A stretch of DNA of 64,000 nucleotides from Asparagopsis taxiformis (taxonomy: Eukaryota; Rhodophyta; Florideophyceae; Bonnemaisoniales; Bonnemaisoniaceae), in NCBI GenBank assembly GCA_030407315.1, contig JALQPE010001717.1, positions 1-64,000 on the forward strand. Reading direction: 5' to 3'. The translations under genes were made by a program, and so were the position numbers. Positions within the stretch are counted from its first letter, which is position 1. Every line of letters starts with the position of its first letter. This document shows positions 1 through 64,000 of this stretch, in pieces. The notes below the pieces were generated by a model. The model saw nothing but the letters and a program-made list of their open reading frames with translations, had not been told where the DNA came from and made no database searches.

Positions 1-105
1 TATGCATTCTGCCAGCCCTAATGCGCAAGCCAGAAGCTTTACGGACAGATAAAAACACCTTTCTGTAATCCCCAGAGCACTCCAGCCCTTATACACTACG
101 GTGTT
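1..105. repeat. Partial unit of 172-bp satellite
   Basis: The window opens inside a satellite unit. The text 'gcattctgccagccctaat' followed by 'gcgcaagccagaagcttta' closely matches the array at 2.55-3.24 kb. Only part of one monomer is present, so the array probably continues to the left of the window. Confidence 0.8.
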
Positions 106-387
106 GAAAAGGGGGCCTCAGACAGTACGGTGAGGACAGTGATTTTTTACTGCCTACTGTACAATGATCTTCAGGAAGTAGGATATTCTCTAAGCCTAGC
201 ACGGGAGAGAAAGATGGAAGCGTAGGCATGCAGAAGTATAGAGGCAATAGTAGTGTAGACTATGGCAGGGTAGAAAAGTATTTCATGCACGAAAAGGACT
301 GGTAGAGTGACACTAGAGAAGTGATGCTTAGCAGGAAGGGATGTGGAGATGATGAAGGAGGACAACAGACATGAGATCGAGGGTTGA

Positions 388-609
388 GACCAACGGCTTA
401 CAGACGGAGCAGTTTACCAGGGATGTTTACAGCAAAGTCATCGTTACGATGACTTTGCTGTAAGAAAAACAATTCATTACAGTAGCCATGATTTTTTTAC
501 CGGGTAAAAAAATCCTGGCCACTGTAATGAAAAACGTTTCCTTACAGCAAAGTCATCGTAACGATGACTTTGCTGTAAGCATCCCTGGTAAACTGCCTCA
601 GCTGTAAGC
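388..609. mobile_element. Palindromic fold-back element (MITE-like), copy 1
   Basis: The outer arms read 'cttacagacggagcagttta' on the left and 'taaactgcctcagctgtaag' on the right, so the whole segment is an imperfect inverted repeat. Inside are two copies of a ~38-bp palindrome (TTACAGCAAAGTCATCG and its complement around a TTA or TAA centre) at 427-463 and 541-579. Between them is a second palindrome centred on TTTTTTACCGGGTAAA at about 493-508. There is no coding capacity, so it is a non-autonomous fold-back or MITE-like element. Confidence 0.75.
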
Positions 610-1294
610 GGCTGGGAGCTTGGTCCCTCCCTCACCTTGGGAAGGGTGAGCAAGAATTGTGAAGCCGTAAAACATGGCAGAGGGATGGTTTGGACGGCTG
701 TTAGCGGTGTTGGGGAGCACTCTGCGTCGTGCTAACCCAGTCTGGCTGGGTGCCCTGCCTGGTACGGCGGGAGGAGTGCACAAAATTTCAAACACAATTT
801 CCTCAAGAGTGAAATTCTGATTGTCGAAACTCAACCTCCCTAAAATGAACTAGAGCTGGCATGAGCACCTCCAGGACGTCTGGAAAGGTACTGACAGCAC
901 GTTTTCGGAGCATTGGCGCAGCTGTTTCCTCTGAGATCAAGCATAGAGTATCCGTGGCCAGATTCTATTCCTGGTGCGTGTGGCACAGTGACCACACCAA
1001 ATCGCCCTTTTTCAGCAGACTATAGATCTGAGTTACTAGGAATCTAGCTGCCTTCAATACCAACATAGTTGGTAAGTAGGCTAGCCTAGGATTGTAGGAA
1101 AATCAGGAAGGATGGGAGGGTAGGTATGCAGCAACATGAAGGGGATAGTAGAGTAGATTATGGCGGTGGTAGAGAAGGATTGCACTCACTGAAGGGTGGC
1201 TGGAGTGACACGGGAGTCGACATAGAAGGGAGGTTGGGATAGGCTGGGATGAAGGAAGACAAGAGACATGAGAGAGAGGGTGAAGCCAGACCGC

Positions 1295-1672
1295 TTACAG
1301 CTGAGGCAGTTTACCGCGGGTGCTGACAGCAAAGTCATCGTTACGATGACTTTGCTGTAAGGAAAGAAAACATTACAGCAGGCACGTTTTTTTAACCGGT
1401 AAAAAAATTCTTGGTGATTTTTTACCCGGTAAAAATTCTTCGCCTACTGTAATGTTTCCTTTTCTTACAGCAAAGTCATCGTTACGATGACTTTGCTGTA
1501 AGAAAACGTTTCATTACAGTAGCCACGATTTTTTACCCGGTAAAAAAATTCTTGGTGATTTTTCACCCGGTAAAATCCTTCGCCCACTGTAATGTTTTCT
1601 TTTCTTACAGCAAAGTCATCGTAACGATGACTTTGCTGTAAGCATCCCTGGTAAACTGCCTCAGCTGTAAGC
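1295..1672. mobile_element. Palindromic fold-back element (MITE-like), copy 2
   Basis: It has the same outer arms as copy 1 ('cttacagctgaggcagttta' and 'taaactgcctcagctgtaag'). It contains three long palindromes at about 1325-1361, 1464-1502 and 1604-1642. These alternate with blocks that begin or end in CATTACAG or CTGTAATG and centre on TACCCGGTAAA or TACCGGTAAA. The alternating array is longer than in copy 1, which suggests expansion by unit duplication. Confidence 0.75.
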
Positions 1673-2549
1673 GTCTGGTACCTTGGTCCCTCTCTCACTT
1701 TGGGAAGGGTGAGATAGGAATTTTAAGTCGGGAACATTGTGGAAGGATGGTTTCGACGGCTTCGGGCGGCTTTGAAGAGCAATCTGTGTCTTGTTCACCC
1801 GGGCTGAACTACCTAAAAAGTTCAGTATTGGGAGAGCAGCACGGTAAATTCCGACCACCATTTTCTCACGACAGAGATTCTGGCGGTCGAAATTCAAACT
1901 CGTTAAAATGGACTAGAGTTGGTGTGAACACCTCAGGACCTCTGGAAAGGTACTACCTGCACATTTTCCGAGGCTACAAGAAGCCGGTCTCTCCAATATC
2001 AAGCATAGATTATCGGTGCGCAAAATCTACTCCTGGTGCTGTGTAGCACATTGACTATACAAAACCGTCCGTTTCCCGTTATAATAAACTATACTCTCAA
2101 GTAGGTAGGAATCTAGATATTCACCTTACATCGATGGTTATGAAGTAGGTTAGCCTAGGACTGAAGGACAGAAGGTAAAGGATAGGATGGTAGGCATGGG
2201 GTAAAATGAAGGTGGTGGTATGAGTAGAATACGGAAGTAGTAGACAGGTATTTAATGCACAGGAGGGGCGTGTGAAGTGACACCAGAGGCGCGGTGCGTC
2301 ACAGGAAGGGAGACTGGATAATGAAGGAGAACTAGAGGCATGAGAGATAGGTTGTTGAGGCATGCTTCTAGCTCTATTTATATAACTACATTGCTCCTCT
2401 ATAGGCTACGCAATCCATTCCAGAAGTTCTAGTTAAAATGGACTATATGAATGTTTCATTTCAATATCAGCATTGTGCAGTTGAGCCTCTTCAAGGTCCG
2501 AAAACTTGTCCAGAGTACGCTTCCAGGCACTTGAAGGCATCCAGAACAC

Positions 2550-3240
2550 TTGCACTTCGTTCTTGCAAAGTTCAATTTTGGCTATCACATCTCCAGTTGT
2601 GGGAGTCTGGTGACCAAAAGTCGATGCATTCTGGAATCCCTACCACGCAATTCAACAGCTTTACGGACACATAAAACACTTTTCCGTACTCCCTAGAGCC
2701 ACTCCAGCCCTTACGGATCACTTACACTTCGTTCCGACAAAGTTCAATTTTGGCCATCACATCTCCAGTTGTGAGAATCTGGTGACCAAAAATTAGTGAA
2801 CTCCGGAAGCTCTACCTCGCAAGCTACCAGCTTTCAGGGCAAATAAAACCCGTTACAGTACTCCCCAGACCCACCCCAACCTTCCCAGACCACTTGCACT
2901 TCGTTCCGACAAAGTTCAATTTTGGCCATCACATGTCCAGTTGTGGGAATCTGGTGACCAAAACTCGATGCATTCTGTCAGCCCTAATGCGCAAGCCAGC
3001 AGCTTTACGAACTCATAGAACACTTTTCCGTACTCCCTAGACCCACTCCAACCCTTACAGACCACTTGCACATAATTCGGACAAAGTTCCATTTTGACCA
3101 TCACATCTCCAGTTGTGAGAATCTGGTGACCGAAAATCGATGAATTTACCAGCCCTACCACGCAAGCCAGAAGCTTTGAGTGCAATTAGAACACGTTTTA
3201 GTGCTTCCTAGAACCACCCCAACCCTTCCAGACCACTTTA
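2550..3240. repeat. 172-bp tandem satellite, about four units
   Basis: The phrase 'agttcaattttggccatcac' and close variants recurs at about 2569, 2741, 2913 and 3085, an exact 172-bp spacing. Each unit also holds 'ccagttgtgrgaatctggtg' and 'ctccagacc/ccactcca' blocks. The units differ at roughly one position in ten, so this is an old array. The length is close to a nucleosome repeat. Confidence 0.85.
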
Positions 3241-3339
3241 CAGCCTTTTTTCGCGGGGTCCGAAATCGTCTCCTTCTTCTTCCCGAGTGAGAAACATCAG
3301 TCCCTCTCGAATGCTTACAGAGAGGTTGGTTTACTATGG

Positions 3340-3715
3340 TTTCTTACAGCAAAGTCATCGTTAAGATGACTTTGCTGTAATGTTTTTTTTTTCTTACAGC
3401 AAAGTCATCGTAACGATGACTTTGCTGTAATGTTTTGTTTTCTTACAGCAAAGTCATCGTAACGATGACTTTGCTGTAATGTTTTGTTTACTTACAGCAA
3501 AGTAATCGTTAACGATGACTTTTCTGTAAGCAACCTGGGTAAACTGCTTTGCTGTAAGAAAACTGAATAGCAGTTCCGACAGCTTGTCCTGAGGAGGCAA
3601 ATCCGCCTTAACGATGACTTTGCTGTAAGAAAACAGAGAACTTACAGTTTTGACAGCTTGTCCTGAAGAAAAAAATCCGCCTTAACGATGACTTTGCTGT
3701 AAGAAAAACAGAGTA
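3340..3715. repeat. Cluster of 38-bp palindromes, copy 3
   Basis: Four full copies of the CTTACAGCAAAGTCATCG palindrome lie at about 3343-3380, 3393-3430, 3442-3479 and 3491-3530, separated by T-rich spacers such as 'tgttttgttt'. Two half copies ('cttaacgatgactttgctg') follow at about 3608 and 3680, each beside 'gacagcttgtcctga'. The outer arms seen in copies 1 and 2 are partly missing. Confidence 0.75.
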
Positions 3716-3755
3716 ATTACAGGTCTGACAGCTTGTCCTGAAAACCCGTCCTCCC

Positions 3756-3830
3756 GCCCAAGTTTATTCTTCCTACCCTAGAGCTCTACTGACGTTCCCA
3801 GTCGCAGTATCGTACCACTTGAACACTATC
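3756..3830 (+). repeat. Left arm of a distant ~75-bp inverted repeat
   Basis: This segment ('taccctagagctctactgac', 'gttcccagtc', 'gtaccacttga') is the reverse complement of 28629-28702 with a few differences. The two copies bracket about 25 kb that holds all the decayed cellular genes between 4 and 28.5 kb plus cassette A. It may be the end of a very large transposable element or a chance pair of dispersed repeats. Confidence 0.6.
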
Positions 3831-4012
3831 ACACAGCTAGAATTGTCACCTGTCCCTCATGGCGACCAGCGCCGAGCGAAGAGCGAAACAAGGGCCACAA
3901 GCACAGTCGCAAAAGTTCCATTCTCTCCATTGATCTCCCATATGACGATTCTACATAGGCGACGGTTTCACTCGATGCCGTCTTCGCAAGCTGCGTCTCT
4001 ATCGTCTGAGAA

Positions 4013-4900
4013 ATGTCGCATCTACGCATCGCATCTGTAGCCATCCTACTTGCGACAGCATTCTCACACGGTCTGCTGTCCGATCCGCCACAACGCGGGC
4101 TCTCCGGCAGCGAACTATCGCCCTCAATATACTTTCATTCGGCGCCGCGTGATCGCTATGCGCATTTTCCTACTGGACTGAAAAGCACCGTTCGAGGTGC
4201 CGGATCGCGCTCTCAGGAAGTTGCGGGCGCACATAATTGGACGCTATTCGATCCCATGGCGCAGAGCGATACATGGCGCTCCGGTGTGTGTGGTGACGAG
4301 AAGGGGGCCCGCAGCAGCATCTTCGTGGTGGTAGGTTTTATTATCGTGGCAGGATTTCGCGCAAGTACACCAAGGGCAAGTTATTGAAGTCTCGACTGTT
4401 GTCATCGCCAATCATGGTGGATTCATGCAGTTACACTTATGTGATGTGTCCAAGTGCAACGGCGAGATCTCAAAACAGTGTTTCAAACGTGGTACATGTC
4501 ATGAACTGAAGCGTGCTAAATCTGCCTGCGATTAATCGCATAATTATGGTGCGGAGCGGTGTGGTCCGATTGATGAAAAGCATCCTGGGAGATGTATTTA
4601 CCGTGTAAGATGGGAACGGGCTGGAGAGATTTGGGGAAGCCACGATGAGATTTCGTCTACAGAAAGGTGTTACAAGCCGACATTGCGTGTTACACTGGTA
4701 CTGGGCTAGTGCTCATCAGTGTAGTGCACCGGGGCTGTCGGAGTATTTTGAGAGGATGGAAGGTGCTTGGGGCAAATGTAGGGGCCCCTACAGATACTGG
4801 TATCTCAAGAAAACCATGTGGGGAGAGGTGTTTCCGCAGGAGTTTCATCAGTGCTCTGATGTGAGAATTGTTGAAAAGAAGCGTCTGCAGAGAGATTGAT
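4013..4900 (+). pseudogene. LPMO-like (AA15/chitin-binding type) pseudogene
   Basis: Lytic polysaccharide monooxygenases are secreted copper enzymes that cleave chitin or cellulose. The first ORF (ATG 4013) has a signal peptide ending in AFS followed by HGLLSDPPQRG, which would give the N-terminal histidine of the copper brace. Then comes WTLFDPMAQSDTWRSGVCGD, typical of this family. In another frame at 4374-4534 are VIANHGG (second brace histidine) and a run of cysteines ending in a TAA. A third ORF (4645-4899) has CVLHWYWASAHQCSAPG and PQEFHQCSDV, the usual C-terminal part. At least two frameshifts and stops break the gene, so it is not functional. The cysteine-rich framework is well preserved, which suggests recent decay. 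The family call is good; the exact AA class is uncertain. Confidence 0.75.
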
Positions 4901-5574
4901 TACGAATTAGAATTGGGACAAGTTGATTCAAAACACTGCCTTGAGGCAGTTTGAGAAATTCGATAGTGCACTTCTCTAGCGATAGATACAGTGGCTGAAA
5001 CTGTAATAGTTTGTCGATCAGGGATGCGATGGCAGCACTCTGAACGGCGACAGTGCCAGAGACCCAGATCAACATCCTTGTAAAAGTTTTCTGACTGCTT
5101 CCACCAGCCAAGTTTGGTAGTTGGCCTAAACAGCAAGCACCAATTCAGCGCATTTCTGTTGCTCGGCATCTAATGAAAAGGTGAAAACGCTCTATATCTC
5201 AAACGGCATCGTGCACTGCCCAACGGCCAGAATCTCCTGACTAATCCTTCCACCGCATAAACTAAACAACAACGCAATGGTCGGCATCAACCCCGCTTGT
5301 CGCAAATCAACACGATCGGCATTCCAGCACATTGGGTCGAACCATAACACACACAGTGTTAGCCGAGACACTGCGCATGGCCGTGATCGATAAACCACCG
5401 ATACCAAGTTCATAATGCCCGAATCCTCCACTCGGCAGCATCACTGGTGATTTCCCGTTGTTTCCGCCATGCCTGTCGACCTTCACCCTCCATGCCACGC
5501 ATTCGACCGGTGAAATAACCGCACCAGCCGGCCATCACGTGCACCATTCCACGACGACCCATCTGCGCAGCAGC

Positions 5575-6070
5575 ATGGCAGGGCTAAGTCTGCCGGAGAT
5601 GGTCGAAGTGGGCATGACCGTGGAGGTACTGTGGCCGGTCGTGATCTGGGGCACGCGCGCAAGAAGGAAAAACCCAACAAATTCTTGGTGGAAAGCGTGC
5701 GTGCTCGAGATTTGGTGCAATGGCATTGAAAATTGCGGGCGCATCGAGTACCATGAGAGCTTTGGTCATCCACGCACGATTTGCGTAGTTCGCTTTCTGG
5801 AAGGAAAACTCGTGGATTATGGCTCTCCGTCACGCGACGACTCGGTACAAATGCCGTCTATGACCTGAAATGGCGCATTGCAAACGCATCAAATCCGACG
5901 GAAGATGTTCAACTATCTTCTGCGTCAGGCAAAACGACACGCGGTGCACGTCACACTGCAGCCGCTGAAAGCTCGCTGCTCGCACAAAAAATTGCAGCTA
6001 TGAGTCGCCAGCTCGACGACGTCCAGAGCTTGCTGCGCGAACACACGGATCAATGGGCAGTGATTGTCGA
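5575..6070 (+). pseudogene. Tudor-like/coiled-coil protein remnant related to gene 3
   Basis: An ORF starting near ATG 5575 reads VEVGMTVEVLWPV, then WWKACVLEIW and a strand rich in basic and aromatic residues. A frame change near 5840 continues with RRLGTNAVYDLKWR and a heptad-rich segment LLAQKIAAMSRQLDDVQSLL, a probable coiled coil. The intact gene at 16426-17418 shows the same order: EVQWEL, WWSAIVKEI, LPWRSGEL, then a coiled coil. I infer a small chromatin-reader-like fold (Tudor-like) followed by a coiled coil. The frameshift and missing C-terminal half mark it as a decayed relative. Confidence 0.5.
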
Positions 6071-6118
6071 TTGTGAATCATCTCGCGCGTTTCGACAGAC
6101 GTCGCGCAGGTACCGCTC

Positions 6119-7170
6119 ATGCGGAATTTGGCACAACTTTATGAAAAGGGCTGCCAGCCGAACAGCGAAGAGGCAAGCGTAAGGTACAAACGCTGCGCAT
6201 TGGCGGAAGATATCACGTCCGGACTTCAGCTGGGAAAAAAGTATCGCGATGCGGATGGCAGCGAAAGAGACTATGAACAAGCAGTGGCGCTGTTTCGTCG
6301 CGCAGCAGCCTCGGGATCGCTGGAGGCCAAGGTTCATCTTGTAAACATGTATGAGAATGGACATGAAGTGCAACAGGACTTGAAAAGGGCGTACGCCCTT
6401 TTCAAGTCCTGCTGCAACGTTGCAATTGTATCGGGAGGCAGCGGATGGAGGACTAGCAGCGGCAGAACGAATATTGCAATCATGTACGAGACGGGACACG
6501 GCGTGGAGATGGACGAGGCGCGTGCAGCACGTTGTAACGAAGAGGGAATTATGGGCGGCGATATCTCGGCAAAGAATGATCTTGGCGTCATTGTGAGGAG
6601 GGATGCGGCGTGCAGAAGGACATTGCAGAAGATTTTCGACTGTACAAGTCGGGATCTGATTACGGAGACGCAGATTGTATGAACAATCTCGCGACGCTGT
6701 ACGACAATGGAAATGGTGAAGGGACTGATAAGAAGCGCGCTTTTGAGCTGTATGAGCGGTCAGCGCAGAGTGGGAATGCGTTTGCAATGTACAATTTAGC
6801 ATGCATGCTGGAGAACGGCGAGGGCATTCGAGGATTTGCGACGTGCGGTAACGCTGTATGAATCGGCGGCACGCAAGGGGAATGTCGCAAGTAAGACGAG
6901 TTTAGCAGAGATGTATACATCGATATATCGAGGCGGAAAGGGTATTGATGTGGATTTCGTATAAGCGAGAGCGCTTTATGAGGAGGCGGTCCAGAAGTTT
7001 GACGTGGACGCGGATGTGTAGTCTGGAAAAGATTTAAGAAACTGGGCTGGGTGTCGCGGTGGACTTGAAGAGGGCTTGGCGATTGTACGTTGATGCGCAC
7101 TTGCATGGTGCTATTGAGGGAACGTGTGGGATGGAGCGGTGGATCAGATCAAGGATGGCGTTGAGGTGAA
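6119..7170 (+). pseudogene. Sel1-like (SLR) repeat protein pseudogene
   Basis: Sel1-like repeats are ~36-residue helical pairs used in protein scaffolds. Here they occur in at least three frames. 6119-6410 has DYEQAVALFRRAAASGSLEA and DLKRAYALFKS. 6640-6820 has NNLATLYDNGNGEGTDKKRA and YERSAQSGNAFAMYNLACML. About 6838-7020 has RAVTLYESAARKGNVASKTS and LAEMY. Frameshifts and an in-frame stop near 6960 break it. A zero-spacer inverted duplication sits inside one repeat at 6369-6416. The C-terminal end cannot be fixed. Confidence 0.7.
6369..6416. repeat. Zero-spacer palindrome inside the Sel1 pseudogene
   Basis: Two 24-bp arms meet at GT/AC (6392/6393) with one or two mismatches ('caggacttgaaaagggcgt' and its complement). 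The left arm is a natural Sel1 codon run. Confidence 0.85.
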
Positions 7171-7865
7171 AGAGGAGCGCAAGATGGACGCCGCTGTAGT
7201 AGTAAGTAAGCGGAAACGCAGTGGACGTAGTTAGCAACGTACCATCCATGATCACACACTGAAAATTGAGTTCAATTCTCCGAATTATTTCGTGTAGTCG
7301 CCAAAGTTTTGCTTTCATCCGAAATGTGGAAATACACGAATTCATGTGTGCCTTTGACGAGTATTCCACGTCGCAGTACGACATCGGTTGGCATGGCGCT
7401 GAAGAGCACAAATGTCCCGATGAACGCCATAGATTTCAGCTCTTTACGACGCGCTGCTTGTGTCATGGTTACTCACTGCTGTTAACAGTACCACGTGCTG
7501 TTAACAGCACCTACGCCCAATTGGGCGTAGGTACTGCTATTGACCATCTGTGCTTGGAATGTATGGTAGGAAACACCAATTCAACGATGGGAACTGAGTT
7601 TGGACCTTTACCAAGACGGCATCCAAGCGGAGACATGTCTCGTCCGATTCCGGCATTTTTTGAACAAAATAACATTGAGATCTAAGAAAACTAGAAACCA
7701 AACTCGCCCACCACATCATCCTGATCAACCGTCGGAAGTCGATCTCGCCCTCATCACAATGCCGCTCAATACAGCATTTCTGCCAGCTACAGCTTGCATC
7801 TTTTGATCGAATAGAAACAGCGCATTTGTGAAGAGGTTCAAACCAGCCCAGTCAACGCAGATCGT

Positions 7866-8411
7866 GTGCAATTTAGAAGTCGCGTCTGCACGCGACTATG
7901 CGCTCAGCCGACAGCATGCGCAACATCAGACGCTGGTGACAACAAGCAGGAAGAACGTGATCCGTACGTTCTGAACGAGGAGCTTGCAATTGCTGGTGAA
8001 TTTCCCCCCGAGATCCCCTGGCTGAACAAAGTGGTTTTGACGGGTCGGCTGGAACGCGACCCGGAATTGAAGCAAATGAGGCCAGATTTCAATGTATGCA
8101 AGTTCTCGATGGCGGTGGAGAATACGTGGGATCCTGATTGGGGGCCTGATCAGGAGAGGAATAGTTGGTATGATGTGAAGCTCTGGGCCCAGAGCTCCAC
8201 GTCATACCAACTATTCCTCTGGGTCTCCGGGTGACAGAGCTGCGTCGACAGCGAAGAAGGGGCTCCGAGTTGGTATTTCAGGCGGAATTGGTATCAATTC
8301 ATGGACTAGTGCCGATGGTGAAACAAGGACCAATATTGTAGTTACAGCTGAGTCGTTTGAAATTCTGCAGTCGCGGTCGGAGCCGTCCCCTGGCCTCTCC
8401 AATGGTTCTTA
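7866..8411 (+). pseudogene. SSB-like OB-fold protein pseudogene
   Basis: The reading frame contains WLNKVVLTGRLERDPELKQ, CKFSMAVEN and NSWYDVKLW, which is the N-terminal half of a single-stranded-DNA-binding protein of the bacterial/organellar type. A 33-bp inverted duplication at 8155-8220 then replaces the expected sequence. After it, in another frame, come GDRAASTAKKGLRVGISGG, TRTNIVVTAESFEILQSRS and a stop at 8409-8411. In eukaryotes such proteins usually act in mitochondria or plastids, and the arginine-rich start here could be a transit peptide. No ATG opens the frame at 7866 (the first codon is GTG), so the 5' end is missing or spliced elsewhere. Confidence 0.7.
8155..8220. repeat. 33-bp-arm zero-spacer palindrome breaking the SSB-like gene
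   Basis: The left arm (8155-8187) is coding sequence of the OB fold. The right arm (8188-8220) is its reverse complement with two mismatches, joined at GGG/CCC without a spacer. Confidence 0.9.
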
Positions 8412-9089
8412 GCGCAGTAGAAGGGACGCGTACCATCGCAATTACAACGAAAGCCGGGTAGAGCCTGATAACAAGCTAAATGACCTGCAATTCTAACTAT
8501 TTTGTTCCAAGCCAAACCAAAAATATATAAAGCCTATGGAAACTGTCAACCAAGTTAGCTATAGCTAACTTGTTATAACAAAAGTGAATTGATAGAGACT
8601 GTTTAAACTTTAGTGTTGGACTCGCTCGTAATACAGCAGGTAAGCCTCGCTGTTCAGAACACCATTCCATAGTCTGTTACGCATTGTGATATTGAGTACA
8701 ATTCCTTCACATTCTTTGGCAGCCGTGTATATGTATAACACGCAGCGCGGGGAGAGAAGTGTCCTCAAGACGAGCTGCTGACGTTCGAAAGTGGAATTGT
8801 GTCATTTGTAAACATATCAACGGTCAATGAACCGTTTCTCTGGGCATCTACGAAAGCAGCACAGTGTAGTACTTATGCAAGGTATTTATTGTCTTTATTC
8901 TCATTGAAGTCTTTACAATCGATAGAACTAATACATAAACTCCCCTAAATTAATCTAAGCCTCAAACTGTGGCTGGAACTGACAACGTGCAGCGGCAGTG
9001 ATTCATTCAAAATGTTGGAAAGTTGATCCTATCGTGTGAATGTGTGACACAAATCATCGTTCCCATCTGAGTGCGGTCTATCTGCTCTC
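8412..9089. other. Stretch without recognisable gene
   Basis: No ORF of note is present. A short perfect palindrome, 'aagttagctatagctaactt', lies at about 8543-8562. The rest is AT-rich sequence without repeats that I can match elsewhere in the window. Confidence 0.6.
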
Positions 9090-9613
9090 CTCTAGAACTT
9101 ATACTCCCTCGTACTAACTTCCCTGCATCCAACTATCAGTAAAGCTCCCGCACAATTACTATAGTCGTATACTACACACCATTCCAATATTTATCTTCAC
9201 ATTAACACTATGCCCCTTATTTCCTCTCAAGTCCACTCCACCAGACAGTGTTGTGAACCAATGCACGGTACTACCCGCAGACAATACAATTTGCTATCTA
9301 CACTTCTGTCTACAGATTTCCCCAGACAGTGCAGTAATACAATACAATGCACTGCCTCAGACAGTAAAATGTACTGTCTGCACATACTGTCTGGCGGCAA
9401 CACTTCCGGACAGTAAAATTTACTGTTCTGGACAGTAAATTTTACTGTTTTTGGTACTGTCCAGATTTCGTGCCAGTTTATTGCTGCAGCAGTATTCTGA
9501 AATTTCCAGACAGTAAATTTTACTGTCTCCGCGCACTGTCTTGGCCAGACAGTAATTTTTACTGTCTCAGACAGTAAATTACTGTCTTTTTCCATTCCAA
9601 CACCGTAGTGTTT
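9090..9613. repeat. Left ~0.5-kb direct repeat flanking cassette A
   Basis: This segment matches 19985-20509 in the same orientation at roughly 93-95% over its last 400 bp. It ends at 'caacaccgtagtgttt' in both copies. It is packed with small palindromes made of ACAGTAAA and TTTACTGT (for example 'gacagtaaattttactgtc'), mostly starting with CAGACAG. The dioxygenase-like frame at 9655 runs open from inside the end of this repeat. The arrangement is LTR-like, but the 5' boundary is diffuse and I could not find a target-site duplication. Confidence 0.85.
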
Positions 9614-9654
9614 GCGGTGAAGAAGGCATTGTTGGAAAACTTGGGGTTATTGTT

Positions 9655-10461
9655 ATGGAAGGCCTGTTGGCATCGTCCACGGCTGGTAATGCGACGCATG
9701 AGTTGTTCGGACACTTCGCTAGGCAGTTCCCGCTGGTTGAGGAGGTTGAAAAACCCTCCCAGCAGTCTGATTCTAACGATGACGACAGGGAGCCACAGGA
9801 CGAGCCGCCAGCTTTCGCAAAGCCCGGCTTCGATCCTTCGCCGTGGCAGTTCATCCACAACGTGGGTGATGCGAAGGACCGCATGGATGGTGGTCGTGGG
9901 CGCCTCACTCTGCCGCGGCGTGAGTTGTGCGACAAGTTGGAGGAGGAAAATTTGGATATGTATAAGAACAAGTTAGTGGCAGAGCTTGCTCTTGGTGTTT
10001 GTGCGGAGTTTCTCAAGCTGGGAATGGAGGGTGAGGATCCTGTCTTCTTCCCGAAGACAGGATTGCGGCTGCTTCTTACAGCAGATGGGGCTGCGGACCA
10101 GGATGGGCACACGGACTTCAAGGTAACGACGAATAGTGTTGGAAGTCCTACCAAGTCTCCATCATATTTCATGATGTCGAGCGGAGCCGATGGGTTCTTT
10201 ATAGTAGTTGCCCCTTATAGTCATGTATGCCTGGTCAATCCGGACGCCGATATGTGGAAGGTTCCCCCTCTCACCTTTTGGGTGCCACCCTATTCCGTAT
10301 TGGTTGGTCGCGGTGACCTTTACCATTACGGGGTCGGCTTCAGCCGAGGAGATCTTCCTGCAGGCGAGAAGTTAGTCTATGGCCTGCCCACGCGCGGCCA
10401 CATCTACTTCAAGACGGAGAAGGACGTCCTCACGGACCACATCCACACCGTCGAATATTAA
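9655..10461 (+). CDS. 2OG-Fe(II) dioxygenase-like protein, N-terminally short (cassette A)
   Basis: The 268-residue ORF matches the C-terminal quarter of the protein at 51859-55470. It shares an acidic lead, then FPKTGLRLLLT, then a double-stranded beta-helix. The candidate iron ligands are the HTD triad (His152, Asp154) and His224 in GRGDLYHYG, and an arginine at about 248 (LPTRGH) could bind 2-oxoglutarate. The ParB-like and zinc-cluster parts of the cassette B protein are absent. The frame is open upstream of ATG 9655 into the direct repeat, so this may be a 5'-truncated copy expressed from the repeat, or a single-domain version. It is convergent with the methyltransferase fusion downstream. 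Substrate unknown: DNA base or protein. Confidence 0.65.
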   Translation: MEGLLASSTAGNATHELFGHFARQFPLVEEVEKPSQQSDSNDDDREPQDEPPAFAKPGFDPSPWQFIHNVGDAKDRMDGGRGRLTLPRRELCDKLEEENLDMYKNKLVAELALGVCAEFLKLGMEGEDPVFFPKTGLRLLLTADGAADQDGHTDFKVTTNSVGSPTKSPSYFMMSSGADGFFIVVAPYSHVCLVNPDADMWKVPPLTFWVPPYSVLVGRGDLYHYGVGFSRGDLPAGEKLVYGLPTRGHIYFKTEKDVLTDHIHTVEY

Positions 10462-10969
10462 AAGTACGATAGGAGCAATAGATAGCATACCAGAAGTATT
10501 AAAACCTATACTACTGTTCCCTGCTAAAAAGTTCTGTCTTTCTCATCTCAACATTGTTATCTTAGCCCACTTTTCGGTTTTCATCTATACATCTGGCCTT
10601 CATCTCATAGTTTAGTGCTACTCAGCAGATTGCTTGCTACTTTTTAATATTAGTCGACAACGTTGTATGATTTTACTAGCTAGGCCGTAGGGGGAGACTA
10701 GTTTCAACCCTTAACAACGCGCACATTTCGACTACGAGAGTCGTCACTGTGATAAATTATTGGTAGAATTTTCGTCTATCTTCCCACCTACACTAGGCTA
10801 CCTATATATATACAGGATACAGGGTATACCCTGAACAGAGACCACGTGAGGTAAAATACTCCTGAGAGCTGCTCACAGCCGTACAGACCTTTGCTGAGCA
10901 ATTTTCCCGACTTCACACTTCGCTTCTCACCTTTACTAAGATGGGAGAACGACGAAACTCCCTGCTGCT

Positions 10970-11430
10970 TACAGCCGAAGCCGTTTACCAGGGTTCCTTA
11001 CAGCAAAGTCATCGTTACGATGACTTTGCTGTAAGAAAAGAAAACATTACAGCAGCCACGATTTCTTTACCGGTAAAAAAATTGTGGCCGCTGTAATGAT
11101 TTGCTTTCTTACAGCAAAGTCATCGTAACGATGACTTTGCTGTAAGGAACCGTTTCCTTGCAGTGGCCAAAGAATTTTTTACCGGGTAAAAAATCAGCAA
11201 GAATTTTTACCGGGTAAAAAATTGTGGCCGCTGTAATGATTTGCTTTCTTACAGCAAAGTCATCGTTACGATGACTTTGCTGTAAGAAAGCAAATCATTA
11301 CAGCGGCCACAATTTTTTTACCCGGTAAAGAAATCGTGGCTGCTGTAATGATTTGTTTTCTTACAGCAAAGTCATCGTAACGATGACTTTGCTGTCAGCA
11401 ACCCGCCGGAACTGCCAAAGCTGTAAGCAT
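10970..11430. mobile_element. Palindromic fold-back element, copy 4
   Basis: Outer arms 'cttacagccgaagccgttta' and 'aactgccaaagctgtaag' enclose four 38-bp palindromes at about 10997-11035, 11108-11146, 11248-11286 and 11360-11397. They alternate with GGCCAC...TTTACCGGTAAA...GTGGCC palindromes, each bounded by CATTACAG and CTGTAATG. It belongs to the same family as the elements at 0.4-3.7 kb. Confidence 0.8.
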
Positions 11431-11960
11431 TCTGGCTTCACCCTCTCCCCCATTTCTCTACTCCGCCTTCATCATCCCAGCTTCTCTGGTGACGACTGAC
11501 GCCTTTCGTTTCCCCCCTCACGCCCCCTCTCGCAATGAAATACTCGTCTATTACCACGATAGTCTACTCGTACTGCCGCCTTAATTTTTCCTCTACACAC
11601 ACCCTCCCATCCGTCTCTTCCGTACTACGATCCTAGGCTATCCTACCTTATGATAATAGTTGTATAGTGAGTAGCTAGAGTCCTACTTACTGAAGACTAT
11701 AGTGCACCGGAACCGGCGCCGGTTCCCGCCCGGGCGGGTTAAATATATATTTTATGCCGTGAGGCACAGGTACCATATGGTCGCTGTGGCTCACGGCACA
11801 AGGAGTAGATTTTGCCACCAACAGCCGTCCAAACCATCCTCTCGTGATTTTCGCGACTTCACACTTCGCTTCTCACGTGAGACAGCAGGGAGTTTCGTCC
11901 TTTTCCCATCTTGGTAAAGGTACCTTTACCAAGATGGGAGAAGGACGAGACTCACTGCTG
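11430..11960. repeat. Reverse-oriented ~1.05-kb repeat relics and a zero-spacer palindrome
   Basis: 11430-11650 is related, in reverse orientation, to the repeat units at 0.15-2.4 kb ('ctacgatcctaggctatcct'). At 11884-11959 two ~38-bp arms meet at GGT/ACC (11921/11922) with about three mismatches ('cccatcttggtaaaggt' and complement). No gene is visible in this stretch. Confidence 0.6.
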
Positions 11961-12170
11961 CTTACAGCCGAAGCCGTTTACCAGGGTTCCTTACAGCAAA
12001 GTCATCGTTACGATGACTTTGCTGTAAGAAAAGAAAACATTACAGCAGCCACGATTTCTTTACCGGGTAAAAGAATTGTGGCCGCTGTAATGATTTGTTT
12101 TCTTACAGCAAAGTCATCGTAACGATGACTTTGCTGTCAGCATCCCCGGTAAACGGCCCGCACTGTAATG
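11960..12170. mobile_element. Palindromic fold-back element, copy 5
   Basis: It has the same outer arm as copy 4 and two 38-bp palindromes at about 11990-12028 and 12102-12139, with a CATTACAG...TACCGGGTAAA...CTGTAATG palindrome between. The right outer arm is degraded ('ggtaaacggcccgcactgta'). Confidence 0.75.
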
Positions 12171-12444
12171 GGGTGACTGCTTCTCCTACATCGCTCTCTT
12201 ACTGGTGTTCTACATGCTGCGTTGCTACACAATTTCTCACTCACATCTTTCTAGTTTCTCTCCTTTTCGTATCCATAGGTAAAGCAGTAGAAAAGTGGAT
12301 AGTTTGCACTCCAGGCCGCAGATGCCTTCCTGCAGTCATGTCACGATTGTTGTAGTCTAGTCTATAATATCTAGCGCTCTTGCAAGATGATGCACAGTCT
12401 ATTGTCTCTGCCAATGCGTGTTTACTCAAATCTATCAAAGTAGC

Positions 12445-15400
12445 TCAGTTAGCTGGCCAATATTTTCTACCATAGTCGGCAAATATCTCCTCATCAGCTT
12501 CAACGTCTCTGGTCAGAATGACCTTGACAGCATGGGGATTCTTGATATTTGAAGCAAAGTCCGGTTTGTCTATGGCATCGCCTTGTCGAAACTCGGCTGA
12601 CTGTGTTCGACTCACCTCGGTCGCTTTCTCCGTTCCGTCAATGACCCGACAATCATTGAGGTAGCTGGTACAATTATAGACCGCTGGAACGAGCCAAACC
12701 TTCCGAACAGGTGCACCCCTCCCTATGTACGTGGTTTCCAATTCCATGTTGTAGTACTGGAACCTCTCTCCTGTGCACCCAAATCCTTCCGGGCCGTACA
12801 TCACTGATCTCTGCGGTTCCGAGTCTCGAATCTTCGCATAGAAAATCGTCCCGTTGTACCAGCCAATGACCGTCCCCTTCTTCAGTTTCTTCGCCGCGAA
12901 TACGCCAAACCCACCACCTCTTACCTCCGATTGCGAAACATAGACACCGTAGAATGCGGCATCAGCAGCCAGAATCGCGTCCGGGTCTATGCTCCAAAAC
13001 GAGTGCATGTCCTCGGCAGGCCACTGGTCCATAGGCACCCCGCTCAATCTGTGAAGCATAGACCCGTCCTTCTTCATTGACGCAACGAACACAAGCAGAT
13101 GGTTCGGCAATGCTGTCACAGCAGGGAATCCTTCTGGTGCATCTGAGATGTGCTTCTGACGAAGCCTTGGAGCTTTTCCTGTGACCGGTACCGACTCGTC
13201 CCCAAGAATACTCTCCACCTCACGCTGCAAGATCCCCCCATATCGCCCGGCTTTCACCTCACTGACGAAAGCATGCAGTATCCACTCCTGCGATGCATCG
13301 TGGCACCTTTTTTCCTTCTCACACCCAATGAACCGACGATACGTACCATCCCTCAACGTCATACACGCTATGGCTGTGCTGTACGTTCCCGAGAAGAAAT
13401 CCATCACGATATCGTTCTGCTTCGAAAATCGTTCCAGAAGCTCACGAAGAGTGGTCAACGCCTTCTGCTCATGGCGCAGTCGGTTGTTCTGCCCATCATA
13501 TTGAGCTTCACCAGCCGACAACCTCGGAACGTTGTCAATCGCGTTGGTGAACCCAGGGTGCCTCGATATGTCCGGATTGTGCAACCTGTAATCCACCATA
13601 TCGTACGCAGCCATACCCTTCCCCCGCTTATACGCATGGATAACGAAATCGTGCATATTATGCAGTGTGCACGTTTTCGTCGATGGATTGGACGTAAAGC
13701 TGTGTGGTCGGCGAGATAGCACGACTGGAACACTGTCCACAATCATCTTGCCAGGCTCGGCATTTCTGATTGCATCCATCCATGCCACGAGTTGGCGCAC
13801 GCTGGAATAGATTAGAGCATGACCGCCAGGCCGAAGAACTCGAACTATTTCACACGCAACACTCGCCAACTCTTCCGGCTCCAGAATATCGTACTCCGAG
13901 TTTTCTCTGCCGCCTTCCCGCCTCGTGTTGAATGGAGGATCAGTGAGCACAAGCTGAACACTGTCCTCCAACACGCCATCTTCCAGGAAACTAATTTTGT
14001 CCTCCACCTCTTTGGCTACATCAGTGGCGTCACAATTCACAGTGTGAATGTAACGCCCCATCACAGCTTCCAGCTTGGTGACATATTCTGGCTTGGATTC
14101 CTTTCCGACGTCAACGAGCGGTGCTTCTGTAGGCGATACAGTGTCAACCTCCATAGCGTCATCCTCGGCCGCACCTTCTCTTGTTGCTGTTTCGCTAGCA
14201 ACCGCCGCATTATCGTCCTCTCCAACACCGCGCTCCAGCCTAGCCTTCTTCCTCTGTGGCTCCAGACTATCCTCTTCTATATCCTCGCTGCCATTGTTTG
14301 GCACTGCTGCGGATATTTCCATCTGCGCAGGTGCACCTTCAAGGATGCCAGGCTCGGGCGTATCCTCAAGACTGTGCAACTCATCCATGGTCAGAGGAAG
14401 CTTTCGTTGCTCTCGGGTTCGCAATAACCAAGCCTTCAGCCTCCTCTGACCATCCAGGGCATGAGACGTGTTCAACTTGGCTCGCATGAACGAGTTCAAG
14501 CCGAACTTGTCAGGAGTGTCGAAAAGCAAGGCTCGAAGTCTCTGCACCAGCTGACCACGCTCGGCGAACACATTCACCTCAGTGACACATTGGCGTATCG
14601 ACAGCAGGAAGGCGCTTGTCAATGATCGCAGCCTTGCATCCACAGCCACTGGAAGGTCGGCACAGAACCCGTTTTCACTGTCTACAGTTTTCGGGACAAT
14701 GATCAGGTTTTTCCGATGCTCCTCGACCGCGCAGCCATCAGACCGATTCGAGAGTGACCTGAAGCAAAGGCTCGCAGGATCGAATACCATGAACGGCCAG
14801 CACATCGATTCAACATCCTCATACCCCAACACTCTTGCCCCGGTATCCCACGCAGCTAACACACGGTCGACAACAAATCCAAGCTGGTTGGCTTGCGCAC
14901 TGGATGTTGCAATTCCAACCATTCCACCACCACCAATGGCCCCGGATGTGGCTCTGGCCCGCCTAGATGGCACACTGCCCATCTCCTTACTGCGAATAGC
15001 CAAGATACACTGGCACATCATAACCATCAGCCTCCTGAACCGCTTCTGGCTAGCCTGCAAAGAATCTTGCATGTCGGATGTAGCGCCGTCCAGAAAGTAC
15101 CTGCTCGAAAGCAGTTCACGGTTCAGTGGAAAGGACAATTCTCCGCGGGGTGTCTTGCCAAACATTTCGACGGCACGAGAACTAGTCACCCCCACCTGTT
15201 TCGGAAACTCAACCATCCTCGGAGAATCACCCATCTCTGCATTGAGTCCCCATGCATGACAAAACATTTGCCACAGACGCAAATCAATCGCACTCGAATC
15301 TTCTGCTCGGTGATACGGCCGAAGCACAGCCAGAATAGACATGCATGAGCTGTACTGCGGTTTACCACTCAGGCTTGAAGCAATTTGGCCGCTTGGATCG

Positions 15401-15912
15401 CAGGATTTGATCCAGCCCAACACATCAGCCATCCTCACAGACGAAATGTGAGCGTACTTGTCCTTTCCGTTTTGGACCCAGTACTCGTCTCTGAGATCAA
15501 CGGCGATCATCAGATACTCAACAAACATCATGCGCCTTTGCAGGCCTGCAATGTCGTTGGATGTCGTCGCTCTCACACGGTCCAGCACAACAGCAGTACT
15601 GCTGTTGGTGTCCGCCACGATAGACTCTTCTCGCATAGGAATCGTAACGCCAGGAGGAAAGACGCCCCTCTCCATTCCACGTACAATTGCCATGCAGCGG
15701 TGCGCTCCATCCAATATCTCCAGAACGCCTTCTCGAAACCTGCCAGTCACGGGATGAGCTGTGTCATAGCCGCTGTTGCGAATGCTCTCCATGAGCGCTT
15801 CCACATGACTTGCATCAACATCGCGAATCGATACGAATTTGCTGACTTGATTGGGGTCGATGAACACCCATCCGTCGTGCTTTTCACCGTGATTGTGGAA
15901 CGTTCCTTCCAT
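12445..15912 (-). CDS. ParB-like + DNA methyltransferase + SET fusion protein (cassette A)
   Basis: About 1155 residues without a visible intron. I use ATG 15912 rather than the TTG three codons upstream. Residues ~15-90 look like a ParB/sulfiredoxin-fold domain with DGAHRC at 68-73. A long helical middle follows, then an acidic, KKAR-containing linker. The methyltransferase spans ~650-890, with LTDPPFNTRR (motif IV, ~657) before MDFFSGTYST (motif I-like, ~836), the order of beta-class N6-adenine/N4-cytosine enzymes. The last ~160 residues resemble a SET domain: GGGFGVFAAKKLKKGTVIGW, YLND and a terminal EEIFADYGRKYW. I infer a nuclear enzyme that marks both DNA and protein, but substrates are unknown. 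It is divergent from gene 3 (16426) and convergent with the dioxygenase ORF. The long opposite-strand ORFs are shadows. Confidence 0.8.
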   Translation of the reverse strand: MEGTFHNHGEKHDGWVFIDPNQVSKFVSIRDVDASHVEALMESIRNSGYDTAHPVTGRFREGVLEILDGAHRCMAIVRGMERGVFPPGVTIPMREESIVADTNSSTAVVLDRVRATTSNDIAGLQRRMMFVEYLMIAVDLRDEYWVQNGKDKYAHISSVRMADVLGWIKSCDPSGQIASSLSGKPQYSSCMSILAVLRPYHRAEDSSAIDLRLWQMFCHAWGLNAEMGDSPRMVEFPKQVGVTSSRAVEMFGKTPRGELSFPLNRELLSSRYFLDGATSDMQDSLQASQKRFRRLMVMMCQCILAIRSKEMGSVPSRRARATSGAIGGGGMVGIATSSAQANQLGFVVDRVLAAWDTGARVLGYEDVESMCWPFMVFDPASLCFRSLSNRSDGCAVEEHRKNLIIVPKTVDSENGFCADLPVAVDARLRSLTSAFLLSIRQCVTEVNVFAERGQLVQRLRALLFDTPDKFGLNSFMRAKLNTSHALDGQRRLKAWLLRTREQRKLPLTMDELHSLEDTPEPGILEGAPAQMEISAAVPNNGSEDIEEDSLEPQRKKARLERGVGEDDNAAVASETATREGAAEDDAMEVDTVSPTEAPLVDVGKESKPEYVTKLEAVMGRYIHTVNCDATDVAKEVEDKISFLEDGVLEDSVQLVLTDPPFNTRREGGRENSEYDILEPEELASVACEIVRVLRPGGHALIYSSVRQLVAWMDAIRNAEPGKMIVDSVPVVLSRRPHSFTSNPSTKTCTLHNMHDFVIHAYKRGKGMAAYDMVDYRLHNPDISRHPGFTNAIDNVPRLSAGEAQYDGQNNRLRHEQKALTTLRELLERFSKQNDIVMDFFSGTYSTAIACMTLRDGTYRRFIGCEKEKRCHDASQEWILHAFVSEVKAGRYGGILQREVESILGDESVPVTGKAPRLRQKHISDAPEGFPAVTALPNHLLVFVASMKKDGSMLHRLSGVPMDQWPAEDMHSFWSIDPDAILAADAAFYGVYVSQSEVRGGGFGVFAAKKLKKGTVIGWYNGTIFYAKIRDSEPQRSVMYGPEGFGCTGERFQYYNMELETTYIGRGAPVRKVWLVPAVYNCTSYLNDCRVIDGTEKATEVSRTQSAEFRQGDAIDKPDFASNIKNPHAVKVILTRDVEADEEIFADYGRKYWPAN

Positions 15913-16425
15913 GGCGAACAAAGATAGAGTTTTTAAGAAAGGGATAGTTGGTTGCTGCTTGACCAGGGTGGCGCAAAGCAGAAGTTGGTTGTTTAAAACA
16001 AAGTGTCAGCGAGTGGTAGCACTTCGGTGGCTGTTTCCTTTCCACCCCTGTCCGAACCTTTACAAGATAACTACATCGACTGTTAGCTCAATAATCAATG
16101 TAATACTAAAGTAATACTCAAAATATTTTTCCATGCAATTTATTGGGCCCCGTAACATCTCTAAACGTATCTTTGTAGTCCAATCGTATGCATCCGACAT
16201 TCACTTCTAGAACGATTATTCACATCAAATTTTATGCTGCAATCAGTTCATGGCAGACATCATCCACACTGACGTGTCAATTTTGTCAATTGTCCATTCT
16301 ATTTCTACACCACCTAAACATCTCTTCTCGACCTTTCCAATCCTCCTAGTATATACTACTCTTTAGCAGAAGGTAACGGTTAGGCTTTCACTAATACAAC
16401 AATTCTATCCCATAGCTATCCCAAC

Positions 16426-17418
16426 ATGCTTCCTCTCGCTCCAAACGACGTTATAGAAGTTCAATGGGAACTTCGGCCGTTTGGGAGGAAACGAAAAATT
16501 GTCTGGTGGTCTGCAATCGTCAAGGAAATTACTCAGGTCAAGACTGAAACAGACCCATTCCTCCATGCATTGCTCGAATACAAAACTGAATATGGTTTCG
16601 ACTCTACCCTTTCTCAAGTCAAGATTTCAGATCGTAACGAGCTCGTCGACAAGGATTCCGGAAGGGTTCTCCCGTGGCGAAGTGGTGAGCTTCGCAGTAT
16701 GGACTCACCTCCATCCCCAGCAGAGAGAGACCCAGACTACGGCATTGACCACACTCGCCACCGCCACCGCGGCATCCTTCAAGATTGCACTGCGGATCAA
16801 ATGAAGAAGACCGTAGCAGAAATGCTGGCAAGATTGGAAAAGCTGGAGTCAGCTGCCAAAAATCCTCTACCCCCTCCATTCGATTCCAACAGTTCCATGA
16901 CCTCCTCTGCTCTGACTGTATGTAGCATTCTGTTTCAGAAGCTTGGTGTGTACACAGACAAGCCCCTCTCCCTCCGGATGACGAAATCCGAGCACTCCAG
17001 GGGAATGCGACAAACATCGCAAGAAGAAATCAGAGTACAGGCTGACTGCTCCCTTGCTCAATTCCGCACTATTGCCATTCAATGCAAGGCGAAAGAGAAT
17101 CGTGACGTTCTCTTCCAGCCGTCCTTTGAGGACATCACCTTTCCCTCTGGAAATGAGTCGGATCTTTCCATCATTTTCCCCACCTTTCAGGCACTATGTG
17201 ACTCCATAGGTACCTCGCAACACGGGTTCCAGAAAATATTGGTGAAGAGCAGGGCGGAACGCGATGGAGGAAGCTCATCGATTGTCCGAATTTTAGGAAA
17301 TCTAGTCGACGTTGATTGCTCTCATGATGCTCCTTCTTCCGTATTTCTCGTCGGCTCATCTGCTTACGTCCTGTCCAGCCCAGACCAACGTATGACAGTT
17401 CTTTGCAGAGACTCCTAG
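16426..17418 (+). CDS. Gene 3: Tudor-like/coiled-coil protein (cassette A)
   Basis: A 330-residue ORF from ATG 16426. Residues ~8-90 (VIEVQWELRPFG, WWSAIVKEI, VLPWRSGEL) look like a small beta-barrel reader such as a Tudor-like fold; that is inference. Residues ~125-145 (MKKTVAEMLARLEKLES) form a short coiled coil. The C-terminal part (FQALCDSIG, RILGNLVDVD, APSSVFLVGSSAYVLSS) matches the protein at 63027-64000 (FAAVSDLLG, RLLGALLCTE, DPSSVAIGSSSFCVSG). It is divergent from the methyltransferase fusion (~0.5 kb apart) and convergent with gene 4. The paralogue continues about 100 residues beyond the end of this one, so this copy may be shortened. Function unknown. Confidence 0.7.
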   Translation: MLPLAPNDVIEVQWELRPFGRKRKIVWWSAIVKEITQVKTETDPFLHALLEYKTEYGFDSTLSQVKISDRNELVDKDSGRVLPWRSGELRSMDSPPSPAERDPDYGIDHTRHRHRGILQDCTADQMKKTVAEMLARLEKLESAAKNPLPPPFDSNSSMTSSALTVCSILFQKLGVYTDKPLSLRMTKSEHSRGMRQTSQEEIRVQADCSLAQFRTIAIQCKAKENRDVLFQPSFEDITFPSGNESDLSIIFPTFQALCDSIGTSQHGFQKILVKSRAERDGGSSSIVRILGNLVDVDCSHDAPSSVFLVGSSAYVLSSPDQRMTVLCRDS

Positions 17419-18062
17419 GAGTTTGACCACGTCAACAATACATTTTTACAGCCCCTATGTCTTAGCCAACTATCACAGTCTAGCATCGTGGACTCTTTCC
17501 ACCTACGTGATAAGGCTACTGTTACTTATGGAGCAACGTTTTCGTTACTGTGGAGACGTATTCAGCGCCGAGCTTGTTACAGCACTTTCCAGCCTCTATC
17601 AACCGCAGAGACGTTTGGTACACTACATCTACGCTTACCTTGCTGTATTTTCAGTGGTACTACTACATGCCAGGAGCTTGAAGACATTGGCTATGAGGCT
17701 ATCTCTCGTCTTGGCTTCAATGCGGATTCAGACACTACCCACCCTCCCTCTCCTCCACCTGCCACCTGCAGTCCGGAGCAAAAATGATAAAGCACACCTA
17801 TCCGTAGTTATCCTGTTCCTGGGTATTCCATTCTAGAGCTCCTGTGGCCATCAATTTCTAGTAAAGACGGATACCCTCGCCCCTTCCTACTTCGACTATT
17901 CCACTACCTGTCTCTGCGCTTTTCCTTCGACTTGACACTATCGTCTGACTGGTTTCCTGATGTCTCGTATCTATCTACTTCCATCTATTACAAAATTCAA
18001 CTCAACAGAAATTTTATTTCTTCATTCTTCGTCTACTATACCGAAACCGGTTTCATCCGATA
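17419..18062. other. Intergenic stretch between convergent genes 3 and 4
   Basis: Pyrimidine-rich sequence with no supported gene. It must hold the 3' ends and terminators of both convergent genes, but I see no clear poly(A) signal to assign. Confidence 0.5.
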
Positions 18063-19589
18063 CTACTCCCCTTCATTCTCGATTTCATCATCGACAAATA
18101 CCTTCACATATTCTTCATCTCCTCCGTCCTCTTCCATAGACCTGAAGCTCTCCTCCAGCACTGAGTCCCCTCCATCGTCTACATTCAGTTCTTCATATCT
18201 ATCACGCGATATAGTCAAAACCTCCTCATTCATAAAACGACTACTCACCCGCTCCCCGGGAAGAAGCAGTTTCACTGCTTCATTGATTTCCCGGATTTGC
18301 GCTCCTCCCACCTCTGCTCCACTTTGAAATTTCAAAATCGTTCGGAACCCGTATGCAAGTATGTAGATGAATTGCAAGGAGTATTCTGAACGTCGCAGGA
18401 ACATGTTCCTATCAGAACATTGCGTGTAGGCGACTGCAAAGTTCAGTGCAACCTCTACTAAATTGATCCTCCTAGTCACAAACCTCTTGTCCGGTTCTCC
18501 AATTATTTGAACTTCGTACTCGACTTTGAATACCATTTCTTTTCGCACAGCAATGAAGTCGCGAAGAATCTTCATATTCTTGTCATCCATTGCTGCACGC
18601 TCCGCTGCATTCATTTTCCTCTGCGCCGAGTACAGACTTGGAACTGACTCAAAGTCCAGCCCACCGTCGTGCAAATGATGCTCCATGCGGACTGAACCTT
18701 GAAACCCACTGTATAGAACGAATCCAAGATCTCGGATGAACCGGTTTCGCACATGATCTCTGGACTTGTTCATAAACCCGGTCACTGCCGTGAGTGCCGA
18801 TTTCGTCACAGTGATGCCTACCTCCTTTCTGTGCAACGGCCCATTGTCACCAACCTTTCTTCGCTTCTGCTTTCGAGCGGCCCCATCACTTGCCTCGGAC
18901 GTCCCATGCATTCCATCCATGCGAGCAGAGTCCGTTCCGCGAATTGTCTCCTCAATGGTCCCGGTAGTCACATACCCCCGCGCCCTCCACCGTTCGATAC
19001 CTTCCGACGTTCCATTGGAGCTGGAACGGTCTCCTCCCTCTCTGAAAGAATTGTTTTGACACGTATTCTTGATTAAAGAGGTCACAACTTGGCAGCGCAA
19101 TTCAATGTGGTTCCGGCCGGCAAGCGTCCTATTGAACACATCCTTTCGCTCATTGCTCTGCCTGGCGAACATCAGCGTATTGATTAGCTCGCATCCGTTG
19201 AAATGCCTATCCCTCTTATCCACCATTGCCTTCGTGTACGTTGGAACAACAGCACACAGCACAGCACACACCATTTCGAACTTGAACGATTTCTCCGCAT
19301 CCTGCGCAATGCGGAGACGTTCCCTGTCCTTCTCAGAGGCGATCTTCTTCGGATGTCCTTGTCCCTGGCTCAGAAGCCCATCGACGATGCTCTTGACCTC
19401 CTGCATATCGGTGTTTAGCATGGAGACAGTCTTGGCGACATTTCCGAGAGTCTCGCGTAATTGAATGGTGCTCTTCTCGACGGCATCCATTTTATCACTC
19501 AGGGCTTTCAGCTCTGCAGTGATGTTCGAAAAGCCCTCACGCGTTATTTCGGAAAATGCAGCGATGCTCACGGAGGTTTCGGGATTCAT
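18063..19589 (-). CDS. Gene 4: coiled-coil protein (cassette A)
   Basis: A 508-residue ORF from an ATG at 19589. Residues ~20-75 form a long coiled coil (ITAELKALSDKMDAVEKST, LNTDMQEVKSIVDGL). The centre has a basic, nuclear-signal-like KQKRRKVGD. The conserved core begins with TKSALTAVTGFMNKSRDHV and FKVEYEVQIIGE, and the tail is very acidic. The cassette B protein at 61227-62720 aligns along its length (VTSALRQLTQFFNTSRKQMK, IQVTYKVQVSG). I do not recognise a named family. The coiled coil suggests oligomerisation, perhaps as a partner of gene 3, with which it is always convergent. Confidence 0.7.
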   Translation of the reverse strand: MNPETSVSIAAFSEITREGFSNITAELKALSDKMDAVEKSTIQLRETLGNVAKTVSMLNTDMQEVKSIVDGLLSQGQGHPKKIASEKDRERLRIAQDAEKSFKFEMVCAVLCAVVPTYTKAMVDKRDRHFNGCELINTLMFARQSNERKDVFNRTLAGRNHIELRCQVVTSLIKNTCQNNSFREGGDRSSSNGTSEGIERWRARGYVTTGTIEETIRGTDSARMDGMHGTSEASDGAARKQKRRKVGDNGPLHRKEVGITVTKSALTAVTGFMNKSRDHVRNRFIRDLGFVLYSGFQGSVRMEHHLHDGGLDFESVPSLYSAQRKMNAAERAAMDDKNMKILRDFIAVRKEMVFKVEYEVQIIGEPDKRFVTRRINLVEVALNFAVAYTQCSDRNMFLRRSEYSLQFIYILAYGFRTILKFQSGAEVGGAQIREINEAVKLLLPGERVSSRFMNEEVLTISRDRYEELNVDDGGDSVLEESFRSMEEDGGDEEYVKVFVDDEIENEGE

Positions 19590-19984
19590 GTTGAACTTGC
19601 AATTGGAGTTTGCTAAAAGGAGAAGTGCTTTGAAGGAAGGGTGTCACGCTTAGTACAGCAGTGTTGTAGCAAATATCATTCCAGTGGATGCATCCATCCT
19701 GTTCTACTCTACATAATAATAATGCTTCTCGGTGCTCCGTAACGGTTATTTTTCATAATTTAGTGGTGGATGGTGCGTATTCTTTCCTTTGCTACCACCC
19801 ACGTCCTGTGAATACCACACCTCGCTACCAGACTGACGTCTCCTACTCGACACTTTCAATGCAAAGATAGATAGGTATAATTTGAAATGCTAAACTCAAC
19901 ATAATATAGTCTACTCTGTACTTTCTCTCCTTACGGTGAGACAAACGAGATATGTTCAATCTTCCCTATCTTTCTTTCTACAAC

Positions 19985-20509
19985 GTCCTATTCAGCATCT
20001 AGCTTCCCCGCACCCAACTATCTGTAAAGCACCATCACAATTACTATAGTCGTATTCCACACACCATTCCAATATTTACCTTCACACTAACACTATGCTC
20101 CATATTTCCTCTAAGTCCACTCCACCAGACAGTGCTGTCAACCAATGCACGGTACTACCCGCAGACAATACAATTTGCTATCTACACTACTGTCTACAGA
20201 TTTCCCCAGACAGTGCAGTAATACAATACAATGTACTGCCTCAGACAGTAAAATGTACTGTCTGCACATACTGTCTGGCGGCAACACTTCCAGACAGTAA
20301 AATTTACTGTTCTGGACAGTAAATTTTACTGTTTTTGGTACTGTCCAGATTTCGTGCCAGTTTACTGCTGCAGCAGTATTCTGAAATTTCCAGACAGTAA
20401 ATTTTACTGTCTCCGCGCACTGTCTTGGCCAGACAGTAATTTTTACTGTCTCAGACAGTAAATTTACTGTCTTTTTTCATTCCCAACACCGTAGTGTTTA
20501 CAAACCACC
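19985..20509. repeat. Right ~0.5-kb direct repeat flanking cassette A
   Basis: Same orientation and structure as 9090-9613, with the same series of ACAGTAAA/TTTACTGT palindromes. It ends at 'accgtagtgttt' before 'acaaaccacc'. The two copies and the DNA between span about 11.4 kb. It could supply the promoter for gene 4, which starts about 0.4 kb inside it. Confidence 0.85.
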
Positions 20510-20877
20510 AGACGCATACTCCACTACTATACAACAAACAATACTCACTATTTCAGACGACGCGGTACACAAGCAGCGTAGTCTCAACCTTCTGTGACGC
20601 CTTCCCTGTTGCGTACATGTGCGAAACACGTCTAGACGCATATCATCAGTGAGTGTGGGAATTTTCGGCACAGGAGATGCTGGGCCACCAAATTGATTTT
20701 TCGGAAATTTTAGAATTTCTGGGCTGGCCAGCAATGCAATCGAGCTGGACATCCAGCTGATGCCCAGTAGTGTTCGTTGTGAGAGAGTGGGGCGGGACCA
20801 TGATGAAAGAAGGACCAAGACCTGTCCCTGGCGTATTGAGCCTGAAATGGACCCTTCGTAAGACGCAATTTTTGTTT
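20510..20877. other. Stretch without gene; fragment of family R repeat
   Basis: About 20690-20756 ('gaaattttagaatttctggg', then 'ctggccagcaatgcaatcga') is a 3' fragment of the repeat family seen in full at 20878-21159. The remainder shows nothing I can assign. Confidence 0.6.
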
Positions 20878-21159
20878 ACAGTTGGTGCTTACAGAAGCCA
20901 GTGATAGCCCCGCTCGGGGCGGCGGCCGGTTCCTGGGGCTGTTTTGGCCAAATTACACACCTTGATTTGAATTAAAATTTGGGATATTCTCAAAAACATG
21001 CACATGTGAACATGTTTTTGAGATGGGGGTGTGCCGTACGGCACAATCGACCCGCCGAAATCGATGATTTTTTACAATTTTTTTCTGCCCGAAATTTTAG
21101 AATTTCTGGGCTGGCCAGCAATGCAATCGAGCTGGACGTCCACCGGACGTCCATTTCAG
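20878..21159 (+). mobile_element. Interspersed repeat family R, copy 1
   Basis: About 282 bp beginning 'acagttggtgcttacagaag' and ending 'ccatttcag'. It carries a central palindrome ('ctcaaaaacatgcacatgtg' and its complement) followed by 'ccgtacggcac' and 'aaattttagaatttctgggc'. Copies at 21809-22087 (same strand) and 29781-30064 (opposite strand) share the whole structure. It has no coding capacity. Confidence 0.8.
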
Positions 21160-21808
21160 GTTGGTCGTGTGCTGCTCACATGCACGCATTGCAGCAATGG
21201 AGCAGACAATGAGCGCACCGATCTTCCGTACTGAAGTGAGGGAATCAGTTGCAAGTGGCTTCCCTGGCTGGCAGCTGGATTACCACAGGGCGCGCACGCA
21301 CTGCATCACGCCAGTGAAGCGAATCATGGGCCAGGAGCGTGCTGCAGTGTGTGCGCTCTGTGCGCGGTTCTGTGTGTTTGTGTATGTGTGTGGTGCTGCA
21401 ACTCGAGGTACATCCTAGCTGTAGCAAAGGTCCACAACGTTTTGGACTGCCACCTTGGTCGTACCTCGACGCCTCTTTACATGCCTCAGAGCACAATAGA
21501 GGTGGCAGGAAAGCAATCAATGCTGGCTGGACGTCCAAATTGCTGGTGTAATCGAGGGCAATTGCACTGTGGCAGAAATCCATCGTATGCGCACAATTGA
21601 TGGTTGAGGTCCACGATAGTTGTAGTTTTCATGGTGTTGTTCTGTGATAATGTAATGCCAATTGGCGGACGTCGGAGGCGACTAGTACAACCAGTGCACG
21701 TACAGGTTGAACATCTTAGTAGAGGATTATGATGTGGATGTGAACGTATGGATGAGGCTAGCAGGAATGATTCAACAAGATGGGCGTGAGAGAGTCAGTG
21801 TGTGGTGA

Positions 21809-22087
21809 GGGACCGCTCGGGGCGCTTGGTAGCTTCTAGGGCCGTTGTGGCCAAATTAGAATCAAGCCTATGTCCGGCGGCCGTCCTAAGTTGAATTAAA
21901 ATTTGGGCTATTCTCAAAAACATGCACATGTGAACATGTTTTTGAGATGGGGGTCTGCCGTACGGCACTTTCGACCTCCCAAATCGATGTTTTTTGCAAT
22001 TTTTTTGGACCCAAAATTTTAGAATTTCTGGGTTTGCCAGCGATGCAATTTAGCCGGGCATCCACCGGACGTCCTTTTTCATTTCAG
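21809..22087 (+). mobile_element. Interspersed repeat family R, copy 2
   Basis: It has the same central palindrome and 3' half as copy 1, ending 'ttcatttcag'. The first ~80 bp are more diverged ('gaccgctcggggcgcttgg'). The stretch 21160-21808 between the two copies has no supported gene. Confidence 0.75.
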
Positions 22088-22890
22088 ATCTCAACGAATC
22101 GCCCTTTTGCTTCATCTTACCCATACCCGCAACATATTACTTCACACCAATATTGAGATTAGCGCTTTGATTCGATGTTCCATCTAGAGACGCCATCAGT
22201 TGTTTTACTTTTCCAGAGCCCCAGCTATATAGTTCGCTAATATTTATACTCTAGGAAAAACCGCACTTCCGCAGGCCAACTACTGTTTCACTTCTACGAT
22301 CGCGTCTGCTGTCGTCTTGATAAACACCCTCTGCTTTTGTAACCACCAACTGGCTTCCCTGCTAGTGTCTTTGGCCGAATTCGCCCCATACGTATAAATA
22401 ACTTGTTACTCTCCAACCTTGACGCTGCGACTCATTCTCTCTTATCTAGAGGCCGGTTATGGTCAGATAAGGACGAGAAAGTGCATCCGCAAGTTATACT
22501 TTGATACGCCCATACTTGTGGTGTAAAATACGTCATCTATGAACAAAACGATCAAATGTTGCTTCCATGTTTGAAAGTTCTGACGAATCGTTCTGTGCTG
22601 TTTATGTTATTCGTCGTATATGCAATGAACTTCTCAAGCCACTACCTCTCGGTTTGGGTGCAGTCATCGTTGGTTGTAGTGACTATAAAGACCGGTAAGA
22701 GGTTGAATATCAATTGTAGGGGAAATTAGATGCTGGTCAACTTTCATTTGAGTAGTCGAGGCTTTTCGCTGCAAATGCAAAAATGTTCTTCTGCCTACAC
22801 GGAAAGAAAGAGGTTGCTTAGTGCAAAGTCTATTTGTAGGTGGAGATATGTATGGTTGGAAGACGAAGTTTTCTACTGCATAGATGAGCG
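22088..22890. other. Stretch without recognisable gene
   Basis: Mostly AT-rich sequence with only short unconvincing ORFs and no repeat that I can match elsewhere in the window. Confidence 0.5.
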
Positions 22891-24566
22891 ATGCATCGTC
22901 ACCGTCGCTTCTCTCTCATCCACAACCCCCACAATACCGACCCCACCGCCGATGTAACCAAACCAGGCGTTCAATGGATTCTACGCAATCAACTATGCAT
23001 TCGGAATGAAAACAATTCAAATCGAGCCGTCCAGCCCCTCTGGTTCCAGTATTCATTCCCTCCGGTCAATGTCTCGGTGCATCCAAATCCGACCGACTGC
23101 AACAGGCGACCATCTGCAAACAAAGGCCCCGCACGCACGCCCTCCCCATGTGCATAGACACCGCTCAGAAGAATTGGTACTTCAAATCCTCCCCGCTCGA
23201 CCAGGAGGAGTGGTAGAACAGATACGTCGACCTGCGTACAATGAAAGTCGTCTATTGGGACGATGCCCATATTGCATATGAACAGAGCCCTGATGCGACT
23301 TTCTGTGCTTGTCAAAACTCGTCTGCTTTCGTAGATGCCCTGGAAAACGGCTCATTGACCGTTGATATGTTAAAAAATGACGCAATTCCACTTTTAGAAA
23401 GTCGGCTGCTCGTCGTGTTGACAGTTCTGTCCGTCGCTCCGTGTTGTACTTGTCCGCGGCTGGCGAAGAATGTGACGGAATCGTACTCGATATCACAATT
23501 TGTAACCGACTATGGAATGGTGTGGCTGTATTTTGCGCCTCTCGTCGACGCTCTGCAGAGGTGATGTATACGTTGCTGTGCGCCCAAATGGGCCTTGATC
23601 GATCCAATGAAATTTTTGCTCGACTTGAGCGATGGCAGTCAGCTCGGACAGCAAGCCAAGAAGCGTGGTACAGATGCAAAAGCTGTCAGTATCATTGTTA
23701 CACTGCCTCAGGTTCTATTGACCTATTTGGTCACCGGTGATGATGGCAGTTGGATTGATGATACAAGCCTTTTTTCAGTGATAAATTTGACACGTCCACT
23801 CTGTCCATTTGGGAAGAAATTGTACTCTCCATGCCCAGTCGTATTGTAATGTGTTTATTTTCCAAGGAACTGGATATCAACGACCGTGAGCTCGTGCCTC
23901 TATGGATAGAATTTGTACAGAACGCTATAATTCTGATTAGTCCGCAGTGTGCTGCTTTTCTTCTAGATCGCATTGAGAGGCTGCGAAGGTTCCCGATGTT
24001 GCGAACTTTTGCGTACAATGCTGCCAGACATGAGAGTCCTGTGAAATTGTCTCTCTCACTGTTGAGAGACATGACTCAGGAGCTGCAGAATTCATCCAGT
24101 AACTTTGTTCCAACTTATTCAGAGCGTTTTTTGCATGGTATCAAGATGATAATGGTTGAGATTCCTGCTGAACTCCAATTTAAAAGCGTGGAGGAGGCCG
24201 AATACGCGGACTCCGCGTCACTCATTGTTGCAGACGCAAAGCTCACAGAGGCAACAGTACGGTCCAGGAGCAAGCGAAGAACACGCACAGAACGGAAGGA
24301 GAGAACCGGTGCCTCTCTTTCTGCGGCTAGAAAGAGAACAGGGGTTGCCTTTGCAGATTCACTTTTATTCCCAGCCATTGTTGTAGCGAAGGGCAAACGT
24401 GAGGCTGAATATGCTGCTGGACCTCATCAAGCTCCGGGATCGCGTCGTTTCCAGTTACTACTTTTCCGACAACTCTTCCACGATGAAATTAGCATTGACC
24501 AACGATCGCCAATTCACTGCCTATTCTGGATACTTGGGTCAATATTGTACTGTGTAGATAGTTGAT
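22891..24566 (+). pseudogene. Decayed protein-coding region, family not recognised
   Basis: Plus-strand reading passes through several frames: 23241-23564 (MKVVYWDDAHIAYEQSPDAT), 23595-23849 (VSIIVTLPQVLLTYLVTGDD) and 23831-24565 (WIEFVQNAIILISPQCAAFL, a basic RSKRRTRTERKER run, then FRQLFHDEISIDQRSPIHCL). The composition is that of real protein, but it is cut by frameshifts and stops. I do not recognise the family. It could be one long gene reaching about 25080. Confidence 0.45.
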
Positions 24567-25126
24567 GCACGCTCTGGAATTGTTTATCACATTCTTTCCG
24601 ACTTGCATCTATGGGCGTTGTTAATATCATCCGAAAGCGGCGGAGACCTCGAAGCGTTGCGTTTCATTTCAAATTGCAGTGTTGTTCCTGCAAACGCAGC
24701 AGTACAATGGAATGCTTTCCAAGAAGAAACCGAGACCTGGACGTCACCTGAAGCAGAGAAGTCATTGTCATCGAGTGTATCGTCAGGAGAGCAGTACTCA
24801 AAAATGAGCCAGGCAACAAAATCGCCAACGCGTTTTTGCTCTGCGAATATTCGGGCAACAAACTGAACCCGAAAGTGTCATATCAAGAGGGGAACACATG
24901 TCGCACAATAGCCACTTCGGAGCTCAGCGTAAAGTCGTTCCACTATTGTTCCAGGACAAGTCAGCTGTGGATTTTAGGACAGAAAAGGCGTGATCTGAAC
25001 CACATAGACCTCATCGCCGACGATACTGACCTAGGAGCGCGCGACAAACTCGCGCTACCGATGCTCTCGAGACCATTCTGATCAGAATCGCCTGGGCAAC
25101 GGACAGGGAATGATCGCAGCGCAGGG

Positions 25127-25315
25127 ATGGGGGCCGAAGAAGTTTACGATGTGTTTATCAGTCACGCTGACCCCGACAAGTTAACCATTGCAGAATTATT
25201 TTACGAATTGCTATTGTCGTTAGGTCTGAAGGTGTTCCTGGACAACGCGGAGTTGTATCTGGGGCAGAGCGCGGCGGGGAGGATGATTGAAGCGATGTGG
25301 ACGGCTTACATGTAG
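25127..25315 (+). pseudogene. TIR-domain fragment (N-terminal half)
   Basis: The 62-residue ORF from ATG 25127 has YDVFISHADPDKLTIAELFY and GLKVFLDNAELYLGQSAAGR, the first half of a TIR domain (box 1 plus the alpha-A and BB-loop region). A TAG ends it at 25313-25315 and the frames after it give no clear continuation. TIR domains signal or cleave NAD. This piece lacks the second half and is unlikely to work. Confidence 0.65.
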
Positions 25316-25399
25316 AACAGTAACGGGGTCACGAACGGGAGCAGTAATGTAGAAAAGGTGGCGCAGGGGAATTATGTCGAGGAAATCGCAGAGGCGGTC

Positions 25400-26300
25400 G
25401 TACAGGCGCGGAAGCGGGTACACGAAATTGTTACACAGCTGATGATTATTGTTCAATTTGAGAGCCTTCTGCGGTCACAGTTGTGATGCGCCTAGTCGAC
25501 CAAAGCGTAAATTGTTGGTGTCTCGTCCAGTACGGCCTCCACGTCGCGTCTGGTGACGTTACAAGTCTGGGAGACATGCTGACATTGTAAACATCACCAG
25601 CGTGTGAAACAGCCAATGGGCGAGCAGAATGTGTGTTGAGACTGGTGTCCGGAAATGGGGTCGAGAGGCACACAGAAAGGCTGAACGCAAGATTGACCAA
25701 ATGCCCCACACCACAACATGCTCCCGACTATTTTTCCAAGATACACTTTCATGGATCAAGTCGCTAATCGTAATCCATGACAAACACACATCAATTCACC
25801 CTCGCCAACGTGCATCTCGCTTTGCCCACACTCGATCGCGGCACATAAATATCAAAAGCCGATCGTTATCTCACCGCCGTGCGTCATTCCCGATCAACAT
25901 GTTCCATATACGCGCAATTGATCAACACTGATGCGACGCCACACGCGCTTCTGTTCGCCGCCACTACGCTGCATCGTCGAATAATCGATTTGGAATTCCA
26001 AACCGATTGGTAGATGTTCACCGATGACCCACAACGCATCTACGCCTTATGAATCCCGCCTCGTGCCTTCGCGCTCTCGCTCCACCACCCCTCTGCCCTC
26101 CATTTCTTCGCGCGCGCATGCGCCTTTGCGATGGCCCATTTACAATCGTCGCTGCGGATCTCCATGTAGCTCGACCTCCGCTGCGTACTCGCCGACGAAC
26201 ATGTGCGCATATTTCACGTCATGTCGGCCGTCATGCTCGAGTATCAACACGCCGAGACGCAGCCTTTGCACCGCTTTTGTGCCCCAAATGCACACTTTGT
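25400..26300. other. Stretch without convincing gene
   Basis: Short ORFs occur on both strands but none has recognisable motifs or homologues elsewhere in the window. Confidence 0.45.
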
Positions 26301-26331
26301 TCGGCAGACGCCTCTCTTCGCTTCTCTTCAT

Positions 26332-26794
26332 AATGGCCAATTTGCAGGCCAATCTTCCTGCCCATCTCGACCCTGTGGCCTTGCCTAATGCCCGTGCCGC
26401 TGTCTCTTGTTTACAAGCCTGGGAGGCCTATTCGAGCGACCCGGCTATTCTGACGACACTCATCGCCGCGATTGGTATCCCGCAAATTGCAGAACATGCC
26501 GCTGCCGCGCTGTGCGAAGTCATCAGTTATTCGAAAACTTCTTATCAGCTGTTGCACATGATTTTCACCCAACTCAAGTCTGCTTTCTATGCCGCGCGGG
26601 ACACGCCAGACCCGGATCCTGTTCATCATGCGATTGCAGAGGTTGTGTGCGACCTGTCGGATGCCAATGTCGACGAATTGACGAAACACAAATCTGCGGA
26701 AAGCAACGTCGTTGTGGACGCCTGTTTGCAATTATTGACGACGTGTTTGAGAGTTAGCGATGGAAGGGATCTTCTCGCTGCGGCTGACGGGTAG
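26332..26794 (+). pseudogene. HEAT-like (importin/transportin-3-like) fragment
   Basis: The frame from the methionine at about 26332 (MANLQANLPAHLDPVALPNA) continues into helical segments TTLIAAIGIPQIAEHAAAAL, LLHMIFTQLKSAFYAARD and HHAIAEVVCDLSDANVDEL. These look like alpha-helical HEAT pairs of an importin-beta-type transport receptor, most like the transportin-3/importin-13 group. The match is by eye only. More helical sequence (ALHAVLDSISVASEAGD, then a stop) follows at 27000-27130, so the fragment is interrupted. Treat the family name as tentative. Confidence 0.4.
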
Positions 26795-27403
26795 GCGTGT
26801 TGGTTTGTAGCTGCGAATACGCCTAATGGAAGTCATCGCAAACTGTCTGCCTGTCCAGTAGCAGCGGTTATCGTTTTTTTGATGGAGCGTATGAAAATAT
26901 CGTCGTTGCCCACCGATTAGGATCGTCTGGATGGATTTTGGCATTGCGAAACTGATCGATGTTGTATTCTGGATCTGCTTCTACAGGCGTTGTTGTTCCG
27001 ATGTGCCGGGACTTATGTGAATATTATTACACCGCACATCACGACGAATGCCGTTGAAGATTCGCAAAAAGCTCTTCATGCAGTGTTGGATTCGATTTCA
27101 GTCGCGAGTGAAGCAGGCGATTTGTAATCGTATTCTGAGCGCTCATGTGCGCTGATCTTTTCGACGCTGTCTACAATTTTAGACATCCTTGACAAATATC
27201 AAGACTCCTACTTTTACACGCATCATGCAATCTGTAATATAGCTCTCTCAGCTCTACGACCATTCTCATACATGCTGCCAACAAGTGCGTTGGATACACT
27301 TTTTCACAGAGCAATGAAGCGTGCGGTTACGGAAGGATTGATCATGTCGGGGAAGAGTCGTCTTAATTACTACCCGAGTTGTGCGATTAGGGGAATAGTG
27401 AAT

Positions 27404-28471
27404 AATGTTACCGTACGTCTTCCTCCCGCAATAGCACTCCGTCGTCCAGCGTCTCCACCCCTCGTTCTGCCACATGACGCGCTCATACGCGCACCTCCCA
27501 CAGAACTACTCGTCCTCGCTCATGAGCTCCATGGTGCTTTAGAAGACTTTACATATGTCTTGGATGAACTGCAAGCAGCTACAGCTGCTTCGAGCCGCGA
27601 ATTATTAGTGCTTGTGACAAAGGTGAATACGGATAACACCCACGATGGTATCCTACTCGGAGGCTAGAGATTGGCCGAAAATATGCAAAGAATTATTGCA
27701 GAGAATGACATTTTCAATGCAATCAGTTTAGTAGGGTTCTTGTTGGGTGGTTTGTATGTGCGGTACGCAGCTGCAAAGCTATACAATGAGGAAAAGGGTC
27801 TGATTGCGGACTTGATTGGACGCCGATTTATCGCGGTTGCAAGTCCGCACCTTGGGATGCACAAGTTTTGGGGTTTATCGGCTCATTCCGGACGGCTTAA
27901 TGGGAATGGCGGAAAATGTTTTCGGCGAAACAGCGAGGGAGTTGTTATTAAGAGATGAAGATGGATTGCTGGTCGCCATGTCGAGTGATAATAACATATT
28001 AGGATTGAAATTCCTGTCGGCACTGCGCGCATTTGAGAAGAGATATTTGTATGCAAACGTTCACAACGACTTTATGGTCAAATATGTAACAGCGGCGTTT
28101 GAACCCTCGGTACACATTATGAGTGGTGCTGAAGTGGAGGACATTGTACAGCAAGGGTGGTGTGAGAATGAAGTGCAGGCAGTGCACATGGTTGAGGAGG
28201 ATTATGACGAGAAGGGATGCCGTATTTTTATGCGGTTCAGATATTTGGAGGATGGTGGAGATGGGGAGAGATTGGGGCGTGGAGAAGTTACGAAAGAGGG
28301 GCGAGAGGAAGAGTTAATGAGCAAGAGACTGCACGTAATTGGGTGGACAGTTGTCGCAGGAGATTTCCCTTTGCCACTGCCAATCGCTCATAATTGCATA
28401 GTAGCCATGTCTAGAAACGCCATCCATACATGGATGAATGCGAGCGGATGGATGATGGTACAGTTATATTG
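27404..28471 (+). pseudogene. DUF676-type lipase/esterase pseudogene
   Basis: The reading begins LLVLAHELHGALEDFTYVLD and SRELLVLVTKVNTDNTHDGI, the classic opening of ROG1/DUF676 serine esterases. A TAG follows at 27665-27667 and the same frame continues with LAENMQRIIAENDI and LVGFLLGGLYVRYAAAKLY. The nucleophile elbow is normally GxSxGG; here the serine position is leucine. After FIAVASPHLGM a frameshift (~27860) leads to GLMGMAENVFGETARELLLR and VHNDFMVKYVTAAFEP, ending near VAGDFPLPLPIAHNCIVAMS. Stop, frameshift and lost serine all mark a dead gene. Confidence 0.7.
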
Positions 28472-28628
28472 ACGGGAATTCTAATATAATATTCATCATC
28501 GTACCCGAAGTACAACCTCAACAATCTCCTCGGTTAATTTATATCGCTATATCACCAACAATAAACGGATATGATGCTGTCCATCAACTATGATTCTAAT
28601 GTGTTTAACCATAAAAATATAGTATGTG

Positions 28629-28702
28629 AGTGATCAAGTGGTACGAAACTTAGGACTGGGAACGTCAATAGAGCTCTAGGGTAGGTAGGAGACTATAAAC
28701 TG
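28629..28702 (-). repeat. Right arm of the ~75-bp inverted repeat
   Basis: Reverse complement of 3756-3830 ('gtcaatagagctctagggta'). It marks the right edge of the block that contains the decayed cellular genes. Confidence 0.6.
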
Positions 28703-29414
28703 GTGTGGTAAGATGGGTTTTCACCCACCACCGCCCGCGAACGTCACACACCCGTCTCCGCACATGGCTTCGTGGCATCGATGTGTGGGCAGAGAGCGTC
28801 GTCCAAGGGGAAAACGTATTTTCCGTGATTCACTCGATGTGCCACCCAACCAACACCCACCCGTTTTCCACTGCACATCCCATCACTTCAATGAATGAGA
28901 CGACAGTCGCCACACCAGTCCTTGCGCCAGGTATGCTGCTTCGCTTCGCGTATTATTGGACACACTCACTGATCCATTACTCCTACACATACGATCTGCC
29001 GCACTGCCCTCTTCCCATTGCGCACGACTCGCAGTCACAGAGTATCATTCCTGTCAGCACTTCATCTCCATCTGATTATATCGTCCCATAATCCCACCTC
29101 GATGCTCACCCTCTTACTTCCACCACATTATGACACACACCTTCACATCGTCCAGAAAAAGAGACACGAGAACGTATTTAACTTCTTTACCCGCGTAACT
29201 AAACCAAACTAATTTAGTGCAACTCTCCAAGGCATTCAGCCGCTACGACCAGCCGCTCCTCTACTTTCCAGCCTCTCCTTTCCCTCTAATATCGCCTTCG
29301 CTACCCTCTTCACAAACATGTTCTGTTTCTCCTTGTCCTCAACACTCTTCCCACTCGTCATTCCCTCACTATTCTCGATTCCAGTCAGGCTCCTCATTGG
29401 CTGCAGCCCCTTGA
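28703..29414. other. Stretch without convincing gene
   Basis: Pyrimidine-rich sequence with short ORFs only; nothing I can assign. Confidence 0.5.
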
Positions 29415-29780
29415 CTACATCTCTGATTTGATACTCGTTCTCCTGCACCATTCGCTGCAGAAATCCCTCCGTATAAACACGCTATGTCGATTTTCATCGG
29501 CTATGCTAAACAGCGAATTTGCATCTCTGCTCTCATTCAGCTTCAAACGATTGAACAAAGGAATGATAATCATTCCACGCTTCCCATTCATACGGAATCG
29601 CTCCAGGAAACACACCAAATCCTTCAGGGTCTACTTCCTAGCCGCAAATTCCGACGAAAGAATCACTACAGCAATCTTTGCAGTCTTCATCGCACGGATC
29701 ATCTTCCCCGGTGCGTGCTGCCCAGGTCGCAGCTCGGCGACATCCAGAACACTTTCAGGTCTAGAGTGCAACCAGTAGAT
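29415..29780 (-). pseudogene. TIR-domain fragment (C-terminal half) with nonsense mutation
   Basis: Reading the minus strand from 29780: VLDVAELRPGQHAPGKMIRA and KTAKIAVVILSSEFAARK, then TAG, then in the same frame TLKDLVCFLERFRMNGKRGM and IIIPLFNRLK. The stop sits where TIR domains usually have tryptophan, so a TGG to TAG change is likely. The coding part begins directly after the 'catttcag' end of repeat copy 3, as an exon would follow a splice acceptor. The N-terminal half of the domain is not visible upstream. Confidence 0.65.
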
Positions 29781-30064
29781 CTGAAATGAAAATGGACGTC
29801 CGTTAGATGCCCGGCTCAATTGAATTGCTGGCAAGCCAAGAAATTCTAAAATTTCGGGCCCAAAAAATTGCAAAAAAACATCGATTTGGGAGGTCGAAAG
29901 TGCCGTACGGCACACCCCCATCTCAAAAACATGTTCACATGTGCATGTTTTTGAGAATAGCCCAAATTTTAATTCAATTCAGGTCGTCTAATTTGGTCAC
30001 AACGTTCCAGAAACCGGCCAGCGGCCCGACCGGGGCCATCACCGGCTTCTGCAAGTTCCAACTG
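29781..30064 (-). mobile_element. Interspersed repeat family R, copy 3
   Basis: On the minus strand it begins at about 30064 ('cagttggaacttgcagaagc') and ends 'catttcag' at 29781. It has the same central palindrome as copies 1 and 2. It abuts the TIR fragment exactly. Confidence 0.8.
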
Positions 30065-30126
30065 CAAGCCATTGTGCAGAAGCTCGAAGGAGAATATTTT
30101 GTGGGGTTTATTGACCCCTAAAACTC

Positions 30127-31503
30127 CTATAAGGGCCTGTTACTTGGTAAAAGAGCGGTCAATTCGAGGACAGAGAGTTGCTCGAGGAGGGAGAGAGCTT
30201 CGAGAGGAGCAGTTGTATGCTCCTGAGCGCTCTCTTGGCGTGCAGAGCGTGTATCAGCGAGGGAGCGGGGCTGGTGTGGCGCGCTGGATTCAAGTTGAGT
30301 GGCGGGGATGTAGCAGCGGTGGCAGGGATGTGTGGTGGTAGTGCTGTTGCGAGTGCATGACAGCTCTTTGGCCTCTAGAATGTCGCAGCAATAATTGGAT
30401 AGGATGGAAAAGCATTGGCGGGCAGTTTCAGTAGAGTCTGTGCAGGGGAAACCGGAAGAGAACGCGGTGGATAGGGACGAAAACACTTTTTCGATTGCTT
30501 TATGAATAATATCAATTTTGCGAGCGCGACTAGCAGAACTAGAGGTTGTCGGCATTTCATCAACGAACAAGGCGTTGGACGAAGGGTTAACAATGTACGG
30601 AAGATACCCGACGATGATGAGGCCGGTACGGATGCAGTGGCGACGGAGGGGGGCGGAGAAGTTTAGCAGTGTGACGTGTATGGGGTATGCGACGATTGCG
30701 GAGCTCTTGAGGCTTGTGCTGCTCTTGTCGGAGTGCACTTGGAGGAGGCCGGCAAAGGAGGAAGGTGTGGGATCAGTTTCCTCTGCCCATACGACCTGTG
30801 GATCTTCCGAGAGCTGCACGCGCTGTCTAGTAACCTGGTGCAGCGTTTTCGCGAATTCTGTGTGTAGGGGATGAGAAAATATTGCGGTGCCGTCTGGGGC
30901 GGTCTGTGGGGAGGGGTGGAAGAGAGTATTTTGGTCGTTAGCCAGTGCTAACTGCCTGCGGAGCATGTCGACTGGGTCGCGGAGGTACAGCTGTGCCGAG
31001 TACTTACCAGTTTTGTCTGGAATGATGTGGCTCTTGTAACCTTCGGTTCGGAAATGTGTTTCGACCATGGAAGCGGTAACGTGGCGACATTCTTCTACGG
31101 TGCGAACGGCGCTGTTGAACTTTTCTAGGGAGAATGCGGGGTCTTGTAGGATGGTGATGACTTCGCTCACGCGGCCAGCGCCGGCCTTGTACTCGAGGGT
31201 TGTGAGACTGGCGGCGAGGGATTGCACGAGGAGGTCTGCGCGGGAGGGGGTTGAGGCTGGTGGCAGTGAAGCGTCACAAGATGGGTCGCTGGAGGAAGCA
31301 CGACCAGATTCTGGGTCTGGGGAGCTGAGTTGCGGGGAATCATGGTCGCCGTTTCGAGCAGGCTCATGGGTGACGGCAGGGACACGAGCGTTGTTGAAAT
31401 GTTGGGGAGAGGGGTTGAAACGGTAGCGACACGTTCGCTCATGCAGCGCGAGCGCATAAGCATCTACGCAGTAGTAGAAGCACCCTTCATACTTGCATTC
31501 CAT
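30127..31503 (-). CDS. Zinc-finger DDE transposase, N-terminal part (Plavaka/KDZ-like)
   Basis: A 458-residue ORF from an ATG at 31503. It starts with a C2H2-like finger (CKYEGC, then HERTC). The middle has LQVHSDKSSTSLKSS followed by AYPIHVTLLNFSAPLRRH and LIIVGYLPYIV, the order seen around the first acidic residue of Plavaka-type enzymes. CCDILEA and HPCHRCYI are candidates for the second acidic site and its CxxC partner. The ORF stops before the usual E..H..K region. Repeat copy 3 lies just downstream, so the gene is probably truncated or continues in a lost exon. The family call is by motif order only. Confidence 0.55.
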   Translation of the reverse strand: MECKYEGCFYYCVDAYALALHERTCRYRFNPSPQHFNNARVPAVTHEPARNGDHDSPQLSSPDPESGRASSSDPSCDASLPPASTPSRADLLVQSLAASLTTLEYKAGAGRVSEVITILQDPAFSLEKFNSAVRTVEECRHVTASMVETHFRTEGYKSHIIPDKTGKYSAQLYLRDPVDMLRRQLALANDQNTLFHPSPQTAPDGTAIFSHPLHTEFAKTLHQVTRQRVQLSEDPQVVWAEETDPTPSSFAGLLQVHSDKSSTSLKSSAIVAYPIHVTLLNFSAPLRRHCIRTGLIIVGYLPYIVNPSSNALFVDEMPTTSSSASRARKIDIIHKAIEKVFSSLSTAFSSGFPCTDSTETARQCFSILSNYCCDILEAKELSCTRNSTTTTHPCHRCYIPATQLESSAPHQPRSLADTRSARQESAQEHTTAPLEALSLLEQLSVLELTALLPSNRPL

Positions 31504-32080
31504 GTCGAGTTTTGACGCAAAAGGGAGGATTGCGAGCTGAACAGGGGAGACTGTGCCGTCCAGATGCGACCAATTTTATTTTTGTGGTGCTTTCGAGACT
31601 TGGAATGTAACGTGTTCGTAGTTTTGTGGGTAGTAGTTTTGTGCTCACTCCAGCTGACATCCCAACGGTGGAATTTAACCAAGAGTTCAATCATTTCCAA
31701 CTGTTACATCACATTGCGTGCTGGCAACGTGTGCATGGAAGGACGAACGACTGCCTGGGACATGAATTTTCAATTAATTCATTTGTAATAATAAACTTTT
31801 TTATTTCCGAACTTCGTGGAATCTGAATGTGCTTTACAGCGGATATGCCACGGATCATGTAAGGAAAGCAAATGGATTCTCATATATATGATTATATGTT
31901 TATATTCGTTGTTCTCGATCCGGATCTCATTGTTCGGGGATTCAGAGACCATGGCTTGGGCCATACTCAATCTCACTGCCGGCGATGATTTCGAGTATGC
32001 ACGGCAAGACTGAAGCGGACGCTGAAAGCTGTCCGGTCGACGCCGCAGGCTCCACTCCGCCCTCATCACCGACTGAGATT
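31504..32080. other. Stretch without recognisable gene
   Basis: Only short ORFs are seen, with no motifs that I can assign and no match to repeats elsewhere in the window. Confidence 0.5.
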
Positions 32081-32206
32081 CTTTGACCGCCTTTGCTTTC
32101 TTTCGTGTAGAGGATGGAACGAAGGTGCGTGCGCGAATCTTGATCAAGATTCGCGCACGCACCTTCGTTCCATCCTCTACACTAAACAAAGCAAAGGCGG
32201 TCAAAG
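32081..32206. repeat. 63-bp-arm zero-spacer palindrome
   Basis: Two 63-bp arms meet at TTGA/TCAA (32143/32144) with only two mismatches ('ctttgaccgcctttgcttt' on the left, its complement on the right). There is no spacer, so the single strand would fold into one long hairpin. Confidence 0.9.
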
Positions 32207-32214
32207 GGAAGCGT

Positions 32215-33200
32215 GGAGTTTGAGTCTGACTATTTCCGTTTATGCGATATTTTTCCTTGGAAGCATGTTGACTCATGGTGTGTATTGAGCGGAGGATGGA
32301 AGAGAGGTACGTGAAGTTATGAAAGTATGCTGCGAGGGAAGGTTGGTTTAGAGTCTGACTGTTGTGGTTGATTCCGATGTTTTGTAGATGATGCAGGAAT
32401 GTTGATGACGGAAGGTAAGTTTCACTGAGCACCAAGACTTGTTTTGCGAAGATATGGACTGCTGACTTTGATTATTCATTGAAAGGTTTTTGGATCATGG
32501 TTTGTATTGTGTGTAGGATGGATGAGAGGTACATTCGCGAGTTCTCAGGGTATGTAGCGAGGGAAACGTTGCTTTTGAATCTGACTGTTGCGATTGATTC
32601 CGATGTTGCGTAGGTGATGGAGGAATAGTGATGACAGAAGGTAAGTCACACTGGGCGCCCAGTCCGGTTGTGCGAAGATGCGGAATGCTGACTAATTTTA
32701 TTGGCTACACGATTACATGACTTATGGTTTGTATTGTGTGCAGGATGGAACGGGTAAGGTAAGTGTGCGAGTTTTGAAGTAAGCAGCGAGGGAATGTTGG
32801 TTTTGAGTCTGACTATTTCCGTTGATGCGATATTTTTCATTGGAAGCCTATTGAGTCATGGTGTGCATTGTGTGGAGCGAAGGTAAGTGTGCGAGTTTTG
32901 AAAGTAAGCAGCGAGGGAAGGTTGGTTTCGGGTCTGACTGTTGTGGTTGATTCCGATATTGTGTAGGTGATGCAGGAATGGTGATGACGGAAGGTAAGTT
33001 TCATTGAGCGCCAGGATGTGTTTTGCGAAGATATGGACTGCTGACTTTGATTATTCATTGCAAGGTTTTTGGATCATGGTTTGTATTGTGTGTAGGATGG
33101 ATGAGAGGTAAGTAAGGGAGTTTCCTAGGATATCTGTCGTGGTAAGCGTTGGTTTTGAATCTGAATGTTGGGGTTGATGTTGTGTATGTGATGCAGGAGT
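32215..33200. repeat. Tandem repeat of about 220 bp
   Basis: Blocks such as 'atggtttgtattgtgtgtag', 'gcagcgagggaaggttggtt' and 'gtgatgacggaaggtaagt' recur at about 32275, 32500, 32724, 32858 and 33075. Most spacings are 217-226 bp and one unit is shortened to ~134. No gene is supported. Confidence 0.7.
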
Positions 33201-33549
33201 GGTGAAGCAGGAACGGCAGGACTCAAGGAGAGTGAAGAAGGGATGTAGGAAGATGGGGAATGAAGCTGTGAGGTGTTTCTGGTATGTGTATATTTTGGGG
33301 CATACGATAGAAGTGAGAGTGGGTTTCAAGTGGTGTAAGATTTTGCTGACCATGTTCGTGTTTGATGTCTTGATGATTTAATGGGCTGGGGTGGTGTCGA
33401 GGAAAGCGGGATGGAATTGGGAAGGAGCGGATTTTTTGTAATCAAGGTCGTGAGGGTTCTTGAAGTATGTGCGGATGGTGGTGCATGGCGTTCGGATGGT
33501 AGGGAGAACGCGATAGTGAGGGAGATGGGTGATCGACGATATGCTGACA

Positions 33550-33737
33550 GGTATTTTGTATTCTGGCTGGATACGTATTTCGTATTCTGGCTGGATACAT
33601 ATTCCGTATTCTGACTGGATACGTATTTCGTATTCTGGCAGGATATATATTCCGTATTCTGGCTGGATACGTATTTCCTATTCTAACCGCGTATTTATTT
33701 CCTATTCTGACCAGATATGTATTTCCTATTCTAGAGA
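33550..33737. repeat. 24-bp minisatellite, about eight units
   Basis: The unit 'gtattctggctggatacgta' plus 'tttc' repeats with small changes. The period is a multiple of three, so it reads as eight-residue repeats in several frames. Confidence 0.8.
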
Positions 33738-33857
33738 GACGTATTGTATACCAGCAGTTTCGTAAATGAGAGAATAAAATACGGTCCGATATGGGCCCTG
33801 AATTTATCATCCGCTGTAATTTCTTCCCTCCCGGTTTTCGCTGATATATTGTATACT

Positions 33858-33986
33858 GGATGTCGGGTCCTAGTATTCCGCCATATGTACTAGAGAAAGT
33901 GGATGTCGGGTCCTAGTATTCCGCCAAACGTACTAGAGAAAGTGGATGTCGGGTCCTAGTATTCCGCCATATGTACTAGAGAAAGT
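33858..33986. repeat. 43-bp tandem repeat, three units
   Basis: The unit starts 'ggatgtcgggtcctagtatt' at 33858, 33901 and 33944. A GC-rich hairpin ('gacgtccgcatcc' with 'ggacgcggacgt') follows at about 33988-34033. Confidence 0.85.
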
Positions 33987-34204
33987 GGACGTCCGCATCC
34001 AAAAATTTTTTATTTTTTTTGGACGCGGACGTTCATTTGTTCTAGTAAATCTCGGGGCCGACTAGGACCCGTACTAGAGAGACTGGACGTCCGCGTCCAC
34101 TTCCGAAAACACAGATGTTGACACATGCTGTGTGCTGTGACGAAGTAGAGACAGACCCCCTCACTTCCATCTGCACGCAATAGTCTGACCTCGTCGCATG
34201 GGTC

Positions 34205-34543
34205 ATGAAACGCGGTCGCACCAAGCACTGGACTGCCGCCGAAATCGAAAGCCTCCACAACTCCATTTCCTATTTCAAACAATCAATGCTCTCCACCCTC
34301 GGCCCATTCCACACCACAGGTCTCAAAACTTTCAAGTTCCATCTTCTTGACCATCTTCCCGGTGACTTGCAGAGATATGGCGCCCTGGAACACATTGATG
34401 CAGGCCCCTACGAACACTTGCATCTTCTGTTCAAACAGAGTTATAGGAAAACCTCTCGAAGGCGCTCTGTGGTGCAATTTAAGTTGGTCGATGGAACCGA
34501 TGCGAGCGCGCGCGTTTACGTTAGTCCGCAAGCATCCGTTTGA
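34205..34543 (+). pseudogene. Transposase C-terminal fragment (Plavaka/KDZ-like)
   Basis: A 112-residue ORF with TGLKTFKFHLLDHLPGDLQR and EHIDAGPYEHLHLLFKQSYR. This resembles the region carrying the last catalytic glutamate and the following H..K of Plavaka-like transposases. No N-terminal part is present on this strand, and CpG-rich retrotransposon DNA begins right after it, so it is probably a remnant into which the chromovirus inserted. Confidence 0.5.
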
Positions 34544-34549
34544 GTTAGT

Positions 34550-35852
34550 TTAGTAAGCGAGCGTACGCGTGGCGCCTTGATTACGTGTCACGGAGCGTCA
34601 AAGCGAGCGCGTGCGCGCGTACGTTGCCACGAAACCGCGAGCCGCGCCACGTGTAGCGATTTCCGCGAATTTCCCTTTATTTCCCTTTTTTGGGTTTTTT
34701 ATGACGAAAGTCTTTTTCCCAAAATATTTCCCTTTTTGCGTGCGAGCGTGCGGCCGCCGCCGGCCGGCCACACAAGGACAGCCTGTCCCAAGTAAGTTAG
34801 CTATTAGTGGTCGCATGGCTTCGCACCCTACCAATAAACAGTCAGCACTTTCGCAGCTACGAGTTAAGCGTTGAGCGCGTCGCGAGGACCGATTGCGTTA
34901 CGACGTTGCGTGCGGATTGCTCACGATCGCCGACGTACGTGCGCGCGCGCCGCGTTTACCGACCGTCGAATTGCGTCGCACCGCGAGACCGCGCGTTGCG
35001 TCGCATACCGCTAGGCCAGGGATTTACGACCCCTGCGTGGATCGTGTTGAGCTCGAGTTTACTCGGTGATCTCACCTTGAGATCACGGCTTGCGCCGGCC
35101 CGCGAATCCCGTGTTGCGATCGACCCTGCGCGTTCCGCCGTTGTACCACCCGATCGCCTCCGCGACCGAGCGACGTGCGAAACGCAAGTTCACGAGCGCA
35201 TTACGGTTCAACACGCCCTGACAAGGCAAGCGATTCTAGAACTCTCTTAGTGACTGCCATCCCGGCTGGTCCTACAACTGGTCTCTCGACCTAGAATTGC
35301 GCGAACCGACGTGCGAACTCAGCGAAGAACAGAAACTCCGCTTGGGGAAACACGGGACGCCAAACCTATCGCTTACTCTAACTTTCCCTTTCTCCGTTCG
35401 TCGTGCGCGACAGCGAGGGCGATTGACGCGTGCGCGCGTATCGCTATCCCGGAAGCGGTGCTATAGCCTCTCTGGTTTGTATAGCTACCCTACCTCTACT
35501 ACGACGATTCGCAGCGCGGAACGACGCGATCGACGACGCAGCGCGTGCGCGCGCTAGTTCGCAACCCTAACGCGGGTTCGGCGGTGCCGAAAATATTGGG
35601 TTCGCGGACGATCGAGACCCGTCTTTGCGCGTTCCGAGCGAGGAAGAAGCCCTCCTGCGAGCGAACTCGTCCCCCTCACCCCTACTACGCGCGCCCGATA
35701 CGCAGACAATTTTCGGGAAGCGCTTCCCTTTTTACTTGCCAATTTTTCGACGCGCCGACGCGAGATTTTGACGCGCGCCGAATTCCCCTTTCTCCCTTCC
35801 CATCATCCCTTTTTCCCTTTTCCCTAGGCGACGATCGAACGCGACCGCGCCG
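34550..35852 (+). other. 5' leader and possible LTR region of the chromovirus
   Basis: Composition changes abruptly to CpG-rich at about 34550. 'ccaataaacagtcagcactt' near 34830 could be a poly(A)/R region, and 'tggtcctacaactgg' near 35260 could be a primer-binding site. I could not find a matching second LTR downstream, so LTR boundaries are not assigned. Confidence 0.4.
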
Positions 35853-37889
35853 ATGGATCCCCCTACGCGCGAGCGATCGAACGCGCCGACCGAACCGCCG
35901 CCAGTCGCGTCGCAAACGCACGCAGTCGACGCACTGGTCGCTTCACACATCCCTGACCCTACCGCTTCCCCGTGGCCGCCGCTACCGACGCAAGCGCTCG
36001 CGAGCATTGACGACGACGCGCAAACGTCCGACGATGGCGCCGCAACGAAGCGCGAGGCCGAGTTCCGCGTTTCCGACGTGCACGCTACGCCGTCCGCAAC
36101 GCTTCCGAGCTTGGTTCGACAAGTAGTGGACGACCCTACGTTCCAATGCATGCTCCAGGCAGAAGTCCGAGCGGCTGTGGACCGCGCCATCAAGGGCCAA
36201 TCACGTGGATTGACGGCTCAGATGAGGGCGCAAGTTCACAACCTAATCGTCACTACGATGGACTCCCGCGAGGAGCACAATACCGACCGCGCGAGCGCCG
36301 TTACGCGCGAAAACCGAACGCGAACCGCAGCGCGCGCGACTCCGACGAACTACGCGCGTAACGCGGATCCCGAAGGATGGCTGGAACTGGCGCGCCAGGA
36401 CCTGTCATTCGATGATCACCCGCGCTCGAATAGCGACGACGGACCCGCGCACCCCGGGCTGGTAGAGATCCAGCCGTTGAACGAGCTGTTCACGCGCGCG
36501 CTTTCGTACCGCACGTATCGCTTGCGAAATACGGACAGCGCGTTTAATCGGGAAATCGCGAGCGAACTGGCCAACACTGCGAAGATAGTGCGCCATTCTA
36601 TGCAAGGAGAGAATTTCACGGGCACTGACGGAATCGCGGTACTATCGTTTCTGAAGTACTTCAAGAGCGCATGCGACGACACTGGCGTATCCGAAGGCGC
36701 AGCGCTTCCGATTCTCAAGTATTTCCTGGCCGACGAAGCGCGCGACACGTTCCAAACATACGTGGGACGAACGTTCCGAGGAGCGCGCGCGGGCGTCGAT
36801 TCGATTACGTGCTACGCGGAAGCCGTTCAGTGGCTCTTACTAACCTACGCGCGCGAAGGCGACGTTGCGCAAGCGTACCGCGACGTGGCGCAACAAACGC
36901 AAGACCCGAAGGAAACCGAAACGCAGTTCGCTACGCGATTACGACGACGAGCGCTGCGCTGCGGCGACGCGTTTAGCGAGCGAACACTTGTTTCTATTTT
37001 CGTCGATGGTCTACGCCCCTACGCGCAACACCTCGTGCGGGACGCGCTGTCTCGTGACCCGCGGCGATACACCTTTCGAGAGCTAGTCTCTATGGCGCAG
37101 AGCCACGGGGACACGCACCGAGCGATGACGCCGACGATGAGCGCGCGACCGCTACTGCGACGAACGCCTGCGCTCTACGTAGACGAGGACGAGACACCGA
37201 TGATGCAAGCTCTGACCGTGGGGCACACCCCACCATCAGGCTTCTCATCGCCAAACGTCTCAACCTCCGCCGCGACACCGCACGCTCCGCGCGAACGGAA
37301 GTTCTCGACTCCGAGCCCCATGCGAAGTCCGACCTCGCTTGGCACTCCTTCGTCGAACTACCGCACGCCACGCTCGCGCGACGCCTCGCCCGCCGACCGC
37401 TCACGACGCACTGCGCATACCGACGACCGGGAACGCGAACGCGCGGGACCGTACACGGCGCACATACCGCGCGCGACTTACCCACCGCCTATCGTGAGGC
37501 AGACGGCACCGGCCGACAAGTCTCGCACGGCAGCGTTCCGATGCCTGATATGCAGGAAGTTCGGGCACCCGATGGTGAATTGCCCACTGCTCTCGTCCGA
37601 GCAGCAGGCCGCGATTCGCGAAATGCATAGCCACGCGCGCCTAACGCCCGAAGAACTGAACCTGCAGCGCAACGTTCAGGTCTTCGAAGTCTCCGCGCAC
37701 GCCGACGCGAACGAGAGCGAGCGACAGCGCGTCGACGGCAACGAGCGAACGCGCGAAAACGAGGGCGCACGCGAGCGCGAGCGCGAAAACGATCGGACGC
37801 GCGAATACGACGCGCATGACAGCGAGCAGCTCACGCCCCACTCGGTTCGTTTTGCAGAAGACCCGGGAAACGCCTACGAGGAGCGGTAG
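35853..37889 (+). CDS. gag: Chromovirus Gag polyprotein
   Basis: A 678-residue ORF from ATG 35853. Residues ~200-420 match the capsid region of Ty3/gypsy Gag (LPILKYFLADEARDTFQTYV, YRDVAQQTQDPKETETQFAT, TLVSIFVDGLRPYAQHLV). A CCHC zinc knuckle (CLICRKFGHPMVNC) lies near residue 565. The tail is rich in Arg/Glu. The last codons hold a -1 frameshift site (37865-37871), and the protease frame lies one base back. Gag packages the element RNA in cytoplasmic particles. The ORF is uninterrupted. Confidence 0.85.
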   Translation: MDPPTRERSNAPTEPPPVASQTHAVDALVASHIPDPTASPWPPLPTQALASIDDDAQTSDDGAATKREAEFRVSDVHATPSATLPSLVRQVVDDPTFQCMLQAEVRAAVDRAIKGQSRGLTAQMRAQVHNLIVTTMDSREEHNTDRASAVTRENRTRTAARATPTNYARNADPEGWLELARQDLSFDDHPRSNSDDGPAHPGLVEIQPLNELFTRALSYRTYRLRNTDSAFNREIASELANTAKIVRHSMQGENFTGTDGIAVLSFLKYFKSACDDTGVSEGAALPILKYFLADEARDTFQTYVGRTFRGARAGVDSITCYAEAVQWLLLTYAREGDVAQAYRDVAQQTQDPKETETQFATRLRRRALRCGDAFSERTLVSIFVDGLRPYAQHLVRDALSRDPRRYTFRELVSMAQSHGDTHRAMTPTMSARPLLRRTPALYVDEDETPMMQALTVGHTPPSGFSSPNVSTSAATPHAPRERKFSTPSPMRSPTSLGTPSSNYRTPRSRDASPADRSRRTAHTDDRERERAGPYTAHIPRATYPPPIVRQTAPADKSRTAAFRCLICRKFGHPMVNCPLLSSEQQAAIREMHSHARLTPEELNLQRNVQVFEVSAHADANESERQRVDGNERTRENEGARERERENDRTREYDAHDSEQLTPHSVRFAEDPGNAYEER

Positions 37890-37907
37890 CGGGTGGGCCG
37901 GCTCCTC
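37865..37907 (+). promoter_or_regulatory. -1 ribosomal frameshift signal between gag and protease
   Basis: The heptamer GGGAAAC (37865-37871) is in phase as G GGA AAC in the gag frame, 15 nt before the gag TAG. Six bases later a 7-bp stem GAGGAGC (37878-37884) can pair with GCTCCTC (37901-37907) around a 16-nt loop that includes the stop codon. The protease frame is open across this point in the -1 frame. Sequence, spacing and phase all fit a classical signal. Confidence 0.8.
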
Positions 37908-38434
37908 CTCACTCAACGGATACGCGACGCGCGACGACGCAACCACCGCGCGAAAAACCGCCTCCGTTACCACCCGAAACAGTGGTCCTGTTTCAGACCC
38001 CTACCGCGAACTACAAACTCGAGACCCGCGTCGGGTATAATCAACGCACGGCCACCGCGGTGACCGCCGTGCTTGATACTGGCGCAGGCCCGAGCCTCAT
38101 TCGCGAAAACGTACTAGGCGCAGACTGGAAGCACCACGCTACGCCGCCGACGCTGCGCTGCGCGATTATCGACGCGAACGGACGACGCCTCGCGCCAAAC
38201 GCGTCGCTGCGACTTAGCGTTTTTCTAGGTGCCCGAGCGCATCTCCAAACCTTTTTGGTGATGCCACGCTTATCCGTCCCATGTATCTTGGGAGCGGACT
38301 TCATCGACCGCGTAGTCGAAATTATCTACACTGGACCGCAGCGCGCGTTGCGAACCCGCTATGGCGACCACGTCCCGATGCTTCCGCGTACGCCGACGAA
38401 ACCGCGCCGCGCGCCGACCGCGAAGACGACCTGA
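37890..38434 (+). pseudogene. Chromovirus protease
   Basis: Frame -1 relative to gag. VTAVLDTGAGPSLI holds the aspartic protease active site (DTGA), and CILGADFID is the second conserved strand. The enzyme would cut the element's polyproteins. A TGA ends the frame at 38432-38434. The same frame then continues with typical linker sequence (VVPATNLYAQKLL, VPFRVQVHNAGTRLQVLPKG), so this stop is probably a nonsense mutation in a former protease-pol polyprotein. Confidence 0.7.
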
Positions 38435-38809
38435 CCCACAAGCTTCGCGCCTATTCGCGCTGCGCGCCGCACATCGATTCCGCCGAACGCGACGCGAGCG
38501 ATCGACGTTACCACGAGCGCTGAAGGGCGCTGCATCGTAGTTCCCGCGACTAACCTCTACGCGCAGAAACTACTCCGTTTAACCAACGGGGAGACGATGG
38601 TTCGAAGGAATGTACCCTTCCGAGTACAGGTACACAACGCTGGCACTCGTCTACAAGTATTGCCCAAAGGAATGAAGGTAGGCACCGCCGTGCCCAACCC
38701 CGTGGGGTGTCTACAAGTCGCTCAGGAAGCGCCGGACCCGCAAGACCGACCGCCCGACGACGCGACGCAACGTTACGACACCGCCGGACCCGCGCGAGAC
38801 TGACGAAAT

Positions 38810-41020
38810 TGCGAGCGCGACGCCGCCTTGGGAAGAACTCTTACGCGCGACGCTACGCGACGAGCGAGTAGACGACGACCTGCACGCGGAAATTATCGAG
38901 ATGCTACGAAAGCATGAGAGCATGTGGAGCGGCACGCTGGGAGCCATTAACGCGACGGAGCACCGCATCGAGCTGGTTCCGGGGGCGACCCCCGTGAACC
39001 AACCGCCGTATCGCGCCGGACACGCGTCGCGCGAAATTATCCGTACGCAAGTGGAGAAGATGCTCCACGCTGGAGTAATCGAACCCGCTACGTCGGAATG
39101 GGCGAGCCCGGTCGTGGTCGTGCCTAAGAAGGACGGGACCTCCCGCTTCTGCATCGACTACCGCCGCTTGAACGCCGCCACCGTGAAGGACGCGTACCCG
39201 ATTCCGCGCATGGACGATTGCGTCGATTCGCTCGGTAACGCGACAGTTTTCACGACGCTGGACTGCAACTCGGGATACTGGCAAATCCCAGTAGCGCACG
39301 CCGACCGCGATAAGACTACGTTTACGTCGCACGTCGGTACGTACCGCTTTCGCCGCATGCCTTTCGGACTTTCGAACGCGCCCGCGACGTTTCAGCGCGC
39401 GCTCGACATTTTGCTCGCGAACGTGAAGTGGCAACATTGCCTTGTCTACCTGGATGACGTAATCATCTTCTCCGCCGACGTAAACGCGCACGTGCACCAC
39501 GTCGACGAGATACTGGGAATCCTCGGACGCGCAGGCGTTTCGCTGAAATTCGCGAAGACCGAGTTCTTCAAGCGCTCGGTGGACTACCTGGGACATACTA
39601 TTTCGCCTGGGAAGCTCTCCGTACCGACGACGAAGTGCGACGCGCTGCGCGATGCGACGTACCCGACGACGAAGACGCAGCTGCGAAGTTTCCTAGGAAC
39701 TTGCAACGTATACCGCCGATTCGTCGAGAAATTCGCGTTCGTCGCGGCGCCGCTTACGCAGTTGCTAAAGAAGGACCAAGGAGACAACTTACCCGCGCCG
39801 ACGCCGGAGCAAACGCGCGCGTTCGAATCATTGCGACAAGCGATGTTGTCTCCACCAATCCTCCGTCTACCGCGCGAAGGGCACCCGTATGTGCTCGATA
39901 CAGACGCGTCGCAAGGGCAAATCGGATGCGCGCTACTTCAGCTAGACGCGGACGACGACGTACTACATCCAGTCGGATACTGGTCGCGCACGCTTAACGA
40001 CGCGGAGCGCAACTATTCGACGACGGAACGCGAATGCCTCGCAGTCGTATGGGCAGTCTTGCTATTACGCGCATACTTGGAAGGACGAAAGTTCACGGTT
40101 CGCACCGACCATAATTCGTTGCGTTGGATCCTGAACATGACGTCCGCGGAAGGACGACTCGCGCGCTGGAGATTGCGACTCGCCGAGTTCGAATTCGACG
40201 TCGAATACAAGAAGGGAAAACGCCACGTTATCGCCGACGCGCTCTCGCGAATGGCCACGCGAAGCTGCGACGAGACGGAAATACCGGACGAGATACCCTG
40301 TTTCGGCGCCGCGAACATCGTCGAACCGCACGCGAACGCATGCGACCGAACCGACGCTGCGCTATTATGCGACTACGCAGAATACTACCCGAGCTTGGCC
40401 TGCCTACTGGCAACTCGGTCGTGTATCGAGCCGCCCGTATCCACTGACGAGTGGATTCGCGAACAGGCGACGGACGAATTCTGCCAGAACGCGAGACGCG
40501 ACGTCGAAACCGCGCCGCGTTCGCGCTTCCATCTGTCCCCCGACGGGATACTAATGAGGACCGCTCCGCTCGACGACGCGACGCAGATAGTTGTGCCCGA
40601 AGCGATAAAAGGACGTATTCTGCGAGCGAACCATTACGCGGTAACTGCAGGGCACCCGGGCGCGCGACGCATGTACGACGCAATTCGACGCGCGTATTAC
40701 TGGCCGATGATGAGCGTAGACGTCTACACCACGGTGAGACAATGCGATGCGTGCGCGCGCAACCGCGTTACGCAATATCGCCATACGAACGCCCTGAAGC
40801 TATTCCCCGCGACGCGCCCGCTCGAAGACGTCGCTATTGATATTCTGGGACCGCTGCCCGAGACCCCGCGCCAACGCCGCTTCGTACTCGTAATCGCCGA
40901 TCGCTACAGCAAGCTCTGTCGACTCATCGCGCTCGGACGCGTATCCGCGCTCGCCGTCGCAAAAGCGTTTTGCCGAGATTGGGTCTTCGTTTACGGACCG
41001 CCGCGCACGCTATTTCAGAT
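38810..41020 (+). pseudogene. pol: Chromovirus reverse transcriptase, RNase H and integrase N-terminus
   Basis: The ORF is open from about 38804; the first ATG is 38901. RT motifs are SPVVVVPKKDGTSRFCIDYR, LDCNSGYWQI, FGLSNAPATFQ and the catalytic VYLDDVIIFS. RNase H follows (YVLDTDASQGQIGCALLQ, STTERECLAVVWAV, TDHNSLRWIL). The integrase zinc finger (NHYAVTAGHPGARRMY, CDACARN) and first catalytic aspartate (AIDILGPLP) come next. The frame differs from protease by one base, and the proper frame is lost again at about 41018, just before the second catalytic aspartate. Two indels thus bracket the block, and this copy cannot make a complete Pol. Confidence 0.85.
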
Positions 41021-42133
41021 AACGGACCGCAGTTCCGCTCGAAGCTGTTTCAGGAAACGTGCGCGCTAATGGGAACGCGTAACATCTTCACGACTACCTA
41101 TCACCCGCAATCGAACGGGCAAGTCGAGCGCATGAACCGCACCATCGTCGCGACGCTGCGCCATTACGTCGACGAAGAGCGAAAGAATTGGGACGAGCAC
41201 CTAGACGCGCTGGCGTACGCATACAATCGCGCGATACACCGCTCGACGAATACGTCGCCGTTCGAACTTACGCTCACGCGCTACCCCGTATCGCTGGGGA
41301 CGGAGCAGGTCGACACGATTCGCAGCACGCCGTTCCTCCGCATGGAGTTTCTCGCGAAGCTATCCGACGCGTACGCGCGCGCAGCGAACGCGTTGAAGAA
41401 AGCGCAGGCAAGATACAAACGGGACTTCGACCGCGGCGCACGCACGGTGAACAAGAGCATCAAGGTTGGCGACCAAGTATATCTGGACACTCGCGCGGGA
41501 GCGATGACACGAACGCAGCGCGACGACGGAACGCGCCCTTCGAAGTTGGACTATCCCGTGTCGGGACCCTTCCCGGTCACCAGCTGCCGGGGGCACACTT
41601 ACGAAATCATAATTGACGGCGTGCCCGAACTCGTCAGCTCCGACCGTATTCGCCTAGCACCGCGCAACGCGACGCGCGCGCCGGTTACGCCAAGCGGCGA
41701 AGAAGGGGGGACTGAAGCGGAGGACACAAGCGACGCAGCGCGACGTGACGAACGCGTACTCGAGGACGCACGCAAGGTCAATCCTGAAGCAGGATACGGG
41801 ACACGGGAGTTCATGATTGACAGATTGACGGCTGAAGGTGTCGACGACACCGGTGCGCCCGTATTCCGTGTACGCTGGAAGGGCTTCTCTCCGCGCGACG
41901 ACACTTGGGAGCCCGAAAGCTCGTTACCCGCGCCCATCGTTGCCCGTTTCCGCCGCGACCGCGGACGCTCCGCCTCTGAAAACACTGCGCGCAACACCGA
42001 GGTTGACGCCACGTCACCGCGCAATCGTAGAAAGCGACCGGCACGCGGCGACGCCCCACGTATAACGCCACCTAGCCGCGCGAGCGCACGCATCGCGAGT
42101 CGACGAACGCCTTCGCATGCACCGCGCAACTGA
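41020..42133 (+). pseudogene. pol: Chromovirus integrase C-terminal part with chromodomain
   Basis: In the same frame as protease. SDNGPQF supplies the second aspartate and NGQVERMNR the glutamate of the DDE triad. HPQSNGQ, AYNRAIHRSTNTSPFEL and the GPF-like SGPFPVTSCRG follow. At the C-terminus (~41800-41950) is a chromodomain: REFMIDRLTAEG, VFRVRWKGFSPRDDTWEPES. Chromodomains direct integration to marked chromatin, which places the element among chromoviruses. The last ~60 residues are basic. The frameshift at ~41018 separates it from the rest of Pol. Confidence 0.85.
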
Positions 42134-42780
42134 CGCGCGGAACGGGGCTGAACACGCCAGTTACGCCCAGCGGAACCGACGCGTAGATAAACACGCGGGC
42201 CAAGCCTCCCATCGCCACCTGTCGTCGCACGACGCGCAGCTGCGCCACCGTTTGCCACGCAATTGCTTCCATCGTATGCCGCGCAACCGTTCGACGCAAC
42301 GCGACCGCGCTTGACCGACGCCACGCAATCGCGTTCATCTTTTGCCGCACAATCGCCAAGCGTCGCATCGCCGCGCTACCACGCAATCGTTGTCACCGCG
42401 CAACCGTCGCCTGTCGTTGCACGCCGCGCAACCGCACCATCGCTACCACGCAATCTTTGTTGTCGTTCGCCGCGTAATCGTTTTGTCGGACGCCGCGCGT
42501 TCGTTTCGTCGTTCGCCGCGTAATCGTTTTGTCGGACGCCGCGCATTCGTTTCGTCGGACGCCGCGCAACCGCGTCACCGAACGCTACGCAAACGTCGCA
42601 TCTCGTCGAACGCCACGCAATCGCTTCGTAGAACGCCATGTAATCGCTTCGTTGAACGCCACGCGACCGCGCTTTATCGTCGCCGCGCAACGCGCACATC
42701 GTCATTTGCCACGCAGTCGCCGAATCGTCGTTTGCACCGCGCGTAAGGCGCCAACCACGCGAGTGACTAAGCCTTTCACG
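42134..42780. repeat. Degenerate CpG-rich tandem repeats after pol
   Basis: Short units around 'cgccgcgcaatcgttt' and 'cgtcggacgccgcgca' repeat with changes at about 20-27 bp spacing. One longer piece ('tcgttcgccgcgtaatcgtt', near 42460 and 42515) is nearly exactly duplicated. Probably 3' untranslated element sequence. Confidence 0.6.
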
Positions 42781-43430
42781 AACCGAAAGCTGCGAGCTGA
42801 CTCGCCGATGACGTCTGATCACCTGAGGGGCCGCAGAACGCGCTACACTCACAGTGCGTTTTTCGCGCGAAAATTGGAGCGACTCCGATAATTGACCGCA
42901 CGCGATGCGCGCCGGTTGGCCCAGGCATTGTAGCCGTAGGGCTGTCCCGGAAAATTGGCCGCCTGCAAATTGCCACTGATTGGGACTGACGCATTGCGCC
43001 ACTCTCGCGCGAGCGCTACACTGGAATCCGCCGCCGGCCGCCGAAAAAAATCGCGCGGAAATTGCGTGCAAATGCAGCGGAATAACCGGGCCAGAAAAAA
43101 AATCGAGCCAAAAAAATCGCCCAGAAATTGGGTTCGATTTTGGCCGAAAGACCGGGCCATTTGATCAAGTTAAAAATATCGGCTCAGAAATTCCACTTGG
43201 AATTTTTGGCGCCAAATTTTTGATCAATCCGTTGCTGGCCAGCCCCGCGTGTCACCGGTAGCGCGTTCTAATTGGTGCGCTTCCTGGCCGAACGAATCTC
43301 GCGATCGCCGACGCATTCGGCGTATGAGGAGTGTGCAACGCAAACCGCCACCCACGTGCGCGTTCGGAGGGAACTGGAGCCGGAAAATACGCCTCGCTAG
43401 AACTATACCACCGGTAGACTGACCCCGAAA
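42781..43430. other. CpG-rich stretch without gene
   Basis: It includes a run of AT-interrupted 'aaaattggccg'-like words near 42950-43220. I found no LTR match to the 34.5-35.3 kb region. Confidence 0.4.
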
Positions 43431-43660
43431 CGCGACGAAACGCGACGAAACGCGACGAAACGCGACGAAACGCGACGAAACGCGACGAAACGCGACGAAA
43501 CGCGACGAAACGCGACGAAACGCGACGAAACGCGACGAAACGCGACGAAACGCGACGAAACGCGACGAAACGCGACGAAACGCGACGAAACGCGAACGAA
43601 ACGCGGACGAAATGCGAACGAAAACGCGAACGAAAACGCGACGAACGCGCGACGATAAGC
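43431..43660. repeat. Decamer satellite (cgcgacgaaa)n
   Basis: Sixteen perfect copies of CGCGACGAAA run from 43431 to 43590, then decayed 'cgaacgaaa' variants to about 43660. The perfection suggests recent slippage or a selected array. Confidence 0.95.
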
Positions 43661-44640
43661 GCGACGAGAACGCGCCCGTTCTGTATGCCTACCGGCCAAC
43701 AGCTCTATCCCCCTCTCTCCCGCCTCGCCCCACGCGCCCCCAACCGCGTCGCTCGTATACTTCCGAGCGTCGACGCGGTCACTGGGCAATCACCGCCTCA
43801 AGCGGCGACTCGCGCGACGAAATTCGCACCGAACCGTGGCTAGTAGCTCTCCGCCCGGACGTCCGCACGACACTCCGAGAAGCTGCTGGACGCCGCCGCA
43901 GTCGTGCGCGGTATACCGTCGAGCCTACGCATGCGCCGCAAACGCAACCCGCGCCGCGCGGACGAAAGGAAGAATGGCCAAGGCGAAGTTAACAAAACAT
44001 AAGAGGTTTAATGAAGGGAGTAGAATGGGTTACCGGCTAACTCGGATGTGGGCGAAGAAGCTCACTCACGTGCGTTATCCTCGCGGCGCGTGCGTCGGCT
44101 CGAAGAACTGCCCGTTGCGCCGCGCGCGCGCGCACGACTTGAAGCCGTGTCTGCTTGGTGATTGCGTCGTCGCTCAGAATTCAGCACGCGGACGACGCGC
44201 CCGTCTTGCACGCCGAGACGCAAAGGAGGAACGCCGGGACGTGTAGCCGCTGCGGCCGCCGCGCGAGTGCGAGTCGTGGGACGCGCGCCACCGCGACCAG
44301 CCCCGTCGCTTCCCACTGCGACCGACGCATCACCTTCCCGTTCCGCTCCCTCGTTAAGACCGCTGACCGACTGCGTCTCGCTGTTAGACACCACCCCCGC
44401 CGCGGACGTTTCGGGCGACCGCTGCACTAAGCCAACGATATCATTCAGCGTCGTGCCGAGGCGATGCGTGCGTTCGATCGTATCCTGGATCCTACGAACG
44501 GTCTCCCGTTCACGCGCAGTATACACCCGACGCACCGCAGCAACACGCTCCGCACCCCGTTGACGTTCCCCGCGAGATTCGCTTCGATATCGCTAAGCGC
44601 GCGTTCCGCGCGGCCACAGCATAAGCAAAAATAAAGAATA
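43661..44640. other. CpG-rich stretch, no supported gene
   Basis: Overlapping ORFs exist on both strands, mostly Arg/Ala-rich as expected from composition. A minus-strand frame (44062-44535) starts with GTG and has no motif, so I do not call it. The CpG-rich composition falls away at about 44620, which probably marks the right limit of the retroelement-related DNA. Confidence 0.4.
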
Positions 44641-45390
44641 TTCCATGGAAAATGCCGTATTGTACAGTAGAACTAGTCACCATATTTTAGCGGAACGCCC
44701 ATCCCCAACGTTTGGATAAGGCCCATCGAAAAAAATGTAAAAAATCATGGGCTGAGACCAGCACGGCGATTTTGTTTTACAGTAGGCAGGAACCAAGCAG
44801 AACTATGGTGTGGCCGTGAGGTGATGGCTGAACCATGTACGGAAGGACACGTAGGGATGGAAATGAACCACGTCCATATATGAGCAGGACGGCGGGTTGA
44901 CTAGAACGGGCCAAGTCACGCAGGCACGGACTGTTGGAATGGAACCAGTACTGTATATGGGTATAGTTAGATATGGGGTGCACCGTGACTGCGATATGTG
45001 GTGGAAGGTGCAGAGCGATTCGTAGAAATAAACTATAAAATATAATGGGCACACCGTGACGGTCCGGTGTCTGAAACCAGGCGTAGGCAGCACTCGCTGA
45101 ATGGACGGTGACCAAAGTATGATTATTGTATTCATTGGAATAATTCCAGAGTAGGTGACTTTTTGCTCATGGGACGTGACCAAGCTGACTTGTGGAACTG
45201 GCCAAACGATAATTTGGAAAGGGACCATTGACTGGGCATGTGCGGCCCAAGGCAAAGCGCGGTTAGTTTCCAAACTACAGTACTGTGTAAAGCCCGGATA
45301 TATTCTATTATCACACCTGCTCGTGACACTGGTATTATTCCACCGTGGAGCACTGTAATGGGTACGGTTCACTTCCACTGGATGTAGTGG
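44641..45390. other. Stretch without supported gene
   Basis: A minus-strand ORF crosses this part from the minisatellite at 45.4 kb, but it has no family motif and its N-terminal third is repeat-encoded. Confidence 0.4.
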
Positions 45391-45595
45391 TTGTACCGTC
45401 GGGTTGGCGTGGACCATGTTCACTGGGTAGAGTAGTTGTACCGTCGGGTGGGCGTGGTCCATGTCCACTGGGTAGAGCAGTTGTACCGTCGGGTGGGCGT
45501 GGTCCATGTCCACTGGGTAGAGTGGTTGTACCGTCGAGTGGGCGTGGACCATGTCCACTGGGTAGAGTGGTTGCACCGGTGGGCGCTCTGGGTAG
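45390..45595. repeat. 45-bp minisatellite, about five units
   Basis: The unit 'ggttgtaccgtcgggtgggc' plus 'gtggtccatgtccactgggtagagt' recurs every 45 bp (CTGGGTAG at 45423, 45468, 45513, 45558). Being a multiple of three, it keeps ORFs open in several frames. Confidence 0.9.
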
Positions 45596-46715
45596 AAACT
45601 GAAAGGTAGAATGGGCGGCACATCGCACTTTTGCGGAGAAACTGCAGGACGGATAGGTCTGACTGAAACGATATCTAGGTAGAATGGAAATCGGCATAGG
45701 GACGATGAATTAGACTAGGTTGCAGCCAGTGCGGGTACGCAAGATTTACGATATGGTGTAGTGGATATGGAATAGGTAAATGGGCAGCTAACGCCAAAAG
45801 TTTAACGACATGAAGATCATCTGTACACTGCACTACGGAACTATGAACTATGCCACCATGGCAGATACTAAACGGCAAAACACTAGCTCTACATAAAGTA
45901 ACTACAAATACATATAGGCATGAAAAGAGAGATGAGGGGAAGCCAGAAATTTCTGTTGGCACCTGGAAGGAAAAGAATAGATGAATCAATGGTTAGTGCT
46001 AGGAATGTAACTTCATCAACGCTAGAAGCATGATTAGAAGCGAGAGAACATACCGTTGATAGTGCAGCCAGAGCTTTAGTAAACGTATTGTAGAGAACCC
46101 AGAAACTTCTGCTGGCACAGAGATGGAAAGAAGTGGATGACACAGTGGTTAGTGCTAGAAACGGTATGCCAAAAGCTCGATTAGAAGTTAGAAAAAGTAG
46201 TAATGACAGTAGCCCTGGAGAAAGACGAAACAGAAAGTAGGAAAGGCAGCAAAGTACGTTAGCAGAAGAACAACGAAGAACCGCAGAAAAAGACAGTGGG
46301 AGGAATGGATAAAAGACTAAATGAGCTGGAAAACCTTATCGAAGGATGAGGCCGCGGGGCGGAACCACATCCGTAGGGATGCGATTGCACACCGCGACCC
46401 CATCCTGCGTAGGTGGTGTGCTCCATGCGACAGGCGATGACGATAGCGCTTAGCGTGACGCAAGCCTTAAATACTGTTGCAGAGTGAGCCCAGAGGTCGC
46501 GTATTTCACTTGCGTAGTGAGAAAGCGCGCGCTTTTCGTACTGACAAATCAGAGACAAATCATCGATGATTCATGGACACGGCATGGACTCGAGATGGAC
46601 ACGTCATGGACACGTCATGAACTAGAACACTGGCGTATAGCTGCACGCTTTTGAGCGGAAACGTGTATTGCAGGCTAAGGAGCCAATGATGAAAAATTAG
46701 AAAAAAATGACTAGT
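45596..46715. other. Stretch without recognisable gene
   Basis: A ~90-bp motif ('ccagaaatttctgttggcac', 'ccagaaacttctgctggcac', near 45940 and 46100) is duplicated with changes. No gene is supported. Confidence 0.5.
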
Positions 46716-46820
46716 TACTGCAGTAAAAAGTGATCTAGGAAGATGCATTTGGTAGATCATTTTTTACTGCAGTAAGAAGTGATCTAGGAAGATGCATTTG
46801 GTAGATCACTTTTTACTGCA
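46716..46820. repeat. Duplicated hairpin with TACTGCAGTA ends
   Basis: A 52-bp unit ('tactgcagtaaaaagtgatc', 'aggaagatgcatttggtaga', 'tcatttttt') is present twice in tandem. Each unit is an inverted repeat. The layout matches the palindromes at 56085 and 56497, where TACTCGAGTA replaces TACTGCAGTA and AACTGATCTAG replaces AAGTGATCTAG. Confidence 0.8.
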
Positions 46821-47079
46821 GCACAGCTGGTTCAGGTTGACGGTAGTTCAACGAATGGATAAGGAAGCTGAAGGTAGACTGGGGAATAAATACGTCGGAA
46901 AAGGATAGGGAAGTAGTCTAGCGACAAACAGGTGCAAGTTTACGAGTGCGGAAAGGAATAAAGTCATATATTCGGCTGGAGAAGTACAAAAAGTAGTATC
47001 TGTAGAACAGGAATGAGTGAATCCAAGAAAAAGCATTCTGACAGGACGAACCAAACCGAATACACAATTTCATAGATTT

Positions 47080-49497
47080 CTACGCTGTCCTTGGCGGATA
47101 ACCATCCGCTCTGGTAATGAAAGAGAAAGAACCTCCTTCTGTGAAAGAAGGACCACCGTGCGTTATCCCTCCTCTTCCACTCCTGTTGTCCACTTTGCAA
47201 AGTGACGGAGTGCAGTTGTGCAGCAAGCCAACCTTTCGAACCCCGGATGTAAGAGGGAGGAACCAGGAACCTGAATCCCTATTCACAGTAAAACTAGAAT
47301 TATCGGAGTTATTCTTGGAAACACAATGCACAATTGCATAAGATAGAGGATTAATTCCGCCGGAAGATCTGTCCTTCGTAGAGAGATGAGGTAGGACGTG
47401 TTCTTGTCCCGAAGCCGGTTCGAAGACAGTATCTACAGCCCAGAAGGAGGGTGAAGAAGTCTTCTGTAAGATCTTAGAATTTAGCAAATTCGAGTAGCAA
47501 GCTTGTACAACACACCCGGAAGCTATTTCATGACACTTGAAAAACTCTCTAGATGTACCAGAGAATGGTGTGGAGCAAGCAGGGTGCATAGAAATAAGTC
47601 GAGCACCTTTGCAAAGTATTCCAGAAATGTGTAAAGTATCTGAATTGTGCCCACAGGTGAAGTCCTGCTGGGTTGATATGGAACGCACAGGAGACCAAAA
47701 GTAATATGAAAAAGGAGATGAGAAGCATGGGAGAGAAGACTTCCTGAGATGTTCGAGAAGTGGGTCCTGCCGAAGATCATGTAGAGTGCTTGCTGGGATA
47801 TCCTCCATCGATTTACAATGGTCGCGTCCGAACAAGACCCGGAGAAGGAATCGTTTCGAGATATCTCGCTGAACAGAAGTTGGTGGCGCATTTGAAAAAT
47901 TGTTGAGAGCCAGGTTGAGCCTTCCCTTCCAGTGGTTTCCAAGTGCAGCCATCATTGCATCCAACTGCCTGTCAGCACCTCCCGAACTTTCAAGTCCTCT
48001 TTTCATCTGTTGGTGGGTTGCTTCGAAGGAAAGTTCAGCCACCTGACGAGCATGGTTGAGTAGAGGAACCGTGTGTTCGAAAGCTTCAATGAGTCTATGC
48101 AAGTTTGGCTTATTGTCCAAAAGCTTCCTTGCCCTGAATCCCGTAGTCTTCTGTTCAACTTCATTTTGGTCGGCGTCAATTACCACAGAGCCGTCTCCTT
48201 TCAGTTTTCTTTTCTTTGATGGTACCGTACTCCTTTTTCTCGGAGGAACGGTTACGAGCAGGTCATCTACACGTTTTGCATAATCTTTCGAAAGCTGTTG
48301 CAGTTTTCGAAAACGCTTAGCTGCCGATAGTCCGGTCGCGCTCTGTACTGACTCTATGCCGTCAATATCGACACGAGGTAGAAAATAAGTAGCTGCGGCG
48401 ATTGAGGATAGCAATCGAACAAGTTCTAGGGAAAGTTCTCTTTGCTTCTCGGAAGCTCGGATAGACCTTGCTCCAGAGCCTTCTGAAGACTCCCCGGACT
48501 GGAAGCTCAGAGCCAACCCAAAACAGTGATCTGCGACTAGAAGTAAAGCAAATCTGTCCGAGATTCCCATTGTATTTGTTTCACCCGAGGTGAAGTTATA
48601 TATCCTCTTCTGGTTAGTGAGACCTAGGACGTGAAGGGCATCTACCATAAAACTTTCTGCCATCCTTCTACTACCATCACTAGGCAGGCACGAAAAAGCA
48701 TTGTCCAGGACATCCTTAGCAAGCCCTTGGAGGAGGTGGTCGATCCCAATAAATGTGGAACGGTATGAATCAATAATAGCGGGAACAACAGGGATGCTCA
48801 CAGAATCCATACCAAGGGGTGTGCCAGATGGAACGAGGCCTTTAGACCTAGTTTCATCAAGCAGTTGCTCTATAAGAAGCATTGGAGTTTCAGTAGCGCT
48901 TTGCACTTTCCTCATTCCCAGGTACTTCATGATGCTCACCGTACTTTGTGATGACTGAACTGCCTGAGTTCTCTCTGAAGTACGGAATAGAGAATCCGAA
49001 CTAGAATGAAGACTGGTGTCGTACCCGAACTGTGAATGTTTCCCGTGTTTACCTCCTCTGACGAAGAAACACAAGTGGCATGGACAATCTGCATTGTGTC
49101 CCATGACATCGAGAACATGGGAACATGCGGGATAGTCTGATACAAAACCGACAAAGTCCAGGAAAATGATGCAATCGTTACCCTCTGGATCTACGTCATG
49201 GAAACCAGTCGTACATCCCTGGATTATGTCGCGAGAGATATGTCGAAGAATATGGTTTGTACTTACACCGGGACCAGTGACACCGATAATACGCACTGCA
49301 GAACTATTCCGGCGACAGTCCAGGGGCAGCCCCATGGGGATCATATAACATCCTCCAGCACTACCACTCTTACCAGAGGCCTCATTGAAGTCATCGCAGT
49401 ACAAAAGAAAAGGGTAGACATAGTATGTGGTGCCACAGTCGAGAACACCACGGATACTTGTCGGATGGCAGGGAAGGGTATTCGTGCCCTGACTCAA
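47080..49497 (-). CDS. DDE-type transposase, catalytic ORF (ORF2)
   Basis: About 805 codons. The listed first codon is TTG; the first ATG is ~50 residues in, inside conserved sequence, so translation must enter from ORF1 or an upstream exon. FLLYCDDFNEASGKSGSAGG is a candidate first acidic site. FVGFVSDYPACSHVLDVMGH and DCPCHLCFF look like the second site with its CxxC. AELSFEATHQQMKRGLES fits the last glutamate with H..K. KKRKLKGDG may be a nuclear signal. The motif order is that of the CACTA/Plavaka/KDZ group. It would act in the nucleus on element ends, perhaps the hairpins at 46.7 and 56.1-56.6 kb. Largely intact. Confidence 0.6.
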   Translation of the reverse strand: MSQGTNTLPCHPTSIRGVLDCGTTYYVYPFLLYCDDFNEASGKSGSAGGCYMIPMGLPLDCRRNSSAVRIIGVTGPGVSTNHILRHISRDIIQGCTTGFHDVDPEGNDCIIFLDFVGFVSDYPACSHVLDVMGHNADCPCHLCFFVRGGKHGKHSQFGYDTSLHSSSDSLFRTSERTQAVQSSQSTVSIMKYLGMRKVQSATETPMLLIEQLLDETRSKGLVPSGTPLGMDSVSIPVVPAIIDSYRSTFIGIDHLLQGLAKDVLDNAFSCLPSDGSRRMAESFMVDALHVLGLTNQKRIYNFTSGETNTMGISDRFALLLVADHCFGLALSFQSGESSEGSGARSIRASEKQRELSLELVRLLSSIAAATYFLPRVDIDGIESVQSATGLSAAKRFRKLQQLSKDYAKRVDDLLVTVPPRKRSTVPSKKRKLKGDGSVVIDADQNEVEQKTTGFRARKLLDNKPNLHRLIEAFEHTVPLLNHARQVAELSFEATHQQMKRGLESSGGADRQLDAMMAALGNHWKGRLNLALNNFSNAPPTSVQRDISKRFLLRVLFGRDHCKSMEDIPASTLHDLRQDPLLEHLRKSSLPCFSSPFSYYFWSPVRSISTQQDFTCGHNSDTLHISGILCKGARLISMHPACSTPFSGTSREFFKCHEIASGCVVQACYSNLLNSKILQKTSSPSFWAVDTVFEPASGQEHVLPHLSTKDRSSGGINPLSYAIVHCVSKNNSDNSSFTVNRDSGSWFLPLTSGVRKVGLLHNCTPSLCKVDNRSGRGGITHGGPSFTEGGSFSFITRADGYPPRTA

Positions 49498-51101
49498 TAA
49501 AATGACATGTTAATCGCACGACTGCCACCGATATTAGTGTAAAGTCCTTCAGAATTGATGAAGAACATGAGTTTGCGAAATGGAGACGGGGGACCCGGAG
49601 AGCTGACTATAAGACCGACGATGAAAGGCTGCCCAGTAGTATACGTAAAGTTACATCCTGAAGCAGGAGATAAAAGTGTGAGATGATCTCCAGGTCGAGC
49701 GAATTGCTCAAAGGACTTTTTGCGGAGTACCAAACCAGGCCCGAAGGAGTGGGGAGAAACGGACTGCTGCTGATCAGAGGCCTTACTGTTGTTCACCCAT
49801 GAAGAGGACGTGAAAGCCACGAAAGAATCTGAGTTGGAGGAAATTGATTTCTTCTGAAAGCAGGAGGCGGCTCTAGGGTCCAGATGGTTGGCTTGTTGAC
49901 CAGTGGTAACTCGGACCTGGACAGTACCACCCCCGAAAGCAGTGATGGGTGTACCATCCATCTCCTCAGCACTGAGAGAGTGGTTTTGTCCTTTCACGAA
50001 GCGCTCTCTGAATTTCCCCAGATTCGACGTATATATGTTTCCATGTATAGTTGGTACCCCATCAGATTCGAATGACTTGGAGGCTACGTTATGGCGCCAG
50101 GCAAGATCGAACAGTTCTGGAGTAGATATGTCTTCTCGGGCGTATTCACTTGGTGGAACGATTAGTACTGGTGCAGTTTGGCCAGCGGTGTTCTGTTCAA
50201 TCTTGCTTCTTCGCAAAATGGCCTGAGATGCCATACGTGCTGCACTGCGGTCTACATTCACGGGGAAATACACCGTTTCCGAACGCAACCAGGCGTTGAA
50301 GAATAGCCATGGTCTAACTTTTCGGGTGATCGTAGAATAATGAGGTAGCCCTTTCTGAACGTGCTTTTCAGTTGAACCCTTCCTTGCGAAATCGAACAAA
50401 ACGCGATCTTCATTCAGATCTGCGGCAGTGCATTTCGTGGATCCGGTCAACTTCGCTACTGCATACAGAGTTGTCCATTGCGTCATATATTGGCGTGCCT
50501 TGAGCGGATTCGAGGTATCCTCGATGAAAGGGGACGAGAGGAGAAGCTTCGATTGTGTCATTTCTTGTAGAAGAAGGTCTTCATCTTCAGCACACACATC
50601 ATTAAATTCTGGATGTGTATCATCTTCATCAATATGGCCAGGATAATGTTCGGAACCTCCTGTTCTATCAGTTTCGATGTCATGAGTAGGCCCCCTGGTC
50701 GCGTTCTCGCTGCATGGCACGGAAACGACTTCATCTTCAACAGTACTTAAAACTTGATGACCTTCCAAAGCAGGGGGAACGATATATTGGATACCATCGC
50801 TGTCTGCGAAGGCAATGCTACCTTCCTGCGGAAGTAGGCCTTCGGGAGACATCGAAGTAGGAACTACTTCGGAGGGGCTTTCCAGGGGTAATCGCAGACT
50901 AGGCTCGGATCCTGGTGCAGTAGCGAGTGAGTCAAGGGATGAGGCAACTCGATCGACTTGAAAGGGTCTCGAGTCATCTTGCCGAAGTGCAAAAGGATCA
51001 GATACGGTTCTGGACGTCGAACGTCTAGATCGGTTATGGGGATGCGGAACAGTGTTGTAACGAAGGCGCAGACCGGAACGGGGCTTCCTTGGTCTTCCCA
51101 T
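49494..51101 (-). CDS. Transposase N-terminal ORF (ORF1) with AT-hook-like start
   Basis: A 535-residue ORF from an ATG at 51101. It opens with GRPRKPRSG, an AT-hook-like DNA-binding motif, then a long acidic region (HIDEDDTHPEFNDVCAEDED), then folded sequence (YMTQWTTLYAVAKLTG, RKVRPWLFFNAWLRSETVYF). Its TGA (49496-49494) overlaps the first codon of ORF2 by four bases (TTGA), with ORF2 in the -1 frame. I infer that the two ORFs encode one protein joined by frameshifting, splicing or a sequencing/decay indel. Confidence 0.6.
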   Translation of the reverse strand: MGRPRKPRSGLRLRYNTVPHPHNRSRRSTSRTVSDPFALRQDDSRPFQVDRVASSLDSLATAPGSEPSLRLPLESPSEVVPTSMSPEGLLPQEGSIAFADSDGIQYIVPPALEGHQVLSTVEDEVVSVPCSENATRGPTHDIETDRTGGSEHYPGHIDEDDTHPEFNDVCAEDEDLLLQEMTQSKLLLSSPFIEDTSNPLKARQYMTQWTTLYAVAKLTGSTKCTAADLNEDRVLFDFARKGSTEKHVQKGLPHYSTITRKVRPWLFFNAWLRSETVYFPVNVDRSAARMASQAILRRSKIEQNTAGQTAPVLIVPPSEYAREDISTPELFDLAWRHNVASKSFESDGVPTIHGNIYTSNLGKFRERFVKGQNHSLSAEEMDGTPITAFGGGTVQVRVTTGQQANHLDPRAASCFQKKSISSNSDSFVAFTSSSWVNNSKASDQQQSVSPHSFGPGLVLRKKSFEQFARPGDHLTLLSPASGCNFTYTTGQPFIVGLIVSSPGPPSPFRKLMFFINSEGLYTNIGGSRAINMSFY

Positions 51102-51858
51102 GAAGTGACAACTGGGAATCTGAAGGTGTTCTAAGATGGAAATGGATTCAGAGACAGTGGATGGTTTCGATTAGGACGAAATCGTTTGGTCAACCATAAG
51201 TTGAGGGCAGTCTGGTACTGAGTAGTCACTCACATAATACCGTTACAAGAGTTTTTCATATTACGTAATACGATTCCGTAATACCTGAAGCGAACAGTAA
51301 AATTTCAATGTCGAATAGGATTCCTTTAATAGTACTCTATTCGACATTCGCTGAACAGTGAGAAAGACATGTTGCGAGATGCTGAAATTTCGTAACTTTT
51401 GAGGTGCGAAAATTACTGGAAAAAACTTGAACGTAATTTTTCGGGCTCCAAAAATTACCAAATTTTATCATCCACGGAAAAGGCGCTGTGGAGGTGTTCT
51501 GGTCGTTGGTAGCAGTGCCAAGGCACACCTGAGGAGTAGTATGAGAGGTCCCAAACCTTTGTTCTAGCCTACTTCTACTCTGCTTTAAAAGATGATAGAA
51601 CTGTAACTGTAACTAAAAGCTAGACAAGTATCTACGAGAAGGGAGGTGTACATGGAGGAAGGGACAGGACAGGTATATTTCAATATCACGCTCTGTTTGT
51701 TCAGCTCAGGTTGGCTGGGAGAGTTGATGTATAGAATGAAAAAAGAGACGGTTTATGAAGACATATCGTAGAGTTATGGAATAGTCAACTGGTTGCAGCA
51801 AGCAACAGAATCGTTGAAATACGAGAGATCAACTAATGTCTACGGTAACTAACAGATT
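51102..51858. other. Stretch without gene; left ~160-bp inverted repeat
   Basis: About 51410-51571 is the reverse complement of 56402-56540 (shared words 'tagcagtgccaaggcacacc' and 'atgagaggtccc'), with very few differences. A small hairpin ('aatgtcgaatag' and complement) lies at about 51308-51350. Confidence 0.8.
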
Positions 51859-54800
51859 CTAGACTTCCATGTAATCCTCCCCAGAACTGCCAGCTGAAGA
51901 AGAGCTGGTATCACTCTCGACGTCGTGGGGTAACTCGTACATATCTGGCCTTGCGACCGGACGCGAGTCCTTCAACGGTGCATAGACTAGATCGTTGACT
52001 AAGACCGATGTTTCCCGAATTGCCATGGTGTGGGCCCTAATATGATGAGGATAAACCATCTTGTATTTCTTCCCAAGCTTGGTTTTCATCAGCTCGTGAT
52101 CTTTCCATCCCGGGCCGCTGTGCTCGAGGTCCCCACGACATACTATAACAGAATACGGTGGGATCCATACCAATTCTGGCTTGAGAAGGGGAAATATGGC
52201 CGCTGCAGATCGATGGGGAGCGTTAAGGAATGCATGGCTTCGCGGCCGTACAATAAGCGGAGTGCCCATTGCACCAGTAGCGATGAATGAATAATCCGGA
52301 AATGGAATAGGAGTCCCGTTGAAGCGGTTTTCGTCTTCTAACGGAGGACCAGGGTAGACGAAGTCGAGATGTGGGACTTGGCGCTCGCAACGAGATCCAG
52401 TTAGAAGCAACCTGAGCCCTGTCTTCCCGAACTGGAGCTTCGGGCCTTTTTCAAATCCGTCCAGAGACGGAGTTGAATCCTCTAGATGCAACTTTTCTGC
52501 TATGATAGCAAAGAAAACATCCAAGGCCGCCTTGTCTCTCGCGAGAGTGGAAGTAGAATCCTTTTCCAGATCTTCCACTACAGCCTTGCATGGGGTCATG
52601 AACCTTTGTTCATCCGGGCCACCACGCGCATCCTGGTCGGAAGAACCCGAATTCAGAATGGGCCCCCAAGCACCATCCTGCCCATCTACGAACATGTTAC
52701 AAAACGAGTCGAGGAGTTTGTGGATAGTAGAGCTGAGCTCGGATGGTTGTAGGATGCCGTCAAGGACGACATAACCAAGAGAGTCCAATCGGGCCCTGGC
52801 ACGCTCGAAGTAAACCAATCTTGAAGAACTTGTATCCCCTGCCACGGACTCTATATCCTGCTGAAACTCTTCCACCTCACCCTCCGTTACATGAAATCCC
52901 GAGCGGTGTTCCGGATGCAGCAAACTGGAAATGGAACGCACCATTGAAGCAGCCTCCTCTACAGAAGTATGACTGGTGAAAAATGATGGGGGCTCAGGTT
53001 GCTGATCCTCGTACCGATGTACTTTGAAACCTTTGGATTGCAACCTCGTAGGAGTGATTTGATCCTCGTCTTCTTTTTCTTCTCCGGAGTCTTCATTGCC
53101 GTCCATGCTTCCTCCCTCATCATTACCTTGCTTGACTTGCTTTAAAGCAATTGCTGCTTTCTTCGTCTTCTTTGTTCCAGAGGCAGACCGAGGAGTAACC
53201 GAAGGAGTAGATGGGGAATCAAGTGACGCGATGTGCTCAGCAATAGCAGCAGATCTAGCCTTTGAACGAGTAAGACGGGAAGGGAAAGAGAGAGATTGGG
53301 GGGATGATATAGCTCGCCGCTTCGCGGGTGGAGCTCCTGGAGAAGAAGGAAATTTCCTCTTCGCCCCCGTCTGTTGAGGAGCGGGTTCAGAGGGCTGCTG
53401 AGGTTTTTCCACCGAATCAGTACTGGAACTGGCCTTCGCATATGGGTTGAAGTCATCCCCTTCCCAGGCTTCCTGTTCCGTTACTCCCGCTGGCGGCTTC
53501 CAAGATGGTGGGTCACCATCTTTCCCACCATCGTAACATTTCCTGGAACAAACGAAGACCATATCACGCTCCCCTGCAGCGAGGTACTTCCTTGGGATGA
53601 GATGATGCACTCGCGCATAGTCACATAGATTGTGAACCGGATTAATTCCGCAAGCGGTGCATTTATGAACAGCGGCACTTCCAGGAAAAGCGCAGTAATC
53701 TCCCAAAGAGCATGGAAACGGGCGTGGAGTAGTACTGTCACGCGGTATGCGGCTGACTGTGATGTTAGATACAGTCTTACTTGCTCCCTTCGACGCTGAA
53801 TCCGGAGCTTTCTGAACTTCTGTGCCATCTTCCGCACCATCCGCACCAATTTCATTCCGTGAAGAGGGAGTGGAATGCGCGTCGGGTGGTTCAGAACGGT
53901 TCTCGTCCTCGGAGCCCAGTTGCTCGGGATGTGGAGAATCTGCATCCTTTTCAGGTGCATCCTTTTCAGGTGCATCCTCCTCAGGTGCATCCTTGGAAAT
54001 CTCCATGTCGTCATCCGACCCAGCGCTGGTTTCGGGTATCACCTGTTTTGATGCGGGAGTGGACGGTAGTTCCTCGACGGTCTCGTCGATAACGACGTCA
54101 TCAGAAGAGATGGGGATTGGGAGAGGTTCCATGATAACGTCTTCGAATTGGGTTAAACGACGTTCATGTCTCGAAGCACCCGTAGTCTTCGTCGCTGGTT
54201 GAGCAGCACCAGTCGACTGCGAAGCTTGCATAATAGCTTGAGTGACTGGTTCGCCACCTTGGCGCTTGTCTTGAACCCCCTTGTTTTCTCCATTGCCGTC
54301 TTCTTCTTCATCCGGGCCGTGTGATTCGGATGAAACCTGGCGAGTGGACTGAATTCCAAAGCGGTCTCGAAGAACGGATCGAAAACTCTCCAGCCGTGCC
54401 TCCTGGTTTTCGGGTTTCCTCGGCACGGGCTCTTCCTCGTATTGAATCATACGTTTGTAGACGGATTTCCACGTTGGTATCATATCCGTTCCGTCTGATT
54501 CCAAGTCTTCGAGGTCAGCGATGTCTTCGGTCGACAGGTTACTGGCACGTGCCATCTCACGAATGACTTCGTAATATTGTTGAATGTAGGTCAAGTACGT
54601 CCGAAGGTCGAAAGACGGGACACGACCGAAGGTGGGAAGCAGTTGGACATTGCGGTAGTGAATGCACTTGACCATTAGCTCACTGGCACGATCCTCCGCC
54701 CTTGTAAAAGCAGTGTCCTTGAGAATTAAAAGACTGATTCCAACTTCGTTTTCCTTTCTTCCTGAGGAAGCCTTGTACGCAGCGTATGTGCGGGGTGAAC

Positions 54801-55470
54801 GCCTCATGTTCAACGCCACATTCACTATAGAAGATACCGTGCTCTTCTTCAGAATACCGCTGAAGTGGCGCTGGAAGAACCAGTTCGCAACCTGTGATGC
54901 AGGCATATCAGCGACAGTTCTTTCACCGGGTCGGGCATATTTAACATTGCAGTTATAAATGCTAATGATCGCGTGGATACGATCTCGAACTGTGGTCGGT
55001 AACACCGTGTGGACGAGTTCATTCAAACGCTGACTGAGGTACAGCATGTCCTCCATTGTCATCTTTTCTCCGTCAGGTCTTTGAGCTTCTTGTACTGGGA
55101 CATTGTCAACCACAGACGCCAAACGTTCCACCCCTTTTTCTTTGCATCGTAAAAGAGCACGGCGACGATGGAGTCCGTCCACGATGTAATAGCGGCTTCC
55201 ACTGGATTGGTAGGGTAAGGAAACAACAGTGATACATCCCACCGCAGAGGTCTGGAAGCCTTCCATAACCATCTTGCGGAACAACAAGTCAACATGAGAG
55301 TCGTCAACTTCCCGGGATGTTTCATCGGGGACGTATATGTCCAGAATAGGCAACTTGATCATCTTGAAAACGTAATTCGACAACGAAGAAGCAACGGAGC
55401 GTGACATCGCAGGAATGACTAGTTGACGTGCGCTGGAAGAAGCTTCCCCTCGGCGGGGACGTAGGCTCAT
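51859..55470 (-). CDS. ParB-like + zinc-cluster + 2OG-Fe(II) dioxygenase-like protein (cassette B)
   Basis: About 1203 residues. I use ATG 55470 (MSLRPRRGEASSS) rather than the TTG at 55542. Residues ~45-130 are ParB-like with YYIVDGLHRRRALLRCKEKG near 95-115. A helical region and a long acidic linker follow. A Cys/His cluster lies at ~586-650 (CSLGDYC, HKCTACG, HNLC, VCSRKC), probably zinc-binding. A basic, proline-rich linker leads to the C-terminal beta-helix: FGKTGLRLLLT, the HLD triad (His1034, Asp1036), His1117 in RGDLEHSGPGW, and an arginine near 1145. I infer a nuclear oxygenase acting on chromatin; the substrate (modified base, histone) cannot be told from sequence. It is divergent from the methyltransferase fusion ~1.7 kb away. 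No break is visible. Confidence 0.75.
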   Translation of the reverse strand: MSLRPRRGEASSSARQLVIPAMSRSVASSLSNYVFKMIKLPILDIYVPDETSREVDDSHVDLLFRKMVMEGFQTSAVGCITVVSLPYQSSGSRYYIVDGLHRRRALLRCKEKGVERLASVVDNVPVQEAQRPDGEKMTMEDMLYLSQRLNELVHTVLPTTVRDRIHAIISIYNCNVKYARPGERTVADMPASQVANWFFQRHFSGILKKSTVSSIVNVALNMRRSPRTYAAYKASSGRKENEVGISLLILKDTAFTRAEDRASELMVKCIHYRNVQLLPTFGRVPSFDLRTYLTYIQQYYEVIREMARASNLSTEDIADLEDLESDGTDMIPTWKSVYKRMIQYEEEPVPRKPENQEARLESFRSVLRDRFGIQSTRQVSSESHGPDEEEDGNGENKGVQDKRQGGEPVTQAIMQASQSTGAAQPATKTTGASRHERRLTQFEDVIMEPLPIPISSDDVVIDETVEELPSTPASKQVIPETSAGSDDDMEISKDAPEEDAPEKDAPEKDADSPHPEQLGSEDENRSEPPDAHSTPSSRNEIGADGAEDGTEVQKAPDSASKGASKTVSNITVSRIPRDSTTPRPFPCSLGDYCAFPGSAAVHKCTACGINPVHNLCDYARVHHLIPRKYLAAGERDMVFVCSRKCYDGGKDGDPPSWKPPAGVTEQEAWEGDDFNPYAKASSSTDSVEKPQQPSEPAPQQTGAKRKFPSSPGAPPAKRRAISSPQSLSFPSRLTRSKARSAAIAEHIASLDSPSTPSVTPRSASGTKKTKKAAIALKQVKQGNDEGGSMDGNEDSGEEKEDEDQITPTRLQSKGFKVHRYEDQQPEPPSFFTSHTSVEEAASMVRSISSLLHPEHRSGFHVTEGEVEEFQQDIESVAGDTSSSRLVYFERARARLDSLGYVVLDGILQPSELSSTIHKLLDSFCNMFVDGQDGAWGPILNSGSSDQDARGGPDEQRFMTPCKAVVEDLEKDSTSTLARDKAALDVFFAIIAEKLHLEDSTPSLDGFEKGPKLQFGKTGLRLLLTGSRCERQVPHLDFVYPGPPLEDENRFNGTPIPFPDYSFIATGAMGTPLIVRPRSHAFLNAPHRSAAAIFPLLKPELVWIPPYSVIVCRGDLEHSGPGWKDHELMKTKLGKKYKMVYPHHIRAHTMAIRETSVLVNDLVYAPLKDSRPVARPDMYELPHDVESDTSSSSAGSSGEDYMEV

Positions 55471-55542
55471 GGTTGGGATCGCAAGGAGGGTCGAATAGCT
55501 GACGATTGAAACGGTACCAGAGTAACGCGGTATGCCTTTCAA

Positions 55543-56010
55543 GTAGCAGGGGAGTACTAATCAGCTAGCCAGCGAGGGACAATGTATTAACAACAAATTT
55601 GTTCAACTGGAAGGACACCAAAACTGTGCGTAAAAATTCAGACCGCGCGAGCGGTTTCTATTGGCGCATGGTCCAACCTGAATCGAATAAACGGTCATAG
55701 CGCCAGTTCGAATAAAAATGTTAATTTCGGTAATTTTGCAATCTCGAAAAGTTACCGAACTACATACACCTTTCATGACTCGTATATTATCAATAAGAAA
55801 AGAAGAAATGGAAACTGACTCTATCTCAGCAAGTATTAATACAACGGAAGTAGTCCTGAACCATTCATGACTTGTTCCAGTTAGTCAATGTTCTTCAGAC
55901 ATGTGCCGGATGCAGCTACACGAACCGTTTATTGAGCCTCACACCCTTTTATTTCTCCTACCTACCTTTTCCGCGCAGTGCTGAAGTGTCAGTATCTTTT
56001 TGTTCTCGTT
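55543..56010. other. Stretch upstream of the dioxygenase gene
   Basis: AT-rich, no gene. It should contain the promoter of the minus-strand dioxygenase gene. The word 'ggtaattttgcaatctcgaa' near 55733 resembles the repeat ends nearby. Confidence 0.4.
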
Positions 56011-56230
56011 AGATATAACGGTTCTCAGGTGTGCCTTGGCACTGCTCCCTACGACCAGAACACCTCCACAGCGCCTTTTCCGTAGATGATAAAATTTGGT
56101 AATTTTTTGGGCTCCAAAAATTACTCGAGTAAAAACTGATCTAGCTCCCGACAAAGACTAGATCAGTTTTTACTCGAGTAATTTTTGGAGCCCAAAAAAT
56201 TACCAAATTTTATCATCTCCCAAATCGTCC
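56010..56230. mobile_element. Repeat with 133-bp fold-back, copy 1
   Basis: 'tctcaggtgtgccttggcac' to 'cctccacagcgcc' is followed by a near-perfect palindrome at 56085-56217 with ~60-bp arms (GATGATAAAATTTGGTAATT...; internal TACTCGAGTA) around a ~13-bp loop. A second copy starts about 410 bp downstream. Confidence 0.85.
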
Positions 56231-56401
56231 GTTCTGACCACCATGGCAGCCTTTCTGCTCGCCACCAAACCCACTCCACCACTCTCTACGTCTTCATCTA
56301 CCTATCTGAACCGACCTCAATACACCTCACTCCGCGTCTTTGTGTGCCCGTCCGGCTATCATTTACTGTTCTACCATTTTTTGAAAGCTGGGCCGAAGTG
56401 A

Positions 56402-56640
56402 GCTAGAACAAAGGTTTCGGACCTCTCATACTACTCCTCAGGTGTGCCTTGGCACTGCTACCAACGACCAGAACACCTCCACAGCGCCTTTCCGTGGATG
56501 ATAAAATTTGGTAATTTTTTGGGCTCCAAAAATTACTCGAGTAAAAACTGATCTAGCTCCCGACAAAGACTAGATCAGTTTTTACTCGAGTAATTTTTGG
56601 AGCCCGAAAAATTACCAAATTTTATCATCTCCCAAATCGC
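56402..56640. mobile_element. Repeat with 133-bp fold-back, copy 2
   Basis: 56402-56500 is the inverted counterpart of 51471-51571 ('ctagaacaaaggtttcggac'). The palindrome follows at 56497-56629 with the same arms and loop as copy 1, apart from one or two bases. The 51.4 and 56.4 kb copies face each other around the dioxygenase gene. Confidence 0.85.
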
Positions 56641-56675
56641 CTGTTCGCGTTCGTTCGCTGCTGCCCGACCCATTG

Positions 56676-56752
56676 CCACTTGTGGGAAATTGCGCGCGCA
56701 ATTTACCACAAGTGGCACGTCTCGAATTATAGCGCTATAATTCGAGACGTGC
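56676..56752. repeat. Two adjacent palindromes
   Basis: 56676-56716 (GCCACTTGTGG, GCGCGCGC centre) and 56715-56752 (GCACGTCTCGAATTATAGC and complement, perfect 19-bp arms, no spacer) lie side by side ~0.45 kb upstream of the methyltransferase ATG. They could be protein-binding sites or fold-back scars. Confidence 0.8.
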
Positions 56753-57185
56753 GCCCCTTCACGCTCAATTCCATCGATCCGCTCCGGTATTAATATCATG
56801 AGAACCGTTCTAGAAGGGGTGTGGGATGTCTTCCACGAAAATTGTATTTTGCATAGACAGTGAATGAGGTGTGAACGGGTGGAAGCAGTGTATTAGCCAG
56901 CTTAGAGTCCTCCGCAGTAGACCCCGATTTCACTAATACGATACTTCCAACCGTTCAGTTCGGATTCTCATAGTTTCATGGACAACCCTTGTAATGTCAG
57001 GTGCTGACATGCATGTCCTCGCGACCTCTCCATAGCACTTTACAGATTGTTCCGAGGAATGCACAAATTACGATTTCAAATTTGCGGTCCTTTTCTTACC
57101 AGCACCTCCGCTGCCACCGACGCATCGACCTCATTTCGGATTCTGCCTTCTTCTTTTCCTCTTCTATTGCTATATTCAAGGCGCG

Positions 57186-60100
57186 ATGGTTGATACAATG
57201 AAACATGGGGCTGTTATCTCTGCAAGCGAGCGTGGCCCCACCAATCCAGGGGACTTGTATGGAGACGGAACTATCATATGGGTAGATCCAGCTCGTGTTG
57301 TTTCTATACCAGCAATTGAAGGTTTTGGTACTGCAGCTTCAGACATTTCTTCCCGAGTGTCTCTGGACTTTGATGCACTCCATCTTTACGGATCTATCAC
57401 TGAAAATGGTGATGTCACCCTTGTCGGAGGCATGGACGTCTGTGAGGAGATCTGGTCGCGCCCCCGCACGAAAACTTCACGGTTTTTAGTACGCATGAGC
57501 TACGAGTCTATCTCTTCAGAGCCACACACACTGATCTCTATTGTTTATCACATCCTCAGGAGAGAAAGACGGGTTCCCTTCACTGAATCAGTTGCCATAC
57601 TTGCATACCTTCGTGACTACTGGCATGATCGGGAGAGGAATGAGGATAACGTTCCCCTTGCACATCGCACCCTCCCAGGATTTCGAGCTGCTGTCAAGGC
57701 CATGTTCCAATCAAAGCTTCCGCCTGCGGCAGTCGCTGTCATGGAAGATTGGTTTGGGAAGGCCTACCATCGTCATACCTTCAATATCGTCCAGTCCCTC
57801 CGCACTTTCTCGTCTTCGGAATGCGATGAGGGGTCTAACGACGTAGACACGAGGGTTTGGGATATGTTCCTGACCAGTTGTTCCTTACAAGACTTATCAA
57901 TGTCTCTCTTCACGCCAGTGTTCGTTGTAGAAGAGCACAGAACAACCACAAAGTTACCATCCAGCCAAAGCCTCCACAGCCAAGGTTCGGAACCTCTTCC
58001 CGTTGCACAGTATTTCCACTCAGTGCACACGGCGTCTCGGTCTTCAATTGGTCGTGAATCATTCGTGCGGCAGACTCTGGCTTGCCAATTCTTTGTTGCG
58101 CATACCCAGCTACGAACTACGGACCATGGAAACTGGGCTACTCCAAGAGTTTCTTCCGCTTTCGAGAAGATTATATTTCTCATGGCTATGCTACAAATGG
58201 AAAGAGATTTAAAAGCCACCCCGGTGAGGCCGAGAACAAGGTCCTCGTCTAATCGAACTGTATTGATCAGAAAGGAATCTCCTGCTTCCGCTCAGCGCCT
58301 CGGCTACGCTATTCATGTGGTCGTGAAGGCATGGGATACACTGGCTCGTGCACTGGATGTTTCAACGGCCGAGGAACTTCTCCAACCTTATCTTCTTTAT
58401 GATCAGCGCATGTTCAAGTACCATGTGCTAGACTCAGAGGAAAGGGGGTTCTCTCCTCTTCGAGAGCTAAAGACGTTATTGCATGGCAGAGGGGCCGTGC
58501 GAAAGTTGCAGCATGCCAAAAGTATATCCCATCGAGCAGTTCATCGCTCCGTCCTCCAAGACGCTCAGATGCGCCTCTGCGCCTCCTCCTTCTGGGCACA
58601 CATTACAGATATTACTAAGGATCGAAAACTATTTGACCAGACCGTTTCTTCTCCGAAACAAAACGCGTTTCTTTGCGCATTCGAAGCACAGGAAGATTCT
58701 ATAGAAACTGATTCTGGGAGGTTCACTTCTATTCCTGGCCTTCAAAACGTCGAGAGGCAGCTCACGGCCTTCAGAAACTCTGAACTACCACAATCGACTC
58801 CTGAACCAAACGAGGAGCTTTTTGGAGAAGCTGATACATCTTTCGCTCCCGTTCCTGCGTCACCATCCATTGAACAAAACACGGATACAGGTGTCAAACG
58901 GAAGCGACTGGACAACAGTAATGAAACTGATGTTCCTGCAAAGTCAGCTCGCACTTCTGAGCCGGTGAGCGCTCATAGAAGGCCATCAGACACAAGTACT
59001 GCCGAGTCCTTAGACATCGAATCTATGCGTCTCGGAGACCCTGTTTCAATTCCAGCAAACCTACAAAACATGAAGGCTTCTTGCCTACACACACTCAATT
59101 GCAGTTTCAGAGATCTTCTTGAGACCTATGAACGCATTGATATTCCTGCAAAACCGGAGCTTGTAGAGGGTGCCCAATTGGTTCTCACAGATCCACCGTA
59201 TAATTCGAGACGAACAGCTGGGAGAGAGAATTCAGCGTATGACATTCTCCGCCAACAAGAAATCGTGGACACAGTGGCAACTATCGCAAAGGTAACACGA
59301 CAGGGTGGTCATGTTCTCATCTTCACATCTGCTGCCCTTTTCTACAACTGGGTTTACGAACTCCGAAAGGTCAAGACTTCTACGAACACTCCCATGTTTT
59401 CAGTTGATTCACAGCCTATCTTCTGTATTCGGAGCCCAACGCATTTCACTTCTCCGCCATATAGATTTACGACCAGTTTAATGAATATGTCTGAGCTGGT
59501 TGTACATGCTACAAAGCTCGGAAAGGGAAGAAAAGGATGGGCGATGGTGAACTATAAAAATGCCGGTTACATCCCAACCAGATTCCGAGCATGGACAAAT
59601 ATTATCGACAACATTCCAAGGATATCGCCTTCAGAGACTGTCAAATATTTCGACCAAACGGAACAGAAGAACAAGGTACTGCGCCCGGAGCAGAAGCTCG
59701 TTGGTTTGTTGCAGGAACTAATTGGGCGATTTTCACACCAGGGAGATTTGGTTGTCGACTTGTTCGCCGGAACATTCTCCACTGCAGTCGCTTGCCTTAA
59801 CATGCGCCACGGTCAGTATAGGCGGTTTGTCGGTTGTGAAAAGTACAAAGATTGCTTTGAATTATCTCTTCCGAGAGTTCATACTGCATTTCTGCGTCAA
59901 GTAGCAATTGGTAATTTTGCTCAGCTCTCCAATCCTTCGCTACAACAACTCGCCTCATCACATCTACCGGTTTCCGAGGAGGGTACGGTTTCAAAGCCTA
60001 CCTCAGGTTTGCCAGTTGCTACGCGACTTCCGCCCCACCTCGTCAGTTTCCTCACTAGCATGTGGGGTATCCCAGACCAATACAAACAACTGGGCGACCT

Positions 60101-60683
60101 TCCAGTTCACAAATGGCCTCAATCACTTCTCGGCATGCTGTCCACCATTGACAACAATCTTCTGCTTTCCATTGATGCCATGGCACACAACGTGTACGTC
60201 GCGCCCTCAACTATTCCGGGGGCTGGTGACGGTCTTTTTGCCAGAGGCCAGATCGACCCTGGTGACATTGTTGGATTTTATTTCGGTTCATTGGTTTACA
60301 GAGATCTCTATAAATCAAAAGGCAAGACGTTTGGAACAGGTCCCACCGCATTTACCGTGGAGCGCTTCAGAAGCTACGCTCTTCAAATCAAGGATTCGAA
60401 TATATCTTGTTTGCTTCCTTCTACTGCTGGAAGCCCCATATTTGTCGTCCCTTTCGAGTACTGTGTCGCTTCGAAAATCAATGACCCCAACTTTGTGGAT
60501 CCAGCTGAGGGAACTGAACGTCCTTCACGCGCAGCTAACGTTAGTTTCTCGTCTCCCGTTCAAGAGCTCCTCGACGAGAATACTGTCTCAAACTATCAAG
60601 TTGTCTGTGTTACTGCCAACGTGCCGATCTCTGCTGGCTCCGAGCTGTTCATAGAATATGGTAATGACTACTTCTCAGTTTAA
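57186..60683 (+). CDS. ParB-like + DNA methyltransferase + SET fusion protein (cassette B)
   Basis: 1165 residues from ATG 57186, collinear with the cassette A protein. The N-terminal ParB-like region is degenerate: the DGxHR signature is replaced by VGGMDVCEE near residue 80. The middle helical region is shared (VWDMFLTSC, VVKAWDTLARALDV). The methyltransferase has LTDPPYNSRRTAGREN (motif IV, DPPY at ~669) and VVDLFAGTFSTAVAC (motif I-like, ~858), an intact beta-class arrangement. The SET-like end (from ~1005) has PGAGDGLFARGQIDPGDIVG and ELFIEYGNDYF. So the catalytic DNA motif is canonical here while the ParB-like site is lost, the reverse of copy A (DPPF, DGAHR kept). It is followed in the same direction by gene 4. 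Confidence 0.8.
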   Translation: MVDTMKHGAVISASERGPTNPGDLYGDGTIIWVDPARVVSIPAIEGFGTAASDISSRVSLDFDALHLYGSITENGDVTLVGGMDVCEEIWSRPRTKTSRFLVRMSYESISSEPHTLISIVYHILRRERRVPFTESVAILAYLRDYWHDRERNEDNVPLAHRTLPGFRAAVKAMFQSKLPPAAVAVMEDWFGKAYHRHTFNIVQSLRTFSSSECDEGSNDVDTRVWDMFLTSCSLQDLSMSLFTPVFVVEEHRTTTKLPSSQSLHSQGSEPLPVAQYFHSVHTASRSSIGRESFVRQTLACQFFVAHTQLRTTDHGNWATPRVSSAFEKIIFLMAMLQMERDLKATPVRPRTRSSSNRTVLIRKESPASAQRLGYAIHVVVKAWDTLARALDVSTAEELLQPYLLYDQRMFKYHVLDSEERGFSPLRELKTLLHGRGAVRKLQHAKSISHRAVHRSVLQDAQMRLCASSFWAHITDITKDRKLFDQTVSSPKQNAFLCAFEAQEDSIETDSGRFTSIPGLQNVERQLTAFRNSELPQSTPEPNEELFGEADTSFAPVPASPSIEQNTDTGVKRKRLDNSNETDVPAKSARTSEPVSAHRRPSDTSTAESLDIESMRLGDPVSIPANLQNMKASCLHTLNCSFRDLLETYERIDIPAKPELVEGAQLVLTDPPYNSRRTAGRENSAYDILRQQEIVDTVATIAKVTRQGGHVLIFTSAALFYNWVYELRKVKTSTNTPMFSVDSQPIFCIRSPTHFTSPPYRFTTSLMNMSELVVHATKLGKGRKGWAMVNYKNAGYIPTRFRAWTNIIDNIPRISPSETVKYFDQTEQKNKVLRPEQKLVGLLQELIGRFSHQGDLVVDLFAGTFSTAVACLNMRHGQYRRFVGCEKYKDCFELSLPRVHTAFLRQVAIGNFAQLSNPSLQQLASSHLPVSEEGTVSKPTSGLPVATRLPPHLVSFLTSMWGIPDQYKQLGDLPVHKWPQSLLGMLSTIDNNLLLSIDAMAHNVYVAPSTIPGAGDGLFARGQIDPGDIVGFYFGSLVYRDLYKSKGKTFGTGPTAFTVERFRSYALQIKDSNISCLLPSTAGSPIFVVPFEYCVASKINDPNFVDPAEGTERPSRAANVSFSSPVQELLDENTVSNYQVVCVTANVPISAGSELFIEYGNDYFSV

Positions 60684-61226
60684 ACAGGAACGCATTGGCG
60701 TTTTTCACACCTACATCATGTTCTCCCTGCTTCCCATTACCCCGCAAATAGTAAAATAGGCAAAGTATGTTCTATCTCCTCATTCCCTCTAACATCCGCG
60801 ATGATTAGGTGCATTTCTTTCCCGTGAACAGGACGAGGACCTGATCTACCTAATGTTCAGGTCTAGATCTCTTTTTACTCGAGTAATTTTCCCGTCCGAA
60901 ATTATGCATAATTTAAACAGTTATTGTACCACACCATTTATTTAGATCTACGACCGTTACGGCACGGTGCATTCGTAACGGTTCCACAGCCTCCTTTATC
61001 TCTTCCTACTTCTACAAATTGAATAGGTCGGTTACAACACGTAGCATTTGTAACGTTTCGATCTCTCCCCTTTCCTTCCCTTCTTCAATAAACGGACAAG
61101 TTCCGAACTTAAACAAATTACCTTTACCACCATTCTACTGGATAACTCTTCATCTTGGAATACCTGATCCCAGTAGCTCTGACGTTACGAAACATATCTG
61201 TGAAGATCTCCTTATTCCAGGCTGAC
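60684..61226. other. Intergenic stretch
   Basis: No gene. At 60870-60890 'ctttttactcgagtaatttt' matches half of the palindromes at 56.1 and 56.5 kb. A duplicated 'cggttacaacacg/gaccgttacggcacg' motif lies near 60950-61045. Confidence 0.5.
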
Positions 61227-62899
61227 ATGAGAGACGAACTATCCTTAACCAGGTTTGCGCAGTTTGAGGAACGGTTTGCCTACCTTGAACAGTACCTCCG
61301 CGATTCTCTTTCATCTGTTCAAATGGAACTAGCCTGCATTCGGTATATGGCCTCTGCTGCAGCTGGTACAAACGTTGTTCCACCTGTGGTTCTGGAAGAG
61401 CGTTCAAGAAAATCAGCACAAGTTACCACTCTGGTGTCCTCTCTTTTCAACAACAGACTTGTGACATCCAGGTTCGTCGCGTTTCGAACCATTGCAGAGT
61501 TCATCAAAACCTCTGTTACCCCAAACTCGTTCTGTGCAACATCTGTACCGTGTTCAAATGAAGATTCCTGCACTACTTTGCTTCTGGCTTCCCTTTCCTT
61601 CTCTCAGACATCCAGTTCTAATTCTGAGGTCAGGCAGTCCAAGAAATCCCTAATTGGAACAGCTGTAGGGAAAAAGCATGTGTTCCTGAAACGTGCTATT
61701 GTCGGAACTGCGTTTATTTCTATGGCAAATGACAGAATTGTGCGATGGAAGGATTCGGCGACGAGGAATTCTGGTACCCTTGACCCTGGGGAGGAGGATG
61801 ACCTGAACAGCAATACCATTTCTCGTGACTACGCACTTCGCAATGCAACCATCGTGCCAATCAATAAGCCTGCTTGGTTGCAGATTTCGCAGCGGGCTCT
61901 TTTCCATGCCATGGATATTTCGATGCCAACGGAAACAGATCGACCTGCGCCACAGTCCACAACTCTACCAATCAATTATTCGAAACGTCGCCGACTCTCG
62001 GGTTCTAAAGGAGAACAGCGCCGTACTGGTTCTTCCTCATCTTCGTCTTCTTGTGTATCTAATCTTTCTCCTTCGGACTTACAGTCCATTCCGATCGTTA
62101 CTTCGGCACTGCGGCAGCTCACACAGTTTTTCAATACTTCCCGGAAGCAGATGAAAATGGAATTAGTCAAACATGCATTCTTCCTCATCCATCGAGATAT
62201 GCAGGCTAAAGTTTCTCTTTCGCCTGACAATGACATTTCTGCATTGGATATGTGTCCATCTGAAAAAATTCCGATAACTTCGAAAGCTTACGGCACAGGG
62301 GATGAGTCTCAAGCTGTCTATTCCAAAAATGATGATATCTTCTCGGATTTTATTTTGAGTCGACCTGAGCTTCACATTCAGGTTACTTACAAAGTTCAGG
62401 TTAGCGGCGCCGTAGACGGCTCCTGCAATGCAGGTACAAAGGCCCCGGTTGAGAGATTGGCCGTCTGTTCTTTTTCTTTTCTTACATTAGCTATGATATT
62501 GTTGTGTAGTTTCTGCCAATGCACACAACTCGAGATGCTCTGTCACGAACCCCATTCAATTCAGGCATGTTATCGCATTGCAATTTGCCTGCACGGGTTA
62601 TTCACCACAGCCCTTACAATGGCGCCTACCGGTAATTTCGGGAATGATGGTTTCCCTCTGCGTGTTACATGGGGTCACATCGACCTCCGTGACTACCTCA
62701 TGGGGGTGATTGCCTTCTAGGTATTATTAGGAAGAAGAGAAACATCACTGCAGAGGAATACATGTCGGTGCGGTTCGATTCTAATGCCACACAGATGGAA
62801 CAATCCTACGAAAACCCAACAGCCAGGGTAGCATCTAATGTTCATTGTGTACCTCTAGAGGAAGATGATGAACTTGGTATTTCTTTAATTGATGTGTAG
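61227..62899 (+). pseudogene. Gene 4: coiled-coil protein (cassette B), frameshifted at the end
   Basis: Read from ATG 61227 (the TTG at 61155 is less likely). The N-terminal RFAQFEERFAYLEQYLRDSL is a coiled coil. The core VTSALRQLTQFFNTSRKQMK, VKHAFFLIHRD and IQVTYKVQVSG matches the cassette A paralogue. The main frame stops with TAG at 62718-62720. In another frame the acidic tail continues (RNITAEEYMSVRFDSNATQ, CVPLEEDDELGISLIDV) to TAG 62899, like the acidic tail of the paralogue. A 1-2 base indel near 62720 therefore cuts the tail, or a very short intron is present. Same direction as the methyltransferase fusion, convergent with gene 3. Confidence 0.6.
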
Positions 62900-63026
62900 A
62901 TTTCTGTTTACTGTTCTGCTATCTTTGCCTACGTAACCTGGCATTGTTTGCCTCTAGTTCTCAGTATACATGTGTCTCTATTAGCCTGGCAGAACCGTTT
63001 TTGCTTTATTCATTGCACTACTGGTA

Positions 63027-64000
63027 TCATTTTATGTACTCCTCTGCCCTTTTGTCTGAAAAGTTATACCCCACCACATCTTTGACTAGATCTTCCGATA
63101 TCAACTTGTCTATTCGCCATGGTTCGCCAAAACCTCGGAATACGACGTAGGGTATATGAATTCGAAATGTTCCCCACAACACATCCCCTGTCTGTCCCCT
63201 TTTCTTATGCGTTATCGGTTGCCATTCTATACGAAAACTCTTCTTCCCGTCACCTTTCCACCCTTCCCGACTCGCATCCCCGTCAGGCCTCCTATGTACG
63301 GCACAAATCGATGGGCATTTTTTCAGCTCCATGCCATGCACATATTGACCTTGGACCGCAGAACTATTCTTGCGCACTAGGCACCACGTGTTCGATTTTG
63401 CTCCGGATACGCAGAACGAGCTACTGCCAATTGCAACAGATGATGGATCTCCGTTCGTCGTTTCTGTGCACAACAATGCACCAAGCAAGCGCAAGAACAA
63501 TGGCCTCCTAGGCCGATTTCCGCTAATCACTCCCCCTTCTTCCTCTTCCGCTGCCGCTCCAGGCTTTCGTCTGTGCAGCAATGACTCCATTCGCCACGGG
63601 TGAGGTAATCCTAACAAGTCCGATACTGCTGCAAAACTGGAACATGTAATGTTCACAGCTTCAGCACCAGTTCCGCTCACTGCCTCATGAAGCCCAGGGT
63701 AAACTTTGTAATAACATCCTGCATACAACTCTGTTGTTCCCTTCAACATTTCCCGGAATACGGTTGTGCTCAATGAAGCAGGAATATGCACTGGACCACT
63801 CACAACTGTCCCACTGGTACATGCACCATCCACCTCACTATGCGGAAAATCCGTCCCGGAGTTTGACAACGTAACTCTGTTTGCCTGTTCTACAGCTTTC
63901 TCGACTGAGCGGCGCAAAAGCATCAATAGAACCGGTCCAGTGGACGTGAGTGCAGGTTCTATTGGAACTTTCCCATCGTAAACCATCCGATGATCGCCAC
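63027..64000 (-). CDS. Gene 3 paralogue (cassette B), runs off the window
   Basis: The frame is open through the ATG at 63986 to the window edge, so the N-terminal Tudor-like part probably lies outside. Visible features are a short helix (LLRRSVEKAVEQANR), then FAAVSDLLGLPHPWRMESLL, RLLGALLCTE and DPSSVAIGSSSFCVSG, which match residues ~255-325 of the cassette A protein. The C-terminal ~100 residues (RIEWQPITHKKRGQTGDVLW, FRGFGEPWRIDKLI) have no counterpart there. Convergent with gene 4, as in cassette A. Function unknown. Confidence 0.6.
   Translation of the reverse strand, partial: GDHRMVYDGKVPIEPALTSTGPVLLMLLRRSVEKAVEQANRVTLSNSGTDFPHSEVDGACTSGTVVSGPVHIPASLSTTVFREMLKGTTELYAGCYYKVYPGLHEAVSGTGAEAVNITCSSFAAVSDLLGLPHPWRMESLLHRRKPGAAAEEEEGGVISGNRPRRPLFLRLLGALLCTETTNGDPSSVAIGSSSFCVSGAKSNTWCLVRKNSSAVQGQYVHGMELKKCPSICAVHRRPDGDASREGWKGDGKKSFRIEWQPITHKKRGQTGDVLWGTFRIHIPYVVFRGFGEPWRIDKLISEDLVKDVVGYNFSDKRAEEYIK

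Follow-up and report, generated by a model that had tools for sequence, protein, structure and literature searches.

Transposons that carry genes with a likely role in chromatin have been described from several eukaryotic lineages. In the red alga Chondrus crispus, giant families of the En/Spm (CACTA) superfamily are, in the account given of them, 16 to 20 kb long with 4 to 5 ORFs instead of 1 to 2 (Kojima et al. 2013, Repbase Reports, cited in PMC6431247). Other known transposons carry one epigenetic gene, which may be TET-like, a SET gene, or a VANC-type factor. Fungal DNA transposons, including Plavaka and EnSpm, are outlined as carrying a TET/JBP 2OG dioxygenase that is thought to counter silencing, and the HarbingerS and MuDR transposons of Phytophthora bear SET (both PMC12730594). 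The VANDAL transposons of Arabidopsis, with VANC, are presented as anti-silencing elements (PMC10398659, PMC5735166). A related protein architecture is summarized for bdelloid N4CMT, in which a bacterial N6_N4 methylase is joined to a eukaryotic chromatin domain (PMC8885841).

Here we discuss two gene cassettes, A and B, in a 64,000-nucleotide stretch of Asparagopsis taxiformis DNA, referred to as the window. Both are probably giant DNA transposons that are related to each other and have amplified recently; their inverted ends are of the CAC type, and their cargo would be a chromatin toolkit directed at their own copies. They would share the CACTA superfamily and giant size with the Chondrus families, but measure 25 and 21 kb and hold six and five genes. 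As giant En/Spm elements with 4 to 5 ORFs have already been reported from a red alga, A and B belong to a known type of element, with unusual cargo. No ParB/methylase/SET transposon appeared in the literature listings searched, although the Chondrus ORFs may be the same cargo. Unlike the TET/JBP enzymes of the fungal transposons, the dioxygenase of A and B has a ParB-like N-terminus and gives no Tet_JBP match, and it is accompanied by a DNA methylase-SET fusion. The Phytophthora elements also carry a SET methyltransferase gene, but they belong to different superfamilies, and the SET of A and B is joined to an amino-DNA-methylase. Like N4CMT, the product is a fusion of an N6_N4 methylase with a chromatin domain; N4CMT, however, is a host gene with a chromodomain, whereas the fusion in A and B is transposon cargo with SET. 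VANC is not known to belong to any of the enzyme classes found in this cargo.

Structure of the two elements

The initial annotation of the window described the same four-gene set, in shuffled order, in both cassettes. The gene content, strands, and coordinates were confirmed (Table 1), as was the convergent arrangement of genes 3 and 4 in both A and B. All four families are indeed paralogous, with each pair scoring above the maximum of 300 shuffles: 896 versus 68 for the methylase-SET fusion (M), 216 versus 66 for the dioxygenase (D), 123 versus 66 for gene 4, and 62 versus 49 for gene 3. The longer B frame of gene 3, running to contig position 64769, scored 93.2 against a maximum of 78 in 400 shuffles. 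The set is therefore repeated as claimed, but the unit is made up of five to six genes, one of them transposase-like, and the A dioxygenase in the window, although present, is a truncated piece that corresponds to the C-terminal portion of a longer ParB/dioxygenase gene. The transposase-like genes of both sets were absent from the earlier list of four.

Table 1. Features of elements A and B in the window (positions in the window unless a contig position is given).
Feature	Position	Strand	Basis or remark
A-family derivative, 9,517 bp, both A termini	94..9610	.	transposase-side end at 94, gene4-side end at 9598-9610
Element A, gene4-side part only	9611..20496	.	terminus comparison and C1561 copy
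D1, C-terminal 268 codons, ParB/2OG dioxygenase, family A	9655..10461	+	identity to C1561 D1
Palindrome array ACAGCAAAGTCATCGT(A/T)ACGATGACTTTGCTGT, 6 exact copies	10979..12157	.	
M-A, ParB-like + N6_N4 DNA methylase + SET fusion, 1,158 aa	12445..15921	-	profile matches
Gene 3, family A, 330 aa	16426..17418	+	no Pfam match
Gene 4, family A, 508 aa	18063..19589	-	no Pfam match above cut-off
A gene4-side inverted terminal repeat, CACTACGGTGTTG on - strand	20484..20496	-	
Element B, 21,048 bp in total	44615..64000, on to contig position 65662	.	GC on both flanks
B inverted terminal repeat CACAGCATAAGCAA	44615..44628	+	
B transposase-like gene	47083-51170	-	two overlapping frames, 47083-49509 and 49497-51170
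D-B, ParB-like + Cys-rich region (by eye) + 2OG dioxygenase, 1,227 aa	51859..55542	-	
Two long palindromes between D-B and M-B	56108..56605	.	
M-B, N6_N4 DNA methylase + SET fusion, 1,165 aa	57186..60683	+	profile matches
Gene 4, family B, 521 aa	61155..62720	+	
Gene 3, family B	63027..64000, on to contig position 64769	-	

A long copy of A on another contig (C1561:75850-100774) spans 24,925 bp between its 13-bp ends, CACTACGGTGTTG, and is ordered gene 4 (+), gene 3 (-), M (+), D1 (-), D2 (-), and transposase-like gene (-), where D1 and D2 are two dioxygenase genes. The D1 N-terminus, D2, and the transposase gene of A were not found in the window. The D1 piece that is present shares 98% DNA identity with the C1561 gene over 536 bases, and it is truncated because the end of a second element interrupts the gene at 9611. 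This second element, the A-family derivative, has CACTACGGTGTTG at 94-106 and the reverse complement at its other end. No A cargo genes were found in it, and it has only repeats and end sequence in common with the C1561 copy; over 3.7 kb it matches a stretch of an A derivative on contig C192 with 96% identity. The bases flanking A copies, where CACTA/En-Spm elements would leave a target site duplication of 2 to 3 bp, match over 2 bp in three of nine pairs (chance P 0.015).

Element B is ordered transposase-like gene (-), D (-), M (+), gene 4 (+), and gene 3 (-), ends past the window, and sits between the matching ends of a Gypsy-like element. In eight of the 12 B-copy loci fetched, the ends agree to within a few bases, while three gave no match; a 2-bp match between the two flanks, a possible target site duplication, was seen in two of three independent copies. 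By their inverted ends, A and B would be CACTA/En-Spm-like elements of the CMCT type, with ends that begin CAC, not CACTA. Circular permutation does not connect the two orders, as no rotation turns A, (g4 g3)(M)(D1 D2 tnp), into B, (tnp D)(M)(g4 g3).

The transposase-like genes of A (1,288 codons on C1561) and B encode homologous proteins with 28% identity, and there is an open relative of 1,340 aa that is 100% identical to the first piece of the B gene (47083-49509). The protein, a candidate DDE transposase of the TNP2/Plavaka/Transib/RAG1 group, shows a weak RAG1/Transib-like fold and a BAH-like tail. There was no meaningful similarity between the B piece and the Pfam-Plavaka ORF at 30130-31575, and no Pfam match to a tyrosine-recombinase captain, the hallmark of Starships, among the ORFs scanned.

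Cargo proteins and palindromes

The assignment of M as an amino-DNA methylase is based on PF01555 plus the motifs DPP(Y/F) and F(A/S)GT, and its putative base target is 6mA or 4mC. M-A matches PF01555 (E 2.3e-16) and PF00856 (3e-6) as well as the phage profiles phrog_67, a DNA methyltransferase (3.8e-23), and phrog_1033, which is ParB-like (E 0.0019), and it contains the ParB motif DGxHRxxA. This motif is absent from M-B, which matched neither phrog_1033 nor Pfam ParB. Viral contigs contained three M-B pattern matches, none of them a relative. No cytosine-C5 methylase was found in the host genome. A Plavaka match had first suggested a fungal host, a reading that was dropped after ten matches to light-harvesting proteins, of which the one properly tested resembles proteins of the red lineage; uL3, with plant chains ranking highest, was not diagnostic.

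D-B also contains DGxHRxxA and matches phrog_1033 (E 5.1e-5). The dioxygenase residues HxD...H...R are retained in D1, D2, and D-B (HLD...H...R in D-B), and the assignment is based on these residues, as none of the three matched a 2OG dioxygenase profile. Membership of the TET/JBP family was rejected, with no match to Tet_JBP (PF12851) at E 10 for D-A and D-B or at E 1 for the D1 and D2 frames; none was found in the genome, although no control genome gave a match either. Below threshold, Pfam matched, among others, DndB on the D-B N-terminus (E 0.12) and SNRNP27 on D2 (E 0.0037), and these weak hits were set aside. The N-terminus of gene 3 looked Tudor-like by eye, a suggestion that was dropped as there was no Pfam match and 82 of 400 shuffles reached its score.

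The array palindrome of A occurs in 13 exact copies in the whole window and as 8,325 exact 33-mers (A at centre) genome-wide, counted over all contigs, compared with 0 for a reversed-pattern control.

M places were scored genome-wide and the best 40 kept per family. M-B is full or nearly full length in 36 of the 40 best places listed, and whole or partial copies of D-B lie on at least 38 contigs. Drawing on the best 38 to 40 candidates of each list, M-B and D-B are divergent neighbours 1.2 to 3.1 kb apart at 25 of the 40 best M places, where about 0.2 would be expected by chance. Genes 3 and 4 were observed to be linked within the fetched loci.

Alternative explanations

Direct repeats of 0.5 kb, 89 to 98% identical and located near 9117-9610 and near 20003-20496, enclose cassette A and could mark an LTR-type or circular element. 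This is extremely improbable because the repeat on the left belongs to a different A-family element, of which it forms the gene4-side end, and four other A copies extend beyond the repeat with common sequence missing from the window; the LTR reading was rejected on this continuation. The gene4-side terminus of A is common to all four of these copies, and their flanks differ. The cassettes could also be segmentally duplicated host gene clusters beside which transposons lie by coincidence. On contig C2793 the match to B does continue into the window's own right flank, which means that segmental duplication, allelic variation, or duplication in the assembly accounts for some of the copies. As an explanation of the cassettes, however, this is scarcely credible, since identity stops at the same point, at terminal inverted repeats, in copies with unrelated flanks, and exact matches to the A ends occur 629 and 892 times in the 141-Mb genome. 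That identity stops at inverted ends while flanks differ supports the reading of the set as mobile element cargo.

It has also to be considered whether this cargo is passive and decaying, with selection on the transposase alone. M was missing from its expected place at 10 of 16 sampled A ends, and a 14.5-kb derivative is without any 200-codon frame in the 9,984 bases read. Passive decay nevertheless seems quite improbable given that, over 388 codons of M in six terminus-picked, M-keeping A copies, 10 variants are synonymous and 2 nonsynonymous (binomial P 1.6e-5, treating variants as independent), and that stop-free rows make up 33 of 40 for M-B and 34 of 39 for D-B among the matches listed, in lists that favour intact copies. 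The initial annotation had proposed a functional unit, perhaps carried by a mobile element, and this idea is upheld by the inverted ends with differing flanks, the M-D linkage, and the few nonsynonymous M changes; among the candidates listed, M and D of B showed none of the independent scatter that would have spoken against it. Alternatively, these giant transposons may direct the methylase-SET fusion and dioxygenases at the host or at rival elements. The DNA-methylase and ParB-like parts are similar to phage proteins, and A copies adjoin B fragments on contigs C931 and C1561, so that the elements evidently insert into each other. We consider such targeting unlikely, as the same gene set is present in two diverged families and the palindrome arrays are located within A and distinct from those of B.

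Proposed role of the cargo

We infer from sequence that the cargo serves self-directed epigenetic control. Elements A and B would move through a DDE-type transposase, while the toolkit (an amino-DNA-methylase of bacterial type fused to SET, which in A begins with a ParB-like part; one to two ParB-like/2OG dioxygenases; and the partner proteins of genes 3 and 4) would set and erase marks on the DNA and histones of the element's own copies. Such marking would allow the elements to stay expressed or mobile despite silencing by the host, and the palindromes, which differ between the families, may serve as sites for docking or targeting. The difference in gene order would reflect module rearrangement inside one mobile lineage that retained the set but not its order. 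A more elaborate and rather doubtful possibility is that each family is a complete self-addressed epigenetic system. Here, ParB-like domains would bring the methylase/SET writer and the eraser, the dioxygenase, to the palindrome arrays that each family has on its own element, the transposase would contribute a BAH-like reader tail, and the elements would be a main source of a non-5mC mark (6mA or 4mC) in the host.

Two diverged families share this set in rearranged order and with a conserved methylase, which suggests that transposons benefit from a toolkit able both to write and to erase marks. Cut-and-paste elements of 21 to 25 kb keep a methylase/SET fusion and dioxygenases together in both families, which suggests that a jumping gene may bring along the toolkit to control its own silencing. 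A and B offer a testable case of how selfish DNA could introduce amino-methylated DNA into eukaryotic chromatin.

Gene content of the two cassettes

Cassettes A and B belong to two families of giant inverted-end DNA transposons, for which we observe defined ends, multiple copies, linkage of the gene set, conservation of the methylase, and transposase-like proteins that are homologous between the families. The initial annotation described two cassettes sharing four paralogous gene families, and both are indeed present in the window, in position as well as in strand. Pairwise shuffling supports homology for all four pairs, of which gene 3 is the weakest; its likeness stands out better when the longer B protein is used (score 93.2, shuffle maximum 78, n = 400). 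The two versions of M, the DNA methylase/SET fusion, share 28% identity, and judged by sequence the cassettes are very diverged from each other.

M is made up of an amino-DNA-methylase and a SET domain, with a ParB-like N-terminus in M-A only, and the PDB sequences nearest to it are the adenine methylase DpnA and SETD7. The dioxygenase D (D1 and D2 in A, D-B in B) combines a ParB-like N-terminus with a region containing HxD...H...R, and matched no Pfam family above the cut-off. With M placed on the plus strand, the order in A is gene 4 (+), gene 3 (-), M (+), D1 (-), D2 (-), and transposase-like gene (-), where gene 4 to D1 was read from the window and gene 3 to the transposase-like gene from contig C1561. 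The order in B is transposase-like gene (-), D (-), M (+), gene 4 (+), and gene 3 (-). The convergent gene 4/gene 3 pair is a block retained in both; D and the transposase-like gene are adjacent in both families, in reversed order, with M on the opposite side relative to both. Relatives of M-B occur on public contigs P0002 (66% identity) and P0003 (59%), and the family thus extends to further subfamilies or species.

Coordinates of elements and neighboring features (window contig, C1596, unless another is named)
Feature	Position	Strand	Remarks
Left flank of derivative	1-93		nearly repeats left flank of A-type end, C174:2120-2200 (L060)
A-family derivative	94-9610
A, part	9611-20496
Inverted repeat pair	21882-22091/29777-29986		pairs 89-91% complementary, ~8-9 kb apart
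Inverted repeat pair	20941-21059/29885-30003		as above
ORF, Plavaka transposase profile	30130-31575	-	E 3.9e-20; not part of A or B
Paired 166-bp stretches	34468-34633 and 68324-68489		97% identical
Sequence flanking B (L021)	34468-44614 and 65663-68489		GC-rich; protease, reverse transcriptase, RNase H, integrase zinc-binding profiles
B	44615-65662		21,048 bp
Long frames, right side of B	65656-68103	-
Long A element	C1561 75850-100774		24,925 bp
Expected place of gene 4	C1561 76644-78923		outside sequence read
A dioxygenase genes	L030 2411-3247/3-2645 and 6118-8055/4835-6448		each reads in two overlapping frames

Ends and surroundings of the elements

The gene 4-side limit of A is set by four other copies (C1561, C1728, C931, and C1833), all of which match the window copy up to its final base and then diverge; on the opposite side, these four have common sequence that is absent from the window. 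The long element on C1561 carries an identical 13 bases inverted at both termini, and the sequence read covers its gene 4-side terminus, gene 3 and M, a pair of ParB/dioxygenase genes, and a protein of 1,288 codons. Its outer flanks are unrelated to each other and lack a target duplication, so this element may be rearranged. A 2-bp match, a possible target duplication, was found in three of nine A end pairs (chance P 0.015), which were paired by distance and may in some cases be wrong. The resemblance between the extreme left of the window and C174 suggests a duplicated or allelic stretch.

The inverted end of B is CACAGCATAAGCAA. Of 15 loci predicted to hold B ends, 12 exist; 8 of these have termini at 44614/44615 or ~65662 with differing flanks, one (C2793) continues into the right flank that B has on the window contig, and 3 are without a match. 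A 17-mer of the B end plus three flanking bases has three exact occurrences, as expected if B flanks differ. With its ends so placed, B has candidate target duplications in the window copy (GC/GC) and on C348 (CC/CC); on C2079 the flanking dinucleotides are mismatched. Contig C2793 (L039) is 100% identical to 65269-66069 of the window contig over 801 bp, spanning B and its right flank, and may represent an allele, an assembly duplicate, or a segmental duplication. The two 166-bp stretches flank B, enclose Gypsy-type reverse transcriptase domains, and are separated by ~13.0 kb without counting B. B sits inside an apparent Gypsy-type retrotransposon, as though inserted into an LTR element. The repeat pairs between A and B we assign to another repeat family.

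Copy number, linkage, and selection

The genome searched comprises 141.5 Mb in 3,156 contigs. M-B occurs in at least 40 places including the window, at 96-100% identity; of the 40 matches listed, 36 cover all or nearly all of its length and 33 are stop-free. M-A likewise occurs in at least 40 places including the window, and all 40 matches listed are full length, stop-free, and 99-100% identical. Exact A ends number 629 on the gene 4 side and 892 on the transposase side, and a 33-bp palindrome found in A has 8,325 exact occurrences compared with 0 for its reversed control. On C931, A adjoins a piece of B gene 4 (99.5% over 831 bp, with a single side of A seen), and on C1561 a B-like dioxygenase adjoins the far end of A (70% over 363 aa).

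The proposal that the gene families co-localize beyond chance was examined for M-B and D-B, retaining every one of 40 M and 39 D listed rows, and holds for this pair: the two are divergent and 1,228-3,080 bp apart in 25 of 40 listed M-B places, with 0.2 expected by chance. D-B also occurs on 13 contigs without M among the M matches listed. With the window counted in each set, 12/12 A loci are collinear with it over M and gene 3, and 8/8 B loci over M and the first part of gene 4.

Among the best 12 listed M-A copies, pN/pS is 0.079, a value biased low because the copies were picked by protein score. A second sample was therefore chosen by terminus: 19 plus-strand places were hand-picked from the first 100 listed of the 629, omitting those that had been matched to a shorter derivative. 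Three extended beyond their contigs; of the 16 read, 6 contain M. Variant codons among the six number 10 synonymous and 2 nonsynonymous across 388 codons (ratio 0.06, binomial P 1.6e-5), with 0 stops and 2 codon cells gapped. A single copy accounts for 8 of the 14 variant cells, and C92, which belongs to the six, recurs among the listed M-A matches. M is absent from its expected place at the other 10 of 16 ends, and many A ends thus belong to derivatives, although in a hand-picked sample this fraction is not unbiased. One derivative, on C192, has 14.5 kb between its ends and no 200-codon frame within the 9,984 bases read. M-B DNA is identical in the best eight listed B copies.

Host genome and possible function

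A light-harvesting search of the genome gave ten match rows, two from one gene. The best of these matches chain 9vfj, followed by chains of 7y5e, from Porphyridium, and by "ACPI"/"CAC" light-harvesting proteins of cryptophytes. The host is most likely a red alga, and less probably another alga with a red plastid. No C5 DNA methylase (PF00145) was found in the genome by an exon-by-exon search that was positive in 10 of 14 controls from bacteria or archaea and could miss a split gene. In contrast, ~8% of the genome of the red alga Gracilariopsis chorda is described as methylated in a passage of PMC8566409.

In the literature searched, we found no report of a transposon with ParB/DNA-methylase/SET cargo. 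En/Spm families of 16-20 kb with 4-5 ORFs in Chondrus crispus are cited in a passage of PMC6431247, and on this account A and B belong to, or near, a known kind, the Chondrus families being compared by size and ORF count. The transposase would move both elements, and their cargo enzymes would be active, with marks laid on the elements themselves. We favor self-directed control of silencing by the cargo, as two diverged families retain the same writer and dioxygenase modules, each with its own palindromes.
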